A stretch of DNA of 64,000 bases from Odoribacter splanchnicus DSM 20712. Lineage in GTDB: Bacteria > Bacteroidota > Bacteroidia > Bacteroidales > Marinifilaceae. Position 1 is the stretch's first letter; each line of letters begins with the position of its first letter. Below the pieces are notes generated by a model. It had not been told where the DNA came from, made no database searches, and saw only the letters and a list, made by a program, of their open reading frames with translations. Below, piece after piece: positions 1 through 64,000 of the stretch. The stretch covers positions 2,480,001-2,544,000 of the forward strand of contig NC_015160.1 of the NCBI RefSeq assembly GCF_000190535.1, given 5' to 3'. Both the position numbers and the translations under genes were made by a program.

Positions 1-1506
1 ACCGGTATAGCCATCATCGTCTTTTTAAATCAGACTCCGATGGAACCCCGGGAACGGGACTATGCTTATGCAGGTTCTTTCTATGCCTATGCCATCTGGA
101 TCGGCCTGGGTGTGCTTTCTATCTGGGAATTTCTGAATAAAAAGATCAAAAATATAGATCCACGGGTATCGGCCATTGCCGTTACTACGGTCTGTCTGTT
201 CGCCATTCCGGTCAATATGGCCGCCCAAAACTGGGACGACCACAACCGTCATGCCCGTTATGCCACGACAGCCCATGCCCGTAATTACCTCAATTCGTGT
301 GCTCCGAATGCAATTTTATTTACTTATGGAGATAACGATACTTTCCCACTGTGGTATGTACAAGAAGTGGAAGGAGTACGGCGGGATGTCCGGGTCGTCA
401 ATTTAAGTTTGTTATCCGGTTCCTGGTATATCGACCAGATGAAACGGAAAGCTTATGAATCTTCCGGAGTGCCGATTTCGTTCACTCATGAACAATACCG
501 GGATGGGAAACGGGACTATGTATTGATCAGGGATCAGTTCAAAGAAGGAAACCTGAAAGATGTCATGGAGTTTGTCGCCAGCGACCTGCCTCAGACAAAA
601 TTACAGGGATATATCAAGGAACTCGATTTTATACCGACACGTAACGTTATCCTTCCGGTAGATTCGGCCAAAGTAATCGCCAATGGGACGGTTAAACCCC
701 AGGATGCAGATCAGATCGTCAAAGACCTGAGACTGCATTTGCCGATGCAAGGCTTGACCAAATCACAACTGATGGTCCTGGATATTTTATCGACGAACAA
801 CTGGGAACGTCCGGTATATTTCGGAATCGGTATGGGTTCGGATGCCTATATGGGATTGGAAAAATACTTCCAGCTCGAAGGGGCGGCCTACCGCGTCGTA
901 CCTATCGAAACGAAAGAAGCCGAATTCTATGATTACGGACGGATCGACAGCGATATCCTCTACGATAATATCATGAATAAATTCGAATGGGGAAATATCA
1001 AAGATCCGAAAGTAAACATCGACTTCTTCCACGATCAGACCATCGCCGTCATGAAATACCGGAATACCTTCCTTCGGTTGGCCCAGAAACTGTATGACGA
1101 AGGTAAACAAGCCGAAGCGGTCGCCGTTCTGGATAAGTCATTGGAAGAAATTCCACTGTATCAGGTACCGGCAGACAATAGTATGCTGTTCTATATACCG
1201 ATGTATTACGAACTGGGAGAAACCGAAAAGGCGAACCACTTGCTCAACGAACTGGCAACGAACAACTATCAGATGTTGAAATATGCCAATTCACTCGAGC
1301 CGAAATTTGCCAATACTCCGAGTATACAACAAGAGGAAAGACTCAGCATCGAAGTGATCAAGCAATTATTGGCTTTTGCCACCCAGGCAGGACAAAAAGA
1401 ACTGGCACAGGAATTGCAGGACAAAGTATTGAGATTATATAATCCTTCACATATTTCTCCCGATAAACCGTTGATGAAGGATACGGCGGACAAAGCCGGG
1501 AAATAA
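1..1506 (+). CDS. DUF2723 membrane protein, 3' part
   Basis: The reading frame is open from base 1, so the gene starts outside the window; an internal ATG at 40 is not the start. The visible first residues (LNQTPMEPRERDYAYAGSFY) are typical of the large Bacteroidota DUF2723 family, polytopic inner-membrane proteins with a glycosyltransferase-like (PMT/GT-C related) N-terminal half. Here only the final hydrophobic segment (about residues 15-60) and the long soluble C-terminal part remain. The C-terminal part has helical repeats resembling TPRs (around residues 360-460). The substrate is unknown. The gene ends at TAA 1504-1506, followed by a strong stem-loop. The family call is confident; the biochemical role is not. 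Confidence 0.85.
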   Translation, partial: TGIAIIVFLNQTPMEPRERDYAYAGSFYAYAIWIGLGVLSIWEFLNKKIKNIDPRVSAIAVTTVCLFAIPVNMAAQNWDDHNRHARYATTAHARNYLNSCAPNAILFTYGDNDTFPLWYVQEVEGVRRDVRVVNLSLLSGSWYIDQMKRKAYESSGVPISFTHEQYRDGKRDYVLIRDQFKEGNLKDVMEFVASDLPQTKLQGYIKELDFIPTRNVILPVDSAKVIANGTVKPQDADQIVKDLRLHLPMQGLTKSQLMVLDILSTNNWERPVYFGIGMGSDAYMGLEKYFQLEGAAYRVVPIETKEAEFYDYGRIDSDILYDNIMNKFEWGNIKDPKVNIDFFHDQTIAVMKYRNTFLRLAQKLYDEGKQAEAVAVLDKSLEEIPLYQVPADNSMLFYIPMYYELGETEKANHLLNELATNNYQMLKYANSLEPKFANTPSIQQEERLSIEVIKQLLAFATQAGQKELAQELQDKVLRLYNPSHISPDKPLMKDTADKAGK

Positions 1507-1512
1507 TAATTC

Positions 1513-1550
1513 ATTTTATGCTGCATACCGGATGATATGCAGCATAAAAT
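1513..1550 (+). terminator. Stem-loop after the DUF2723 gene
   Basis: A perfect 15-bp inverted repeat (1513-1527 with 1536-1550, 8-nt loop) lies just after the stop codon and before prfB. There is no U tract directly behind it on the plus strand, so it may be an mRNA-stabilising or weak termination structure. Confidence 0.5.
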
Positions 1551-1573
1551 ATACACACAAAAAAAACGATATT

Positions 1574-2687
1574 ATGATAACAACAGATCAACTGAAAGCA
1601 GTTGAAGAACGCAGTGGCGCTCTGAGGAGGTATCTTTGACATCGATCGTAAAAAAATAGAGCTCGAAGAAGTAGAAATGCGTACCCAAGCTCCTGATTTC
1701 TGGAACGATGCGAAGCAAGCGGAAAAGGTGATGAAACAGGTACGCGAATTGAAAGGCTGGATAGAAGGCTGTGAAGCTGTATCCCGTTCGGTAGACGACC
1801 TGAACGTCCTCTTTGACTTCGCCAAAGAAGGCGAAGCTACCGAAGAAGAGGTGGATACCCACTATGCAGAAACCCTGCAATTGGTGGAAGAGCTGGAATT
1901 AAAGAATATGTTACGGGGTGAAGCCGATCAGATGAGCTGCATCCTTAAAATCAATTCCGGTGCCGGTGGAACAGAAAGTCAGGACTGGGCTTCCATGCTG
2001 ATGCGAATGTATATGCGCTGGGCAGAAGCCAATAACTACAAATTGACGGTCAGTAATATTCAGGAAGGCGATGAAGCCGGAATCAAGACGGTTACGTTGC
2101 AGCTGGAAGGCGATTTCGCCTACGGTTACCTGAAAGGTGAAAACGGCGTCCATCGTTTAGTCAGGGTCTCTCCTTTCAATGCCCAAGGTAAACGAATGAC
2201 TTCTTTTGCTTCTGTATTCGTGACACCATTGGTGGATGATTCAATAGAGATAGCCATCAATGCGGCGGATATCAGTTGGGATACTTTCCGTTCGGGAGGA
2301 GCCGGCGGACAGAATGTAAATAAAGTAGAAACGGGTGTACGCCTACGTTACAATTACAAAGATCCGGATACCGGTGAAACCCGCGAAATCCTGATTGAAA
2401 ATACCGAAACCCGTTCTCAGCTGGACAATCGTGAAAACGCTATGCGTCTGTTGCGTTCTATGTTGTATGATATGGAATTACAAAGACGGATGGCAGAACA
2501 ACAGAAGATCGAGAGTAATAAGAAAAAAATTGAGTGGGGTTCACAAATCAGGAGTTACGTTTTCGATGACCGCCGGGTAAAAGATCACCGGACTAATTTT
2601 CAGACCTCCGATGTCGGCGGAGTCATGGATGGTAAAATCGACGGTTTCATAAAAGCCTACCTGATGGAATTCGGAGGTGTCGAATAA
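1574..2687 (+). CDS. prfB: Peptide chain release factor 2 with programmed +1 frameshift
   Basis: RF2 terminates translation at UGA and UAA codons. A short zero-frame ORF starts at ATG 1574 and runs 21 codons to an in-frame UGA (1637-1639). A +1 shift at CUU-UGA-C continues into the long frame from GAC 1638 to TAA 2685-2687, about 370 residues in all, a normal RF2 length. The long frame carries the peptidyl-tRNA hydrolysis GGQ motif (SGGAGGQNVNKVET) and the class I release factor core. The codon-specificity loop would be expected before this. The long frame has no suitable start of its own, so the frameshift is needed for full-length protein. It is followed 11 bp later by the heptose kinase gene. 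Confidence 0.95.
1625..1640 (+). promoter_or_regulatory. prfB autoregulatory frameshift site
   Basis: An internal Shine-Dalgarno-like AGGAGG (1625-1630) is followed by TAT CTT TGA C, the classical RF2 +1 shift site. Low RF2 makes the ribosome pause at UGA and slip by one base, so RF2 adjusts its own synthesis. The 16S 3' end in this window retains the CCTCC anti-SD needed for this stimulation. Confidence 0.95.
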
Positions 2688-2698
2688 ATTAGCCTAAG

Positions 2699-3637
2699 AT
2701 GTTAGATTTTTCAAACAGTAAAATTCTGATTGTCGGAGATGTCATGCTGGATAAATATTATTTCGGCAAAGTAGACCGTATCTCTCCGGAAGCTCCGGTC
2801 CCCATCGTCAACATTCAAAAAGAAGAATCCCGGTTGGGAGGTGCTTCGAATGTCGCCAACAACATTGTCAGTCTGGGAGGACATAGTTTATTATGTGGTG
2901 TTATCGGCCATGATCTTTTCGGTAAAGAAATCGAACGGATCAGCCGCCACAAAAATATCGACACCTTTCTGTTGAAAACTTCCTCCCCGACAATCACCAA
3001 AGCACGGATTATCGGCGGAAAACAGCAAATCGTCCGGGTAGACTATGAAGATAAAAGCGAATTGAATGCGGACAATAAAAAGCTATTCCGGGACACGATC
3101 AGCCGGATTTTACCGGAATACGATATCCTGGTGATCTCAGATTACGGCAAGGGCTTGATATCCGAAGATTTATGCCGTTATCTGATTAAGTTAGCTCACA
3201 AATACGATAAAAAAGTCATTATCGATCCCAAAGGGAAAAACTGGGAGAAATATTCAGGCGCCGATATCGTCACTCCCAACGTTAAAGAGCTGAGTGATAT
3301 CGTCGGTTATACGGTACCCAATACCGACCGGGCCATTGAAAAAGCAGCCCGGGAAGCGATTACGAACAATCACCTGACCGCCTTACTAGTCACCCGCAGT
3401 GATAAAGGCATGAGCCTGATCGGTCCCATTCCCCCCATTCATATCCCGACCCATTCCGAAGAAGTTTTCGACGTCAGTGGTGCAGGAGATACTGTCGTAG
3501 CGACACTCGGACTTTGCCTGGCGGCAGGTTTTGAAATCAGCGAAGCGATGAGAACAGCCAATATTGCAGCAGGTATCGTCGTGAAGAAAGTCGGTACAGC
3601 TACGCTTACCATCGAAGAATTAGTACAACAAAAATAA
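2699..3637 (+). CDS. hldA: D-glycero-beta-D-manno-heptose-7-phosphate kinase (RfaE domain I)
   Basis: This 312-residue PfkB-family kinase would phosphorylate D-glycero-D-manno-heptose 7-phosphate at C1 in ADP-heptose synthesis for lipopolysaccharide. The N-terminus has the sugar-binding region (GDVMLDKYYFGKVDRISPEA, then RLGGASNVANN). Near the C-terminus the ATP/anion-hole motif DVSGAGDTV contains the expected catalytic Asp. The length matches a stand-alone kinase: the C-terminal adenylyltransferase domain of bifunctional HldE is absent and should be encoded elsewhere. ATG 2699 lies 11 bp after prfB, so cotranscription is plausible. Other PfkB sugar kinases are possible, but the N-terminus closely matches RfaE1. 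Confidence 0.88.
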   Translation: MLDFSNSKILIVGDVMLDKYYFGKVDRISPEAPVPIVNIQKEESRLGGASNVANNIVSLGGHSLLCGVIGHDLFGKEIERISRHKNIDTFLLKTSSPTITKARIIGGKQQIVRVDYEDKSELNADNKKLFRDTISRILPEYDILVISDYGKGLISEDLCRYLIKLAHKYDKKVIIDPKGKNWEKYSGADIVTPNVKELSDIVGYTVPNTDRAIEKAAREAITNNHLTALLVTRSDKGMSLIGPIPPIHIPTHSEEVFDVSGAGDTVVATLGLCLAAGFEISEAMRTANIAAGIVVKKVGTATLTIEELVQQK

Positions 3638-3642
3638 AAAAT

Positions 3643-3691
3643 CCTGTTCCCTGCCGAAACGAATATTTTCAGAAAGGGAACAGGCTTTTTT
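3643..3691. terminator. Bidirectional terminator between hldA and pdxT
   Basis: A 10-bp stem (3643-3652 with 3675-3684) is followed on the plus strand by TTTTTT, and on the minus strand by ATTTTTTATTTT. It lies between two convergent genes and overlaps the last base pairs of pdxT. Confidence 0.8.
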
Positions 3692-4262
3692 ACTTACCGC
3701 TACACATACCGATAAAGTACTGATGAAATGCGGCATTTCCGGTCAACTCCGGATGAAAAGAAGTCGCCAGCATATTCTTTTCGCGGGCAGCGACGACATG
3801 TCTTTCCACTTCACACAATACTTTTACTCGTTCTCCTGTACGGACAATATAAGGAGCCCGGATAAATACCAGCGGAATCTGTTCATCGCTTACCTCCGGA
3901 ATCACCACCTGAGTATCGAAACTATCGATTTGCGTACCGTAAGCATTCCGTCTGACCGTGATATCCATCATTCCCAAATGCACAACCGGATCCTGATCCA
4001 ACTCCTTTGCCAACAGGATCATGCCTGCACACGTACCCCAAACCGGCATCCCCTGCTGAATTTTTTCACGGAACGGTTCCATCATTCCGGTCCTGTTTAG
4101 TAATTTTCCCATGGTAGTACTCTCCCCTCCGGGTAAAATAATACCATCGATCTCGGCCAATTGTTCCGTATAGCGGACAACGACAGCTTCCTGCCCCAAT
4201 TGTTCGATGTGTCGCTGGTGTTCGATGACAGCACCCTGAAAACCCAAAATTCCTATTTTCAT
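3690..4262 (-). CDS. pdxT: Pyridoxal 5'-phosphate synthase glutaminase subunit
   Basis: PdxT hydrolyses glutamine and passes ammonia to PdxS in the DXP-independent vitamin B6 pathway. The 190-residue class I amidotransferase shows GILGFQGAV at the start, the oxyanion-hole motif LPGGESTT, the nucleophile region WGTCAGMILLA (Cys) and a C-terminal TSFHPELT (His-Glu of the triad). It lies 36 bp downstream of pdxS on the same strand, consistent with a two-gene pdxST operon forming the usual 12+12 complex. Confidence 0.95.
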   Translation of the reverse strand: MKIGILGFQGAVIEHQRHIEQLGQEAVVVRYTEQLAEIDGIILPGGESTTMGKLLNRTGMMEPFREKIQQGMPVWGTCAGMILLAKELDQDPVVHLGMMDITVRRNAYGTQIDSFDTQVVIPEVSDEQIPLVFIRAPYIVRTGERVKVLCEVERHVVAAREKNMLATSFHPELTGNAAFHQYFIGMCSGK

Positions 4263-4298
4263 GTAAAAAGTTACTGAGTTTAAATGGATATATCGGAT

Positions 4299-5168
4299 TT
4301 ACCAACCTCTCTCAGCATATTTATTCTCCAATGTTTTAATCTCGAGTCCTGACATAGCCTCTCCGAGGTTTTCCGACAGTTCTGCCAATTTCACCGGATC
4401 GTTATAATAGGTAACAGCCTGAACAATAGCTCTTGCCCGTTTTGCCGGATCACCGGATTTGAAGATTCCGGAACCTACGAATACCCCTTCGGAGCCCAAC
4501 TGCATCATCAAGGCAGCGTCGGCAGGAGTGGCGATACCACCGGCAGCAAAATTCACGACAGGTAATTTCCCATTTTCGTGTACATATTTCACTAATTCAT
4601 AAGGAGCTCCGAATTCTTTTGCCAGACTCATCAATTCTTCCATTCCGGCATTTTTCACCCGCCGCATATCATCGTTGATCTGGCGCATATGAGTCACCGC
4701 TTCAACGACATTTCCGGTTCCAGCTTCTCCCTTGGTACGAATCATAGCAGCCCCTTCACCGATACGCCGTAAAGCTTCACCCAAATTACGTGCTCCACAT
4801 ACGAACGGCACTTTGAAGGCTGTTTTATCTACATGATAAAGTTCGTCGGCAGGCGTCAATACTTCACTTTCATCGATAAAGTCGATACCGATGGCTTCCA
4901 ATATCTGAGCTTCCACAAAATGACCGATTCTCACTTTGGCCATCACCGGAATAGAAACAGCTTTCTGAATGGCTTTGATCATCTGCGGATCGGACATCCG
5001 GGCAACTCCACCGTCACGACGGATATCTGCCGGTACTCTCTCTAATGCCATTACGGCACAAGCTCCTGCTGCCTCAGCAATTTTTGCCTGCTCTGCATTA
5101 GTCACATCCATGATCACTCCACCTTTCAACATCTGTGCAAGGTTTTTGTTTAATTCATATTTTCCCAT
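4299..5168 (-). CDS. pdxS: Pyridoxal 5'-phosphate synthase lyase subunit
   Basis: PdxS condenses ribose 5-phosphate, glyceraldehyde 3-phosphate and ammonia into PLP. The 289-residue (beta/alpha)8 protein is highly conserved: [18 protein letters not shown] with the family Asp, the lysine in [11 protein letters not shown], the second lysine region [11 protein letters not shown], and [13 protein letters not shown]. It is the first gene of the pdxST pair. Because PLP is made this way, pdxA and pdxJ need not be present. Confidence 0.97.
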
Positions 5169-5219
5169 AATTGTAGGTTATAAACAGTTTTAATAAAATA
5201 TTATTTGAATCACTCAAAT

Positions 5220-6194
5220 TCATTCAAAACCATAAATGGTCGTTTTCCGATAAATTTCTCCCGGCACTAAAAGTGTAGACGGAAACTCAGGATGATTGGG
5301 AGAATCGGGCCAGAACTGAGCTTCCAGAGCTACTCCGGCATAAGGTCCGTATTGTTTACCATCCTTAGCCTGCTTTACATTCAGAAATTTTCCCGTGTAC
5401 ACTTGCACTCCCGGATAATCGGAACATACATAAAGTTTTATACCTGTCTGATCATCAAAAAGTTCTGCCATTCGAATCAGTTTCCCGGAATTGTTGAATA
5501 CAAAACAGTCGTCCAGTCCTCCCTGGTTTCCGATCACACCTTGTAAAGATGCCGGCGAAGTGAAATCATAATCTCCGGTAGCCGTAACAAAAGTCCCGTC
5601 CGGAATCAAATCGTCGGTCTTTAAATAGCGGTCGGTATATAATTTCAGGGTATGTCGTTTAATATCGGCAGCCTCCGGATTCAGGTTAAAATAAGGATGG
5701 TGAGTCAGATTGACAAAACATTTTTTATCGGTAACAGCTTCATAATCGATTCGTAAAGCTTTCTCCTGCAGCGAAAACCCGACTTTCACCTGTAGTGTTC
5801 CCGGATAGGCTTCTTCGCCGTCGGGACTGCAATAAGTCAACGTCAGCGAATCTGTACCGGCTTGTCCGACGTTCCAGATCTTTTTATCGAAACCACACAA
5901 TCCTCCATGCAGATGGTTTTCACCATTATTTATCGCCAACTGATATTTTACACCGTCGATCTCAAATCTTCCCCGGGCAATCCGATTCCCATAACGTCCG
6001 ATTATCGCTCCCAGATAAGCTCCGCTAGCAATATATTCCGGCGATTCGTAATCTTCGGCCTTTTCCATACCCAGCAACACATCTACAACCTTTCCCTGCA
6101 AATCTTTCGTCAGCATGCGGGTTAAAGTTGCCCCTAAAGTAGAAATATGTACTTCGAGGTGCGTATTTTTCAATATATAGATCTGTGGTTTCAT
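5220..6194 (-). CDS. galM: Aldose 1-epimerase (mutarotase)
   Basis: GalM interconverts alpha and beta anomers of galactose (and glucose), feeding the alpha form to galactokinase. The 324-residue protein has the family motifs GAYLGAIIGRYGNRIARGRF, NNGENHLHGG (catalytic His) and LTHHPYFNL (second His), plus a late Glu region (AGVALEAQFWPDSPN). It lacks an obvious signal peptide, so it is probably cytoplasmic. It is divergent from galK-sglT across a region now occupied by an IS30 element, and together these form a galactose uptake module. Confidence 0.94.
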   Translation of the reverse strand: MKPQIYILKNTHLEVHISTLGATLTRMLTKDLQGKVVDVLLGMEKAEDYESPEYIASGAYLGAIIGRYGNRIARGRFEIDGVKYQLAINNGENHLHGGLCGFDKKIWNVGQAGTDSLTLTYCSPDGEEAYPGTLQVKVGFSLQEKALRIDYEAVTDKKCFVNLTHHPYFNLNPEAADIKRHTLKLYTDRYLKTDDLIPDGTFVTATGDYDFTSPASLQGVIGNQGGLDDCFVFNNSGKLIRMAELFDDQTGIKLYVCSDYPGVQVYTGKFLNVKQAKDGKQYGPYAGVALEAQFWPDSPNHPEFPSTLLVPGEIYRKTTIYGFE

Positions 6195-6280
6195 ACGTAA
6201 ATACTTCTATTTATTCCAATTACTCTACCAATCCCTTACACTTTAAAACAAAAAATAACTAATTTCTTACTAACTGTTCG

Positions 6281-6288
6281 CAAAGATA
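6281..6288 (-). promoter_or_regulatory. Likely galM promoter -7 box
   Basis: The minus strand reads TATCTTTG, an exact match to the Bacteroidota -7 consensus TAnnTTTG, about 87 nt before the galM ATG. No good -33 TTTG is seen at the expected distance. The IS30 element inserted about 127 bp further upstream leaves this box intact. Confidence 0.55.
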
Positions 6289-6387
6289 TTAATTTCCTTT
6301 AATAAAAAAGAGAAAAATCACCATCAATAATGAAAAGATATAGCGTGTATATCTTACCATTCTTTGAAGATTCACAATAGAAGTGCA

Positions 6388-6415
6388 ATTCTCCGTCGGC
6401 ATGCCGACGGAGAAT
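6388..6415. repeat. Perfect 28-bp palindrome abutting the IS30 left end
   Basis: Bases 6388-6415 are a perfect palindrome centred between 6401 and 6402 (inner part CCGTCGGCATGCCGACGG). Its right edge touches the left inverted repeat of the IS. IS30-family transposases often choose palindromic targets. It could equally be a stem-loop that ends galM-side transcripts or an operator of the gal divergon. Confidence 0.75.
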
Positions 6416-7455
6416 AGAGTCAACAGGCAATACAAAAAAAGGGGACCGAAGTCCCCAGGAACAATTACTTTTGTATTGCAATGTATAAACAACTGTCCCG
6501 CGAGCAAAGATACGCAATCTATCTGGGAATTCAAGAAGGCAAAAGCCAGAAAGCCATTGCTCGGCAAAACAACATCCATCCCTCCACCGTCAGTCGCGAG
6601 GTGAGGCGCAACAGCACGAAGCGCGGCGAGTATCAATGGCAACACGCGCAGAAGTTATCTGATGAGCGTCGTGAACGTCTTCCCGGCAACCATGCCGTCC
6701 GTCCCGATGTGATGCAGGAAGCCTTACGGCTTCTGGTAAGCGAGGATTGGTCACCCAAACAGATATCCGGGTGGCTGTCGCACAAAGGCATGACCGTCTC
6801 CCATGAAACGATTTACCGCCGCATCCGGGCGGATGTGAGCGGAGAACTGGTATCCCACTGCCGTCACAGGATGAAATACAGGCATCATGTAAAGCGCCCC
6901 CGCACAACCAAGGTGCGCAACATACCGCAACGCATCAGCATCCATGAGCGTCCGGAAGAAGCTGACGGAAAAAGGTTCGGGGACTGGGAGATGGACTTGA
7001 TTGTTGGCAAGGGGCAAAAGGGCGCCATACTTACTTTATGCGAGCGGAGCGTAAACTACATGATGATGGGGAGGCTGCCGCAAGGAAAGAAGCCGGAGGC
7101 GGTTGCAGAGGCAGTGATAAGGATGCTGATGCCGTTTAAAGAACACGTCCTCACGATAACCACTGACAACGGTGGGGAATTCCGCTGCCATAGAAAGATT
7201 GCAGAAAGGCTCGCGACCACTGTCTACTTTGCCGATTCATACGCTTCCTGGCAGAAAGGTGCCATTGAGAAGACAAACAAACTTATCAGACAATATATCC
7301 CAAAAGGAACTGATTTCAGACTGCTTACGGATGAATTCATCAGGAATGTACAATATAAGATTAATAGAAGACCAAGGGAAAAATTGAATTTTTATACACC
7401 AAAGGAGTGTTTTTTCAAACTTTTTGCATAAAATTGCACTGGCTTGTTGACTCTA
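6415..7455 (+). mobile_element. IS30-family insertion sequence
   Basis: The element is about 1.04 kb and encodes one complete transposase. Its ends are imperfect inverted repeats: left TAGAGTCAACAGGCAATACA (from 6415), right the reverse complement of TAGAGTCAACAAGCCAGTGC (ending 7455), identical over the outer 11 bp. A target duplication cannot be separated from the terminal TA. Inside the left end is a hairpin GGGGAC-CGAA-GTCCCC (6441-6456) and a promoter-like TACTTTTG (6468-6475) directly before the transposase ATG. It appears intact and sits between galM and galK without disrupting either gene. Confidence 0.88.
6481..7431 (+). CDS. IS30-family transposase
   Basis: This DDE transposase of 316 residues catalyses cut/copy of the surrounding element. 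An N-terminal helix-turn-helix (LSREQRYAIYLGIQEGKSQ, then HPSTVSREVRR, residues about 4-43) would bind the inverted repeats. The catalytic core follows with the first Asp in FGDWEMDLI, the second in TTDNGGEF and the Glu in WQKGAIEKTN, in the order and spacing usual for IS30/IS4351-like enzymes. The start ATG lies only a few bases after a -7-like box, so its mRNA may be nearly leaderless. The hairpin upstream may limit translation from read-through transcripts. Confidence 0.95.
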   Translation: MYKQLSREQRYAIYLGIQEGKSQKAIARQNNIHPSTVSREVRRNSTKRGEYQWQHAQKLSDERRERLPGNHAVRPDVMQEALRLLVSEDWSPKQISGWLSHKGMTVSHETIYRRIRADVSGELVSHCRHRMKYRHHVKRPRTTKVRNIPQRISIHERPEEADGKRFGDWEMDLIVGKGQKGAILTLCERSVNYMMMGRLPQGKKPEAVAEAVIRMLMPFKEHVLTITTDNGGEFRCHRKIAERLATTVYFADSYASWQKGAIEKTNKLIRQYIPKGTDFRLLTDEFIRNVQYKINRRPREKLNFYTPKECFFKLFA

Positions 7456-7480
7456 CAGCCCTGATTCTTAACAGTTCAAG

Positions 7481-7511
7481 TTGTGCTACTAAAAAAAATG
7501 TTATATTTTTG
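7481..7511 (+). promoter_or_regulatory. Likely galK promoter
   Basis: TATTTTTG (7504-7511) matches TAnnTTTG, with TTGT (7481-7484) 19 bp upstream. It lies outside the IS right end, about 53 nt before the galK ATG, so galK keeps its own promoter despite the insertion. Confidence 0.6.
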
Positions 7512-7563
7512 TCCGAATATTTGCGTGCAGAGCATATAGAGCAGAACACAACTAACAATAAAT

Positions 7564-8718
7564 ATGAACACACTAGAATTAGAACATAGATTTGAAGAAA
7601 TCTATGGGAAACGAGCGGAGCATACCTACTTTGCTCCGGGCCGGGTGAACCTTATCGGGGAACACACGGATTACAACGGAGGGCTGGTCTTTCCCTGTGC
7701 GTTGAGCTTCGGGACCTATCTTTTGATAGCGAAGCGTGAAGACCGTCAAAATCGTTTTTCGAGTGTAAATATGGATCGTTCTTACACCGCTAATGCAAAC
7801 GCTTTCGAAGACAAACCTACCGCCTGGATCAAGTATCCGATCGGCGTGATGAAAGAATTTGCAGAACGGGGCTCCGACGTATGGGGGTACGATCTTTTGT
7901 ACTATGGAAACATTCCGAATGGAGCAGGTCTTTCTTCCTCAGCTTCTATCGAGGTAGTCACAGCAGTGATGCTGAACGATGTCACGAAGGTACACCTCGA
8001 TATGACCGAGCTGGTCAAAATTTCGCAAAAAGCTGAAAACGATTACGTCGGGGTCAACTGTGGAATTATGGATCAGTTTGCTGTCGGCATGGGCAAAGCC
8101 AATCACGCGATCGCTCTGGATTGTGCCAGCCTGAAATACGAGTATGTCCCTTTACATATGGAAGGATATAAGCTCGTCATCGCCAATACCAATAAAAAAA
8201 GAGGATTAGCAGATTCTAAGTACAACGAACGGAGAAGCGAATGTGAACAGGCGGTCGCTTCTATTTCAAGCCGGCATCCGATCACTTTCCTCTGTGAATT
8301 GACGCCCACCGAATTCGGGCAGTATTGTACTTCGATTTCCGACCCGATCGTTTACCGCAGAGCAAAACATGCTGTGCACGAGCATGCCAGAGTCAAACAA
8401 GCCATCGATGCCTTAAAAGCAGGTAAACTGACAACATTCGGGCAATTGATGAATGCCTCCCACCGATCGCTGAAAGACGACTACGAAGTGACAGGGATCG
8501 AATTAGATACCCTGGCTGAAGAAGGTCAGCAGCTGGAAGGAGTTTTAGGATCACGGATGACCGGTGCCGGCTTCGGTGGCTGTACCGTAACGCTGATTCA
8601 AGAAGAACAGGTCGATCGTTATATCCGGGAAGTAGGGAAAATCTACAAGGACAAAACCCATCTGGAAGCCACATTTTATATCGCCGACATCGGTGAAGGA
8701 GCACGTAAATTAAATTAA
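7564..8718 (+). CDS. galK: Galactokinase
   Basis: GalK phosphorylates alpha-D-galactose at C1 in the Leloir pathway. The 384-residue GHMP kinase carries the galactokinase signature GRVNLIGEHTDYNGG (residues about 24-38), the phosphate-binding loop PNGAGLSSSAS, the catalytic Asp region NCGIMDQFAVGMG, and the C-terminal GHMP motif GARMTGAGFGG-like (SRMTGAGFGGCTV). The length is normal. The gene is followed 20 bp later by the sodium/galactose symporter, with galM divergent, which supports galactose rather than another GHMP substrate. Confidence 0.96.
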   Translation: MNTLELEHRFEEIYGKRAEHTYFAPGRVNLIGEHTDYNGGLVFPCALSFGTYLLIAKREDRQNRFSSVNMDRSYTANANAFEDKPTAWIKYPIGVMKEFAERGSDVWGYDLLYYGNIPNGAGLSSSASIEVVTAVMLNDVTKVHLDMTELVKISQKAENDYVGVNCGIMDQFAVGMGKANHAIALDCASLKYEYVPLHMEGYKLVIANTNKKRGLADSKYNERRSECEQAVASISSRHPITFLCELTPTEFGQYCTSISDPIVYRRAKHAVHEHARVKQAIDALKAGKLTTFGQLMNASHRSLKDDYEVTGIELDTLAEEGQQLEGVLGSRMTGAGFGGCTVTLIQEEQVDRYIREVGKIYKDKTHLEATFYIADIGEGARKLN

Positions 8719-8738
8719 TAATCACATAAAATTTTATT

Positions 8739-10370
8739 ATGAATCCAAGTTTTCATATAATTGATTTCGTAATCGTCGGAATATACGCGATTCTACTAGT
8801 GGGTGTAGGTCTGTGGGTATCACGGACTAAAAAAGGACACACCAAAACTGCCGAGGACTACTTCCTGGCCAGTAAAGCATTGCCTTGGTGGGCTATCGGT
8901 TCTTCTCTGATTGCCGCCAACATCTCAGCAGAGCAATTTATCGGTATGTCCGGTTCAGGTTTTGCCGGAGGTCTGGCTATTGCTTCCTATGAATTTATGG
9001 CAGCTCTGACCTTGATTATCGTTGGAAAATTCTTCCTGCCGATTTTTATCAAACAAGGGATTTACACGATTCCGGAATTTGTGGAAAAACGGTTTTCGAC
9101 CAATCTGAAAACCATTCTGGCTGTATTCTGGATCGCTCTCTTTGTTTTTGTCAACCTGACTTCTGTATTATTCCTGGGTGGTAAAGCCATCGACACGATT
9201 GTAGGTGTTGGAGATGGCAGTATGATCGTTCCGGCTATTATCGCGCTGGCTATTTTTGCAGCAGCTTACTCATTATATGGCGGATTATCGGCTGTAGCCT
9301 GGACAGATGTCATTCAGGTTGCCCTGCTAGTCATCGGTGGTATTATTACAACCTTAATCGCCTTGCATTACGTCACTCCCGACGGAGGAATCCTGAATGG
9401 AATCTCTCACATCGCCGATGCTGCCAGTGATAAATTCGATATGGTACTCTCCCGCGATAACAAGGAGTTCAACAATCTTCCGGGTATCTATGTATTGATC
9501 GGTGGACTGTGGGTAGCCAACCTATACTACTGGGGCTTCAACCAGTACATCATCCAACGTACCCTGGCAGCCAAATCACTGACAGAAGCACAACGGGGTA
9601 TCGCCTTTGCAGCCTTCCTGAAAATGTTGATTCCTTTCATCGTAGTTATTCCGGGAATCGTTGCCTGGGTAATGTATTCCGAAGACCTGTACGGCGCCAG
9701 AAGTGCTTTCGAAATTGCAGGTTCTACCGCATTGAACAATGACAATGCTTATCCCTGGCTGATCAGTACCTTCATTCCCGTCGGTGTGAAAGGACTGGTA
9801 CTAGCCGCCTTAGCTGCAGCGATCGTTTCTTCGCTGGCTTCTATGCTGAATTCAACTTCCACCATTTTTACGATGGATATCTATAAACCATATATCAATC
9901 GCGAAGCTTCGCAAACAAAACTGGTCAACGTAGGCCGTTTAACAGCCGGTATCGCCTTGATCATAGCCGTATGTCTGGCCCCGCTATTGGGAGGTATCGA
10001 TCAGATGTTCCAATACATTCAGGAGTATACCGGTTTGGTAAGCCCGGGTATTTTGGCTGTATTCTTAATGGGATTGTTCTGGAAGAAAGCAACGAACAAA
10101 GGAGCGATCTGGGGTGTACTTTGTTCCATTCCAATCGCTCTGATCTTTAAACTCTTACCACTCGAGATGCCGTTCATGGACCAAATGTTCTACGCAACCT
10201 TGTTGACGATTGTAGTGATCTTTATGGTCAGCCTGAGCAGTAATCCCGCAGATGATGATCCGAAAGCGATCAAACTGACTGCCGATATGTTTAAAACAGA
10301 CAAAGTATTCAATATTTGTGCTTATATCATCTGTATCTTATTGGTAGTGATCTACACCGCATTCTTCTAA
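8739..10370 (+). CDS. sglT: Sodium/galactose (glucose) symporter, vSGLT-like
   Basis: This 543-residue member of the solute:sodium symporter family has about 14 hydrophobic helices. It is strikingly close to the Vibrio parahaemolyticus vSGLT from memory of that sequence: AANISAEQFIGMSGSG (contains the sugar-contact Gln), IASYEF (Glu), YYWGFNQYIIQRTLAAKS (Asn and Lys), and FQYIQEYTGLVSPG (Gln) all occupy the expected places. It should import galactose and/or glucose with sodium. It is second in the galK-sglT unit and is followed by a bidirectional terminator. The substrate is inferred from these residues plus galK/galM linkage. Confidence 0.92.
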   Translation: MNPSFHIIDFVIVGIYAILLVGVGLWVSRTKKGHTKTAEDYFLASKALPWWAIGSSLIAANISAEQFIGMSGSGFAGGLAIASYEFMAALTLIIVGKFFLPIFIKQGIYTIPEFVEKRFSTNLKTILAVFWIALFVFVNLTSVLFLGGKAIDTIVGVGDGSMIVPAIIALAIFAAAYSLYGGLSAVAWTDVIQVALLVIGGIITTLIALHYVTPDGGILNGISHIADAASDKFDMVLSRDNKEFNNLPGIYVLIGGLWVANLYYWGFNQYIIQRTLAAKSLTEAQRGIAFAAFLKMLIPFIVVIPGIVAWVMYSEDLYGARSAFEIAGSTALNNDNAYPWLISTFIPVGVKGLVLAALAAAIVSSLASMLNSTSTIFTMDIYKPYINREASQTKLVNVGRLTAGIALIIAVCLAPLLGGIDQMFQYIQEYTGLVSPGILAVFLMGLFWKKATNKGAIWGVLCSIPIALIFKLLPLEMPFMDQMFYATLLTIVVIFMVSLSSNPADDDPKAIKLTADMFKTDKVFNICAYIICILLVVIYTAFF

Positions 10371-10377
10371 AAAAAAC

Positions 10378-10406
10378 CAGGGATGAAAGCTTATCTTTCA
10401 TCCCTG
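10378..10406. terminator. Bidirectional terminator between sglT and rpoD
   Basis: A perfect 12-bp stem CAGGGATGAAAG / CTTTCATCCCTG with a 5-nt loop lies between the convergent genes. On the minus strand it is followed by GGTTTTTTTT, a good U tract for rpoD transcripts; on the plus strand the T content is weaker. Confidence 0.8.
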
Positions 10407-10420
10407 ATTCTATCCTTATT

Positions 10421-11290
10421 TTACAAATAGGTCTTCAGCCGTTTGTTGTTCTTCACCTCTTTCAATTTCCGGATCGCTTTAGTCTTCACCTGTCTGACTC
10501 TTTCACTCGTCAAACCTAATTTCGTTCCGATTTCTTCGAGTGACATCGAGGAATATCCGTTCAGGCCATAATACATACTTAAAATAGTAGCTTCACGTAC
10601 CGACAAAGCAGCGAACGAACGTTCGATATCGGTTTTCAGTGAGTCCTGATTCAGTGAACTTTCAGGAGCCTGGATAGAAGGATCGGGAGCGATATATACA
10701 TCGTAGAGGGAAATAGATTCTTCATCGGTCGTCAAAGGAGCATCCATAGATACCGGCTTCGTGGCGATCTTCATGTTTTCCTTTACCTCTTCAGGCGTCA
10801 TATCCATTTTCTCTGCAATCTCTTCTTCTGTCGGTTCGCGTTGGAACTCTTGTTCCAACAAAGTATAACACCGATTCACCTTATTGATCGTACTGATCTT
10901 ATTCAATGGCAACCGGATAAGCCGGGCATTTTCAGCTATTGCCTGAAGGATAGACTGACGAATCCACCATACAGCGTAAGAAATAAATTTGAATCCTTTG
11001 GTTTCGTCGAAGCATTCGGCCGCTTTGATCAATCCGACATTTCCTTCATTGATCAGATCACCTAAAGTCAGCCCATGATTTTGATACTGTTTCGCGACAG
11101 AAACGACAAACCGCAGATTACTCAATACCAGTTTTTCCCTTGCCGCCCGGTCTCCACTTCTGATTTTTTTTGCCAAATCGGCTTCTTCTTCGGGAGATAA
11201 AACATGGATTTTACCTATCTCCTGAAGATATTTCTCGATGGAGTACGACTCGCGCCCCGTAATTTGCTTGGTAATCTTAAGCTGTCTCAT
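10421..11290 (-). CDS. rpoD: Primary RNA polymerase sigma factor (Bacteroidota sigma-70)
   Basis: The 289-residue sigma factor has region 1.2 (SIEKYLQEIGKIHVLSPEEE), region 2 (LRFVVSVAKQYQ, GLTLGDLINEGNVGLIKA, YAVWWIRQSILQ), region 3 and region 4 with a helix-turn-helix (MSLEEIGTKLGLTSERVRQV). It lacks the long N-terminal 1.1 region of proteobacterial RpoD; this short form is typical of the Bacteroidota housekeeping sigma (sigma-ABfr) that recognises TTTG / TAnnTTTG promoters. It is probably monocistronic, facing a terminator shared with sglT. Confidence 0.93.
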   Translation of the reverse strand: MRQLKITKQITGRESYSIEKYLQEIGKIHVLSPEEEADLAKKIRSGDRAAREKLVLSNLRFVVSVAKQYQNHGLTLGDLINEGNVGLIKAAECFDETKGFKFISYAVWWIRQSILQAIAENARLIRLPLNKISTINKVNRCYTLLEQEFQREPTEEEIAEKMDMTPEEVKENMKIATKPVSMDAPLTTDEESISLYDVYIAPDPSIQAPESSLNQDSLKTDIERSFAALSVREATILSMYYGLNGYSSMSLEEIGTKLGLTSERVRQVKTKAIRKLKEVKNNKRLKTYL

Positions 11291-11427
11291 ATCAGGATAA
11301 TCGCTCTTAAAGTTAATAATTTGATTTATAAAAACAAATTTTCAGACTTCTTTTTCATCTTTCAGTAATAATACGAGACCAGCCAAGGCTTAGTTACAAG
11401 TAATCAGGTAAAAAAAAGTAACTTTTT

Positions 11428-11458
11428 TTTGGAGACACCAAAAAAATCCCTACTTTTG
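11428..11458 (+). promoter_or_regulatory. rpmH promoter
   Basis: TTTG (11428-11431), exactly 19 bp, then TACTTTTG (11451-11458): a textbook Bacteroidota promoter, about 40 nt before the rpmH ATG. Confidence 0.85.
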
Positions 11459-11498
11459 CAGTCCGAAGTGAGAAAATAATGCTAAAATATATTTTACA

Positions 11499-11657
11499 AT
11501 GAAACGGACATTTCAACCCTCAAACACCAAAAGAAGAAACAAACACGGTTTCAGAGAAAGAATGGCAACTGCCGGAGGTAGAGCAGTATTAGCCAGAAGA
11601 AGAGCAAAAGGAAGAAAGAAGCTGACCGTATCTGATGAACGCAGACACAAGGCCTAA
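11499..11657 (+). CDS. rpmH: 50S ribosomal protein L34 (bL34)
   Basis: The 52-residue, very basic protein begins [20 protein letters not shown] and continues with [20 protein letters not shown], both diagnostic of L34. It starts at ATG 11499 and stops at TAA 11655-11657. It has its own strong promoter and a strong rho-independent terminator, so it is transcribed alone here rather than with rnpA as in many bacteria; no dnaA or rnpA is adjacent. Confidence 0.97.
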
Positions 11658-11671
11658 TTCTTTACAGATAT

Positions 11672-11702
11672 AAAAAAAGCTGCTCCGAGGGCAGCTTTTT
11701 TT
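11672..11702 (+). terminator. rpmH terminator
   Basis: The stem AAAAAAAGCTGC / GCAGCTTTTTTT with a 7-nt loop directly follows rpmH and ends in a run of T. Confidence 0.9.
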
Positions 11703-11742
11703 ATATGGAATAGCTTAAATTTGTCTGAGAAATACATCGAAC

Positions 11743-12486
11743 ATGAGTAAACAGGGAAAGAAAATAGAAGATATCGATCAATTACTGGCCATGGCCGGCT
11801 CCAACCTCAGCATCCTGGAGGAAGAAGTGGATATCAAGGTGCAGAAAGAATACTTCGAAATGGTAAACTTACTCAGTAAACGAACTGAAAACTACCAAAA
11901 AACAAGCAAACAATACCTGGAAAACATCAATGACCTCTATGACGATACGATCGACCCGGAAATCAAAAAGAAAATGCTGGTCGTATTGGCAACTCTGGAC
12001 GATGTTTCGGTATACCGTGCTATCGAAAATTTTTCGAAACAAGACACTCCCTTAAAAAAATGGGCGATTATAGCGCTCCAACAATCCAGAATGTTATTAC
12101 AATCGACTCTGCTGGACGATCCCGGTGTGTTTATCTCTACAGGGCTGGGAGGCCAAGGGCTATTATTGCGGTATTTCTGTGTGTTTTTTTACCGCGTTCC
12201 CGGCGACTTACCCTCTTTTCAGCAAAATACGCTGAAAAATGAAGCAGAAACAGCCATTAACAATGCTCAAGGCTGTATCGAATCTACGGAATTTAAAGGG
12301 AATTATGCCGTGATGCTGTTGCTCCTTCCTCTGAAAACAGAGCTTCAACCCCTTTTCGCAGGAATTATCGACGAATGTAATCAATACGGTAATTTCTTAC
12401 ATGAGAATATGATCATCACAAACGTGAAAAAATTGACGGATGAAGAAATCATGCACTTGTTGCATGCCAAAAACAAACCGGAATAA
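11743..12486 (+). CDS. Conserved hypothetical protein, helical
   Basis: This 247-residue soluble protein has no signal peptide or membrane segment. The N-terminal third is charged and helical (residues 1-75). The middle (about 75-130) resembles HEAT-like helical pairs (TLDDVSVYRAIENF, TPLKKWAIIALQQS), followed by a hydrophobic glycine-rich stretch (FISTGLGGQGLLLRYFCVFF). I recall proteins of this type in other Bacteroidales but know no function. It starts at ATG 11743, 40 bp after the rpmH terminator, and converges with the HhH protein gene, whose stop is 6 bp away. Confidence 0.75.
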   Translation: MSKQGKKIEDIDQLLAMAGSNLSILEEEVDIKVQKEYFEMVNLLSKRTENYQKTSKQYLENINDLYDDTIDPEIKKKMLVVLATLDDVSVYRAIENFSKQDTPLKKWAIIALQQSRMLLQSTLLDDPGVFISTGLGGQGLLLRYFCVFFYRVPGDLPSFQQNTLKNEAETAINNAQGCIESTEFKGNYAVMLLLLPLKTELQPLFAGIIDECNQYGNFLHENMIITNVKKLTDEEIMHLLHAKNKPE

Positions 12487-12492
12487 ATGATC

Positions 12493-14553
12493 TCAAAAGG
12501 TAAAACGTAACTGCAAAGCAAGATCATACAATTTATTTCCTTCTACTTTCGTGACTCCCGAACCGATTACTTCCCGATCGGGATACACCGTAAATCCACC
12601 CTTCAGGTAACAAGTCAGGCCGTTTAACGGTTTCCAACTCAAGTTCAGGTAAGTACGCCACCCCTCTCCCATAAAAGAAGGAAAGGAGTATCCATACAGC
12701 ACATTATTCTCGTATGCATAAATCCTGGACTGATAGGAATCGGTCTTAAACCAAGCCAAACGATATTGCATTTTAAAACGACTATTCCGGGTTGCATAAA
12801 TCAAATCCTGATAGACCAGGAAACCTTTTTCCTTGATCTGTTCTTTATGGTAATGAGAAAGACTGAAACGTGTTCTTAACTCCAACTGACGAGTTACCCG
12901 ATAACCGATCTGATAACGGTATTCACTTTTTTCCCGCTGAACAGAGATTTTTTCTTTCGTATCTTCGGGATGGATCTCCCGTTTTAACCGAAAACGATGT
13001 TCCCAGTTCCCATGCCGGTAACCGATCTGTCCCAACAGTTCCCACCCCGATCCGGGAATAGTAGCTCCATAACGGGGACTGAAAAAACGAAACCAATCAT
13101 AGTACAGATTAATCTTCAAGTTTTTCAGAGGAGATATATCGGTACCGAAATACACCCCCTCCTCATTGGATGTATTGGAATATTCGCCAAATCCGGCAGC
13201 ATAATGGGAGATATATTTTTTATCGTAACGACGATAAAGCAAACAGGCAGATAAGAATGAATTTCCCCACCTCAGCCCGTTGATCGTAGCCCAGGAACCG
13301 ATTCCGCTAAAAGCCGTTTCTCCGAACCAATATATTCCGCGAAACGAAGTTTTATAATCCACACTCATCAAAAAACGTTTGTGCCCTGTATCGTTATATT
13401 GCTGATAAATACGATCCCCGATCATCAAGGCCGGTTTAAAATCATAATACAAAGCGTTCAGACCGAGCTTAAAGGCCGGTGCATTCCAATGTACGGCTCC
13501 TCCCGTAGTCAGTTCTTCCAGGGTATGTTTTTTCCGGCACTCGTTATTATTACGGTGATAACCGGATTCATACAAAGAAACCGACAGCAGATCCTCTTCT
13601 GCCAGTGTATCCGCCTGCACGATATTACCATCGGTTTTCTTCCTGGAAAAAAACACATCCGCCGTTACCTGCCGACAGGGTTTCAAAGTCAGGGCAACGC
13701 CTTTCAGGTAATTATTTTCATCGGCAGAAGTGTAGGGCGAAAAACCTTTGCCCGATTTCTCGTTTCCGACGACAACCTCCGATTTCCCGGAAGTAAAACC
13801 ACCCCAGGCCACTAAGCCTTGCCCCCATTGTAAGCGGTAATTACCCAAAAGAATCCGTTGGAAAAAACGATCTGTATGAATACTTATGTGGGCTGATAAA
13901 AAATCAAAACCGGTTTTCTGATACCGGGTAAAATATCCTTCACCCGGATCATTTTCAAGAGTCAAACCAGCTTGCAGATGTTGCCCGATCGTCGCTTTAT
14001 ACTTGAGTAACAGCCCGACCGGAGGGCCATGGAAGCGATTATCTGCTTTGCGTTCATACTCTTTCCGGGTATCGAAATCAACCGGAGAATAGGTTGTATA
14101 CCCTTCCTGCAAGGGGAGACTCACTTTGGCACGGGTCAGTAATTCCTGTCGGCTACGTAACCTTATCGCTTTCACCCGGTCCTGCACTTCCGGATGCCCT
14201 AAAGTAATGAAAGACCGGATATTCTCCAGATCTTTCTTCCCAATTCCCGGCACCAACAATAACTCGTTGATATGAAGAAAATTCCCGTATTTCTTTCGAA
14301 ATTCCAACAACTGGTCGATCTGACTGTCGGACAATAAAAACAACATCTTGAGGGAATCGAACCCGGCCGTATTTACGTTCACAGGAGTCATCAACAGATT
14401 AGAAAGGATATCGACCATCTCCTCGTATCCATCTTCTGTATTCAGAATATCATTTCCTTCCAACAAACGTTCAATATCAGGTAAATCCTGTGCCCAAACA
14501 TCCAAAGAGACCAGTGAAAACAATAGAAATAACCCAAATTGCCAGCATCTCAT
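12493..14553 (-). CDS. Helix-hairpin-helix protein with outer-membrane beta-barrel-like C-terminus
   Basis: This 686-residue secreted protein has a signal peptide (residues 1-21, ending VWAQ). Two helix-hairpin-helix repeats follow (about 50-110: PVNVNTAGFDSLKML and LLLVPGIGKKDLENIRSF), the ComEA-type nonspecific DNA-binding fold. The remaining 550 residues are rich in alternating aromatic/polar strands and end in LRFTF, as in outer-membrane beta-barrels. Bacteroidota HhH-barrel proteins of this layout are often annotated as ComEA-like. A role in DNA uptake is only an inference. No neighbouring competence genes are seen. Confidence 0.85.
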   Translation of the reverse strand: MRCWQFGLFLLFSLVSLDVWAQDLPDIERLLEGNDILNTEDGYEEMVDILSNLLMTPVNVNTAGFDSLKMLFLLSDSQIDQLLEFRKKYGNFLHINELLLVPGIGKKDLENIRSFITLGHPEVQDRVKAIRLRSRQELLTRAKVSLPLQEGYTTYSPVDFDTRKEYERKADNRFHGPPVGLLLKYKATIGQHLQAGLTLENDPGEGYFTRYQKTGFDFLSAHISIHTDRFFQRILLGNYRLQWGQGLVAWGGFTSGKSEVVVGNEKSGKGFSPYTSADENNYLKGVALTLKPCRQVTADVFFSRKKTDGNIVQADTLAEEDLLSVSLYESGYHRNNNECRKKHTLEELTTGGAVHWNAPAFKLGLNALYYDFKPALMIGDRIYQQYNDTGHKRFLMSVDYKTSFRGIYWFGETAFSGIGSWATINGLRWGNSFLSACLLYRRYDKKYISHYAAGFGEYSNTSNEEGVYFGTDISPLKNLKINLYYDWFRFFSPRYGATIPGSGWELLGQIGYRHGNWEHRFRLKREIHPEDTKEKISVQREKSEYRYQIGYRVTRQLELRTRFSLSHYHKEQIKEKGFLVYQDLIYATRNSRFKMQYRLAWFKTDSYQSRIYAYENNVLYGYSFPSFMGEGWRTYLNLSWKPLNGLTCYLKGGFTVYPDREVIGSGVTKVEGNKLYDLALQLRFTF

Positions 14554-14849
14554 CGTACTGAAAATTATACAACTTCTGCCAGGCCGGACCTCGCAACAAG
14601 CAGTAAGCTGTAGTTCTGCATCAGATATAAAATCCTAACATCCCGTTACCACAAGGGGGAACTCTCCATTAAAAATACCGACGGTATGAAATTAAGCGAC
14701 GAAACAGAACGAACAAAAAATAAATTACCTTATACCGCCGGCATCACGCTATGACCACACAACAATAACACCTCATCTTATTATATTCTCAAATTTATGA
14801 ATTATTTACTTAAAAACAAACTTAATTTAAAAATATTTACAAAAGAAAA
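14554..14849. other. AT-rich intergenic stretch, no gene seen
   Basis: This lies between the minus-strand HhH gene start and the purE terminator. I see short partial inverted repeats (TACCGACGGTA near 14677; TATACCGCCGGCAT near 14731) but no convincing ORF, RNA or canonical promoter. Confidence 0.4.
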
Positions 14850-14880
14850 TCCCGTAAAGAATAGATAACTCTTTACGGGA
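14850..14880 (-). terminator. purE terminator
   Basis: An 11-bp stem (TCCCGTAAAGA / TCTTTACGGGA) is followed on the minus strand by ATTTTCTTTT, 21 bp after the purE stop. Confidence 0.8.
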
Positions 14881-14901
14881 TGATATATCAGTCGGTTCAG
14901 A

Positions 14902-15408
14902 TCAATTTGTTTTGAAATTATATTTCACCGCAGCCAATTCTTTATTGGCATCGACGATCTTCTTTTTCAAAGATTCTTTAAAATGAATCATCTTTTCTTT
15001 CAACTCCCGATCTCCGACAGCCAATATTTGTACGGCGAGAATTCCAGCATTCATCGCTCCGTTGATAGCCACTGTAGCGACAGGAATTCCCGGAGGCATC
15101 TGAGTAATAGCCAACAAAGCATCCATTCCGTTCAAAGAGGCGTTGATCGGCACCCCGATCACCGGCACCGGTGTCATGGCCGCAATGACTCCGGGCAGAT
15201 GGGCAGCCATACCGGCTCCGGCGATAATGACTTCTATTCCTCTCTCTGCAGCCTGTTTGGCAAAAGCCTCCACCTCTGCAGGAGTACGATGAGCCGACAA
15301 GGCATTCATTTCAAATGGAATACCCATGTCATCCAATACTTTCGCCGCCTTCTCCATAATGGCCAGATCGGAAGTACTCCCCATAATAATACTTACTCTT
15401 GGATTCAT
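14902..15408 (-). CDS. purE: N5-carboxyaminoimidazole ribonucleotide mutase
   Basis: PurE converts N5-CAIR to CAIR in purine synthesis. The 168-residue protein shows the class I motifs: RVSIIMGSTSDLAIM at the N-terminus, the active-site SAHRTP, AGAGMAAHLPGVIA and GVPINASLNGMDALLAI. The length is typical. It stands alone between terminators and faces away from hpt, with a likely shared divergent promoter region. purK is not in the window. Confidence 0.96.
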   Translation of the reverse strand: MNPRVSIIMGSTSDLAIMEKAAKVLDDMGIPFEMNALSAHRTPAEVEAFAKQAAERGIEVIIAGAGMAAHLPGVIAAMTPVPVIGVPINASLNGMDALLAITQMPPGIPVATVAINGAMNAGILAVQILAVGDRELKEKMIHFKESLKKKIVDANKELAAVKYNFKTN

Positions 15409-15452
15409 TCGATATTTGTTTTATAAGGTAAAATTCATCAGACTAATCGATA

Positions 15453-15460
15453 CAAAAATA
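15453..15460 (-). promoter_or_regulatory. Likely purE -7 box
   Basis: The minus strand reads TATTTTTG, matching TAnnTTTG, 45 bp before the purE ATG. The -33 element is not clear. Confidence 0.5.
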
Positions 15461-15502
15461 AATATAATCTGATTTGTCCCTCCATATATGCCTTAAAAAT
15501 AT

Positions 15503-15510
15503 TACTTTTG
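15503..15510 (+). promoter_or_regulatory. Likely hpt -7 box
   Basis: TACTTTTG matches TAnnTTTG, 38 bp before the hpt ATG. A TTTG exists at 15473 but 26 bp away, further than the usual 19. Confidence 0.55.
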
Positions 15511-15547
15511 TCCAAATAAATACTCAAAGGGATAGCAATTTAGCAAA

Positions 15548-16087
15548 ATGGGAAATATCATATTACATGACAAAGAGTTTCGTCCTTTTATCGAAGCTAC
15601 TAAAATCGATCAAGTCATTACCCGAATGGCCGAACAGATGAACCGGGAGCTAGCCGATACCCAACCTCTATTTTTAAGTATTTTGAACGGTTCTTTTATG
15701 TTCACATCAGACCTGATTAAACAAATCGTCATTCCGGGTACACAAATCAGCTTTGTCAAAGTCGCTTCCTATAGCGGAACCTGTTCTACCGGAGCAATCC
15801 AAGAGTTGATCGGGCTAAAAGAGGACATACAGAACCGTACGGTCGTCATTCTGGAAGATATCATCGACTCCGGAAGATCGATGAAGCATTTGCTGGAATA
15901 TTTACATGCTAAGAATCCGAAACAAGTGATCGTCGCCACTTTATTCCATAAACCCAAAGCCGCAGTCTGTCAGGTACCCATCGCCTACAAAGGCATTGAA
16001 CTGGAAAACGATTTTGTCGTGGGCAGAGGCTTGGATTACGATGGTTTGGGAAGAAATTATCCGGATCTCTATATCCTGAATGCCTAA
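15548..16087 (+). CDS. hpt: Hypoxanthine phosphoribosyltransferase
   Basis: This purine salvage enzyme joins hypoxanthine or guanine to PRPP. The 179-residue type I phosphoribosyltransferase has SILNGSFMF near the N-terminus, the PRPP loop [13 protein letters not shown] (two acidic residues plus the loop) and the C-terminal [15 protein letters not shown]. It is followed 35 bp later by obgE. In several Bacteroidota the adenylate kinase gene adk lies between hpt and obgE; here it does not. Confidence 0.95.
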
Positions 16088-16122
16088 GATTTTTTACTTT
16101 TTACCTTTTACTTTTTCATATT

Positions 16123-17112
16123 ATGGCTTCTACGAATTTTGTCGATTATGTAAAAACCTTCTGCCGGAGTGGTGCCGGAGGACGGGGATCCGCCCATTTA
16201 CACCGGGATAAACGAACGATGAAAGGCGGACCGGATGGAGGTGACGGAGGACGGGGAGGCAATGTCATCGTCCGTGGAAACCGAAATTACTGGACACTGA
16301 TCCATTTGAAATACCAGCGCCATGTATTTGCAGGTGACGGCGGAAACGGAAGTGAAGACCGGAGTACAGGTGCCGATGGTGAAGATGTTACAATCGAAGT
16401 TCCTTTAGGAACGGTTGCCCGGGATGCAGAAACCGGCGAAACGATTTGTGAAATCACACAAGACGGGGAAAGTTTTATCCTGGTCAAGGGAGGACGCGGA
16501 GGTCTGGGCAATTGGAATTTCCGTTCGGCAACGAATCAAACGCCCCGTTTTGCACAGCCCGGAGAGCCCCGCGTCGAACGGACGGTCATTCTCGAATTAA
16601 AGGTATTAGCGGATGTGGGCCTCGTAGGATTCCCCAATGCCGGCAAATCGACCTTATTGTCGGTAGTATCTGCTGCTAAACCCGAAATCGCCAATTACCC
16701 TTTCACGACACTCGTTCCTAACCTGGGAATCGTCAATTACCGTGATGGACGTTCGTTCGTTATGGCAGATATTCCCGGTATTATCGAAGGAGCACACCAA
16801 GGAAAAGGACTGGGTATCCGATTTTTGCGCCACATCGAACGCAACTCGGTATTGCTATTTCTGGTACCTGCCGACAGTCAGAATATTCATCAGGAATATA
16901 ACATCCTGTTAAACGAATTGAAACAATACAATCCGGAGCTTCTGGATAAAAAACGCGTATTGGCCATTTCAAAATCAGACTGTGCCGATAAAGAACTGAT
17001 GGCAGAGATGGAGTGCGATCTCCCCGATATCCCTTATGTCTTTATCTCCTCTGTGACAGGAACCGGCCTTACCGAATTGAAAGATATACTCTGGAAAGTC
17101 CTCAATGAATAA
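16123..17112 (+). CDS. obgE: Obg-family GTPase
   Basis: This is an essential GTPase associated with the 50S subunit and stress control. The 329-residue protein has the glycine-rich Obg fold (residues 1-157: [45 protein letters not shown]) followed by the G domain: G1 [12 protein letters not shown]2 region [12 protein letters not shown]3 [16 protein letters not shown], and the NKxD position reading SKSD. It ends after the G domain, so the optional C-terminal OCT domain is absent. ATG 16123 follows a 35-bp T-rich spacer after hpt; cotranscription is likely. Confidence 0.96.
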
Positions 17113-17175
17113 ATTTTGGCAGTTATATACCTTACACCGATAAATGTAGAATTATTTTGTTACTTGTTCGTCTTC

Positions 17176-17333
17176 GGTGTTCGTGTTGGGGGACCCGGTC
17201 GCTTCTGTCGGTCGTCTACCTTTTTCTTTCACTGACCGGCGGAACTCGCTTCGCTCAGACACCACCGGTCGGGCGTTCAGAAAAAGCAAGACGACACCCG
17301 ACAGAGCTCCAATGGTCCCCCAACACGAACACC
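17176..17333. repeat. Intergenic inverted-repeat element, copy 1
   Basis: Perfect 20-bp outer arms (GGTGTTCGTGTTGGGGGACC at 17176-17195, complement at 17314-17333) enclose about 118 bp that also fold imperfectly (e.g. GACCGGCGG with CCACCGGTC). Core segments 17228-17245 and 17255-17278 are exactly repeated in reverse orientation in copy 2. G+C is higher than the surroundings. There is no credible protein; short ORFs across it are low-complexity reads of the stem. Confidence 0.85.
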
Positions 17334-17558
17334 TCCGACTTACGTTATCACTGCATAGGAAACGAACTGTGACCTGAAAAGTATAAACTTCTATCAAACA
17401 GCTGTTTTTCTGCCCCCCCTACATGAGGGATTAATTCAGCCATCGCTATTTTATAGAAATAATCCGATCAGGTAACCCAGGTATCCATACTCCGGTCAGG
17501 GTGGCCTGCTCTTTCATTCAATAAAACTTTCCTTCTTTGCCCTGTAGTGCTGACGGAA

Positions 17559-17733
17559 GATGCAGGGTTTTGTGGCGGAAGACCATTGGAGCAGGAACGA
17601 GGGTCCGGTTAGGTTTTCCGAACGCCCGACCGGTGGTGTCTGACGAGCCTGCGAGGAGTTCCGCCGGTCAGTGAAGGAAAGCCTTAGCGGACCGGTCCAG
17701 GCGAACCGGTCTGATGGCACAAAACCCTGCATC
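17559..17733. repeat. Intergenic inverted-repeat element, copy 2 (opposite orientation)
   Basis: Perfect 16-bp outer arms (GATGCAGGGTTTTGTG at 17559-17574, complement at 17718-17733) differ from those of copy 1. The interior shares with copy 1, in inverse orientation, ACCATTGGAGC, a 24-bp block at 17620-17643 and an 18-bp block at 17658-17675. The apical part between these blocks differs. This looks like a family of palindromic intergenic elements with a conserved core and variable outer stems. The rest of the 17113-17883 gap shows no gene, only a loose GGGGAAA...TTTCCCC pairing at 17776-17813 that might end the his operon. Confidence 0.85.
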
Positions 17734-17883
17734 GGAATAGAAAGAAAAAATGAACCTACCATAGATTTGGAGAACGGGGAAATTAAAGTTTACTTTACTT
17801 TTTTCTTTTCCCCTTTCTCCGTTGCACCCAAGAAAACCTACATTTAGTGTAAACATGTATATAAATACCTATTTATCCCCATT

Positions 17884-18495
17884 CTATTTGTGTCTTTCTT
17901 TCAATACCCGGATGACATCCTCCAGCCCATATCCTTTGGCAATCAATAAAACCAGATAATGATACATCAAGTCGGCCGCTTCATTTAAAAACAAATCTTC
18001 ATTGTCGTCTTTCGCTTCGATTACTAATTCCACAGCTTCTTCCCCAACCTTTTGAGCGATCTTATTTATTCCTTTGGAAATCAAACGGGCCGTATAGGAC
18101 TCTTCCGGAGAATCATTTTTCCTTTTTTGCAGGAACTTTTGTAAGAAGAACAAAAAATCCGCCTCCTCATTCTTCTCTCCCCAACAGGTATCTGTTCCAG
18201 TATGGCAAGTCGGTCCGAGCGGTTTGGCTTTAACCAATAAAGTATCGCCATCACAATCGGCTTGTATGTCTTTCAGGTATAGAAAATGTCCGCTTTCTTC
18301 ACCTTTTGTCCACAACTTTTGCCGGGACCTGCTAAAAAAACAAACTTTTCCATTCGTCAGGGTTAATGTCAAGGCCTCCCGGTTCATATAGCCGAGCATC
18401 AAAACCGTCCTGGTCTCTGCATCTTGAATGATAGCAGGGATCAAACCATTTTCGTCAAATTTCAAATTTTCTATTTCCATCTTATATCTTTTCAA
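17884..18495 (-). CDS. hisIE: Phosphoribosyl-AMP cyclohydrolase / phosphoribosyl-ATP pyrophosphatase
   Basis: This bifunctional enzyme catalyses steps 2 and 3 of histidine synthesis. The 203-residue fusion has an N-terminal HisI domain (VLMLGYMNREAL, CFFSRSRQKLWTKGEESGH, with the metal ligands in QADCDGDTLL and CHTGTDTCW) and a C-terminal HisE domain (about 110-203: KINKIAQKVGEEAVELVIEA, NEAADLMYHYLVLL). The likely start MEIENLKFD is 5 codons in from the first ATG (MKRYKMEI). It is the last gene of the operon, 4 bp after hisF. Confidence 0.95.
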   Translation of the reverse strand: MKRYKMEIENLKFDENGLIPAIIQDAETRTVLMLGYMNREALTLTLTNGKVCFFSRSRQKLWTKGEESGHFLYLKDIQADCDGDTLLVKAKPLGPTCHTGTDTCWGEKNEEADFLFFLQKFLQKRKNDSPEESYTARLISKGINKIAQKVGEEAVELVIEAKDDNEDLFLNEAADLMYHYLVLLIAKGYGLEDVIRVLKERHK

Positions 18496-18499
18496 TTAT

Positions 18500-19261
18500 T
18501 TACCCTCTTACCATTATCCCGTTTTGCCGCAAGTAGGCTTTCACCTGTCCGACAGTCAGCCTGCCATAATGAAATACCCCGGCAGCCAAAGCAGCATCTG
18601 CTTTACCTTTTGTAAATACTTCATTAAAATCCGCTAGTTTTCCTGCACCACCGGAAGCAATGACCGGAACATTCACCAATCCGCTCAACCGGGCTATCGC
18701 TTCGCAGGCGAATCCCCGGTTCGTCCCATCATGGTCCATAGAAGTGAATAATATTTCCCCGGCTCCCCGCTCTCCGACTTCCAGTGCCCAAGTGTATAAT
18801 TCTCTTTCAGTTCTTAGTCTTCCTCCTTTACTGTATACGCACCATTCTTCCTTTTCATATCGGGCATCGATAGCCACAACAATACATTGTTTCCCAAAAT
18901 GATAGGCTAACCGATCGATTAAATCCGGTTCGGACAGAGCTGCCGAATTGACCGATATCTTATCCGCCCCCTTTTTTAATAAAGCCTCAACATCTGCCTC
19001 CCGGGCAATGCCGCCTCCGACAGTAAAAGGGACATCGACTGCAGTAGCCACACGCTCCACCCAGCTCAGGCGGGTACTCCGGTTGTCATTACTGGCAGTG
19101 ATGTCTAAAAACACCAGTTCATCAGCACCGGCAACAGAATACTTCTTTGCTAATTCTACAATATCACCGGCATCTTTCAAATCGTTGAAATGCACTCCTT
19201 TCACCGTCCGTCCCTCTTTAACGTCCAAACAAGTGATTATTCTTTTAGCTAACAAAATCAA
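18500..19261 (-). CDS. hisF: Imidazole glycerol phosphate synthase cyclase subunit
   Basis: HisF uses ammonia from HisH to convert PRFAR to imidazole glycerol phosphate and AICAR. The 253-residue (beta/alpha)8 barrel shows LAKRIITCLDVKEGRTVKG (catalytic Asp), FLDITAS, VPFTVGGGI, ADKISVNSAA, the second Asp in FTSMDHDGTNRGF, and IASGGAG. The gene overlaps hisA by 4 bp, suggesting translational coupling. Confidence 0.96.
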   Translation of the reverse strand: MILLAKRIITCLDVKEGRTVKGVHFNDLKDAGDIVELAKKYSVAGADELVFLDITASNDNRSTRLSWVERVATAVDVPFTVGGGIAREADVEALLKKGADKISVNSAALSEPDLIDRLAYHFGKQCIVVAIDARYEKEEWCVYSKGGRLRTERELYTWALEVGERGAGEILFTSMDHDGTNRGFACEAIARLSGLVNVPVIASGGAGKLADFNEVFTKGKADAALAAGVFHYGRLTVGQVKAYLRQNGIMVRG

Positions 19262-19974
19262 AAATTTTTAAGTGATTTCAAATCTATTTTCTTTTCATAC
19301 AAAGCCTTCCCAACGACTACGGCTTCTACTCCAACTTCAGCAAGCTGTTGTAAATCTGCCGTTCCACTCACTCCCCCTGAAGCGATCAACCGAATCTCCG
19401 GATAAAGGCGAAGTAATTCCCGATACAAGCCGATAGCCGTTCCATCCATCATCCCATCCCGGGTGATATCCGTACACATCAAATGCCCGATCCGTCCCCG
19501 ATAGGACTCAACCAATTGAAAAATCGTCGTATCGGTCACCTTTTTCCATCCCTGAATACACACCTTGGTATTCCAGACATCAGCTCCGATAATTACTCTT
19601 TCATACCCATACTTTTCCAGCCATTCAGCGGTTTGTTCGGGATTTGTCTGAGCGATACTGCCAACACAAGCATAATCAGCCCCCGCTTCAAACACACGAC
19701 GCATATCCTCATCAGTCTTCACCCCTCCTCCAAAATCTATGGACAAACGGGTATGTTTACAAATCGTTTCAAGCACAGCCCAATTGACAACTCCCGACGC
19801 TTTCGCCCCATCCAGATCGACCAAATGCAGCCGATCCAGTCCGGCCTCTTCAAACAGGCGTGCCATTTCTAAAGGGTTAGCCGAATATATCTTACACTGT
19901 CCATAATTTCCTTGAGTCAAACGGACACATTTCCCACCGATAATATCGATTGCAGGTATAATTTTCATTTTCAA
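19258..19974 (-). CDS. hisA: ProFAR isomerase (HisA)
   Basis: HisA catalyses the Amadori rearrangement of ProFAR to PRFAR. The 238-residue barrel begins KIIPAIDIIGGKCVRLTQG (catalytic Asp) and has LHLVDLDGAKA, IDFGGGVKTDED, the second acid in CTDITRDGMMDG, and IASGGVSGTADL. The gene lies 2 bp after hisH and overlaps hisF. Confidence 0.96.
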   Translation of the reverse strand: MKMKIIPAIDIIGGKCVRLTQGNYGQCKIYSANPLEMARLFEEAGLDRLHLVDLDGAKASGVVNWAVLETICKHTRLSIDFGGGVKTDEDMRRVFEAGADYACVGSIAQTNPEQTAEWLEKYGYERVIIGADVWNTKVCIQGWKKVTDTTIFQLVESYRGRIGHLMCTDITRDGMMDGTAIGLYRELLRLYPEIRLIASGGVSGTADLQQLAEVGVEAVVVGKALYEKKIDLKSLKNF

Positions 19975-19976
19975 TT

Positions 19977-20561
19977 TTATACTATATCTAAAAAGTTCTT
20001 TATTATTTTTTCTCCGGCACCGGCAGATTTTTCAGGATGGAATTGGCATCCATAAAAATTATTTTTACAAATAGCAGCGGCGAAAGAACGCTGATAGTCG
20101 CAAGTTGCGATACAATAAGCTGTAACAGGAACATAATAGGAATGTACAAAATACATCCATTCCCCGGGATTTATCCCTTGAAACAAAGTAGTTTTCAGCT
20201 TCCGGACCGTATTCCACCCCATATGAGGCACTTTACAACTGTCTGCAAACTTCTTCACTTCCATAGGAAAGATACCCAATCCCCATGTATTTTCTTCTTC
20301 CGAAAACCGGCACATCAACTGCATCCCCAGACAAATTCCCAATACGGGCATTTCCAGTTGTGGGATTATCCGATCTAATCCTTTATCTTTCAATTGCTTC
20401 ATGGCAGCAGCAGCTTGTCCGACACCCGGAAATATCACACGGTCGGCCCGGGCGATCAGCCTGACATCACTACTCAAGACCGCCTGAACCCCTAAGCGTT
20501 GTAAAGCAGTCGTCACTGAAAAGACATTCCCGGCTCCATAATCGATAATAACAACTTTCAT
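19977..20561 (-). CDS. hisH: Imidazole glycerol phosphate synthase glutaminase subunit
   Basis: HisH supplies ammonia to HisF. The 194-residue class I amidotransferase has VIIDYGAGNVFSV, the oxyanion strand VIFPGVGQAAAAM, the nucleophile motif LGICLGMQLM (Cys) and the C-terminal GCQFHPEKSA (His-Glu). The length is typical. Confidence 0.96.
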   Translation of the reverse strand: MKVVIIDYGAGNVFSVTTALQRLGVQAVLSSDVRLIARADRVIFPGVGQAAAAMKQLKDKGLDRIIPQLEMPVLGICLGMQLMCRFSEEENTWGLGIFPMEVKKFADSCKVPHMGWNTVRKLKTTLFQGINPGEWMYFVHSYYVPVTAYCIATCDYQRSFAAAICKNNFYGCQFHPEKSAGAGEKIIKNFLDIV

Positions 20562-20602
20562 GATTTCCTATTTATCTGTACAATCATTTCGTCATTCCTA
20601 AA

Positions 20603-21700
20603 CTAAGCGAGACAGCCCTTCGACGAAGGGATCCCTCCTCCGGTTTGCCGGATAGCCTGCCGTACGGCACGGGCAAAAGCTTTGAATACAGCCTCCAGAA
20701 TATGATGCGTATTTTCTCCCTGGGCCGAGATATGCAGATTGCACTGCCCGCTCTGACAAAAAGAAGCAAAAAAATGCCGGGCCATCTCCGTCGGAAAATC
20801 TCCGACATATTCCCGTTTCAAAGTGACCCCCCATTCCAACCAAGTCCTTCCGCCGAAATCGAGTAATACCTCAGCCTTTGCATCGTCCATAGGCAAAGCA
20901 AAACCATATCTTTCGATTCCTTTTTTACTTCCCAGGGCTTTAGCGAAACACTCCCCCAATACAATAGCCGTATCCTCAACGGTATGATGCTCGTCGACCT
21001 TCAAATCTCCCCGTACTCCGATCTCCAGATCTACCCCTGCGTGCCGGGCGATTTGTTCCAGCATATGGTCGAAAAACGACAAACCGGTCTTTATACTGCA
21101 ACGACCTTCCCCATTCAAATTTAAAGTAACAGTTACCTCTGTCTCCGCAGTTTTCCTACAAATCCGGACTTTCCGGCTTCCTGATATTATAAATCGGGTA
21201 ATTTCCCGCCAGGAATCTGTATGCAATACCACCGGTAAATCGGTCTCCCTCCATTCTCCCAGCCAAATCCCTTTTATCCCCATATGAGCAGCCAGCTGCA
21301 TATCGGTCTCCCGATCCCCGATCACATAGGAATTTTCAGTATCCAAATATTCATTCAAATATTTTTCTACCATCCCTATTCCGGGTTTCCTAAAACGGGA
21401 ATATTCTTCCGGCCGGCTCGGATCGATACATATCTCGTCGAAAACGATCCCTTCACTTTCCAACACCTTCAACATCAATGTTTGCGGAAGCATAAAATCT
21501 TCCATAGGAAAATCGGCGCTCCCTAAGCCATCCTGGTTACTCACCATCACCAATCGAAAATCCGTATTCCCGGTAATCTCCCGCAGTGCTCCGATCACTC
21601 CCGGCATAAACTTCAGTTTTTCCGGCCGGTCCACCTGAAAATTGTCTGTCGGTTCTTTGATGATCGTACCGTCCCGGTCTATAAATAACATCTTTTTCAT
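20603..21700 (-). CDS. hisB: Bifunctional histidinol-phosphatase / IGP dehydratase
   Basis: This 365-residue fusion catalyses two non-consecutive steps of the pathway. The N-terminal HAD phosphatase (residues 1-160) has MLFIDRDGTII with both catalytic Asp, VSNQDGLG and YVIGDRETDM; the C-terminal IGP dehydratase has FFDHMLEQIARHAG, DEHHTVEDTAIVLGE and a closing TGGGIPSSKG. The E. coli-like fused form is also common in Bacteroidota. The start overlaps the hisC stop by 4 bp. Confidence 0.95.
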   Translation of the reverse strand: MKKMLFIDRDGTIIKEPTDNFQVDRPEKLKFMPGVIGALREITGNTDFRLVMVSNQDGLGSADFPMEDFMLPQTLMLKVLESEGIVFDEICIDPSRPEEYSRFRKPGIGMVEKYLNEYLDTENSYVIGDRETDMQLAAHMGIKGIWLGEWRETDLPVVLHTDSWREITRFIISGSRKVRICRKTAETEVTVTLNLNGEGRCSIKTGLSFFDHMLEQIARHAGVDLEIGVRGDLKVDEHHTVEDTAIVLGECFAKALGSKKGIERYGFALPMDDAKAEVLLDFGGRTWLEWGVTLKREYVGDFPTEMARHFFASFCQSGQCNLHISAQGENTHHILEAVFKAFARAVRQAIRQTGGGIPSSKGCLA

Positions 21701-22752
21701 AAGGTATTCACTTCCATTACATTATCATATTCATGAAGAACTTCCAGCAACCGATCGTTCTCCTCCCGGGTACCGACAGTGATCCGGATTCCTCCTCCGA
21801 TCAAAGGCGGAATATCCCGTAACCGTACAACCACCCGACAAGCAATCAGATAGCGATATAACTTCTGACAAAATTCAGTGATGACCAATATAAAATTGGC
21901 TTCCGAATCATATACTCGCCGGAATATACCCAACCCTCTCAATTCCCGGATCAGACGCTCCCGTTCGAGGATAATCCCAGTCCGCCGATTCTGGAAAAGA
22001 TCATATTGCCGGAGAAGGGCCAAAGCGGTCTGTTGGGTCAGTCCCCCGATATTATAAGGAGCTTTCACCCGATTCAATATTCCGACTACTTCCGGATCGG
22101 CTAAGCCTATCCCCAAACGCAATCCTGCCATTCCCCAAGCTTTCGACAAAGTCTGCAAAACAACGACATTCCGGTATTTATCCAATAAATGCACCGCAGA
22201 AGGTGCGTCTGTAAAATCGATATAGGCCTCGTCGACGATCACCATTCCTTGAAACTCCCCACACAACCGCTCAATCTGCCCGTAAGGGATAACCTTCCCG
22301 GTAGGATTATTAGGCGTACAAAGGAAAATCAGTTTGGTGCGATCGTCCACTCGTCGTCTCAACTCGGACCAGTCGGGTAACAAATCGGCTGTCAGATCGA
22401 TTTTTTTCACTCCTACCCGATTAATCGCAGCACTCACTTCATACATAGCATAACCGGGAGAAAAGACGACTATATTATCTTCCGCAGGTTCGCAGAAACT
22501 CCGGATCAATAAATCGATCAGCTCATCGCTCCCATTTCCCAAAATCATATGATCCACCTTCACTTCCTTCAGTCGGGCCAGTTCTTTCTTCAATTCCCGC
22601 TGATAAGGATCCGGATAACGATTCACTCCCGTATCGAAAGGATTTTCATTCGCATCGAGTAAAATAGCCTGTCCTCCTTCATACTCCTCCCGAGCACACG
22701 AATAAGGCTGTAATTCCCAAATATTTTTACGTATCAATTTTTCTATTTCCAT
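21697..22752 (-). CDS. hisC: Histidinol-phosphate aminotransferase
   Basis: This PLP-dependent class II aminotransferase has 351 residues. It shows LDANENPFDTGVNRYPDPYQ, ILGNGSDELIDLL, FLCTPNNPTGKV, VDEAYIDFT and the PLP lysine in LQTLSKAWGMAGLRLG. It transfers the amino group from glutamate to imidazole acetol phosphate. It is placed between hisD and hisB with overlapping or near-overlapping ends. Confidence 0.96.
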   Translation of the reverse strand: MEIEKLIRKNIWELQPYSCAREEYEGGQAILLDANENPFDTGVNRYPDPYQRELKKELARLKEVKVDHMILGNGSDELIDLLIRSFCEPAEDNIVVFSPGYAMYEVSAAINRVGVKKIDLTADLLPDWSELRRRVDDRTKLIFLCTPNNPTGKVIPYGQIERLCGEFQGMVIVDEAYIDFTDAPSAVHLLDKYRNVVVLQTLSKAWGMAGLRLGIGLADPEVVGILNRVKAPYNIGGLTQQTALALLRQYDLFQNRRTGIILERERLIRELRGLGIFRRVYDSEANFILVITEFCQKLYRYLIACRVVVRLRDIPPLIGGGIRITVGTREENDRLLEVLHEYDNVMEVNTL

Positions 22753-22767
22753 AAATTTCCTCCCATT

Positions 22768-24105
22768 TCATTGTCCCTCCCTTTCACTTCCAACCTCCAG
22801 CCTTTTGCTTTTTTCACTTTTTTCTTTCCCCCCTTCTTTCCGTATCTCCACCGCCCTCCGGTGTGCATACAAAAGTTCATGCTCCGCCATAACCCCGATG
22901 GTCGGAGCCAGATCGAGCAGGCCTTCCCGGGTTATTTCCTGAAAAGTAATTTTTTTCACAAAAGCATCCACATTCACTCCGCTATATGCTTTGGCATATC
23001 CATGGGTCGGTAGGGTATGATTGGTACCCGAAGCATAATCTCCTGCACTTTCAGGAGAATAGTTACCCAGAAACACAGAGCCTGCATTTTTTATTTGTGG
23101 TATCGAATCGAGATAATTTTCCACACTCAGGATCAAGTGTTCCGGTGCATATTCATTTGCCAATTCCAAACATTCATCTACATTTTCCAGTACTATCGCT
23201 TTCGAATTTTCCAAAGCCTTCGAAGCGATAGTCTTACGGGGCAATACGGCCAATTGACTTTCTATCTCTTTCTGAACCCAATCGACCAGGCAGCTGTCCG
23301 TTGTCAATAATATCACCTGGCTGTCCGGACCGTGCTCAGCTTGTGACAATAAATCTGCCGCTACAAAACGAGGATCGGCCGAACGGTCGGCAATCACAAT
23401 GACTTCGGAAGGTCCTGCCGGCATATCGATCGCCGTACCATAATTACAGGCCAGCTGTTTTGCCGCTGTAACATACTGATTACCGGGACCGAAGATTTTA
23501 TACACCTTAGGCACACTCTCCGTGCCGAAAGTCATCGCCCCGATAGCCTGTATTCCCCCGACTTTAAAGACTTTATCCACTCCGCATTGGCGGGCTGTCC
23601 ATAAAATAGCCGGATGAACTCTACCTGAACGATCCGGAGGTGTACACAAAACGATTTCCTCACAACCGGCAATCCGGGCCGGAACGGCAAGCATCAATAC
23701 GGTAGAAAACAAGGGAGCACTTCCTCCGGGAATATACAAGCCCACCTTTCCGATCCCTCTAGTCTCTTGCCAGCAACGGAATCCTTTCGGATTGACATAT
23801 TCGTTCCGTCCGGTCAGTTGCAAAGTATGAAAGGCCTCAATATTTTGCCGGGCCTCCGTTATCGCCCTTTTCAAATCATTACTTACCTCTCTTTCAGCTT
23901 CCCGGAACTCTGCTTCAGCCACCTGCAAGCGTTCTACTTTAGCCTGGTCGAAAAACCAGGTATATTTAACCAAAGCCTTATCGCCGTCTTTCAGGACCTC
24001 TGCAAAAATAGCTTTACAGATTTTCTGCAGATCAGCATTTTCCATCCGAGGACGCTTCAATAAGTCCACCCATCTTTCCCGGACGGGATTTATTATTCTT
24101 TCCAT
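22768..24105 (-). CDS. hisD: Histidinol dehydrogenase
   Basis: HisD oxidises histidinol to histidine in two NAD-dependent steps. The 445-residue protein has GLYIPGGSAPLFSTVLMLAVPA, KIFGPGNQYVTAAKQ, DMPAGPSEV, the zinc-binding region LLSQAEHGPDSQ and the general-base region NEYAPEHLILS. The extreme C-terminus is a lysine/glutamate-rich extension (about 15 residues) beyond the usual end. Confidence 0.96.
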   Translation of the reverse strand: MERIINPVRERWVDLLKRPRMENADLQKICKAIFAEVLKDGDKALVKYTWFFDQAKVERLQVAEAEFREAEREVSNDLKRAITEARQNIEAFHTLQLTGRNEYVNPKGFRCWQETRGIGKVGLYIPGGSAPLFSTVLMLAVPARIAGCEEIVLCTPPDRSGRVHPAILWTARQCGVDKVFKVGGIQAIGAMTFGTESVPKVYKIFGPGNQYVTAAKQLACNYGTAIDMPAGPSEVIVIADRSADPRFVAADLLSQAEHGPDSQVILLTTDSCLVDWVQKEIESQLAVLPRKTIASKALENSKAIVLENVDECLELANEYAPEHLILSVENYLDSIPQIKNAGSVFLGNYSPESAGDYASGTNHTLPTHGYAKAYSGVNVDAFVKKITFQEITREGLLDLAPTIGVMAEHELLYAHRRAVEIRKEGGKEKSEKSKRLEVGSEREGQ

Positions 24106-24124
24106 AGCTATCTCTTTTTCAGTA

Positions 24125-24982
24125 TTACAAAATCATTTTTTCAATCGGCACGATCAGAATCCCTTCCGCTCCGGCTTCCTTCAATTTACCGATTACTTCC
24201 CAAAACTCATTTTCATTCACAACCGAATGAACAGACACCCATCCGTTTTCGCGTAAAGGCATGATGGTAGGACTTTTCATTCCCGGTAAAAGCCGACAGA
24301 TCCGATCCAAAGCTTTTTCAGGAGCATTCAGTAAAATATATTTGTTGTATTTAGCAGCCAATACAGCCTTAATCCGAAATACCAACTGGGCTAACAATTC
24401 CTGCTTCTCACCGCATAAACCGGAATTAGCCACCAAAATAGCCTGAGATTCAAAAATCTTATATACCTCTTTCAGGCCGTTTTTAAACAAAGTACTCCCG
24501 GAACTGACCAAATCACAAATCGCATCGGCCAATCCGATATTGGGAGCTATCTCCACCGAACCGGAAATCTCATGAATCTCAGCCTCTATATCGTTTTCCG
24601 TCAAAAAATCTTTTAAAGAGTTCGGATAAGAAGTCGCAATCTTTTTCCCCTGTAAATAAGAGATGTCCTGAAAATCGACATTTTTAGGTACAGCTATTGA
24701 TAACCGGCACCTGGAAAACCCCAGGTCGAGCACATGACGGATACCCGTTTTTTTCTCTTTTTCCGTATTATCCCCGATGATGGCAATGTCGGCCACCCCA
24801 TCTCGCACATATTGCGGGATATCGGAATTCCTCAAATACAATACATCCAATCGGAAATTAGAGGCCTGGGCCATTAACTGATCTTTTCCGTTGTTGATAG
24901 ATATCCCGCACTCTTTCAGTAAAGTCAGTGAATCTTCATTTAAACGGCCGGATTTCTGGATTGCAATTTTTAAGTTTATCAT
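24125..24982 (-). CDS. hisG: ATP phosphoribosyltransferase, long form
   Basis: HisG commits PRPP and ATP to histidine synthesis and is feedback-inhibited by histidine. I chose ATG 24982 (MINLKIAIQKSGRLNEDSL), giving 285 residues; the upstream in-frame ATG adds 14 residues unlike the family. Periplasmic-binding-like catalytic domains (about 1-205: DIAIIGDNTE, DLVSSGSTLFKNGL) are followed by the C-terminal regulatory domain (about 210-285), so this is the homohexameric long form without HisZ. It is first in the operon, directly downstream of the attenuator. Confidence 0.94.
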   Translation of the reverse strand: MINLKIAIQKSGRLNEDSLTLLKECGISINNGKDQLMAQASNFRLDVLYLRNSDIPQYVRDGVADIAIIGDNTEKEKKTGIRHVLDLGFSRCRLSIAVPKNVDFQDISYLQGKKIATSYPNSLKDFLTENDIEAEIHEISGSVEIAPNIGLADAICDLVSSGSTLFKNGLKEVYKIFESQAILVANSGLCGEKQELLAQLVFRIKAVLAAKYNKYILLNAPEKALDRICRLLPGMKSPTIMPLRENGWVSVHSVVNENEFWEVIGKLKEAGAEGILIVPIEKMIL

Positions 24983-25021
24983 AACGCTATTTAGAGTTAG
25001 CGCCCGACTGATCCGGGTAGG

Positions 25022-25057
25022 CAAAAAACAAAAAAAGCCCGCCTGAATCAGGCGAGC
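25022..25057 (-). terminator. Histidine operon attenuator terminator
   Basis: On the minus strand the GC-rich hairpin GCTCGCCTG-ATT-CAGGCGGGC (one mismatch) is followed by TTTTTTTGTTTTTT, a strong intrinsic terminator located between the leader peptide and hisG. Its 5' arm (plus 25048-25056) can instead pair with the leader stop-codon region (plus 25101-25109). Confidence 0.9.
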
Positions 25058-25101
25058 TTATTATACTTTTATTGAAGACCGAACAGCATAACAACATCAT
25101 C

Positions 25102-25155
25102 TCACCTGAAACAGTGATGGCAATGATGATGGTTATGATGTAAACTATTTCTCAT
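25102..25155 (-). CDS. hisL: His operon leader peptide
   Basis: A 17-codon ORF encodes MRNSLHHNHHHCHHCFR, with histidine at 6, 7, 9, 10, 11, 13 and 14 (7 of 17). It starts at ATG 25155 and stops at UGA 25104-25102. It lies downstream of a good promoter and upstream of a terminator, ahead of hisG, exactly the arrangement of transcription attenuation leaders in enterobacteria. Ribosome stalling at His codons would report charged tRNA-His. The sequence is unrelated to E. coli HisL apart from the His run, so convergence or deep divergence is likely. Confidence 0.92.
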   Translation of the reverse strand: MRNSLHHNHHHCHHCFR

Positions 25156-25173
25156 TTTTTCTTTTTATCGGAA

Positions 25174-25204
25174 CAAATGTATGACAAAAAAAGAATATTG
25201 CAAA
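25174..25204 (-). promoter_or_regulatory. Histidine operon promoter
   Basis: On the minus strand TTTG (25204-25201), exactly 19 bp, then TACATTTG (25181-25174). This is an ideal Bacteroidota promoter. Transcription should begin about 5-8 nt further on, leaving a very short 5' leader before the hisL ATG. Confidence 0.88.
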
Positions 25205-25232
25205 TATTCCGAACAGATTTTGATTCTATTTT

Positions 25233-25297
25233 TTACTTATCCGGCTTGTCCGGCAACCGGATGAATCTTTGGGCGAACCCGTCGGCATTCCCTGCTA
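25233..25297 (-). pseudogene. Relic of the 3' end of a transglutaminase-like gene
   Basis: Minus-strand 25295-25233 reads AGNADGFAQRFIRLPDKPDK then stop, nearly the same as the C-terminus of the intact gene at 26459-28402 (AGNADGFAQRFIRLPDNK). DNA identity is near-perfect over about 33 bp (plus 25264-25295) and ends abruptly where the stop codon of the lipoprotein gene begins (25295-25297). So a copy of this gene end lies downstream of a two-gene insert, with the intact copy upstream of it. Confidence 0.8.
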
Positions 25298-26149
25298 CAT
25301 TATTTCATTCCAACATTCTCCACGCCCCATCGCTGTGTCGCAATCACTTCCGGGGAAATTTGACACTTTTCCATTAACACAATCAGTAAACCAACCATTA
25401 TAGTCCATACAAACATTAGGATTAAAAGTACAACGCCCATTATTTATACCAAAAGCATTCGAGCAATTTTTACCACCATGATTTGCCATACAAGAAATTT
25501 TGCCACCATCTCCCCCTTCACTTCTCGTTTTTATTTTCACAACCTCGTCACAACATTCATTACTATTTACAATTTGCTCTCCTAAATCAAAAACACATAA
25601 ATTATAACTTGCACTTTTTGTCCCCACATACCCTCTATTTAGTATATTCCTATTGGTTAATAATGGCGTTGCTAAAAATAATTTATCACCTTCAATAATA
25701 TTTGTACCTGTTCCTCTAACATATTCTGAACGTTTTCTTCCAATAACTGCCACGTCAACCTCATCCAAATTAATAACATCATCAGTTTTGACAACACCTT
25801 TTTCATCAGCATAATATATCTTATCATTACATTTAACAATAGCTGTATGTAAAGGAAAATATACTCTAAAAAAACTACCATCTTCTGCTATATAGTAATT
25901 CGATGCCTTTTCTTTAATTATAGGTGTAAGTTCTTTTATTTTAATTCTTTCATTTTCATCTGAAACATAAAATGTTTTAAAACCAATTAATTTCAAATCT
26001 TGCTTATTGACAGACAAAGATTTTGCTAAATTTATTTCAACTTCCAAGCTGTCATTAGAATTTTCTAATTTAGTACCTTGTCCACAACCCCAAATAAAAA
26101 TCAGACACAAAACAGAGATTAACAAACAATACAAATTTACCTTCTTCAT
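25295..26149 (-). CDS. Lipoprotein with cysteine-rich C-terminal tail
   Basis: This 284-residue protein has a type II signal peptide (lipobox IWGC, Cys 22). Residues about 40-195 form a domain of unknown function. The segment KIKTRSEGGDGG (Arg 209) separates it from a tail of about 75 residues with seven cysteines (220, 229, 240, 247, 257, 270, 279), probably disulfide-bonded outside the cytoplasm. A similar KTRSESGG junction occurs in the lipoprotein gene at 45844-46731. The gene is A+T-richer than its neighbours and flanked by a duplicated gene end, suggesting acquisition. Function unknown. Confidence 0.75.
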   Translation of the reverse strand: MKKVNLYCLLISVLCLIFIWGCGQGTKLENSNDSLEVEINLAKSLSVNKQDLKLIGFKTFYVSDENERIKIKELTPIIKEKASNYYIAEDGSFFRVYFPLHTAIVKCNDKIYYADEKGVVKTDDVINLDEVDVAVIGRKRSEYVRGTGTNIIEGDKLFLATPLLTNRNILNRGYVGTKSASYNLCVFDLGEQIVNSNECCDEVVKIKTRSEGGDGGKISCMANHGGKNCSNAFGINNGRCTFNPNVCMDYNGWFTDCVNGKVSNFPGSDCDTAMGRGECWNEIM

Positions 26150-26205
26150 AACGATTGATTTAACATAATTTTCATTGATTAAAATTCGTATAAAATATAA
26201 TCACA

Positions 26206-26448
26206 TTACATATTTGAATTTATTAAACAAACATAAAACAGTATTAAACAAACAATGCTAAGAATAAACACAACAACTGACCATTTTTTCATTAGTTTAT
26301 CTTTTTTAATAAGAGCATAAACAATACCCACAATTGACGCAACAATTATTCCCGCAATTATTCCAATAATACCTTGTATTGCAATCCCAACAATGACGAT
26401 GATTACCATAGTCATTAAAATTCTGTTTCTCATAGTTATTACTTTCAA
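26206..26448 (-). CDS. Small two-helix membrane protein
   Basis: This 80-residue (or 74 from the second ATG, MRNRILM) hydrophobic protein has two or three membrane segments (about 9-30, 30-46 and 57-76) separated by KKDKLMKK. No recognised family. It shares the low G+C of the following lipoprotein gene and lies within the segment bounded by the duplicated 3' end, so the two probably arrived together. Confidence 0.6.
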   Translation of the reverse strand: MKVITMRNRILMTMVIIVIVGIAIQGIIGIIAGIIVASIVGIVYALIKKDKLMKKWSVVVFILSIVCLILFYVCLINSNM

Positions 26449-26458
26449 TTATTATTTA

Positions 26459-28402
26459 CTATTTGTTGTCGGGCAAGCGGATAAATCTTTGGGCGAACCC
26501 GTCGGCATTTCCTGCCGGTTCGACGATAAAAGGCAGCTCTTCCCGGCCTTCGGAGTAATTCCGTAACCACAATACTTCTCCGGCAGGAATGCGGTCATAG
26601 AGCAAAAATTCATATTCAGCCCTCTTTTTGCCGTAACTATGCCAACCTTGTTTTCCCCAACCAAACAGTTCGTATAAATCTCCCCGCCGGATACCGTTAT
26701 CGGCATTTTGCGGGGCAAAGCGGATCCGTTCCACCACCTGCGGTTGTGCCAATCTCAGCGTAATCGTAGAGAAAGCACCGGGAGCCGTCAGCATATTCCC
26801 GTCATATTCAGGTTGCCATTTCATCTCCTCCCATGAAGGTGCATCCAGCAATTTTACCCATTGTTCTCCTTTTGCCGCCAATGTGTCGTCAGGAGACAAT
26901 ACCGCCGCCGGTGCCGGCTCGGCAACATTTGTATATCCGCGGTCCCGGCGGGTCAGAAATTCCAGCATCGCCAGATTAGCCTGCGGAAAGGCAGGCGGAG
27001 CGATAAAACGATAATAACGGAAGGCACCCGGATGACGCAGCACCGCATCCTGCAAGCAGGGAACAGGCGGTTCGGTAAGCGTATACAACACCCGGGCATC
27101 CGAAAAATCTTCCCGGTTAGCTCCCACGAACACTCCTCCTACCAGCCTCTCGGCCAGGCGGATCATGGCCGGCTTACGGGGAAACTTCCGGGTCAGTACA
27201 ACCGTCCCCCGGCGGGTGGTGTCCGTCCGGAATGCCTGTATTGTAAAACCTTCCGGCGTGAGTGAATCCCGGGCAACCACAAAAGGCTCACCGAATACGC
27301 ACATCCGTCGTCCTTCATAATACACCGGAAAATACAACCGATCCGGCATCACCTGTGTAAACACCGCCCGGCCATTCAACGTATCCACCTCAGCCCAGGT
27401 CACCGGCGCCATATCGCCCCAAGCCTGAAATGCCGCTAAATAAACCAACCGATTCTTCGCAGGCCCGGTCCAAGGAAGAGTTACCCGGAAAACCTCCGAA
27501 CATTCGCCCGTTACTTCCCGCAAACACGGATTGTCGAACAAAGACGGCACATATTCGCCCGCAGCTTTCAGAAAAAAGGGATTATCCCGCTGTGCTCCGA
27601 AATACTGCCGGTAAAGATTCATCGGCTCCACCGGTACCGATTTACCCTCACCGGGCAAGGAGGTCTCCGGATTAAAGGGCCACCAACGTCCCCGGTCGTC
27701 CCGGACCGTACAATAAAAATGCCGGCCGGGAAAGTCCCGGTAAGCATTGCAAAATTCCACCATCACCGGCAATCCGCAAGCCCGGAGAATCTGACAACCG
27801 ATCACAGCCACATCCGTACATTCCCGTCCCGGAAAAAACGGCCTGTACAAACTACTATCCAATGCCGATCGTTCCCCCGTCACTCCCCCAAAATCCGTCT
27901 TGATCCGGTTATACCTCGCTACGTAACCTGCCAGCGAATCCCCTTGCCCTGCACCGGCATACTTTCCGAACAAATCATACAATTCCGCCCCGGAAAAACA
28001 ATCCGGATATCCTGCCAAACTTCTGTAGGGCAAAATATACTCGCAAAATTCGCCGAAAGAAAGTCCTGCGGCACAAGGCGAACTCTCCCACACATCAAAA
28101 GCATGATCGACATGAGAAATCAGGAAAGACCGGTCGAATCGCCGGAGATCACATAAATCCGAATCTTTCGCATCACTGTACAAGCAATATCCGCTATCGT
28201 CCGAATAATGCCAACGCATATTGGCGATCAGGAAACAGGCAGCCCGGAATTTCAGTGAATCCTGCCGGTAATGCCTCAGCACAGCCTTCAATTCCCGTCG
28301 GTTTCCTCCTGCCAGCGCCAACGCCTCTTCTACGTCCGCAGGCAGATCCATACAGGCACAACATCCCAGGATCACTCCCCATAGTAACACAACCTTTTTC
28401 AT
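26459..28402 (-). CDS. Transglutaminase-like lipoprotein
   Basis: This 647-residue protein has a lipoprotein signal (LGCCACMD; Cys at about 17). A transglutaminase/protease-like core has the nucleophile Cys in GRECTDVAVIGCQILRACG (residues about 190-210), the His in GRHFYCTV and an Asp/Asn in WWPFNPE. The C-terminal half contains beta-rich domains; the last about 130 residues (ITLRLAQPQVVERIRFAPQN) resemble a discoidin/F5-8-type carbohydrate-binding module. Similar Bacteroidota proteins are surface or periplasmic, often without proven activity. The C-terminus is duplicated as a relic at 25233-25297. Confidence 0.82.
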   Translation of the reverse strand: MKKVVLLWGVILGCCACMDLPADVEEALALAGGNRRELKAVLRHYRQDSLKFRAACFLIANMRWHYSDDSGYCLYSDAKDSDLCDLRRFDRSFLISHVDHAFDVWESSPCAAGLSFGEFCEYILPYRSLAGYPDCFSGAELYDLFGKYAGAGQGDSLAGYVARYNRIKTDFGGVTGERSALDSSLYRPFFPGRECTDVAVIGCQILRACGLPVMVEFCNAYRDFPGRHFYCTVRDDRGRWWPFNPETSLPGEGKSVPVEPMNLYRQYFGAQRDNPFFLKAAGEYVPSLFDNPCLREVTGECSEVFRVTLPWTGPAKNRLVYLAAFQAWGDMAPVTWAEVDTLNGRAVFTQVMPDRLYFPVYYEGRRMCVFGEPFVVARDSLTPEGFTIQAFRTDTTRRGTVVLTRKFPRKPAMIRLAERLVGGVFVGANREDFSDARVLYTLTEPPVPCLQDAVLRHPGAFRYYRFIAPPAFPQANLAMLEFLTRRDRGYTNVAEPAPAAVLSPDDTLAAKGEQWVKLLDAPSWEEMKWQPEYDGNMLTAPGAFSTITLRLAQPQVVERIRFAPQNADNGIRRGDLYELFGWGKQGWHSYGKKRAEYEFLLYDRIPAGEVLWLRNYSEGREELPFIVEPAGNADGFAQRFIRLPDNK

Positions 28403-28444
28403 CCTGCAACAAAAAGGTACGAAAGCTCGGTTCGACAGTTCTGT

Positions 28445-29089
28445 TTACAACACCGTTTCGTCTCCGTCCCAAATGTTTTTCGTCTTATCGCCCAGTTCTT
28501 CGGCCGTATAATACTTCGGCGCATAGCGCACCTCTTTCACCCGTTCGAACGTCCCGTCCCGGCTGATCCGGTAGTAGGTATCCACCCGTTGAGCTTCCGC
28601 TCCTGCAAAACCGTCCTCCGTCACCTCGCCCGTATCTCCGGCGAAAACCAATTCATAGACGATCACTTCGCCTTCGGCAGTCAGCTGCCATTGTTTCACG
28701 GCAATATCATTGTTGAAATAGAGTTTCGCCTCCAGCCGGTCCGTTTCCCGGTTGCCTTTATAAGTCACCAGCGTTTCCGTCAGGCAAGGCGAAACGTTCA
28801 GCACCACAGAAAAAAGCTTGCATCCGTTTCCGACCTTAAACCAGAAAGGTACGTACATTTCCCCCGTTTCTTCCTGCAATTTGCGTTTCCGGCTCAGATC
28901 CCGGTAAGTGGCACAAGCTTTGCCCCGATACTCTACCCCCTGATCCGTATAAGCCATCATCTTACAACTTTTGAAAGGCAAATCGGATTTTTTCAGTTTC
29001 TGGCTCGCCTTATCCAGGTCTACCGTTTGTTGCCCCATGGCGTTCACATACCCTAAAATAATAACCGCTAAAATGATTAAAGTTCTCAT
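28445..29089 (-). CDS. Secreted protein of unknown function
   Basis: This 214-residue protein has a signal peptide (residues 1-19, NAMGQ). It contains several cysteines (SCKMMAY, KACATY, NGCKLF, VSPCLTE). The remainder is predicted beta-rich and ends with a charged tail (KNIWDGDETVL). I do not recognise it. It sits 42 bp upstream of the transglutaminase-like lipoprotein gene on the same strand and 12 bp after the broken thioredoxin-like gene, so all may share one transcript. Confidence 0.65.
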   Translation of the reverse strand: MRTLIILAVIILGYVNAMGQQTVDLDKASQKLKKSDLPFKSCKMMAYTDQGVEYRGKACATYRDLSRKRKLQEETGEMYVPFWFKVGNGCKLFSVVLNVSPCLTETLVTYKGNRETDRLEAKLYFNNDIAVKQWQLTAEGEVIVYELVFAGDTGEVTEDGFAGAEAQRVDTYYRISRDGTFERVKEVRYAPKYYTAEELGDKTKNIWDGDETVL

Positions 29090-29101
29090 AGCTTAATGTT
29101 T

Positions 29102-29790
29102 TTAGATATATCGTTTTATAAATTTATTAATTCTTTTCAGCCTTTTAAAGGCCGGTCCTACATAATATTCTTTGATTTTTCCCGTCCGGTCCGCAATAAC
29201 AAGCAACCGTCCTCCGGTACAGAAACAATTATCATATTCGTCATGATAGTCAGGAATAACCTCAAAATTCTTCCAAATTTGTTTCTGTACCCACTCTTTG
29301 GCTTCAGGGAAAAAAGGCAATGTAACCACTTCCACTTCCGGATGTATTCCTGCAATGCTATCTAAAGTATTCAAAAATCTTCAGGATAACCGCAACAATT
29401 TTTCTGCCAGAAAGCCAATATGACCGGATGCCCACACTTCCCCGGCTCGATCCAACGCCCGTCCATCCCCTCGAAGCCCACAACAGGCAATTGCCTGCCT
29501 TTGTATAAAGAGGGGCGATAAGACTTCAATCCTATATTCAGGGTATCCCCTCCACCAGCCCAGAACATTGTTCCATATTTATTCGTTTTTCTCATCAAAC
29601 GTTTGTACCTTTTTTCAGAAATCACCTGTTTTTCCGAATCATGATACACCAATTCTCCCCGAATAATAATTCCTTGTTTATCCGGAGCATACTCCATCTT
29701 AGGCAATCCGGCCATTGTCCGGCCATAAATAGTTTGTCCTCTGGCAGGCAAAAAAGAACAAACAACGATCAGGAAAACAATGTATTTCAT
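29102..29790 (-). pseudogene. Thioredoxin-like (TlpA/peroxiredoxin-type) secreted protein, frameshifted
   Basis: Two frames together make one protein. Frame 1 (29790-29371, 139 residues) has a signal peptide (LPARGQ) and runs to HPVILAFWQKNCCGYPEDF then UGA. Frame 2 (29374-29102, 90 residues) continues LNTLDSIAGIHPEVEVVTLP, as expected of a thioredoxin fold after its active-site helix. The join lies at a run of five T (minus strand, plus 29373-29377); one extra T restores a single ORF. Frame 2 has only a TTG at the join, not a natural start. The usual CxxC is replaced by NCCG. It may be a true mutation, a sequencing slip, or -1 slippage. Confidence 0.72.
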
Positions 29791-29897
29791 AGCAACTTTC
29801 TTTTACTTCAAATTCAATTGCACATTCTCCCGGATTTCATTCTTTACTTTTTGAACTTTCCGGTATACACTATAACATCCCCAAAAATACTTTCTAT

Positions 29898-30908
29898 TTA
29901 TGGCCTATGAATCTCTGTCCCGGTAGCTCCCTGTCCTCCACCCGATATCGTAAAGCCAGAACCATTCCAACCTAATGAGACAGAAACACCTGAACCATAG
30001 CTATATCCCCAAGCAAATTCATGATATTTGGAAGAATATAATGTTCCGCTTACTGTCCGAACATCAGCCGTACAAGTAAATCCATAAGCCGCAGAGTGAG
30101 TTGCATTCAAATTACGATCAATTAATATTCCCGCACTATTAAAAACAGATCTTACTGTTATATTATAGGTTGCAACCACCATCCCTGCTGCATTTTTAAC
30201 AGAATTCATTTTAGTAAATCTAAGTATTATATCGCTTCCGCCACCGGGATTAGGATCAGACCCATCACCTTCCGAAGAAGTCTTTGTACGTAAAGAATTC
30301 ATTTCTGAATAATCGTCTTCCTGAAAGCTACCTTCTTCTGCATCGATCACACGATAACCGATATGTTCGTATACAAAACCCCCATGTTCATTAGAAACAA
30401 TAGCTGTAGAATGATAAGTTTTTCCCTTATACAGCCACTTTAGATCGACCATCTCCATCCCGATACAAATACCTGTACGGAGTTGCTCTTCAATTAAAAC
30501 ATAAGGTTCACCTCCACTAACCTTTGCCTTTTCCTTAGCCTCTTTTAAAGAAAGAATTTCAAAATGCCAAAAGTCCTTATACCAAACCACCATAGTGGTA
30601 TCGGCAAAAAGTTCTTCCAATAATTTCTGACGTTCGGTTTCCGACTCAATTGTTCCCTTATAGGTGTAGTTCAAAAGACAAGGTCTATCGGAATTATAAG
30701 TTTCTGTGCCGATTCTGTTTCTATTCTGCGCATATTTTATTTGTTCTTGCCAGGTAGCAGGTTCTACCTGAACGATCTTTTCATCACCCTTCAGAACTTC
30801 TCTTTCGCAAGAATTCAAAAATCCAGCCAAACACAATAAGACAAAAACATACACAAAACAACTCCGATAAAGTGACGTAGCTAATCTAAAAATAACATGA
30901 AGTTTCAT
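29898..30908 (-). CDS. Lipoprotein of unknown function
   Basis: I chose ATG 30908 (MKLHVIFR), giving 336 residues; the upstream frame extension begins at a TTG. The signal peptide ends in a lipobox (GFLNSC). The N-terminal domain (about 25-195) is mixed alpha/beta. A linker LRTKTSSEGDGSDPNPGGGS separates it from a C-terminal beta-rich domain of about 125 residues full of Ser/Gly/aromatic residues (SYGSGVSVSLGWNGSG). The two-domain plan with an Arg/Thr/Ser-Glu-Gly linker echoes the lipoproteins at 25295 and 45844. No function recognised. Confidence 0.7.
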   Translation of the reverse strand: MKLHVIFRLATSLYRSCFVYVFVLLCLAGFLNSCEREVLKGDEKIVQVEPATWQEQIKYAQNRNRIGTETYNSDRPCLLNYTYKGTIESETERQKLLEELFADTTMVVWYKDFWHFEILSLKEAKEKAKVSGGEPYVLIEEQLRTGICIGMEMVDLKWLYKGKTYHSTAIVSNEHGGFVYEHIGYRVIDAEEGSFQEDDYSEMNSLRTKTSSEGDGSDPNPGGGSDIILRFTKMNSVKNAAGMVVATYNITVRSVFNSAGILIDRNLNATHSAAYGFTCTADVRTVSGTLYSSKYHEFAWGYSYGSGVSVSLGWNGSGFTISGGGQGATGTEIHRP

Positions 30909-31015
30909 ATATAAAAATTTAATCAATTTACTTTCCCACGATTCTTTCTTTCCTTAACACAAGTAAAAGCACAATGACCATCTGATTCCATTAAACGGAA
31001 ATATACATCACTTGT

Positions 31016-31396
31016 TCAAGCCCGGAAAAACGGTATTGTCGGCGGCCAGGCCCGAAACGTCTTCTTTCCGACTGAAGTAATAAGCATAACTACCAACGGA
31101 TAAATAATATTTACCATCGTCATAACCACCAATCCCCATTTCATAAAACCGAAAGAAGCTGCCTCATCCATACTCCAACCCACAATTGCCTGATACCATC
31201 CAAATACGAATACCCCTATCATAATAAAAGAAAACAATATTTGAAAATTCAACAAATTACAAGCCTCTTTCGTAAAGGCTGTATCTTCCGTTTGCCGATT
31301 CTGCCTCCAATAAAGATAAGGAAACAAAACATTCATAAAAGGGAATATGAAATTTCCCACGATCATCCAGGTATACAACGACATCCTCTTTTTCAT
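31016..31396 (-). CDS. DUF4870-like small membrane protein
   Basis: This 126-residue protein has four membrane helices (about 8-28, 45-65, 70-85 and 88-108). The pattern FPYLYWRQNRQTEDTAFTKEACNLLNFQIL matches the DUF4870/Tic20-like layout, in which a charged loop precedes a conserved NFQ. The function of the family is unknown. Its upstream region carries a promoter-like pattern with two 11-bp tandem repeats directly upstream. Confidence 0.7.
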   Translation of the reverse strand: MKKRMSLYTWMIVGNFIFPFMNVLFPYLYWRQNRQTEDTAFTKEACNLLNFQILFSFIMIGVFVFGWYQAIVGWSMDEAASFGFMKWGLVVMTMVNIIYPLVVMLITSVGKKTFRAWPPTIPFFRA

Positions 31397-31436
31397 ACCT
31401 TAAAATATTAAATGATTTTTCAAATTACCAGTTCGA

Positions 31437-31496
31437 CAAAACTATACATAAGCAATCAAACGGACAATGGCCAATGTTCTCAAATTGTTCTCAAAA
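31437..31496 (-). promoter_or_regulatory. 11-bp tandem-repeat regulatory site plus promoter, copy a
   Basis: Read on the minus strand: TTTTGAGAACA and ATTTGAGAACA (plus 31496-31475), 6 nt, ATTG (31468-31465), 20 nt, TAGTTTTG (31444-31437). The ATG of the DUF4870-like gene lies 41 nt further on. A second, weaker pair in the opposite orientation (around plus 31512-31530) is visible. Repeats of one helical turn next to the -33 position are typical of OmpR-family activator sites. Confidence 0.65.
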
Positions 31497-31560
31497 TTTC
31501 CCGGTCCATTATGAACATTTTAAGAATGTCGGCATCCACAAATGGTACAAGATTTGACGG

Positions 31561-33303
31561 TCATGGTTTTCGCAAATACTCTTCCATTTCGCGTTTCATC
31601 CGGTCCACCCGGAACGACGGCACTTTCACCGGCTTTACGATAATCTCTCCGGCCAACTGCCGGGCTTCGGCTTCACGCCCGGTTTGCCGGTATAGCTTCA
31701 CCAAACGGTAAAGCGGCATAAAACGATTGGGACACATCCGGGCTGCCCGGCGGTAATGCCGTTCCGCCCGGTCGTATTCACCCAAACGGCTATAATTATC
31801 GGCCAGCAACATCTGTACATCCATATCGTTCAGGCCCCGGACACATTCTGTCAATATACTCAGGCTTGCCGTCCACAATCCCGCCACATGCAGCTCCGCC
31901 CCGTAATTGTAAAGGAATAAGGGATTTTCGCGCATAAAAGGATATAAACGGGCATAATCGGTCAACACCTCCTCCGTCCGGCCGTTTAAAGACAAACAGG
32001 AAATGCGGTGCCATTCACGTTCCGCCCGGTTCCAATATAAAGTAACCGCCAACACCGCTACGGCCAAAGCCCCTATTCCGGTTTTAAACCACCGGCCTCC
32101 ATAAAAGCAAACGGGACGTCCACGCACAATCACCCCCAGCAGCAACACCAAAAGTACGCATACCGCCGGATAATTCAGCGGATAGGAAAACAAACCGCAA
32201 ATCCCCGCCCCTCCGATACTCCGGTACAACGGACGGTCCTCCGGACGGCAACGACGATACCATCGCCACAACAGCCATATCACCCCGGCAACCAGTAGCA
32301 GTCCCGCCACTCCGTATTCGGCAGCAATCCGCAGATACTCATTAAAAGGATGCCTGACATTACCGGCCAACCGTTCCCATTTTTCCTCCGGATGCTCCGC
32401 CAGCCAGCCGGCCTGATAATCCATATATTCTGCCTGAAAAGCATCCGGTCCATGTCCCGTCAGGGGAGCATCGGCCAGCATCTCCAACGAACAATTCCAT
32501 ACCAACAGACGACCGTCCGCCGAATCTTTCTTCCAGCAATACAGGCCGACGAGCATTACCGCCCCCACTGAAACAAACGCCGCCCTTACCCTCCAAGCCG
32601 GCCAGCGACCGCCCAAAAAGAAACGGTAAACAGAAGTCGCAGCCAGACATCCCACTGCCACCATCCCGGTGCGCGAACCCGATAAAACCACCGCAGCCCC
32701 CATCGATAATGCCGATAATCCGCCCCACACTTTCGCACCGACAGGACGTGAAGCCATAAAATAAAGCGCCGCCGGGAAACAGATTGCCAGACAAGCCGCC
32801 AGTCCTGCCGGATTGTCGAATGTCCCCGTCACCGGGAAAGAAGCACTATACACCGGCCATATCCCGGCATATTGCCCGATTCCGGCAAACGCTTCCACCG
32901 CGCCCACGAACGACAATCCCCCATACCAGTCGGCCGGTTTCCCCCAGGCGGAAAAATATCCCGTCATCACGAATAAAAGCCACATAGCCCCTCCCCACGC
33001 CGCAGTCTGCCACGCAAAAAAGCCACCGGCCGACTTTCCGCCCACCACCGCCAGTATCCCGACAGCCACACACGCCAGTCCCGGTAAACCGACACGTCCG
33101 GACACCACGAACGGAAACAACATCCCCGACACGCCCACCGCAATCCCTGTCCAAAGCATTCCCGGCGTAAAAAAACGGTCGGCATACCCCTCCGGAAAAT
33201 AAAATACATTTCCCAGAACGATCAACAGGAAAAACCGGAAAAAGATTCTTCTCCGGCCCTCTGCCGTTCTTATGGCCCTCTTTATTTCTTTTCCGAAATT
33301 CAT
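31561..33303 (-). CDS. O-antigen ligase-like (Wzy_C) membrane protein with TPR tail
   Basis: This 580-residue protein has about ten to twelve membrane helices in residues 20-420. A large loop around 265-315 (LLVWNCSLEMLADAPLTGHG, then HPFNEYLRIAAEYG) matches the O-antigen ligase/polymerase family signature. The last 150 residues are TPR-like (LNDMDVQMLLADNYSRLGEYDRAERHY). Such proteins polymerise or ligate surface glycans, or O-glycosylate proteins, using lipid-linked sugars. No glycan cluster lies nearby, so the substrate is open. G+C is high compared with the lipoprotein genes next to it. Confidence 0.8.
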   Translation of the reverse strand: MNFGKEIKRAIRTAEGRRRIFFRFFLLIVLGNVFYFPEGYADRFFTPGMLWTGIAVGVSGMLFPFVVSGRVGLPGLACVAVGILAVVGGKSAGGFFAWQTAAWGGAMWLLFVMTGYFSAWGKPADWYGGLSFVGAVEAFAGIGQYAGIWPVYSASFPVTGTFDNPAGLAACLAICFPAALYFMASRPVGAKVWGGLSALSMGAAVVLSGSRTGMVAVGCLAATSVYRFFLGGRWPAWRVRAAFVSVGAVMLVGLYCWKKDSADGRLLVWNCSLEMLADAPLTGHGPDAFQAEYMDYQAGWLAEHPEEKWERLAGNVRHPFNEYLRIAAEYGVAGLLLVAGVIWLLWRWYRRCRPEDRPLYRSIGGAGICGLFSYPLNYPAVCVLLVLLLGVIVRGRPVCFYGGRWFKTGIGALAVAVLAVTLYWNRAEREWHRISCLSLNGRTEEVLTDYARLYPFMRENPLFLYNYGAELHVAGLWTASLSILTECVRGLNDMDVQMLLADNYSRLGEYDRAERHYRRAARMCPNRFMPLYRLVKLYRQTGREAEARQLAGEIIVKPVKVPSFRVDRMKREMEEYLRKP

Positions 33304-33340
33304 CCGTATCTTTCAAAAAATCCGTCCGTATCTTTTCCTG

Positions 33341-33358
33341 AAAACAAGCGCTTGTTTT
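33341..33358. repeat. 18-bp perfect palindrome
   Basis: AAAACAAGCGCTTGTTTT is a perfect palindrome without a loop, 38 bp upstream of the O-antigen-ligase-like gene. Two direct copies of CCGTATCTTT lie beside it (about 33304 and 33326). It may be an operator for a dimeric regulator; a terminator is less likely. Confidence 0.45.
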
Positions 33359-33440
33359 TTCAATTTCGTACTACCAAACCGAAATTTCTTCCGTATATTT
33401 TCACCGAAACATACGGGAGAAAATCCGAAAACAACCGGCC

Positions 33441-33821
33441 CTATTCTGGTAAAGATATGTTCAATTGCGATTTTATCGCTTTCATCAATTGCCGGGAAGG
33501 ATAGAAACGAAGCCGTACCCCCCGCAGGGACTCAGGACGGAAATCGGCAGGATCGTCAAAACCCTCGCTCGAAAATTCCAGGAGCAAACTGCCGATTTCC
33601 GGCAATTCCACCGAACAACCGGCCGCCAGCCAGTTGGCAGCCACTTCTCCGGCATTCGCAAACGCATCCACAATGTCTCCAGCCGAGAGAACCGACCGGC
33701 CGGCGATCTGCCGGATCATCTCCCCGGCATCCCGCCGACCGGCAAAAACCGGCGCAGCATAATATTTCGGTGGCAACAAACGGTTCTGCGGATTATGCCG
33801 CAACACCCACCTGATTTTCAT
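33441..33821 (-). CDS. HU-family DNA-binding protein (HU-HIG type), second of a pair
   Basis: I chose ATG 33821 (MKIRWVLRHNPQN), giving 126 residues; an upstream ATG at 33836 adds five. The N-terminal extension R-NP-NRLLPPKYYAAPV is typical of Bacteroidota HU-like 'HIG' proteins, followed by the HU helical dimer region (AGEMIRQIAGRSVLSAGDIVDAF) and the strand LPEIGSLLLEF. The family binds DNA or, in some members, has structural roles. It is adjacent to a paralogue; their joint role is unknown. Confidence 0.8.
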   Translation of the reverse strand: MKIRWVLRHNPQNRLLPPKYYAAPVFAGRRDAGEMIRQIAGRSVLSAGDIVDAFANAGEVAANWLAAGCSVELPEIGSLLLEFSSEGFDDPADFRPESLRGVRLRFYPSRQLMKAIKSQLNISLPE

Positions 33822-33847
33822 AGCAGTACCTGCCATCTTCCCCTCAA

Positions 33848-34273
33848 TCAATCAGACTCCCCGGGAGTATCCGAAGACGACGAAAGCGCCGGTCTGTTGA
33901 TCACTTCGAAAGTAATCTCCGATTTCACCCGCTCCTTCATCTTTGCACTCGGCGTAAAAACAATTTTTACACCACGAATCAAAGAAGACGAGAAATCCTC
34001 TGCCCGGTCCACCCCCTCGCTGCCGAAGGAGATCCGCAATATGCCGAAATCTTCCAACTGCACCGAGCGGTTCATCAGCATATAAGTAGGCAACTCGTCC
34101 AGAAAGTTAGTCAACACATTTTTTACATCCCCGGCCGTAAGCGACGAACGCCCCGCAATCTGACGACAGATCATATCCATCCCGACCACTCCGTCGAGCA
34201 CCGGCTGACCGTAGAATTTACCCGGTTCATCGGGTTTCTGCGGATTTTTCCGTTGAACGATTTTTACTTTCAT
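33848..34273 (-). CDS. HU-family DNA-binding protein (HU-HIG type), first of a pair
   Basis: Start at ATG 34273 (MKVKIVQRKNPQKPDEPGKF), 141 residues. The N-terminal R-KNPQKP motif, the helical core (MDMICRQIAGRSSLTAGDVKNV) and VQLEDFGILRIS match the HU-HIG group. The C-terminus has a serine-rich acidic tail (SSSSDTPGESD). About 35-40% similar by eye to the next gene, so a tandem duplication. It follows a lipoprotein gene by 46 bp, likely in the same transcript. Confidence 0.83.
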   Translation of the reverse strand: MKVKIVQRKNPQKPDEPGKFYGQPVLDGVVGMDMICRQIAGRSSLTAGDVKNVLTNFLDELPTYMLMNRSVQLEDFGILRISFGSEGVDRAEDFSSSLIRGVKIVFTPSAKMKERVKSEITFEVINRPALSSSSDTPGESD

Positions 34274-34319
34274 AGATTCACTTTTTAAAGGTTTATTAAA
34301 AATCCCGCACAGGCAGATA

Positions 34320-35072
34320 CTACTGATTACCCTGTAAAACCTCCCCAACAGACCCGGCAATAGCTCCCTGGAGATAATATTTTTCCCCTCGTTGAACCGC
34401 ACTCATACCATCGCTCCAAACAACGGTTTTATAGTTTTCCCACCATTCCTTCGATACAGGCGTTTCTTCCCCCCTTGTCCGCATACGATTCAAAGGCAAC
34501 TTACCCACCCCGAACAATTCCGTCATCCAACGTTCATAGTTTTCCGCCCAATAGACCGCGGAATAACGGCATACGGCCATGGCATAGCGCACGATCTCCC
34601 GTTCGGAAACAGCGAGACGATCATCCAGCTCCACCTGTTGTTCCAGCCGTCCGACAGCTATGGCAAAATCTTCTGTCCGCTCAGGTGTCACCCGTCGCAC
34701 CTCCGATTTCAAACGACCGACCCATTCCTGCTGCGCAACGGAGAGAAAAGAAAAATCATCGGACACTTCACTGCCGGCCCTTGTCCGGGCCGGACAGACA
34801 TATCCGCACATACGGGCAAAATCGTCGCACATATCCCGGATTTCTTCTGCCGGCGGAAGTTTCCGTGCCCCGCTGCGGGTAAACGGAGCCTCCTCCGAAA
34901 TCCGCTCCAAAACATAATCCAATCCTTCATTATGCAACCGCCCCATACGGTCGTATACCGATTCTTCCGTAACCTTCCCGGCCGGCACACTTTCATCCGA
35001 ACAGGCACAACATCCCAAAACAAACAAAATACCGAGGACCATCCGTCCGTTTTTCAAAAAAGTCGTATTCAT
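34320..35072 (-). CDS. Lipoprotein of unknown function
   Basis: I chose ATG 35072 (MNTTFLKNGRMVLG), giving 250 residues; a later ATG (MVLGILF) is possible. The lipobox is GCCACSD. The mature part is helical, with arginine-containing junctions (FTRSGARK, CPARTRAG, MRTRGEE). No family recognised. Its upstream region carries the 11-bp tandem repeats shared with two other loci, and the divergent neighbour is the histidine kinase gene, so it is a candidate target of that system. Confidence 0.7.
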   Translation of the reverse strand: MNTTFLKNGRMVLGILFVLGCCACSDESVPAGKVTEESVYDRMGRLHNEGLDYVLERISEEAPFTRSGARKLPPAEEIRDMCDDFARMCGYVCPARTRAGSEVSDDFSFLSVAQQEWVGRLKSEVRRVTPERTEDFAIAVGRLEQQVELDDRLAVSEREIVRYAMAVCRYSAVYWAENYERWMTELFGVGKLPLNRMRTRGEETPVSKEWWENYKTVVWSDGMSAVQRGEKYYLQGAIAGSVGEVLQGNQ

Positions 35073-35107
35073 TCCGATATCTAATCTTAGCACTTGAAAA
35101 TTTGGGA

Positions 35108-35167
35108 TAAGTTTATGATATTTTTCCGGTCCGCCCAATAGCCAATGTTCTCAAATTGTTCTTAAAA
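35108..35167 (-). promoter_or_regulatory. 11-bp tandem-repeat regulatory site plus promoter, copy b
   Basis: Read on the minus strand: TTTTAAGAACA and ATTTGAGAACA (plus 35167-35146), 6 nt, ATTG (35139-35136), 20 nt, TAAACTTA (35115-35108). The stretch of about 32 bp from the repeats to ATTG differs from copy a at only two positions. It lies between the divergent lipoprotein and histidine kinase genes. Confidence 0.6.
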
Positions 35168-35230
35168 TTTTCCGTTTTTCCGGCATGAAAAAAATTGGAT
35201 ATTGTTTCAAAGTAATCTATTTTTAACCGA

Positions 35231-37396
35231 ATGAAAAAAAGCCACCTTTCCATATCCGGATATATCCACCTGATGATCATCCTATTATTGCTTCTGGAAG
35301 CAGGATGGTTGTATTCTCTTTACCATGCGGAAAGAAGAGATTTCCGATATGTTACGGGAAAATTTATAGAAGATGCCATAAAAGAAGAAATACATACCTG
35401 CCCCATACAAGAGACAAACGGACTTGACGATTTTAGTATGAAGGGGCGCCTGATCATGACATATACCTATAAAGGGAAATATTTTCACATAGATACGAAT
35501 AGCCAACTATTTCTTGTTTTTTACAGGCGTAAACTTTACGATTTCAATCGGGAAAGCTGGAATATCGACAGCCTTGCCGCCTGGTTCCGGCATTTCTGCC
35601 CTTGGGAGGACCTGAACCCCGTTTTTATCCGGCAGGATACAACGGGAAAAATCATCGACCGTTATCCGGCGGACTGCCGGAAACCGTATCGGCAACCGGA
35701 CTTCGCGCAATTCCAATTAGGCAATCTCGAACCCGATACACTCACGGCCTGGTTCGATTTTCCCTTCAACCGCTTTTGGCTGCGACAACGTTACGGTCTG
35801 TTGCTTTCCATTGTCCCGTTTCTATTTGCCCTGTCTTTCGGCCTACTTATTCTCCGGCGGGAAAAGAGACGGCAACGCAATCACCTCCTGACGGAAAAAC
35901 AACTTATTTTTATTCACGACCTGAAAACCCCGTTTTGTACCAGCTGCCATATCGAACAACACCTGCTGCAACATGTCGGCGAATGGCCGGCAGAAAAAAT
36001 ACACGAAAAACTGAATGTATGCCGTCACCTGCTTGTAGCCATCACCGACGAAATGACGCAACTTATCGACCGCTCGGCCGGCTACTGGGGGACGAACCCA
36101 GAAACGGCCGGATTCGATCTCCGGAGCATGCTCGAAGAAGTGGCCGCCCGCTACGGAGGCAGGGGCGATGCCTCGCGTATCGCTGTCGACTACCGGCTCG
36201 ACACGCCGATCGTGCAGGGCGATTCCTTTCACTTATCGCACATTATCGGCAACCTGATCGATAATGCCCTCCGCCATGCCGGACCCGAAGCTACCATCAC
36301 CGTCATCTGTGATGCCGACCGCCGGGGACGACTGCGCCTCACGGTCGAGGACAACGGCACTGGTATTCCCCGCCGCCTGCACCGCCGGATTTTCCGTCCC
36401 GGCTTCCGTTCCGTTCCGACAGGCGACAACCACGGGATAGGGCTGGCTTATATCCGGAATACCGCCCGCCGGATAGGAGCACGGCTCCGCCTCGACAGCC
36501 GGCCGGGACACGGCAGCCGTTTTATACTGACATTCACTCCCGGCCAAAAACACCGCCCCCGGAAGATTCACCTATCCCCCCGGTTCTACTCCTGTTTCAT
36601 CGTCGCCATAATGTTTGCCGCACTATTCTGGACAGGCAACCTATATATCGCCGACCGGAGAGCCTTCGTCAACGAAGAACTCCCGAACCTCGACGAAGCC
36701 ATCTTTAAAAACAATACGAGTTCTTTTAAATGGCGGGAAGACACCAACTGTTTCTGCAATGACTTCGAAGCCAAAACCATTACGGTGACACACAACGGTC
36801 AGGATACGACCTTGGCCATGGGCACTCATATCAACCAATCTCACATATACAGAGGTTTATATTATGATCTACGTGATACGGCCTGGCGTGTAGACAGTAT
36901 TCTCCCCGCTTACCGAAAGTATTCCGCCAACCGACTGCCGGTAATATTCCGGCGCATCGATGCTGCGGGCCGGACGATCGAGCGAGCCGGGACAGAGCAA
37001 CAGGCATTATTTCTCCCGGTAGAGTGTTCGCTACCGCTCGGTTATGTCGAAGGCCACCGGTTAGAAGTACAGCTTGCTTATCCCTGGCTGCGGTTGTTCA
37101 GCCGTTACGGATTCGGGCTCTTCCTGGCCTTAGCGGGACTGTCGGTGACTATCCGGTTGAACCGGATCGCCACGGACATGGCCCGGCGCCAGCAAGCTTT
37201 CATACGCTTCCAGCGCGAAGAGGTGCAGCTTTTTATCCGCAGCCTGCAACCCCGGCTCCGGGACATCCGGTATCCGCAAACCGCCGATCCGGAAATACTC
37301 GGCGCAACCCTCAGGAAGAATCTCGGCGTTTACAGGGAATTACTGGATCAAATCAATCTGCTGCTCGAAAAATTCAAAACGATCGAATGGGAATGA
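35231..37396 (+). CDS. Sensor histidine kinase with two homologous sensor modules
   Basis: 721 residues. Module 1: TM (about 12-30), periplasmic domain (31-185), TM (188-208). Kinase core: H-box IFIHDLKTP (His 229), N-box HIIGNLIDNALRHA (Asn 345), DNGTG (374-378), GHGIGLAY-like G2 and GHGSRF. Then a second module: TM (452-472), periplasmic domain (473-620), TM (625-645) and a cytoplasmic coiled helix with no second ATPase. The two periplasmic domains look homologous (e.g. YDFNRESWNIDSL vs YDLRDTAWRVDSI; an aromatic-rich motif before each final TM). It is followed 54 bp later by its response regulator. The signal sensed is unknown. Confidence 0.85.
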   Translation: MKKSHLSISGYIHLMIILLLLLEAGWLYSLYHAERRDFRYVTGKFIEDAIKEEIHTCPIQETNGLDDFSMKGRLIMTYTYKGKYFHIDTNSQLFLVFYRRKLYDFNRESWNIDSLAAWFRHFCPWEDLNPVFIRQDTTGKIIDRYPADCRKPYRQPDFAQFQLGNLEPDTLTAWFDFPFNRFWLRQRYGLLLSIVPFLFALSFGLLILRREKRRQRNHLLTEKQLIFIHDLKTPFCTSCHIEQHLLQHVGEWPAEKIHEKLNVCRHLLVAITDEMTQLIDRSAGYWGTNPETAGFDLRSMLEEVAARYGGRGDASRIAVDYRLDTPIVQGDSFHLSHIIGNLIDNALRHAGPEATITVICDADRRGRLRLTVEDNGTGIPRRLHRRIFRPGFRSVPTGDNHGIGLAYIRNTARRIGARLRLDSRPGHGSRFILTFTPGQKHRPRKIHLSPRFYSCFIVAIMFAALFWTGNLYIADRRAFVNEELPNLDEAIFKNNTSSFKWREDTNCFCNDFEAKTITVTHNGQDTTLAMGTHINQSHIYRGLYYDLRDTAWRVDSILPAYRKYSANRLPVIFRRIDAAGRTIERAGTEQQALFLPVECSLPLGYVEGHRLEVQLAYPWLRLFSRYGFGLFLALAGLSVTIRLNRIATDMARRQQAFIRFQREEVQLFIRSLQPRLRDIRYPQTADPEILGATLRKNLGVYRELLDQINLLLEKFKTIEWE

Positions 37397-37450
37397 AAAG
37401 TTGGTATATTCAATTAAAATTTCTAATTTCCCCTCGTCAAACTCATTACT

Positions 37451-38152
37451 ATGGACTGCAAACCGAAACTACTTTATGCCGAAGACAACCGCCTCACCGC
37501 AAAGGAAATGACCGAAATTCTGGAAGAAGAAGGTTATGAGGTGGTGACGACATACAGCGGCGACGAAGCCTGGGAGACTTTCGAACGTATTTCTCCCGAT
37601 CTGGTACTGCTGGACTTCCGGATGCCCGGACTCAACGGCTTGGAAGTATTCGAGCGTATCCGGCAGGTGGATGCGGAAATTCCGGTGCTCATTCTGAGTT
37701 CGTATAACGAATATTGTGTCCCGTCGCTGAAAAGCGGCACCGCCGACTTTATCCGCAAAGAAGCCGATATCGCAGAAATCTGTGCCCGCATCGCTGCCGT
37801 ATGGCAACGCCATGCCTCCGGCAAAACTAATGATTCCGCCGGAGAAACCGTCCTCCGGCTCTCGGAGCTCACCACATTCCGCACCGACAGTTTTACGCTG
37901 CGTATCGGTCCCAACATCATTCCCCTGACCGGCGCATTAGGAGAAGTGCTGGTACTCTTATGCCGTCCGCCCCGGCAATGCCGTGCAGCCACCGATATCT
38001 GCCGGCAACTCTGGCACAACGACAGCAAAAGCAAAATCACTTTACTACAAAACTATATCTCTCAATTGCGGAAACTGCTCACTGCCGACCCTGCCCTGCA
38101 CATCGTCAGCCTCTACAATAAAGGATATTATTTGCAAATCAACGGAGAATAA
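37451..38152 (+). CDS. OmpR-family response regulator
   Basis: 233 residues. The receiver domain (about 5-120) has LLYAEDN acids, the phosphoacceptor in VLLDFRMPG, Ser in LILSSYNE and Lys in FIRKEAD. The C-terminal winged helix (about 145-233: FTLRIGPNIIPLTGALGEVL, KITLLQNYISQLRKLL, IVSLYNKGYYL) is of the OmpR/PhoB transcription-activation type, which usually binds tandem direct repeats. It is the partner of the upstream kinase. The 11-bp repeats at 31475, 35146 and 47529 are candidate targets. Confidence 0.92.
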   Translation: MDCKPKLLYAEDNRLTAKEMTEILEEEGYEVVTTYSGDEAWETFERISPDLVLLDFRMPGLNGLEVFERIRQVDAEIPVLILSSYNEYCVPSLKSGTADFIRKEADIAEICARIAAVWQRHASGKTNDSAGETVLRLSELTTFRTDSFTLRIGPNIIPLTGALGEVLVLLCRPPRQCRAATDICRQLWHNDSKSKITLLQNYISQLRKLLTADPALHIVSLYNKGYYLQINGE

Positions 38153-38165
38153 CCCGCACTTTTCC

Positions 38166-39209
38166 TTATTGAATATACAGACTACCATTGGAAAGTTCCA
38201 GTAAAACCTCTCCGGTATATTTCGGATTGCCTACAAATTTCGAGCTGACGGTCATATTCCTTTCAGATGCAGACTTTTGTTCCAATTCCATTCCATCCGG
38301 CAACCCCATTTTCAACGATTTGTTATGCTTGATTTCCAAATGATAACCGGCATCTTTTTCAAAAGTCAGCCCGACTTTAGTAAAAGAACCTTTCAAACGG
38401 ATCTCGGAAAACAACAGTTGTATATTGCGTATATTCATTTCCCCCATTTTCATATCCATATCCACATAACTACCTAAATCCTGTACCTCATATTTGGTAA
38501 AAGACGAGCTACCGGTCAATTCTTCCACATCCCCGATTTTCATTGTCCCGCCGGAAGAGCGCAAGTTCAGCTTACCCATCGATTCCAACTCTCCGTCACA
38601 AGCATTGGTTTCTAACCGAACATCATCACCGGAAGCAATCCGAATGGTACAATTCCGAAACTCTCCTTTCATCAAAGCCACCTCTTCTACATTGAAAATT
38701 CCTTTCTCTTGCTTGATGTACAATTCTCCTCCGCTCAAAGCAGTCGCTTTAAAATCCCCGACACGAATATCCGCATTTACCTCACCTGAAAAATTAGTCA
38801 GGTATACATTGCCGTTTGTACTGATCAATCTCAACTTGATTCCTTTCGGAACAGATACTTTATAGTCGACATTTAATGTCGTGTTGGTCAGAAACTGCTT
38901 CAATCCCATGTCTTTCCCGAATTCGGTCTTAAAATTGAGATATTGCCCGGTAATCGTTTCTACTATCTGAATCAATTCGAGTGTTTCATCCGCTTTCACC
39001 CCCGATTTAGCAGTCACCTTCATAGCTACAGCTACTTTGATCTCATCTCCATCCACCTGAACAATTTCCATTTTTCCATATTGGTTGGACAACACCAACT
39101 CTTCGATTCCGGCTTTAGGATAAGTTTTTTCATATTTTTTCTCACTGGTTTCGGCTTTCGATTGAATTCCCGCAACCAACAGGCACAACACTGCAATCAG
39201 CACTTTCAT
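38166..39209 (-). CDS. Secreted DUF4097-like beta-strand repeat protein
   Basis: 347 residues with a signal peptide (about 1-19). The body is a series of short strands of the putative adhesin/DUF4097 type (LVLSNQYGKMEIVQVDGDEI, LISTNGNVYLTNFSG, LNLRSSGGTMKIGD), likely forming a parallel beta solenoid in the periplasm or at the cell surface. Function unknown; such proteins are often near sigma/anti-sigma or kinase genes. It converges with the response regulator gene and lies 12 bp after the DUF4924 gene. Confidence 0.8.
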   Translation of the reverse strand: MKVLIAVLCLLVAGIQSKAETSEKKYEKTYPKAGIEELVLSNQYGKMEIVQVDGDEIKVAVAMKVTAKSGVKADETLELIQIVETITGQYLNFKTEFGKDMGLKQFLTNTTLNVDYKVSVPKGIKLRLISTNGNVYLTNFSGEVNADIRVGDFKATALSGGELYIKQEKGIFNVEEVALMKGEFRNCTIRIASGDDVRLETNACDGELESMGKLNLRSSGGTMKIGDVEELTGSSSFTKYEVQDLGSYVDMDMKMGEMNIRNIQLLFSEIRLKGSFTKVGLTFEKDAGYHLEIKHNKSLKMGLPDGMELEQKSASERNMTVSSKFVGNPKYTGEVLLELSNGSLYIQ

Positions 39210-39220
39210 ATTCTATCAGA

Positions 39221-39772
39221 TTAAAATTTTGAATTTTCAGCTTCTTCTTCCATTTGTTTGTAACGGGCAGCCAGATAAGCAATCATTTTACTGAACGATT
39301 CCATAGCCGCTACCGTTTCCGGATGAATCTCCCGTTTTTGTAATTTCAGCATCAGCTGTCCATACAAACCGTTTAAAGCCAATTCCACATCCGAGACCGT
39401 ATCGTCCACACCGGCTTTCCTACGAAACTCCACCAAATTTCCGGCCGCCTGGGTCACCAATTGCCGATATCTCCCGTCATGAGCCTGGTGCAACAAGAAA
39501 AAGTGTAATTCGGTCAGTTCATCCACTGTATTTTTCAGGGCCTGAATATGCCCTTTCTCTTCCACTTTTTCTTTTTGCATAATAGCGATCAGGTTATCAT
39601 ACCAATCATGAATTTCCTTCGAAGTCCGTTCATCCGCCTGGAAACCGGCCACCAGATAACGATCCACCTGCTCCATATCCAGCTTCAAAGCCCGGAGCAT
39701 ATCTTCAAGCTGCCACATATACAAAATATATTCGGCAATATTATTCTTTTTTTTCTCTCTGGCTATTAACAC
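39221..39772 (-). CDS. DUF4924 family protein
   Basis: 183 residues from a GTG start (39772). The N-terminus (MLIAREKKKNNIAEYILYMW) is the conserved beginning of DUF4924, a Bacteroidota-specific soluble helical family of unknown function. The rest is mostly amphipathic helices with a conserved-looking HFFLLHQAH. The GTG start is chosen because it gives the family start and no ATG is available nearby. Confidence 0.85.
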   Translation of the reverse strand: MLIAREKKKNNIAEYILYMWQLEDMLRALKLDMEQVDRYLVAGFQADERTSKEIHDWYDNLIAIMQKEKVEEKGHIQALKNTVDELTELHFFLLHQAHDGRYRQLVTQAAGNLVEFRRKAGVDDTVSDVELALNGLYGQLMLKLQKREIHPETVAAMESFSKMIAYLAARYKQMEEEAENSKF

Positions 39773-39798
39773 AATACGATCTGGTTTTAATTTATAGG

Positions 39799-40191
39799 TT
39801 ACAAGTCGTAATCATCTCCTTCTTTCATTTTATCGATCATCCGGCGATCACGTTTCGTGGGACGCCCTAACCCCCGGGGACGCGATTCAAAGCCATAAAC
39901 TTTTACCGCATTCAACAAAGCCAAATTTTCAGGCGGAGTCACCTCTTCCACAAAATCAACCGCCAATTGTGCCGACATCCGCTTCGCCGTAAGTGCCTTC
40001 ACCCGATAATGCCGTTCAATAGGCGGAATCCTTACTTTCACAATCTCGCCTCCCTTCAGTTCACGGGAAGCCTTGACATGTACATCTCCGATGGTAACAT
40101 GTCCTTTGCCACATTCTTCAGCAGCCAGAGAACGAGTTTTAAATATCCGGACTGCCCAAAGCCATTTATCTATTCTTACTTTCTCCTCCAC
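39799..40191 (-). CDS. S4-domain RNA-binding protein (Hsp15-like)
   Basis: 130 residues. The S4 domain (about 5-65: RIDKWLWAVRIFKTRSLAAE, HVTIGDVHVKASRELKGGE) is followed by a basic tail (SRPRGLGRPTKRDRRMIDK) as in heat-shock protein 15. In E. coli this protein binds free 50S subunits carrying nascent chains and helps recycle stalled ribosomes. It is in a likely operon with rplY and pth, fitting a translation-rescue theme. Confidence 0.88.
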   Translation of the reverse strand: MEEKVRIDKWLWAVRIFKTRSLAAEECGKGHVTIGDVHVKASRELKGGEIVKVRIPPIERHYRVKALTAKRMSAQLAVDFVEEVTPPENLALLNAVKVYGFESRPRGLGRPTKRDRRMIDKMKEGDDYDL

Positions 40192-40226
40192 TATTTCACT
40201 AATTAAGCCTTTCCGCCTTTAATTTT

Positions 40227-40796
40227 TTACTTTCTGTCTGTATTAAAAGTATTCATTGTCCTTATAATACCTTGTAATACAAAACTAGTAATAATTTCTC
40301 CACCCCGTTCCAACAAAGCCGGTAATTTTTCAGCTTCTTCGCCCTGCCATGTTCCCAGCACATAATCGATCTGCTGTCCTTTCAGGAAATCATTACCGAT
40401 ACCGAATCTCAAACGGGCATAAGCAGAGGTGCCTAATAAGGCATTGATATTTTTCAAGCCGTTATGTCCTCCGTCACTTCCTTGTGCTCTTAAACGCATC
40501 TTCCCGAAAGGTAAGGCCAGGTCGTCGACAATAACCAACAAATCTGCCAGAGCGATCTTTTCTTTTTGCATCCAATAACTGACAGCTTTACCACTCAGGT
40601 TCATGTATGTATTGGGTTTCAGCAAGACCAGGGTCCGACCTTTCAATTTCATTTCGCAAACAGCCCCATAACGCATATCTTCAAAAACAGCATTGGACGC
40701 TTTAGCAAAAGCGTCCAATACATTAAATCCGATATTATGCCGCGTATCCTGATATTCCGGGCCGATATTTCCTAACCCAACAATAAGATACTTCAT
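40227..40796 (-). CDS. pth: Peptidyl-tRNA hydrolase
   Basis: This enzyme releases tRNA from prematurely dropped peptidyl-tRNA. 189 residues with [22 protein letters not shown] (catalytic His), [11 protein letters not shown] (Asn) and the catalytic Asp in [28 protein letters not shown]. It lies 10 bp after rplY on the same strand, an arrangement conserved in many bacteria. Confidence 0.96.
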
Positions 40797-40806
40797 AATT
40801 TATCTG

Positions 40807-41379
40807 TTATTTTCCTTCCTGAGCAGCAGCACGGGCAGCACGAGTCAGTTTAATTTGTGCAACAACAACCTCTTTCGCATTTACAATCTCAAAGTTTTCA
40901 AAAGACAGGTCTTTCACTTTAATAGATTTTCCTAAGCCCAGATTCGTTACATCCAATACAATTTCTCCCGGCAGATTAGCAGGAATAGCTTTCACTTTCA
41001 ATTTTCTAACTACCAAAGAAAGTTTACCACCAGCCTGTACACCTTCAGCAAATCCCTGTAATTTAACAGGCACTTCCATTATCACTGGTTTATCTTCGGA
41101 GATCTGATAGAAATCCATGTGCAATACACGGTCGCTTACGGGATGGAACTGGATTTCACGCATAACAGCTTCGTAGCTCTGTCCTGCTACATTTACTTTT
41201 ACGATGTATACAACCGGAGTGTAAAGCAATTTTTGCAAATCTTTTTCAACCACTGAAAAATGTACATTTTCTTTACCACCATAAAGAACACAAGGTACTT
41301 TCCCTTCAGCTCTCAGCAGATTAGTCGCTTTTTTACCCAGATCAGTTCTCAATTCTCCCTGTAATTCAAACACTTGCAT
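40807..41379 (-). CDS. rplY: 50S ribosomal protein L25 / general stress protein Ctc (bL25)
   Basis: The 190-residue long-form bL25 has an N-terminal 5S-binding domain (ELRTDLGKKATNLLRAEGKVPCVLYGG) and a C-terminal TL5/CTC beta domain (EVPVKLQGFAEGVQAGG), ending in an Ala/Arg-rich tail. It is first of a likely rplY-pth-S4 unit. A -7 box (TATCTTTG on the minus strand, 41494-41487) places its promoter about 100 nt upstream. The intervening leader can pair GGGG (around 41439) with CCCC, possibly a leader structure. Confidence 0.95.
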   Translation of the reverse strand: MQVFELQGELRTDLGKKATNLLRAEGKVPCVLYGGKENVHFSVVEKDLQKLLYTPVVYIVKVNVAGQSYEAVMREIQFHPVSDRVLHMDFYQISEDKPVIMEVPVKLQGFAEGVQAGGKLSLVVRKLKVKAIPANLPGEIVLDVTNLGLGKSIKVKDLSFENFEIVNAKEVVVAQIKLTRAARAAAQEGK

Positions 41380-41486
41380 AATAAATCTTTTTTTGTGCTA
41401 CTCAGAAACAGATTTCAACTCCGGGGGTATAAGCCAGTCTGTCTCCCCATTACACGATTTCAATTATTCCCCGTAAAATCAGGGGG

Positions 41487-41494
41487 CAAAGATA
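41487..41494 (-). promoter_or_regulatory. Likely rplY promoter -7 box
   Basis: TATCTTTG on the minus strand matches TAnnTTTG; no clear -33 element. It gives a leader of about 100 nt with GC-rich pairings. Confidence 0.5.
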
Positions 41495-41578
41495 GGAAAT
41501 AAATTTAAATATGAGGTCTCTAACGGATTTGAAAATATAAAAAACAAATAAAAACTTTTTTCTTTCAAATAATGATTA

Positions 41579-41586
41579 TACTTTTG
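41579..41586 (+). promoter_or_regulatory. Likely ferredoxin promoter -7 box
   Basis: TACTTTTG matches TAnnTTTG, 31 bp before the ferredoxin ATG; the position 19 bp upstream reads TTTT. Confidence 0.6.
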
Positions 41587-41617
41587 CCCATTATTAATCA
41601 ATTAAACAAATAAAGAA

Positions 41618-41788
41618 ATGGCTTACGTAATATCTGATGACTGTATTTCATGCGGCACATGTGAAGGAGAATGCCCGGTAGGAGCAATTTCTATGGGTGC
41701 TGATCATTATGAAATTGACCCTAATGCATGTACAGATTGTGGTACTTGTGCTGGTGTTTGCCCGGTTGAAGCTATCAAACAGGCTTAA
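41618..41788 (+). CDS. 2[4Fe-4S] ferredoxin
   Basis: This 56-residue electron carrier has two complete CxxCxxCxxxCP motifs (CISCGTCEGECPVGAIS and CTDCGTCAGVCPVEAIK), as in clostridial ferredoxins. It would serve pyruvate:ferredoxin oxidoreductase and similar anaerobic enzymes in the cytoplasm. It stands alone between a promoter and a terminator, consistent with high expression. Confidence 0.96.
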   Translation: MAYVISDDCISCGTCEGECPVGAISMGADHYEIDPNACTDCGTCAGVCPVEAIKQA

Positions 41789-41808
41789 ATATTATAACAG
41801 CATGAAAA

Positions 41809-41838
41809 AATAAAGCGGGGCTTTTGCTCCGCTTTATT
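41809..41838. terminator. Terminator between ferredoxin and the cyclo-ligase gene
   Basis: A 10-bp stem AATAAAGCGG / CCGCTTTATT, extended inside by further pairs, has T-rich sequence on both outer sides. It serves the ferredoxin gene and possibly the convergent cyclo-ligase gene. Confidence 0.85.
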
Positions 41839-41848
41839 TATTATAGTC

Positions 41849-42382
41849 TTACCGACTACTGATCACCTGAGTCATCCTGACATCGTGCACTTCGGTCGGA
41901 ATCCGGTCTAACAACTGAAAATCAAAACAAATCCCTATTTTACAAGCCTTCGTCTGTGACAAAATCTTATCATAAAAGCCTTTCCCCCGGCCTAAACGAT
42001 TCAAAGTCCGGTCAAAAGCGACGCCCGGCACCAAAATGACATCGATTTTATTCAAATCGGTAAAAAGCCGGCCGACAGGCTCCGGAATAGCATACCCTTC
42101 TCCGGGACACAATTTTTCGCGGCCGTCGAAATAACGGATTTCCAATTCATCCCCCTTTACACAAGGTAATAAAATGGTCTTTTCTTCTGCCCATTTACAA
42201 ACAAAGTCATGCGTAAACACTTCGTCGTCCATCGACCAATAAGCCAACACTACCCGGGCCCGTTGAAATACCTCATTATGCTCCACCTGTTGCCAAACGG
42301 AAGCGGACATTCTTTTCTTATCCTCTAGCGTATACTGCTTTTTTATCTCCCGAATCTGTTTTCTAATCTCTTTTTTTTCCAT
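41849..42382 (-). CDS. 5-formyltetrahydrofolate cyclo-ligase
   Basis: 177 residues from ATG 42382 (a GTG one codon upstream is less likely). It converts 5-formyl-THF to 5,10-methenyl-THF with ATP. Motifs: N-terminal KKEIRKQIREIKKQ (phosphate contact), AYWSMDDEVFT, and the ATP loop region RLGRGKGFYDKIL near the C-terminus. Length typical. A small lipoprotein gene lies 23 bp upstream on the same strand. Confidence 0.92.
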   Translation of the reverse strand: MEKKEIRKQIREIKKQYTLEDKKRMSASVWQQVEHNEVFQRARVVLAYWSMDDEVFTHDFVCKWAEEKTILLPCVKGDELEIRYFDGREKLCPGEGYAIPEPVGRLFTDLNKIDVILVPGVAFDRTLNRLGRGKGFYDKILSQTKACKIGICFDFQLLDRIPTEVHDVRMTQVISSR

Positions 42383-42405
42383 CACCCTTTTTCTATTTTT
42401 ACTTT

Positions 42406-42573
42406 CTACCTTTCATACAGTGCACCCCAATCGGGTATCGCTGTATCTAAACGAAATAAATCTCCGATCTTCGTATCTTTCAATAAATTCCTAACTTCCG
42501 GAGCCGGATTTCTCTTACAGCCGGAAAACCAAAAACCAAGAATTATTAGAATTAAAAGAAACTTCAAGGCCAT
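42406..42573 (-). CDS. Very small lipoprotein
   Basis: A 55-residue ORF starts at ATG 42573 and stops at TAG 42408-42406. The N-terminus MALKFLLILIILGFWFSGCK is a clear type II signal with lipobox FSGC (Cys 19). The mature part has only 37 residues (starting KRNPAPEVRNLLKDTKIGDL) and ends WGALYER. It lies just upstream of the cyclo-ligase gene. Family unknown; it could be a shortened remnant, but the complete signal and codon use look real. Confidence 0.65.
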   Translation of the reverse strand: MALKFLLILIILGFWFSGCKRNPAPEVRNLLKDTKIGDLFRLDTAIPDWGALYER

Positions 42574-42713
42574 TTTTAATTATTTTGATACTAAAAATCG
42601 TAATTTTACGGCAAAGATAAACGAAAAGATAAAAAGGTAATACGATAGTTGCTTAAAGTCGGTAAGAATCTCTGAGACTCAGAACGACTTTTTAACCTGT
42701 AATACACTAAATT

Positions 42714-44282
42714 ATGATCATTGCTATACCACAATTAAATTATAAAGCCGGAGATATTCAAGGAAATAGCGAAAAAATCATTTCTGCGATCCAAAAGGCT
42801 CAAAATCAAAAAGCAGAACTGATCCTATTCCCGGAACTGGCTGTTTCCGGCGCATTGCCCCAGGATTTACTGGAGAGAGAGGAATTTGTAAATGCCTGTC
42901 GTATGGCCATAGAAAAAATCGCAGCCACATGTACTCACATTGCAGCTATTGTAGGAGCACCGAATTTGGATAGCGAAAATGGTATTATGTACAACTCAGC
43001 CTATTTTATTCAGCATGGGGAAGTGGTAGACGGTGTTCATAAAAACATCCTGAGTGATTATGATATTTTCAGTGAAAGCCGTTATTTTATCGCAGGAGAA
43101 GATAATACGCCGATCCGGTATAAAAATCAAAATATACGGATTTTATTCGACGAATACGAATCGGAATACATCGACAAAACAGATAGCTTTGTCATCTTTA
43201 TCGGTATGACTCCTTTTACTGTCGATAGTAGCCGGGAAAAGCGGAAAGTACTGGCCACTTTGGCTCAAAAATACAATAAAAACCTGATCGCTGTCAATCA
43301 TGTAGGAAGTTATACTTCTGTACTGTTCGACGGTAATTCAATGGTTTATAACTACAAAGGGAAGAAAGCTTGCCAATTGAACGAATTTGCAGAAGACTTT
43401 CAGCTTATCGATACCAATAAATTAGGTACCCCTACACTTCAATCACCTGTTTCTCAAGACCGGATCGCTCTGCTCCATAAAGCATTGGTCTTCGGTATCC
43501 GGGATTACTTCGAAAAGAACGGTTTTCAAAAAGCTATCTTAGGCTTATCGGGAGGTATCGATTCCGCCGTAGTCGCTGCTTTGGCTGCCGAAGCTTTAGG
43601 AGCACAAAATGTTATGGGACTTTTAATGCCTTCATGTTATTCCACCGAACATTCGGTTCAAGACGCATTAGCGCTGGCAGAAAATATCGGAATGCCCCAT
43701 GAAACCATTGCCATTAAAGCAATCTACGAACAATATCTGGAAGCCTTACATCCTTTATTTAAAGACCAGCCCTTCAATGTAGCAGAAGAAAATCTTCAGG
43801 CTCGTACCCGGGGAATGTTGGTTATGGCCATGTCTAACAAATACGGTTATATTCCCCTGAATACTTCCAATAAAAGTGAAGCAGCTGTCGGATACGGCAC
43901 GCTTTACGGCGATCTCTGCGGTTCACTGGGTACAATCGGAGACGTTTTTAAAACCGATATCTATGCGTTAGCCCGATATATCAACCGGAATCAGATCATC
44001 ATTCCGGAAAATACTATACAAAAAGCACCATCAGCCGAATTACGGCCGAATCAAAAAGATCAGGACTCTTTACCGGACTACAACGAATTGGACGGTATCT
44101 TAAAACTATACCTGGAGGAAAACCATTCACCGGAAATGATTATAAAGGCAGGTTACCCGAAAGCTACTGTCGAAAAAGTCATTCAAATGGTAAAACGAAA
44201 TGAATACAAACGAGCTCAATGTCCCCCGATCATCAAAATCTCTAAAAAAGCTTTCGGATACGGTAGAAAATATCCTTTTTAA
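42714..44282 (+). CDS. nadE: NAD+ synthetase with degenerate glutaminase domain
   Basis: 522 residues. The C-terminal ATP-pyrophosphatase domain is intact (GLSGGIDSAVVAALA; GMLVMAMSNKYGYIPLNTSNKSE; YGTLYGDLCG; KAPSAELRPNQKDQDSLPDY), so it should make NAD from deamido-NAD. The N-terminal nitrilase-like domain keeps the triad Glu (FPELAVSG, Glu 41) and Lys (VHKNILSDYDIF, Lys 110), but where family members have ICED the sequence reads LFDE, so the catalytic Cys appears replaced by Phe 145. The enzyme may depend on free ammonia. The next gene, a Crp/Fnr regulator, starts 3 bp after. Confidence 0.9.
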   Translation: MIIAIPQLNYKAGDIQGNSEKIISAIQKAQNQKAELILFPELAVSGALPQDLLEREEFVNACRMAIEKIAATCTHIAAIVGAPNLDSENGIMYNSAYFIQHGEVVDGVHKNILSDYDIFSESRYFIAGEDNTPIRYKNQNIRILFDEYESEYIDKTDSFVIFIGMTPFTVDSSREKRKVLATLAQKYNKNLIAVNHVGSYTSVLFDGNSMVYNYKGKKACQLNEFAEDFQLIDTNKLGTPTLQSPVSQDRIALLHKALVFGIRDYFEKNGFQKAILGLSGGIDSAVVAALAAEALGAQNVMGLLMPSCYSTEHSVQDALALAENIGMPHETIAIKAIYEQYLEALHPLFKDQPFNVAEENLQARTRGMLVMAMSNKYGYIPLNTSNKSEAAVGYGTLYGDLCGSLGTIGDVFKTDIYALARYINRNQIIIPENTIQKAPSAELRPNQKDQDSLPDYNELDGILKLYLEENHSPEMIIKAGYPKATVEKVIQMVKRNEYKRAQCPPIIKISKKAFGYGRKYPF

Positions 44283-44284
44283 TT

Positions 44285-45004
44285 ATGACCATCATCACTG
44301 ATAGCGATTTACACGACAGTTTATGCCAAATCTGTATCGAAAGTCCTCATTCCTTACTCTCAGAACTAGGGTATGCGGCAAAACAAAAAATTATCGAAAC
44401 AACAGTCTGCATTTCCTATAAAAAAGGAGACCTGATTTATCAGGAAGGAGACATGCCGACAGGCTTACATTGTCTTTTGACGGGGAAAGCTAAAATTTAT
44501 AAAGAGGGCATCGGAGGACGCCAACAAATTGTTCGTATGGCCAAGCCGATCGGTTTTATCGGTTACAGAGCTTTCTTCGCCGAAGAAATACACATTGCTT
44601 CGGCTGAAGCTCTTGAAGATTCTATCGTTTGCCGGATTAAAACCGAATTGATCTTAGACATCGTCCGAACGACACCCGACCTGGCCATGAGTATTATCCG
44701 CGCACTGGCAACCGACCTCGGTTTTTCGCATCGTCGTACAGTAACCCTCACCCAAAAACATATCCGGGGACGTCTGGCTGAAGCTTTGCTGGTATTAAAG
44801 GAAACTTATGGCTACGAAGCCGATGGCTGTACGTTAAAAATTTGTCTCACCCGGGAAGATCTGGCCAACTTGTCCAACATGACCACGGCTAATGCTATCC
44901 GTACCCTTTCTAATTTTGCCACAGAAGGTATTGTCGGACTGAACGGCAAAAAAATCAAAATCATAGATAAAGAAAAACTCGAACAAATCAATAATCAGGG
45001 GTAA
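44285..45004 (+). CDS. Crp/Fnr-family transcriptional regulator
   Basis: 239 residues. The N-terminal cyclic-nucleotide-binding-like barrel (about 30-140: YKKGDLIYQEGDMPTGLHCL, GKAKIYKEG) is followed by the dimer helix and a C-terminal HTH_CRP (LTREDLANLSNMTTANAIRTLSNFATEGIV). N-terminal cysteines (SLCQICIESP) recall the FNR Fe-S motif, but only two are seen there, so an Fe-S cluster is not assured. It is nearly contiguous with nadE. Confidence 0.9.
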   Translation: MTIITDSDLHDSLCQICIESPHSLLSELGYAAKQKIIETTVCISYKKGDLIYQEGDMPTGLHCLLTGKAKIYKEGIGGRQQIVRMAKPIGFIGYRAFFAEEIHIASAEALEDSIVCRIKTELILDIVRTTPDLAMSIIRALATDLGFSHRRTVTLTQKHIRGRLAEALLVLKETYGYEADGCTLKICLTREDLANLSNMTTANAIRTLSNFATEGIVGLNGKKIKIIDKEKLEQINNQG

Positions 45005-45073
45005 ACCCGATCATCTCTACTCTTTTATAACCGATAAAGCAGCAAAAAACCGGACTAGAATAAATAGCTCAAA

Positions 45074-45167
45074 GGAGATACCCTTCTGAGAATTTAAATC
45101 ATACAATGAGGTATCTCCGTCTTAAGATCCGCTCTCCTAAAGCTCATGAGCCATTTACAAAAATGGC
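45074..45167. other. Two stem-loops in the intergenic region after the Crp/Fnr gene
   Basis: GGAGATACC (45074-45082) pairs with GGTATCTCC (45110-45118), and GCCATTT pairs with AAATGGC around 45150-45167. The second could terminate the minus-strand unit ending at 45194. No gene is seen in 45005-45193. Confidence 0.4.
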
Positions 45168-45193
45168 CCATTTAATCAGCTTAGGCTTCTGCT

Positions 45194-45526
45194 TTAATCA
45201 AGCAATCCTTCTTCTTTCAGAATCTTTTCTAATTTCCGGAAATGTTTTAGTTTCCAATCCGGATCTTCTTCACGAGGATAATCCGGATCTATTATCGGTT
45301 GATTCGTTTCAGAAAGAGGCTCGGAAGCTTTATCAAATTCAGCCACTTCCACCTCAAATTCTATGTCTTCACGTAATTTCAGGAATACACTAGCATAAGC
45401 ATGTCCTGAGCCACCTGCCTCAAGCGTAAATTTATTCTGCATAATACAAGAAGACAAGGTAACACCTCCATCGGGTAAACCAACTTTATAAGTCTTCTCT
45501 CCGTATTTAACAACTAATCCCTTCAT
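45194..45526 (-). CDS. Small protein of unknown function, last of the lipoprotein locus
   Basis: 110 residues, no signal peptide. The N-terminal half is beta-like (MKGLVVKYGEKTYKVGLPDG); the C-terminal part is charged (DYPREEDPDWKLKHFRKLEK). It overlaps the upstream gene by 4 bp and resembles it in plan: MKG start, beta region, then a Pro-acidic stretch and a lysine-rich helix ending KEEGLLD versus LEEEGKL. Probably paralogues. No function recognised; cytoplasmic partners of the secreted proteins upstream are one possibility. Confidence 0.65.
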   Translation of the reverse strand: MKGLVVKYGEKTYKVGLPDGGVTLSSCIMQNKFTLEAGGSGHAYASVFLKLREDIEFEVEVAEFDKASEPLSETNQPIIDPDYPREEDPDWKLKHFRKLEKILKEEGLLD

Positions 45527-45831
45527 AGTTTCCCTTCCTCCTCTAATTTCTTTTTCAATTTATAATACTCTTTCTTCATTTCCTCTCTATCGGAAGGATA
45601 TCTCATATGCAATGGAGAAGCAATATCAATCTCTCTAACCCGCACTTTAATCTTATCTCCCAGAGACATCTTTTTATTCATCCATATAAGATGATTCGAT
45701 TTTGAATCCATTCCTCCGATGTGCATATCATCCCCATCAGCATACCCTACACTTATGATTAAAGTAACCAAACTATCTGTCATTGCAACAATAGGAGCTG
45801 CATCATTAATACATATCTCAAAACCTTTCAT
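45523..45831 (-). CDS. Small protein of unknown function, paralogue of the next gene
   Basis: 102 residues, no signal peptide. MKGFEICINDAAPIVAMTDS begins a beta-rich half; the C-terminal helix is rich in Lys/Glu (EEMKKEYYKLKKKLEEEG). The stop overlaps the start of the following gene by 4 bp, so they are translated together. It is 12 bp after the Cys-rich lipoprotein gene. Confidence 0.65.
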   Translation of the reverse strand: MKGFEICINDAAPIVAMTDSLVTLIISVGYADGDDMHIGGMDSKSNHLIWMNKKMSLGDKIKVRVREIDIASPLHMRYPSDREEMKKEYYKLKKKLEEEGKL

Positions 45832-45843
45832 AATAATCCAATT

Positions 45844-46731
45844 TTACACTGGCCGAGGACAATCCCAAACACCGTGCTGTACTCTGCAAAATTCTAAGCA
45901 CCTTGCACAACACATTGTATATCCCCATCCCCCACTATGTTCCTTAGACCAAGGCCCTTTTTTATCCATACAATCCCTATATTTTTCTGCACATTCTGCC
46001 CGAAACTGGTCCGTATCCGACACACAAAGTACAGACATAATCAATGCAACTCCACCCACCATTACCTCCGAAACAGATACAACTATTTCGCCCATTTCAG
46101 TAAGCGTTCCAACAACATAAGGAGCAACTGCTGAATAAATGCTCCTGCAAGTTCCCCAGAAATCATCACCTCCTGATTCACTCCTTGTTTTAACCCTTCT
46201 CATTCGGAATTTAGTCTGAGGAGTAATAAGCATTTGTCCTTGTTTTTCAAGATTCTGAATTTCTCCTATTCCATAATACAAGGCAGACGTAATATAAAGT
46301 AACCTCTCCTGCTCTATTTCAGGAACCTGTTTAAAAATATCTTTATTGATATTGGCCAATCTATTGCCAAAGTCCTCGTAAGAAGTTGTTTCATCACATT
46401 CCTTCAATATCCGACGAATAAATTCAATTTGAATATGGGTCAGGTTACGATACCCTTCTATAAAAAGAAGTGAATTACCAAACATTTGATTTTGTGACAC
46501 TTTTGTTTTTATCATCCCTGGACTAGCCTGGGCCCAATCCTGATAAAATTGCTTTTTAAATTCAGGTGTGTTTTTAGCATTAGAATAATCTACACCTCTC
46601 TCATTTAAATTTATTACAGTCTGATGAATCTCATTGGCAACAGCCTTTCCAAATTTTTCAATATGAAGAGGAAAGTTAAGCTTATCTTCCAGACTTGGCT
46701 TCAGGAAATCATCATTCGAACATCCCTGCAA
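45844..46731 (-). CDS. Cys-rich lipoprotein-like gene lacking a normal start
   Basis: From TTG 46731 the frame encodes 295 residues. Upstream in frame only nine codons (reading YFISVFVIL) separate the lipobox LQGC from the TAG that ends the preceding gene, and there is no ATG or GTG. The signal peptide therefore seems to have lost its N-terminus. A helical domain (about 10-175) is followed by RVKTRSESGGDD (Arg 183), a hydrophobic stretch (about 200-238) and a tail with nine cysteines after residue 190. It may be translated by coupling from the upstream gene or be a decaying gene. Function unknown. Confidence 0.6.
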   Translation of the reverse strand: MQGCSNDDFLKPSLEDKLNFPLHIEKFGKAVANEIHQTVINLNERGVDYSNAKNTPEFKKQFYQDWAQASPGMIKTKVSQNQMFGNSLLFIEGYRNLTHIQIEFIRRILKECDETTSYEDFGNRLANINKDIFKQVPEIEQERLLYITSALYYGIGEIQNLEKQGQMLITPQTKFRMRRVKTRSESGGDDFWGTCRSIYSAVAPYVVGTLTEMGEIVVSVSEVMVGGVALIMSVLCVSDTDQFRAECAEKYRDCMDKKGPWSKEHSGGWGYTMCCARCLEFCRVQHGVWDCPRPV

Positions 46732-46755
46732 GATAACAAAGACAGAGATAAAATA

Positions 46756-47406
46756 CTAAAACTCTAGTAAAGATTTTGCAGTAATTTGCGATGTAATAAT
46801 ATCATGCATCATCAATTCTCCAGCCAATTTCAAATAGATCGAATATGGATAATTCAGAGAATCTACCAGTTCAGAGAATCCTGAGGATAAATATACACCT
46901 TGATTCAAAATTTCTTTTTGTTCCAATAAATTATTTAAAAGGGGGATTAGTTCTTTTTTATTCCTATGAAAATAGTTGGGCCAATGAAAATCAGTAGGTC
47001 CCAAATTATTTATTGCTTCTTTTGAGTACAAAAAAGTTTCTCTTGTTGCCCCTGGAATTAAGTCAACCAAATCTCCCTCCGGAGAAAATACACAAGTCAA
47101 AGGAGTAGTAACAGGACATAACCATTTTATATACCACTCATTTACGAAAACATTAATATCAGCCATATTATAAATGGCCTGTTGCGTCAGAAATTTGTAG
47201 CGATTTTGTAATCGTGAATAATATTCCTGAGACAAATGTTGCGAAGAGTCTATTAAAACAATACAAAATGGAAGATACTTATCTCTTGCAATATCACATA
47301 TTTCTTTAAATATTATATTATGATATATGGATGTATTTTTCTTATCACATCCCCCTAAACATACAATAGCCATTATTATCAAAATAATTCTCATAATTTG
47401 AATCAT
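46756..47406 (-). CDS. Lipoprotein with thioredoxin-like fold lacking CxxC
   Basis: 216 residues. The signal ends in a lipobox (VCLGGC). The middle looks like a thioredoxin fold: a helix with DKYLPFCIVLIDSSQ and later TTPLTCVFSPEGDLVDLIPG, the cis-Pro strand region. No CxxC is present, so redox activity is doubtful. Two close ATGs exist (47406, 47394). It heads the minus-strand locus 47406-45194, with the 11-bp tandem repeats upstream. Confidence 0.65.
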   Translation of the reverse strand: MIQIMRIILIIMAIVCLGGCDKKNTSIYHNIIFKEICDIARDKYLPFCIVLIDSSQHLSQEYYSRLQNRYKFLTQQAIYNMADINVFVNEWYIKWLCPVTTPLTCVFSPEGDLVDLIPGATRETFLYSKEAINNLGPTDFHWPNYFHRNKKELIPLLNNLLEQKEILNQGVYLSSGFSELVDSLNYPYSIYLKLAGELMMHDIITSQITAKSLLEF

Positions 47407-47490
47407 AAAATGAATAACCTACCAGAAAATATAAATTTTATGGTATAACCACCATAAACCAGCCTTTCAACAAAGGCTTACTACTACCAT

Positions 47491-47561
47491 CAAAATAGTA
47501 TAAAAGATAACAAAACAACAATAGTGAATGTTCAGAAAATGTTCGGAAAATGTTCGGAAAA
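47491..47561 (-). promoter_or_regulatory. 11-bp tandem-repeat regulatory site plus promoter, copy c
   Basis: Read on the minus strand: TTTTCCGAACA, TTTTCCGAACA, TTTTCTGAACA (plus 47561-47529), 6 nt, ATTG (47522-47519), 20 nt, CTATTTTG (47498-47491). The repeat unit, the 6-nt gap, ATTG and the 20-nt distance match copies a and b. The thioredoxin-like lipoprotein gene starts 85 nt downstream. Confidence 0.65.
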
Positions 47562-47719
47562 TACTAAGTGGGGAAAAATATAAATATTCCAAGCGGGTAA
47601 CACAATTATTTATAACACTCCTGGAAAGAAGTAGCGGACAAAATTTTCCGGAATATTTTTTCAGAAAAATATGGCAGCCTCTACAGCCGGAACATACAGG
47701 ATACTGGAGCCTAGACTCT

Positions 47720-47756
47720 AAAATAGCCCAGAAACTCCGTCCTCGTGGGCTATTTT
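47720..47756. terminator. Stem-loop upstream of the rRNA terminator
   Basis: A perfect 11-bp stem AAAATAGCCCA / TGGGCTATTTT with a 15-nt loop. It may be a back-up terminator for the rRNA operon or end a plus-strand transcript. The rest of 47562-47719 shows no gene. Confidence 0.55.
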
Positions 47757-47770
47757 CATAAACATAAAAA

Positions 47771-47800
47771 AAGCAGTCACAATATAAATCATGACTGCTT
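47771..47800 (-). terminator. rRNA operon terminator
   Basis: A 9-bp stem AAGCAGTCA / TGACTGCTT directly after 5S rRNA is followed on the minus strand by TTTTTTTATG. Confidence 0.85.
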
Positions 47801-47805
47801 TCATA

Positions 47806-47914
47806 ATTCGGCGCCAACCTACTCTCCCACCATAAGGCAGTACCATCGGCACTCAGGGGCTTAACTTCTCTGTTCGGAATGGAAAGAGGTGGATCCCCCC
47901 GGTTATAGACACCT
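47806..47914 (-). rRNA. rrf: 5S ribosomal RNA
   Basis: The minus strand contains the conserved 5S core (CCATTCCGAACAGAGAAGTT and TGGTACTGCC...GGGAGAGTAGG). Ends are approximate. Confidence 0.93.
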
Positions 47915-47976
47915 TTTAATATTTTCAATTCTATGATTACGTACCATCGAACACTCTTGCTCTGTAATCTTTAGTT

Positions 47977-48053
47977 TGGTAGCGAGAGGCGGGCTTGAAC
48001 CGCCGACCTCATGATTATGAATCATGCGCTCTAACCAGCTGAGCTACCTCGCC
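47977..48053 (-). tRNA. tRNA-Met (CAT)
   Basis: A 77-nt cloverleaf with encoded CCA: the 5' acceptor strand GGCGAGG pairs with TCTCGCT, D arm GCTCAGCTGGTTAGAGC, anticodon loop TTCATAA (CAT), T arm GGCGGTTCAAGCCCGCC. The first acceptor pair is G-U. It lies between 23S and 5S rRNA. Elongator type is likely because the initiator hallmarks (three G-C pairs in the anticodon stem) are absent. Confidence 0.92.
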
Positions 48054-48103
48054 GTTTTGACATTTACACCGGAAAGATAAAGAAGAATATACTCCGCTTA
48101 AAG

Positions 48104-50990
<2,887 letters not shown>

Positions 50991-51121
50991 TTTTATACTT
51001 TCAGCTTACTCGGAAATCATTAATGTCGTAAAACATTTATATAATTTCTGTTTTTGCTCATTGTTGTGGAATATATTTTTCCATCTTTCCAGTATGTCAA
51101 AGAACTGTTACTCTTGCGAGT

Positions 51122-51193
51122 ACTGACAGGTTAAAAGGAATCGAACCTTTTCATGTTCCGAAAACCTGTGCTTCCAGCCGCCCGGCTGTCAGT
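51122..51193 (-). other. Nested stem-loop with tRNA T-arm-like motif in the 16S-23S spacer
   Basis: The spacer (50991-51247) has no intact tRNA-Ile or tRNA-Ala. It contains an 8-bp outer stem (ACTGACAG 51122-51129 / CTGTCAGT 51186-51193) and a competing 7-bp stem (51126-51132 / 51163-51169). Inside the latter is a T-arm-like hairpin, AAAAGGTTCGATTCCTTTT on the minus strand. It could be a tRNA remnant or an rRNA-processing structure. Confidence 0.5.
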
Positions 51194-51247
51194 CTTTTTT
51201 TAAGGTTGAAGGTTTTTGCCAGCAAGTGCAGATAATAACTGATCTCC

Positions 51248-52775
<1,528 letters not shown>

Positions 52776-52931
52776 TAAAACTTTTTAAAATTATCTCTTT
52801 CGCTCAGTCATTATATCCGTTGAATCTCTTCTCGGACTCGCACTTGCTGTTTGTTTTCAAACCTTTCAATATCTTTAAGAACTCTTTTTGCTTCTCTTTT
52901 ACCCGCCCCACTTACGAGGCGAAAGCGGATG

Positions 52932-52964
52932 CAAAGATAAATACTTTTACATATTCCCTCCAAA
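52932..52964 (-). promoter_or_regulatory. rRNA promoter P1
   Basis: Minus-strand TATCTTTG (52939-52932) followed by CATCCGCTTTC; TTTG at 52964-52961, 21 bp upstream. Nearest of three tandem promoters to 16S. Confidence 0.7.
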
Positions 52965-53101
52965 TCTTTCCGCTACTTTTTTTCAAACTTTTTTTCGGTA
53001 ACCGCCGTAGAAGAAAGCTTCTGCAGGCTTCATCCGCAAAAGATGAAAAACACATCAGTCAAAATGTTTCAGAACGTCCGCTTCGTTTCGGAAAGCGGCT
53101 G

Positions 53102-53132
53102 CAAAGGTAAGGACTTTTTCATTACTTCCAAA
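53102..53132 (-). promoter_or_regulatory. rRNA promoter P2
   Basis: Minus-strand TTTG (53132-53129), exactly 19 bp, TACCTTTG (53109-53102), followed by CAGCCGCTTTC, nearly identical to the start of P1. Confidence 0.75.
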
Positions 53133-53283
53133 CTTTTCAAAAGAAATTTTTGAAGTTTTTTTTCAGAACCCGACCAGGGCAATATCCTGAAGAACTACAC
53201 ACAACCTAAAAACCTGTAAGCCAACACATCATACCCTCTCACCTCCTCCGTTTGTTCAATACATCGGTTCCTGATTTCGGCTG

Positions 53284-53316
53284 CAAAGATAGAACAATTA
53301 ATGCCCCATTTCCAAA
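53284..53316 (-). promoter_or_regulatory. rRNA promoter P3
   Basis: Minus-strand TATCTTTG (53291-53284) followed by CAGCCGAAATC; TTTG at 53316-53313, 21 bp upstream. Furthest promoter of the set. The remaining 52776-53510 region is leader/spacer with no gene seen. Confidence 0.7.
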
Positions 53317-53510
53317 TTTTTTACACACTTTTTTTCAAAAAAATGAACAACCACTACACAATACATTCATTATCAAACTATTATATTTATCTTATTTTAT
53401 TCCAAATTTCCATCGGTTCACGCTATTTATGGTTATTCATATTAATCGAATAGATTATATATATCGTATTTCGACCAGAATACCAACCTTCTTTCCATCA
53501 AGGCATAAAA

Positions 53511-53539
53511 AATCGTGCAAACCTACTATTTGCACGATT
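53511..53539 (-). terminator. yitT-family gene terminator
   Basis: An 11-bp stem AATCGTGCAAA / TTTGCACGATT is followed on the minus strand by TTTTTATG, 23 bp after the stop of the membrane protein gene. It separates glnS-yitT transcripts from the rRNA promoters. Confidence 0.85.
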
Positions 53540-53561
53540 CCCTTCGAATCTTCAGATTCGT

Positions 53562-54449
53562 TTACTTCACCCCCTTCACCTCTTCGAATCCTTTACCGAA
53601 CACTCCCATCACGGGAGCCATCGTCATAAACACATCCGGATCGATCTGCTTGGCAATGCGCAATACATCGGAAGCTTCGTGTTTACGGGCGACAATCAGG
53701 ATAATTTTCTTATCTTGTCCGGTGTACCAACCTTTAGCATCGATCAGAGTCACACCCCGATGTACCTGATTCGTCAGCTCACGGGCCACTTCATCATATT
53801 TATCAGTAAAGATAAAAAGCTGGGCCGACTGTGTTTTTCCGGTCAATACATAATCCACGGTAAAAGAAACGATTCCCATCATGACATAACCGTATATCAA
53901 TCCACCGAAGGCTTCCCGATCGACATGGTCGTATATCAGCAAAGTCATCGCAATGACACAGAAATCACATACCATCAATACCCGCCCCGGACTGACATTG
54001 TGGTATTTGGTCACCAACATCGCAATGATATCCGTACCTCCGGTACTTCCACCAACAGAGAGCGATACGCCGATACCGATACCGGTCAGCATTGCAGCGA
54101 TAATGGTACTCATAAATTTCTCGTCGGGTAAAATACCGTCCACAGGCATCAAGGGCTGCATAATACCCAGGAACACACTCCCGACAATGATAGCGAAAAT
54201 GGTTTTGATACCGAATTTCGGTCCCAATACCTTCATCGCAATAATCAGCAACAGGATATTCACCAAAAAATAACCGATACCTACCGGAATTTTGAACAAA
54301 TAGAATAATACAGTAGCAATACCTGTAGCTCCACCACCGACAATCTTATGAGGCACCAGGAAACCTGTTGCGGCAAAAGCATAAACCAACATACCGAATG
54401 AGATGATCAGGTATGGTTTCATCTCATTCCAAATGCTTTTATTCTTCAT
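53562..54449 (-). CDS. YitT family membrane protein (DUF161/DUF2179)
   Basis: 295 residues with five or six membrane helices in the first about 210 residues (YAFAATGFLVPHKIVGGGATGIA, VGGSTGGTDIIAML) and a C-terminal soluble DUF2179 domain (about 215-290: QLFIFTDKYDEVARELTNQ, VFMTMAPVMGVFGKGFE). The family is widespread; its transport role is not established. Directly adjacent to glnS on the same strand (stop of glnS to ATG without gap), so cotranscribed. Confidence 0.9.
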   Translation of the reverse strand: MKNKSIWNEMKPYLIISFGMLVYAFAATGFLVPHKIVGGGATGIATVLFYLFKIPVGIGYFLVNILLLIIAMKVLGPKFGIKTIFAIIVGSVFLGIMQPLMPVDGILPDEKFMSTIIAAMLTGIGIGVSLSVGGSTGGTDIIAMLVTKYHNVSPGRVLMVCDFCVIAMTLLIYDHVDREAFGGLIYGYVMMGIVSFTVDYVLTGKTQSAQLFIFTDKYDEVARELTNQVHRGVTLIDAKGWYTGQDKKIILIVARKHEASDVLRIAKQIDPDVFMTMAPVMGVFGKGFEEVKGVK

Positions 54450-56156
54450 TTATTTATTCATTTTTTGCCAGGTATCTTTGAGCGATACGGTACGATTGAT
54501 TACTAATTGTCCATCCGTTGAATCGGGATCTACACAAAAATATCCCAACCGCTGGAACTGAAAACGATCTCCAGGTTTAGCCCGTCTCATCGAGGATTCC
54601 AACTTACATCCTTTAAGTACTCTCAGTGAATCTTCATTGATAAACTCCTTAAAATCGACCTCCTTGTGTCCTGCCGGATCTTCATCCTTAAACAAACGAT
54701 CGTAAAGACGGACTTCAGCTTCGATAGCATCCGTTGCTGCCACCCAGTGCAAAGTACCCTTTACCTTCCGGTTACTGGCCTCCGTTCCACTACCACTTCG
54801 GGATTCCGGATCATAAGTACAATGGATCAAAGTGATATTTCCACCGGCATCTTTATCGACCCCTGTACATTTAATAATATAAGCACCTTTCAGGCGTACT
54901 TCCTGTCCCGGAGTAAGGCGGAAAAATTTCTTCGGCGCATCTTCCATAAAATCGTCTCGTTCGATGAAAAGTTCCCTGGCAAAAGCCACCTTACGCACTC
55001 CGGCATTCACATCTTCCGGATTATTCTCGATTTCCATATATTCCGTCTCTCCCTCAGGATAATTATCGATGACCACTTTCACCGGATCGAGCACTGCCAT
55101 CACCCGAGGAGCCGTCTTATTCAAATGTTCACGGACACAATATTCCAGCAACGCCATATCCACGACGATTTCCCGCCGGGCCACTCCCACCTTTTCAGCA
55201 AACATCCGAATAGATTCGGGGGTATAACCACGCCGGCGCAATCCGCAAATAGTCGGCATTCGGGGATCGTCCCAACCGGAAACATACTTTTTCTGTACCA
55301 ATTCCAACAAACGCCGTTTACTCATCACTGTATAATTCAGGTTGCGACGGGCGAATTCAATTTGCCGTGGCCGGTACTCGGTCGTTGTCAACTGATCCAG
55401 AAACCAATTGTAAAGCGGCCGATGAATCTCAAATTCCAACGTACAGATCGAATGAGTGATTCCTTCGAGATAGTCACTTTGTCCATGAGTAAAGTCGTAC
55501 ATCGGATAGATGCACCACCGATCACCGGTCCGATGATGGCTACAGTAGATAATCCGGTACATGATCGGGTCACGCATCAACATATTGGCAGCAGCCATAT
55601 CGATCTTAGCCCTCAACACCCGGCTACCTTCCGGGAACTCTCCATTTTTCATCCGCCGGAATAAATCCAGATTTTCTTCTACCGAACGATCCCGGTAAGG
55701 GCTATTCACTCCCGGTTCGGTAATTGTTTTTCTCCCGGCACTGATTTCTTCTGCTGTCTGATCGTCAACATAAGCCTTCCCCTCCAGGATCATCTGTTCG
55801 GCCCAATCATACAGCTGCTGGAAATAATCGGAAGCATACCTGACCGGTCCGTCCCATTGAAATCCCAGCCATTTTATATCCTCCTGAATTGCATCTGTAA
55901 ATTCCACATCCTCTTTAGAAGGATTGGTATCATCGAAACGCAAATTACACGCTCCATTATATTTTGCAGCCAACCCGAAATTGAGACATATTGAAGTAGC
56001 ATGTCCGATATGTAAATATCCATTCGGCTCCGGCGGGAAACGGGTATGTACTTTTCCCCCGTTTTTACCGGCAGCAATTTCCTCTTCAATAATCTGTTCA
56101 ATAAAATTCAAGGTCTTACCTTCTTCTGGTTCTACAATCATTTGATTTTTATCCAT
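54450..56156 (-). CDS. glnS: Glutaminyl-tRNA synthetase
   Basis: Start at ATG 56156 ([18 protein letters not shown]), 568 residues; the frame extension upstream starts at TTG. A class I synthetase: HIGH motif [16 protein letters not shown] (residues about 40-55), GlnRS-specific [14 protein letters not shown]-type [11 protein letters not shown], then the C-terminal anticodon-binding beta barrels. Direct charging of tRNA-Gln makes a GatCAB route for Gln unnecessary. Confidence 0.95.
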
Positions 56157-56234
56157 AGTATTAAAACTTTCCCGGAAAAAACATTTTTCCAAGGGACAAA
56201 AGTAAGTAATTTATGAGAGTTTTAAAAGTTTACG

Positions 56235-56242
56235 TATATTTG
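56235..56242 (+). promoter_or_regulatory. Promoter -7 box just before the porin gene
   Basis: TATATTTG matches TAnnTTTG and ends 5 bp before the ATG at 56248, so transcription would start at or next to the start codon. Confidence 0.6.
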
Positions 56243-56247
56243 CAGCG

Positions 56248-58221
56248 ATGAAAAAATTTATCTGCATAATACTATTCGCATCATTGCATTTGTTTTGTCG
56301 TGCACAAAACGTATTCGATACAGAAATCCCTCCGGATATGGAGGGTAGCAACTCTTCATTATCTTCCGATTCTATACCGGAATCCAATGTGCCTCATTTC
56401 CGTCATACCTGGCAATGGGAAAGGAACGGAGTATATAAAAGAGAGATTGCTCTGGATACGCTGATGGACGGTATTCAGAATTTCAATACCATTTTTAAAA
56501 AGAATATTTCGAACACTTATCTGGGTAATTTTCCCTCTCCTTATCTTTCCAATATTTTTATTACGCGCGAAACGGTTCAGGATTTTTACCCTCTGACTCA
56601 AATCCGGGCTTTCCTTTTTAAGCCCGAAGACGCTTTACTTTTCAATACGACAACCCCTTTCACCCGATTGAAATATTTTACGGGAGGAGGAAAAGGGAAA
56701 GCCGAAAACCTGCTGGACGTATGGCATGTACAAAATATCCGCCCCTGGTGGAATGCCGGTATTCGTTACCAGCTGATTTCCAGCGACGGTCGTTATATGA
56801 ACCAAAAAGCCAAAGCGTATCATTTTTCTTTGTTCTCGTCCTATGAGAAAGAACGAATCGCCCTCTCTTTTTTCTTAAACCAGAATAATGGGCATTTTGC
56901 AGAAAACGGTGGTGTCAAGGACATCTCTTTTATCATCGACTCCACCAATCAAAAAGCTGAAAATATACCGGTAAACCTGAGCAGCAACGATATTTCCAAC
57001 AATTACCGGAACACCAATTTTCAATTACAGGGCCAGTACAATATCGGTAATCCCAAAGAAGTAACTACTCCCACGGATACTTTTACCACTTATCCGGCTA
57101 AAGCCATCATCAACATCCGGGCCGAAGGAAACGAACGCAGATACAAAGAAGGCAGCATTGCTTTCGACTTCTTTCCGCATACCTATATAGACAGTACTTC
57201 TACGACGGATCTGATCACGAACCAGGTGTACGATATCTCCACTAAATTTGTCATGAACGAACATCCGAAGTACAAATATTTGCCGGGTATATATGCCGGT
57301 CTGGATTTTAAACACGAAAACTACCGGCAGCGGACAGCTTTCGATTCGATTTCCCATACCGAGAGTTTCGGCCATACCCGCTATTCAGGGACTTACATTA
57401 CAGCCGGAATTTTCAATGTAGACACGAATGTATCGTTCACTTACGATATTGCCGGAAAGCTATGTGTATTGGGGCACTATGCCGGGAATTTCAAATTCGA
57501 CGGCTACGTACAGCAAGCTTTGCGTAAAGACAGAAGTTCATACATCCGGGCCAATGCGACGATCGAATTACAAAGTGTAAATCCGTTCTTCGATCGCTAT
57601 GTCGGAAATCACGATATCTGGGAAAATGATTTTAAAGCCATCAAAACCATCAAAGCCGACGGACGCTATGTGAATAACCGTTTGCGAACCGAATTAGGAG
57701 TCGGTATCGCCAATATTTTCAGTTACGTCTATTTCGATACGGCAGCGATGCCCCAACAGACCAGTAAGACCTTGATGGTATTGACCGCCTGGGGAAAGCA
57801 AAATTTCAGATTAGGCAATTTCTACTTCGACCAGACCGTATATTTTCAAAAAAGTACCCAGGAAGATATCCTTTCCCTACCGGCCATTTCTGTATATTCC
57901 CATAACTATTTTCAGCATGCCTTATTTAAAAATGCCTTGTTTTTACAGACAGGAATCGACGTCTTTTACAACACAAAATTTTACGCCGACAATTACATGC
58001 CTTCTATTATGCAGTTTTATAACCAGCGGGAAAGAAAAACCGGTAATTATCCGAAGCTCGATGTCTTCCTTAACCTAAGGATCAAACGGGCCGATATCTT
58101 TGTCAAATACGAACACATCAACTATCTGCTAAAAAATCACGGAGACTTTTTCAGTGCCGCCGATTATCCGATCAACCCGGGTATGCTCAAATTCGGTATT
58201 AAGTGGGACTTTTTCGATTAA
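56248..58221 (+). CDS. Putative porin (Porin_10-like outer-membrane protein)
   Basis: 657 residues with a signal peptide (about 1-19, CRAQN). The mature protein is rich in aromatic beta strands (e.g. WWNAGIRYQLISSDGRYMNQ, ISLSFFLNQNNGHF-type pattern) and ends with a C-terminal aromatic strand (FGIKWDFFD), as expected for an outer-membrane barrel. It resembles the Bacteroidota 'putative porin' family that lies next to conserved core genes. Substrate unknown. mltF starts 23 bp downstream but appears to have its own -7 box. Confidence 0.85.
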   Translation: MKKFICIILFASLHLFCRAQNVFDTEIPPDMEGSNSSLSSDSIPESNVPHFRHTWQWERNGVYKREIALDTLMDGIQNFNTIFKKNISNTYLGNFPSPYLSNIFITRETVQDFYPLTQIRAFLFKPEDALLFNTTTPFTRLKYFTGGGKGKAENLLDVWHVQNIRPWWNAGIRYQLISSDGRYMNQKAKAYHFSLFSSYEKERIALSFFLNQNNGHFAENGGVKDISFIIDSTNQKAENIPVNLSSNDISNNYRNTNFQLQGQYNIGNPKEVTTPTDTFTTYPAKAIINIRAEGNERRYKEGSIAFDFFPHTYIDSTSTTDLITNQVYDISTKFVMNEHPKYKYLPGIYAGLDFKHENYRQRTAFDSISHTESFGHTRYSGTYITAGIFNVDTNVSFTYDIAGKLCVLGHYAGNFKFDGYVQQALRKDRSSYIRANATIELQSVNPFFDRYVGNHDIWENDFKAIKTIKADGRYVNNRLRTELGVGIANIFSYVYFDTAAMPQQTSKTLMVLTAWGKQNFRLGNFYFDQTVYFQKSTQEDILSLPAISVYSHNYFQHALFKNALFLQTGIDVFYNTKFYADNYMPSIMQFYNQRERKTGNYPKLDVFLNLRIKRADIFVKYEHINYLLKNHGDFFSAADYPINPGMLKFGIKWDFFD

Positions 58222-58232
58222 GAAACATTTAC

Positions 58233-58240
58233 TATCTTTG
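58233..58240 (+). promoter_or_regulatory. Promoter -7 box just before mltF
   Basis: TATCTTTG ends 4 bp before ATG 58245, with TTTT 19 bp upstream (58210-58213). Again this predicts a leaderless or nearly leaderless mRNA. Confidence 0.55.
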
Positions 58241-58244
58241 TTGA

Positions 58245-59633
58245 ATGACAATCTCTAAAATTGCCGTTTATATTACCCTTTTTCTTTGCTTTGCATGTGA
58301 GTCAGGTAAAGAGGTTACTCCGGAAATCATATTACCGGAACCTTCATCGCTGGAAAAAATTCTGACGCGGGGGAGTCTGGAGATTTCCACTTTTTATAAT
58401 ACGACCGACTATTACGTATACCGTGGTATTACGCGGGGATTTCATTACGATCTGGCCCGGGATTTTGCCGGTTACCTGGGAGTCAATCTCCGAATTGTCG
58501 AAGTTAACAACGATATAGATACGGCTATCGGCCGGCTACAGAGCGGCAAATACGACCTCTTAGCCGTCAGTCTGACCCAAACCCCGGAAAGGAATGAACA
58601 GCTCCGTTTCAGTAAACCTCTTTTCCAAACCCGGGAAGTACTCGTGCAGAACAAAAATAGCCAACCCATCAAAGATATGGCTCAATTAGACGGGAAAGAG
58701 ATTTATATTCCCAAAAGTGCCACCTCGTATAAAAAGGTTCTGCAACAAATACAGGATTCTCTGAATATACACATTTATATCACCGAGATCGAGCATTATT
58801 CCTATGAAGATCTCTTGCACCTGGTAGAGACCGGCGAAATCAATTATACCGTTATCGACGAAAACATCGCCCAAGCCTCCAGTTATTCTATGAAGAACCT
58901 GGATATAGCTCTCAAGTTAAAAGAAGATATTTCCGTATCGTGGGCGACCCATTCGGATGCCAGTTTATTGAGCTCGGAAATCAACAACTGGCTGGAAGAA
59001 ATCCGGAAAAACGGAAAACTCAACTACCTCTATAAACGTTATTTCGGCAAACATCCGGCAGTTCCTCACAACACGACCAAATACACACTCATCAAGAAAG
59101 GCGATATTTCACCGTTCGACAAGTTATTCCGCAAAGAGAGTAAAAAGCTCGGCTGGGACTGGCGTTTGCTGGCAGCTTTGGTCTATACCGAATCTCAATT
59201 CGATCCTTATGCCGAATCGGAAGTCGGAGCCTACGGTTTAATGCAGATTATTCCTGAAACAGCCGATCATTTTAACGTCGGAAATTATTTCGAGCCCGAC
59301 AGTAATGTCTATGTCGGAACCGAATATTTACATTACCTGGACCGTTACTTTTCAAGCCAGCCGATCGATTCTTCCGAACGGCTCAAATTCGTTCTGGCCG
59401 CCTATAATGCAGGTCCCGGACACGTACTGGACGCCATCCGCCTAGCCAATAAATATGGGAAAGACGCCACTTTATGGGATAATAACGTCGATTACTATCT
59501 GCTTCACAAAAACGAACCGGAATATTACCGGGATCCCCTGTCTAAAAACGGCTATTGTAACGGCCGTCAAACGTACAAATACGTACGACAAGTGCTCGAG
59601 ACCTATAATAACTATAAGAATATCAAGCAATAG
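58245..59633 (+). CDS. mltF: Membrane-bound lytic murein transglycosylase F-like lipoprotein
   Basis: 462 residues. The signal peptide ends in a lipobox-like CFACES (Cys 18). An ABC-type solute-binding domain (about 35-265: GFHYDLARDFAGYLGVNLRI, GKYDLLAVSLTQTPERNEQL) is followed by a soluble lytic transglycosylase domain with catalytic Glu in VYTESQFDPYAES and GAYGLMQIIPETA, then YNAGPGHV. This is the MltF layout: peptidoglycan cleavage controlled by the binding domain. It probably sits in the inner leaflet of the outer membrane. Confidence 0.92.
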   Translation: MTISKIAVYITLFLCFACESGKEVTPEIILPEPSSLEKILTRGSLEISTFYNTTDYYVYRGITRGFHYDLARDFAGYLGVNLRIVEVNNDIDTAIGRLQSGKYDLLAVSLTQTPERNEQLRFSKPLFQTREVLVQNKNSQPIKDMAQLDGKEIYIPKSATSYKKVLQQIQDSLNIHIYITEIEHYSYEDLLHLVETGEINYTVIDENIAQASSYSMKNLDIALKLKEDISVSWATHSDASLLSSEINNWLEEIRKNGKLNYLYKRYFGKHPAVPHNTTKYTLIKKGDISPFDKLFRKESKKLGWDWRLLAALVYTESQFDPYAESEVGAYGLMQIIPETADHFNVGNYFEPDSNVYVGTEYLHYLDRYFSSQPIDSSERLKFVLAAYNAGPGHVLDAIRLANKYGKDATLWDNNVDYYLLHKNEPEYYRDPLSKNGYCNGRQTYKYVRQVLETYNNYKNIKQ

Positions 59634-59734
59634 TATAAAAATACTAAAAAACGTATTTACGAATATTGGTTTGATCGTTTTTTTTCCATACCTTCGCAGT
59701 AGTGTATTATATCGTTCATTAAAAGTTTAAGCTC

Positions 59735-60481
59735 ATGCCTTACAGAAGATTACCTAATACAGATGCAGCGAGAATAAGGGCATTAAAAGCAGCTTTGAAG
59801 AAAGGCCAGTATCTCGAGATCGATACGATAGCCTATCCTTTTGCTTTGAAACAAAAAATAGAATTCTTTTTACCTAAATTTGAAGTTGCTATCACCAACT
59901 CTAAGTTAGCGAAAGAGAAACAGTTCGATAATAGTCAAAAATTCTCTGAATATACCAAAAAAGCCCGGCTTTATATCTCTCATTTTATTCAGGTATTGAA
60001 TTTTTGTATTGCCCGTGGAGAGCTGAAACCCTCAGCCCGTACATTTTATGGTTTGGACGAAAACAGTTCGAAAGTTCCTTCTCTTTTGACCGAACAGGAT
60101 TTGCTGCAATGGGGGGAAAAAATAATTGCCGGCGAGCAGAACCGGATCAGTAACGGTGGTGGTAATCCGATCTACTGTCCTTCGATTGCCCTGGTAAAAG
60201 TCAATTATGAAAATTTCAAAGAAAACTATACCCGTCAAAAACAGTTCCAGAATAATTCAGCCCGGGAAAGCGGGAATGTCGCTCAATACCGGAATGATGC
60301 CGATGCCTTGATCCTGGAAGTATGGAACGAAGTGGAACGTTATTTCGAAGGGGTAAAAGACGAAGAAGAAAAGCGCTATATGTGCGAGGAGTACGGTCTC
60401 GTTTACGTATTCCGACGCGGCGAAAAAGAACGGATCAGAAGACGGAAAGAAGCTGAAAGCATTACCTTGAAGCTTTTCTGA
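59735..60481 (+). CDS. Conserved hypothetical protein
   Basis: 248 residues, soluble and mostly helical and charged. MPYRRLPNTDAARIRALKAA begins the protein; a middle part (KARLYISHFIQVLNFCIARG) and the C-terminal basic helix (GEKERIRRRKEAESITLKLF) stand out. I recall similar proteins in Bacteroidales without known function. A promoter-like TTGG-N19-TACCTTCG (59666-59696) precedes it by about 38 nt, and a terminator follows at 60499. Confidence 0.75.
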   Translation: MPYRRLPNTDAARIRALKAALKKGQYLEIDTIAYPFALKQKIEFFLPKFEVAITNSKLAKEKQFDNSQKFSEYTKKARLYISHFIQVLNFCIARGELKPSARTFYGLDENSSKVPSLLTEQDLLQWGEKIIAGEQNRISNGGGNPIYCPSIALVKVNYENFKENYTRQKQFQNNSARESGNVAQYRNDADALILEVWNEVERYFEGVKDEEEKRYMCEEYGLVYVFRRGEKERIRRRKEAESITLKLF

Positions 60482-60496
60482 CTCCAAGACCGACTG

Positions 60497-60685
60497 CTAA
60501 GAGGAACAACAGCTTCCTCTTTTCTTTTTCACCGGCTTACGGGCACAGCTGTCTTTCAAAGGACAAGTGTCACAAGTACTGCATGATTCGTCCTTTTTCA
60601 AAGCCTTCAGTTTCCTGTAGCAGAATCGTATCGCCCCCACTAAAGCAACAACGATAATCAGATATACAATACCGTTTTGTATCAA
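60497..60685 (-). CDS. FeoB-associated Cys-rich membrane protein
   Basis: 62 residues: one N-terminal membrane helix (about 5-22), then a basic/cysteine-rich tail with CSTCDTCPLKDSC and a final SCCSS. This matches the small FeoB-associated Cys-rich family that follows feoB in many anaerobes and may assist ferrous iron transport, as FeoC does elsewhere. It lies 13 bp after feoAB. Confidence 0.9.
   Translation of the reverse strand: MIQNGIVYLIIVVALVGAIRFCYRKLKALKKDESCSTCDTCPLKDSCARKPVKKKRGSCCSS
60499..60521 (+). terminator. Terminator overlapping the end of the FeoB-associated gene
   Basis: An 8-bp stem AAGAGGAA / TTCCTCTT is followed by TTCTTTTTC on the plus strand, serving the hypothetical gene. 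It overlaps the last codons of the convergent Cys-rich gene. Confidence 0.65.
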
Positions 60686-60698
60686 AGCATTCTTTTTT

Positions 60699-63065
60699 CT
60701 AAAATAAACTTCCTATCTGATATACGCCGAACGACACCAACCAGGCCAGCCCGGTAGTATAAAAAATAGTAAACAATGCCCATTTCCACCCCGCCTCTTT
60801 ACGAATAGCAGCGATCACAGCCATACAAGGGAAATAAATCAGGATAAACAGCATAAATCCATAAGCCACTAAAGGCGTAAATACCTTCTGTCCGTTACTA
60901 TATTGTTGCTGTTGCAGGCTCTCGATCAGGCTTTGGGAATTTTCCTCGGCATCCGGGACATGGTACAAAATTCCCATAGAACTCACTACAATCTCTTTGG
61001 CAGCCAATCCGGTCACAATACTCACGCCCATCTTCCAGTCGAATCCCAAAGGCCGAATTACCGGTTCGATGGCTTTCCCGATTTGTCCGATATATGAATT
61101 CTCCAAATGTTCCGTCTCATCGGCCATAGTCGTCCGGTTTAAAGGGAAATACCCCAGTGCCCAAATCAGAATAGAAGCAAATAAGATTATCGTACCCATT
61201 TTCTTTAAATATTGTCCGGCTTTTCCCCACATATGGATCGTGGTATTTCGCATCGTAGGCATCCGGTAAGGAGGCAATTCCATGACAAAAGGATCCGAAG
61301 ATTTGGCGAACAGGGTCTTCTTCAACAAAAAAGAAGTTCCGATAGCCAGTAATATGCCGATCAGATATACAGACAATAGGATCAAGCCCTGATTCACCGG
61401 AAAGAAGGCAGATACCAACAGTATATATACCGGTAAACGGGCACTACAAGACATAAAAGGAGTAATCAGCATCGTCATAATCCGGTCCCTCCGGCTTTCC
61501 AAAGTGCGGGTAGCCATAATGGCCGGTACATTACATCCGAAACCGATCAACAAGGGAATAAAGGATTTTCCGTGAAGTCCTATCTTATGCATCATCCGGT
61601 CCATAATAAAGGCAGCCCTTGCCATATAGCCTGTATCCTCCATCAAAGAAATGAAAAAGAAAAGAATCAGAATATTGGGTAAGAAAACGATCACTCCCCC
61701 CACTCCGGCAATAACTCCATTCACCAACAAATCGTTCAAAGGCCCTTCAGGCATAATTCCGGCCACCCAACTTCCGAGGGCTTCAACTCCCGCCTCGATC
61801 CAGTCCATCGGATAACTTCCCAGCGAAAAGGTCGCCTGAAACATCAGCCACATAAAGAAAATCAGGAAAGGGAAGCCCAGCCATTGATGAGTCAGTAAGG
61901 CATCGATAGCAGTCGTCAGCTGACGTTTATCCTTTTCTCCCGACCGGAAGGTCTCTTGTAAAGCTCCCCGGATAAACCCATATTTCAGGTTCGTGATGAT
62001 CGTCCGGGTATCTTCCTTATATTCTTTTTCCAGGCGCTGGATTTCTTTTTGTGCTACTTCGAGCATACAAGCATAATTGGGAACCGTTACCAGCTGTTCT
62101 TTCATAATCCGATCATCCTCGAGTAATTTGATAGCTACATACCGGGGAGCATATTCATCGGTAATATTTTTATTCGGGGCGATCTCCACTTTAATCCGGG
62201 CAATCGCCTCTTCGATTTCTGTCCCATAATTAATATGTACATGCCGGGATTCTTTGGCCTGGTCTTCGAACACTTCGATAATTTTATCCAACACGGCTTC
62301 GATTCCGATCCCTTTTGAAGCTGTCGTCGGCACAATCGGGATACCCAGTAGTTGTCCCAAATAGCCATAATCCAGGTGAGAACCTTCGTTGGTCAGTTCA
62401 TCGAACATATTCAATGCCATCACCACCCGGATATTCATATCGATGAGCTGAGTAGTCAGGAACAGGTTCCGTTCCAGACAAGAAGCATCCACGACATTCA
62501 GCACTAAATCCGGATGATGCTTCGTAATAAATTCACGCACATAAATTTCTTCCGGAGTATATTCGGTAATAGAATAAGTCCCGGGCAAATCGATCAGATT
62601 GATCGTATAACCTTTATGGTGGCAAGTTCCTTGCTTGGCATCCACCGTCACTCCGCTATAATTCCCCACTCTTTCGCGCAATCCGGTAGCCCGGTTAAAG
62701 AAAGAAGTCTTCCCACAATTCGGATTCCCAACCAAAGCGATATTGATCGTCCGGGATTTCTCGGAAATTTCCCGGGCAATCTCGTCTTCTGTAAACGTAC
62801 CGTTATATCCTTCCTGATCTATCGAGGAAGTACAGACGACTTCAATCAAACGAGCCTCACTCCGTCTCAGAGAAATATGGCCATCCATCAATTTATATTC
62901 GATCGGATCGTGTAAAGGAGCATTTTTTATCACCGTCACTTTTTCTCCTCTTACGAATCCCATCTCCACGATCCGGTTTCGAAAACTCCCATGTCCATGC
63001 ACCTTTACGATGACACATTCTTCTCCAGTCGGTATATCAGCAAGCTTCAAATAATTATTTTCCAT
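60699..63065 (-). CDS. feoB: Ferrous iron transporter, FeoA-FeoB fusion
   Basis: 788 residues. The N-terminal FeoA SH3-like domain (about 1-76) is fused to the FeoB G domain: G1 GNPNCGKTS (113-121), G2 with the switch GNYSGVTVD, G3 DLPGTYS, G4 ALNMFDE (the NxxD motif). The membrane part has two Gate motifs and about eight helices (FLPNILILFFFISLMEDTGYMARAAF; FGCNVPAIMATRTL). It takes up Fe(II) under anaerobic conditions. The fusion is common in Bacteroidota. Confidence 0.96.
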   Translation of the reverse strand: MENNYLKLADIPTGEECVIVKVHGHGSFRNRIVEMGFVRGEKVTVIKNAPLHDPIEYKLMDGHISLRRSEARLIEVVCTSSIDQEGYNGTFTEDEIAREISEKSRTINIALVGNPNCGKTSFFNRATGLRERVGNYSGVTVDAKQGTCHHKGYTINLIDLPGTYSITEYTPEEIYVREFITKHHPDLVLNVVDASCLERNLFLTTQLIDMNIRVVMALNMFDELTNEGSHLDYGYLGQLLGIPIVPTTASKGIGIEAVLDKIIEVFEDQAKESRHVHINYGTEIEEAIARIKVEIAPNKNITDEYAPRYVAIKLLEDDRIMKEQLVTVPNYACMLEVAQKEIQRLEKEYKEDTRTIITNLKYGFIRGALQETFRSGEKDKRQLTTAIDALLTHQWLGFPFLIFFMWLMFQATFSLGSYPMDWIEAGVEALGSWVAGIMPEGPLNDLLVNGVIAGVGGVIVFLPNILILFFFISLMEDTGYMARAAFIMDRMMHKIGLHGKSFIPLLIGFGCNVPAIMATRTLESRRDRIMTMLITPFMSCSARLPVYILLVSAFFPVNQGLILLSVYLIGILLAIGTSFLLKKTLFAKSSDPFVMELPPYRMPTMRNTTIHMWGKAGQYLKKMGTIILFASILIWALGYFPLNRTTMADETEHLENSYIGQIGKAIEPVIRPLGFDWKMGVSIVTGLAAKEIVVSSMGILYHVPDAEENSQSLIESLQQQQYSNGQKVFTPLVAYGFMLFILIYFPCMAVIAAIRKEAGWKWALFTIFYTTGLAWLVSFGVYQIGSLF

Positions 63066-63084
63066 ACCACTCCAAATTATGTGG

Positions 63085-63092
63085 CAAAGATA
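63085..63092 (-). promoter_or_regulatory. Likely feoAB promoter -7 box
   Basis: Minus-strand TATCTTTG matches TAnnTTTG, 20 nt before the feoAB ATG and just past the SusC remnant. No clear -33; no Fur-like box was recognised. Confidence 0.5.
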
Positions 63093-63093
63093 A

Positions 63094-63703
63094 TCAATCT
63101 GCTAATAAATCGACATACCTACAAATAGGTATTAAAATTCCGGAGCATATAAATACCCCGGAATAATCCCCATTTTCATTCCACTTCAATTCTCCCTCAT
63201 ATTGCAGGTTTTTCCCATTCTGATAAGCCAAAGATCCTTTCTTCAGCTCTTCTGTGTCATCAAAAGAAGTATCTTCCGGCGACAGAAAATCATCCGATTC
63301 ATTTATCGTCTTTGTAATCCCGAAACATCCCCGGATTTTTAAAGAAGTCAAAGGATTATATTCAGCACTAAAATTATTGGTTACTCCAAAAGAACGGTCA
63401 AGTGCCCGGCTATTCAGGTTGGCATTCCAAAGCGGATTCGGCGATTCAATCAGCTCCTCTTTATATTCCAGCCATTTTTCCACCCTTCCATCCGGCTTCT
63501 TTTCATAATAAGGATTTGCTTTCGCATATTCTGAAAAAGCAACCACCGGATCTCCGGAACTGGTATGATTAATAGTCAGCTTATTACTGAATTGAAACTT
63601 ATTTTTCCGGTACAGTAAATCCAGATTCCCGCTGAAAACTTTCGTTTAAATCAGTCGAAAGTTTATAAAGTCCCTGGGTTCTGCGGGTACTTTGGTAATT
63701 GAC
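63094..63703 (-). pseudogene. SusC/RagA-type TonB-dependent receptor remnant
   Basis: The frame to 63546 (YAKANPYYEKKPDGRVEKWL, NPLWNANLNSRALDRSFGVT, NNFSAEYNPLTSLKIRG) matches the barrel middle of SusC-like outer-membrane proteins. Similarity continues upstream as GNLDLLYRKNKFQFSNKLTI and, after a frameshift near 63633-63640, as VNYQSTRRTQGLYKLSTDLN (to about 63703). Both ends are missing: about 200 of 1000 residues remain. A decayed nutrient-uptake gene. Confidence 0.85.
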
Positions 63704-63913
63704 AATTGTCATTTGACAATTGATAATGTATCTCCAAACCTATAGTTTCTTTTTTATTCTTCTGATAATCAATAATTATCTTCTTTATTCTTTCTCTCTT
63801 TTTTCTTTTCTTTTTTATTTTTTCATGGAAGCGGAACTTCCAATAATTGTCAATTCTCAATTGCCATCTGTCCATTTTTCTTTTAGCGGATTCCCACCAA
63901 AAGAAACGAACGT
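63704..63913. other. Low-complexity T-rich intergenic region with short inverted repeats
   Basis: It contains overlapping TTGACAATTGTC-type inverted repeats (63698-63720), a long T/C-rich tract (about 63745-63825) and another AATTGTCAATTCTCAATTG (63845-63865). No gene is supported. Confidence 0.45.
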
Positions 63914-64000
63914 TATTTATTTTTTCTAAACAGTTTTCCCAATACCTGCACTAAGCCATCCATGCCCTCGATGTAGTTGATCATCGAGATACTTCTAAAA
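63914..64000 (-). CDS. C-terminal end of an unidentified protein, partial
   Basis: The minus-strand frame is open from the window edge to TAA 63916-63914 and reads SMINYIEGMDGLVQVLGKLF then RKNK. Only about 28 residues are visible, too few to identify. It could also be non-coding. Confidence 0.35.

Follow-up and report, generated by a model that had tools for sequence, protein, structure and literature searches.

The window analyzed here, a 64,000-nucleotide stretch of Odoribacter splanchnicus DSM 20712, contains three minus-strand promoter regions (sites a, b, and c) with a common layout, in which tandem 11-bp units are followed by 6 nt (N6), the tetramer ATTG at -33, 20 nt (N20), and a -7 box (Table 1). 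Our rereading of the sequence agreed with the coordinates and layout that an earlier note on this DNA had given for all three sites, and likewise with its count of two differences between sites a and b, with 2 mismatches between them in the 32 positions that run to the ATTG. The -7 box has no mismatches in site a (TAGTTTTG) and 2/6 in both b (TAAACTTA) and c (CTATTTTG). Near site a, we also found an inverted operator-like pair (a2); no -33 tetramer was seen behind it, and it is present with 1 difference in a sister species (G005).

Site b is divergent from the gene of a two-sensor histidine kinase, which is followed by a response regulator gene. The kinase carries a HATPase domain (Pfam), and its TM-sensor-TM-DHp-CA part precedes a second module, TM-sensor-TM-DHp-like, that lacks a CA domain; in this module an Arg occupies the expected position of the phospho-acceptor His (by eye), likewise in 19/21 aligned rows. 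Its predicted model has a pLDDT of 73, and residues 221-440 match histidine-kinase and related ATPase cores in a VIA-align comparison that barely covers the sensor parts. The regulator has both a receiver domain (PF00072, 87.9 bits, cut-off 30.2) and a C-terminal winged helix (PF00486, 34.3 bits, cut-off 26.2), so that the pair is indeed a kinase and an OmpR-family regulator, as had been claimed. As a candidate PhoB, the regulator fell far below the cut-offs of two NCBIfam equivalog models (the Bacteroidota model NF053854, 78.4 against 270 bits; second model, 77.8 against 296.2 bits) and was rejected. The suggestion that the regulator perhaps also controls its own operon found no support, since on inspection no tandem 11-bp units were seen at the matching position before the kinase gene, where a promoter-like element would leave almost no leader. 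Site b, further upstream on the other strand, could in principle act in both directions.

The proteins encoded behind the sites include lipoproteins and small proteins, and Pfam searches of ten cargo and neighbor proteins gave nothing above cut-off. The DUF4870-like gene behind site a and the two HU-like genes behind site b were confirmed by DUF4870 and HU-HIG (PF18291) matches; on the other hand, the description of the first gene behind site c as thioredoxin-like was not borne out, as Pfam and NCBIfam searches returned no match. Within operon a, the 342-aa cargo is homologous to a 208-aa protein of a paralogous locus in the same genome (32% over 169 columns), and a 31% identical relative of the 214-aa exported protein is the first gene behind one of the sites (f2) of a distant relative, G006. 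In the family of the ~650-aa lipoprotein, one of 108 relatives matches PF01841 (transglutaminase core), and the lipoprotein has a paralogue in the paralogous locus (29%) and a relative in G006 (26% over 575 columns); neither of these had a Pfam match above cut-off, and the paralogue had a sub-threshold F5/8 type C match. Close relatives of lipoprotein b also adjoin the kinase in G005 and G006; its predicted fold is middling (pLDDT 69), and a structure search with this model gave no useful match (best E 0.19). In a profile comparison with the lipoprotein b family, the 295-aa protein behind site c was only weakly matched (E 4.6e-5 for that one comparison, probability 69).

Table 1. Sites and genes of the candidate regulon in the window
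Feature	Position	Strand	Remark
Site a	31437-31496	-	before DUF4870 gene
Site a, unit 1	31486-31496	-	TTTTGAGAACA
Site a, unit 2	31475-31485	-	ATTTGAGAACA; then N6
Site a, -33 ATTG	31465-31468	-	N20 to -7 box
Site a, -7 box	31437-31444	-	TAGTTTTG
Site a, degenerate third distal unit	31497-31507	-	GGACCGGGAAA
a2, inverted operator-like pair	31508-31528	+	ATTATGAACATTTTAAGAATG; orientation opposite to site a
Site b	35108-35167	-	before lipoprotein and two HU-HIG genes
Site b, units	35157-35167, 35146-35156	-	
Site b, -33 ATTG	35136-35139	-	
Site b, -7 box	35108-35115	-	TAAACTTA
Site c	47491-47561	-	three units; before lipoprotein operon
Site c, units	47551-47561, 47540-47550, 47529-47539	-	
Site c, -33 ATTG	47519-47522	-	
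Site c, -7 box	47491-47498	-	CTATTTTG
Promoter-like element before kinase gene	35194-35225	+	ATTG-N20-TATTTTTA
Two-sensor histidine kinase	35231-37396	+	721 aa
OmpR/PhoB-family response regulator	37451-38152	+	Response_reg and Trans_reg_C
DUF4870 protein	31016-31396	-	first gene behind site a
Lipoprotein-like cargo	29898-30926	-	342 aa
Exported protein	28445-29089	-	214 aa; orthologue in G005
Lipoprotein	26459-28402	-	~650 aa; transglutaminase-related family
Lipoprotein	25295-26149	-	284 aa; KTRSE linker, Cys-rich C-terminus
Lipoprotein b	34320-35069	-	249 aa; first gene behind site b
HU-HIG protein 1	33848-34402	-	listed ORF; true start probably internal
HU-HIG protein 2	33441-33851	-	
Lipoprotein	46756-47406	-	216 aa; first gene behind site c
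Protein with KTRSE linker	45844-46731	-	295 aa; Cys-rich C-terminus
Two small proteins	45194-45831	-	resemble small proteins behind site d

Specificity of the pattern and promoter geometry

In the window, TTTNNGAACANTTTNNGAACA at up to 2 mismatches gave 4 matches, all exact and at 3 places, where shuffled sequence averaged 0.09, and exact matches in the whole 4,392,288-base genome are confined to those three places. When up to 2 mismatches were allowed, the genome gave 17 matches, 13 of them at two mismatches, and the reversed control gave 3. The whole-genome scan that the earlier note had proposed as a check against random occurrence came out in favor of the pattern, with the strict double unit (GAACANTTNNNGAACAN6ATTG) matching exactly only at sites a, b, and c; the next best were 3 matches with 2 mismatches, and specificity was lost at up to 3 mismatches (94 matches against 31 in the control).

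Together with sites from the relatives and the paralogous locus described below, 11 sites were aligned. TAnnTTTG fits best exactly 20 nt past the -33 tetramer in all 11, uniquely so in 10, with at most 1/6 mismatches in eight sites and 2 in the other three (b, b', and c); the background frequencies are 0.0096 at up to 1 mismatch and 0.054 at up to 2. The -33 element is ATTG in 8/11 sites and otherwise TTTG (f1), CTTG (f3), or CTGG (d). With TAnnTTTG at -7 and a TTTG-like -33 element, the sites have the form of Bacteroidota sigma-A promoters. A distal extra unit (G[AG]A[AC]A) stands in exact 11-bp register in 8/11 sites, a count that includes c with its full third unit, against a background frequency of 0.008.

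Sites in related genomes

G005 carries an orthologous pair (kinase 82% and regulator 91% identical) and three sites (a', b', and c'), two of them exact and one at one mismatch, with no clear gene behind c'. An isolated 66-bp island at site a is 98.5% identical there, although the next gene is another one and the -7 box is drawn from different sequence. In the more distant G006, where the kinase is 36% and the regulator 40% identical, we found three sites (f1 to f3) whose operator sequence is different and whose geometry is identical. The G006 operator type at up to 3 mismatches matched three times there and 0 times in the control; at the unlinked site f3, a -7 box with a single mismatch stands at N20 even though this box was absent from the search pattern. 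These two relatives thus keep sites along with the pair, as the earlier note would lead one to expect, whereas no site was found in G001, where the regulator is present and the kinase is truncated at a contig end. The 11-bp direct repeats adjoin the kinase/regulator pair in three lineages, and at all four full kinase loci one site sits in the divergent region next to the kinase (b, b', d, and f1). Separately, we observed differences by replacement between species, both in the cargo behind site a and in one sensor segment of the kinase.

Two scans, one of 59 and one of 56 genomes, found exact sites only in O. splanchnicus and G005, and the architecture pattern at up to 1 mismatch gave 6 hits in the 56 family genomes, all in these two; a two-mismatch hit lies in G033, and three-mismatch hits include d, e, and f2. 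One-mismatch matches elsewhere in the 59-genome scan comprise one in G006 (C31:21637) and 13 more in 12 genomes. The G006 match was rejected as a site and is probably due to chance, because it falls within an ORF (11350-12159) and the double-unit pattern is unmatched there at up to 3 mismatches.

Matrices built from subsets of sites were scored across lineages. A matrix from f1 to f3 alone ranked a, b, c, d, e, and c' (6/6) above all 797,640 background positions, and one from the six O. splanchnicus and G005 sites did the same for d, e, and f1 to f3 (5/5 tested). Separation was slightly poorer with other training sets: with the matrix from d and e, some background positions scored above a (2), b (10), f1 (2), f2 (1), and f3 (1), and with that from a to c, 3 scored above f1. 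Sites b and b' are orthologous, as is the operator part in a and a', and several sites had already been recognized by similarity when the matrices were made, so that these tests are not fully independent.

Could the repeats belong to a piece of promoter DNA that was recently duplicated, or is mobile, and has no regulatory role? The near identity of a and b (30/32), a 39-bp match at 95% between b and a', and the en bloc conservation of the 66-bp island at site a are what such a fragment would leave. However, the -7 boxes of a and a' are drawn from different, unrelated downstream sequences and still sit at exactly N20, and the geometry is kept in diverged lineages where sequence identity is lost (16/28 between a and f2), which makes this explanation very improbable.

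Another explanation is that the sites belong to a different OmpR-family regulator or to the HU-HIG proteins, with the proximity of the kinase reflecting descent of the gene cluster only. Other candidates do exist, as the regulator has 26 matches in its own genome, some covering the receiver part only, and HU-HIG proteins are encoded behind b and b'. We nevertheless consider this unlikely: among the genomes searched, exact sites were found only in the two named above, each of three lineages has a site beside its own kinase with an operator sequence that changes with the regulator, and HU-HIG-like ORFs were noticed only behind b and b', with none seen by eye in the ORF lists of G006 and the paralogous locus.

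Paralogous locus and site c

The paralogous kinase/regulator locus has two more sites (d and e), and in O. splanchnicus its regulator gene carries a frameshift that falls within the recognition helix, so that this regulator is unlikely to bind DNA here. That it nevertheless serves site c, along with d and e, leaving only a and b to the window regulator, is a possibility that we take seriously without favoring it. The only third match to the d/e-type pattern in the genome is c (2 mismatches), the N6 of c is the same as that of e, e is its closest site over 28 nt (23 identities against 20-21 for the others), and the small proteins behind c and d are alike; against this stand the frameshift, the exact a/b pattern in c, and the 17 identities that c shares over 22 nt with each of a, b, d, and e. 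The earlier proposal that the regulator controls all three sites is therefore well supported for a and b, but c fits the paralogous operator equally over these 22 nt. Operon c is probably bound by the window regulator, and since site c fits the paralogous operator as well as that of a and b, it may be shared with the paralogous system.

Discussion

Altogether, these findings make it highly likely that the OmpR/PhoB-family regulator at 37451-38152 has the tandem 11-bp units as its operator, and for sites a and b, the link to this regulator is well supported by sequence comparison. Operators built from 11-nt direct repeats are known for PhoB and ArcA (PMC4415409, PMC3798270), in line with this assignment. 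We propose that the two-sensor kinase would sense an envelope signal and phosphorylate the regulator, a PhoB/ArcA-like protein that would occupy the units in a head-to-tail arrangement, upstream of the -33 element, and recruit RNA polymerase to the adjacent sigma-A promoter. Such activation would switch on operon a, with its DUF4870 protein, lipoproteins, and ~650-aa transglutaminase-related lipoprotein, and operon b, with a lipoprotein and two HU-HIG proteins. The related systems of G006 and the paralogous locus appear to use the same geometry with an operator sequence that co-varies with the regulator.

This gives a precise, testable regulon for a two-sensor signaling system of gut Bacteroidales, and because matching, slightly different elements accompany the system in related species, it is directly testable. 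The geometry (units, 6 nt, -33, 20 nt, -7) stays constant in three diverged lineages whose operator sequences differ, providing a natural series for studying regulator/operator co-variation and a handle on activator action at the distinctive Bacteroidota sigma-A promoters. A more speculative idea, to which we give only a small chance, is that the pair is a diversifying recognition system in which the first sensor segment and the lipoprotein cargo downstream of an unchanging operator are swapped as cassettes between related lineages. If so, each lineage would sense and display a set of processed, Cys-rich surface lipoproteins of its own, resembling polymorphic pheromone or kin-recognition loci. 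It is in the replacement of cargo and of a sensor segment that something unexpected is most likely to turn up.

The two-sensor signaling system seems to be undescribed, though of a known kind: no description of it was found among open-license PMC papers, and one paper merely mentions inversion sites in O. splanchnicus (PMC5903667). Among NCBIfam regulator models, the closest is RprY of the RprXY system (NF051850), whose 108.4 bits are far under the cut-off of 370, and the regulator was rejected as RprY. The PHO box of PhoB, in Escherichia coli and others, consists of two direct units of 11 nt, to which this OmpR/PhoB-family regulator binds head to tail (PMC4415409). Our sites likewise have 11-nt direct units, which a regulator of that family would bind, but they differ from the PHO box in sequence and in having 6 nt between the last unit and a -33 tetramer, with a Bacteroidota -7 box. 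For E. coli ArcA, the published analysis reports two to five direct repeats per site at an 11-bp center spacing, with an ArcA box in 158 of 176 ArcA-bound regions (PMC3798270); the repeat spacing is the same here, whereas three sites per genome were found. Finally, PhoP of Riemerella anatipestifer has an ArcA-like motif with TTTAACA as its most conserved letters and 583 peaks genome-wide (PMC9603813), and, like the regulator described here, it is a Bacteroidota response regulator, with a different motif and different targets.

Tandem-unit sites share one promoter geometry

On re-reading the sequence, we found exact agreement with the earlier note's description of three tandem 11-bp-unit promoters (sites a, b, and c), and a scan of the whole 4,392,288-base genome confined exact matches of the double unit to these sites. 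The variant with N6-ATTG appended also had three exact matches genome-wide, again sites a, b, and c. Both patterns are less specific as more mismatches are permitted, with 17 whole-genome matches versus 3 in the reversed control for the double unit (up to 2 mismatches) and 94 versus 31 in the control for the N6-ATTG variant (up to 3).

We aligned these sites with a', b', and c' of the sister species (G005), d and e of the window's own genome (G000), and f1, f2, and f3 of a distant relative (G006). The architecture is constant across all 11 sites, which are not all independent since b and b' are orthologous, as are a and a' over their operator portion: two 11-mers, N6, a tetramer (ATTG in 8/11), N20, and TAnnTTTG. 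When spacings from N15 to N25 were compared, the -7 box fitted best at N20 in 11/11 sites, with site c tying with N18 and N21. This box has at most one mismatch in eight sites and two in b, b', and c; among 34,012 upstream 8-mers, the background is 0.0096 for ≤1 mismatch and 0.054 for ≤2. Exactly one repeat further upstream, 8 of the 11 sites carry a third unit matching G[AG]A[AC]A (background 0.008), including site c, where it is a full unit.

Coordinates of the sites, genes, and repeats discussed
Feature	Location	Remark
Site a	window 31437-31496	minus strand
Site b	window 35108-35167	minus strand
Site c	window 47491-47561	minus strand
Site d	G000 C1:2847587-2847644	paralogous kinase locus
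Site e	G000 C1:2837833-2837890	paralogous kinase locus
Conserved 66-bp block	window 31462-31527	
Two-sensor kinase	window 35231-37396	plus strand
Response regulator	window 37451-38152	plus strand
G005 kinase	L128 14888-17056	
Paralogous regulator gene	L126 18910-19542 (G000:C1)	
Lipoprotein gene behind site e	L126 about 6200-6820	
Linker proteins	window 45844-46731, 25295-26149; L128 9539-10207	
Operator-like pair, G005	L128 6357-6377	minus strand
Further repeat, G006	L130 13731-13774	

Weight matrices largely carry over between loci and genomes

Because the architecture pattern was loosened after d, e, and c' had been seen, its search is not independent; with up to 3 mismatches, 31 of the 56 family genomes contained a match. 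All six matches at ≤1 mismatch lie in G000 and G005, site c and one match in G033 have 2, and the remainder have 3, a level at which the control also matches in many genomes, with none in G000 (6 pattern matches) or G005 (3). Searching with the G006 operator pattern gave 3 sites in its own genome (0, 0, and 3 mismatches; control 0) and 0 in G001, G004, and G007. The d/e pattern found d and e (0 mismatches) and c (2 mismatches) in G000 (control 0) and nothing in G005 or G007.

Weight matrices comprised the units, tetramer, and -7 box, excluding N6 and N20, and were scored at 797,640 positions, covering both strands of 400 kb of G000. The f1-f3 matrix placed each of a, b, c, d, e, and c' above the entire background (a' and b' excluded). 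Training on a, b, and c did so for 7/8 test sites, with 3 background positions above f1, and training on the six G000/G005 sites for 5/5 (d, e, and f1-f3). With d and e as the training set (a' and b' excluded), c and c' outscored the entire background, and the background positions above the other sites numbered 2 for a, 10 for b, 2 for f1, and 1 each for f2 and f3.

Two other repeats were seen nearby. G006 carries a further ~11-bp tandem repeat (TTCCGGTTCAC-like units) between its lipoprotein b gene (in the window, the first gene behind site b) and f2, outside the units-N6-tetramer-N20 geometry. In G005, a two-mismatch operator-like pair lies behind the ~650-aa lipoprotein gene, with no clear gene downstream of it.

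A conserved block precedes replaced cargo

The 66-bp block at site a, which takes in the greater part of a2, an operator-like pair in inverted orientation, is 98.5% identical in G005 and isolated; the sequence behind it is different. The -7 box is at N20 in both genomes, built from different sequence, and in G005 DUF4870 lies ~1.46 kb further downstream, after 231-aa and 222-aa genes. Two genes, one encoding 214-217 aa and the other a ~650-aa lipoprotein, recur in operon a (G000, G005) and the G006 f2 operon (31% and 26% identity, respectively, between G006 and window proteins), and the cargo between them differs.

A T[RK][ST]E linker occurs in 4 of 9 hand-picked proteins of these loci versus 6/229 background ORFs (1/30 of those with a lipobox-like start), and a Cys-rich tail follows it in 3 of the 4. 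Lipoprotein-like proteins in which KTRSE/KTRTE precedes a Cys-rich C-terminus (table) are possibly released surface peptides.

Distribution of the kinase/regulator pair and replacement of a sensor segment

Among 8 genomes of the genus, the orthologous pair is found in G000 and G005; the G006 pair is diverged (kinase 36%, regulator 40% identical), G001 has a regulator 41% identical and a kinase interrupted by a contig end, and the best regulator match in the remaining four is just 30-33% identical. Among the best matches listed for 56 family genomes, the full two-sensor kinase appears twice in G000 and in G005 and G006, and is cut in G001; coverage of the others is limited to the first part. 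A word-based search of a 5.8 billion-sequence protein collection found 17 relatives of the second half. Lipoprotein b scores strongly in G000, G005, and G006 only (3/56 family genomes; any match in 9/56), and among 393 genomes drawn from the order 14 match it, G000 and G006 strongly (G005 is not among the rows).

The predicted kinase model has two modules with the same element order and a catalytic domain after the first only. At the position of the first module's IHDLKTP His, the second, by eye, has Arg in 19/21 aligned rows and His in two (P0004 and G006), so the absence of a phospho-acceptor in every second module is not clear. Residues 41-110 of the G005-type kinase share 24-27% identity with six other Odoribacter-type kinases, and flanks 1-40 and 111-180 share 84-95%, the identical G005 and P0005 kinases being counted once; the first sensor segment of this kinase type is replaced between well-conserved flanks. 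Compared with the window kinase, the residue after Lys in HDLKTP varies in metagenome clusters P0002 and P0003 (HDLKNP, HDLKPP). In P0015, P0016, and P0017, C-halves of the paralogue-type kinase are fused with a TPR protein; these three are possible assembly chimeras.

In G000, two genes of the paralogous locus carry frameshifts: the regulator gene, inside the recognition helix, and the lipoprotein gene behind site e. The kinase adjoining the regulator is open. The paralogous system may be decaying in this genome, in which case d, e, and c would be served by the window's regulator or by no regulator at all.

Predicted regulation and comparison with known systems

The domains of the window's regulator place it in the OmpR/PhoB family, and PhoB and ArcA bind two or more direct 11-bp-spaced units (PMC4415409, PMC3798270). 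On these two grounds, we take the tandem-unit sites as its predicted operators. Since they lie directly upstream of -33, activation is the likeliest sign, and the regulator would act there as an activator within a system whose signal is likewise putative. In B. fragilis, the sigma-A elements have been deduced as TTTG near -33 and TAnnTTTG at -7 (PMC7366714), and the Flavobacterium -7 box occupies -12 to -5 (PMC9723704); the N20 spacing agrees with these element positions.
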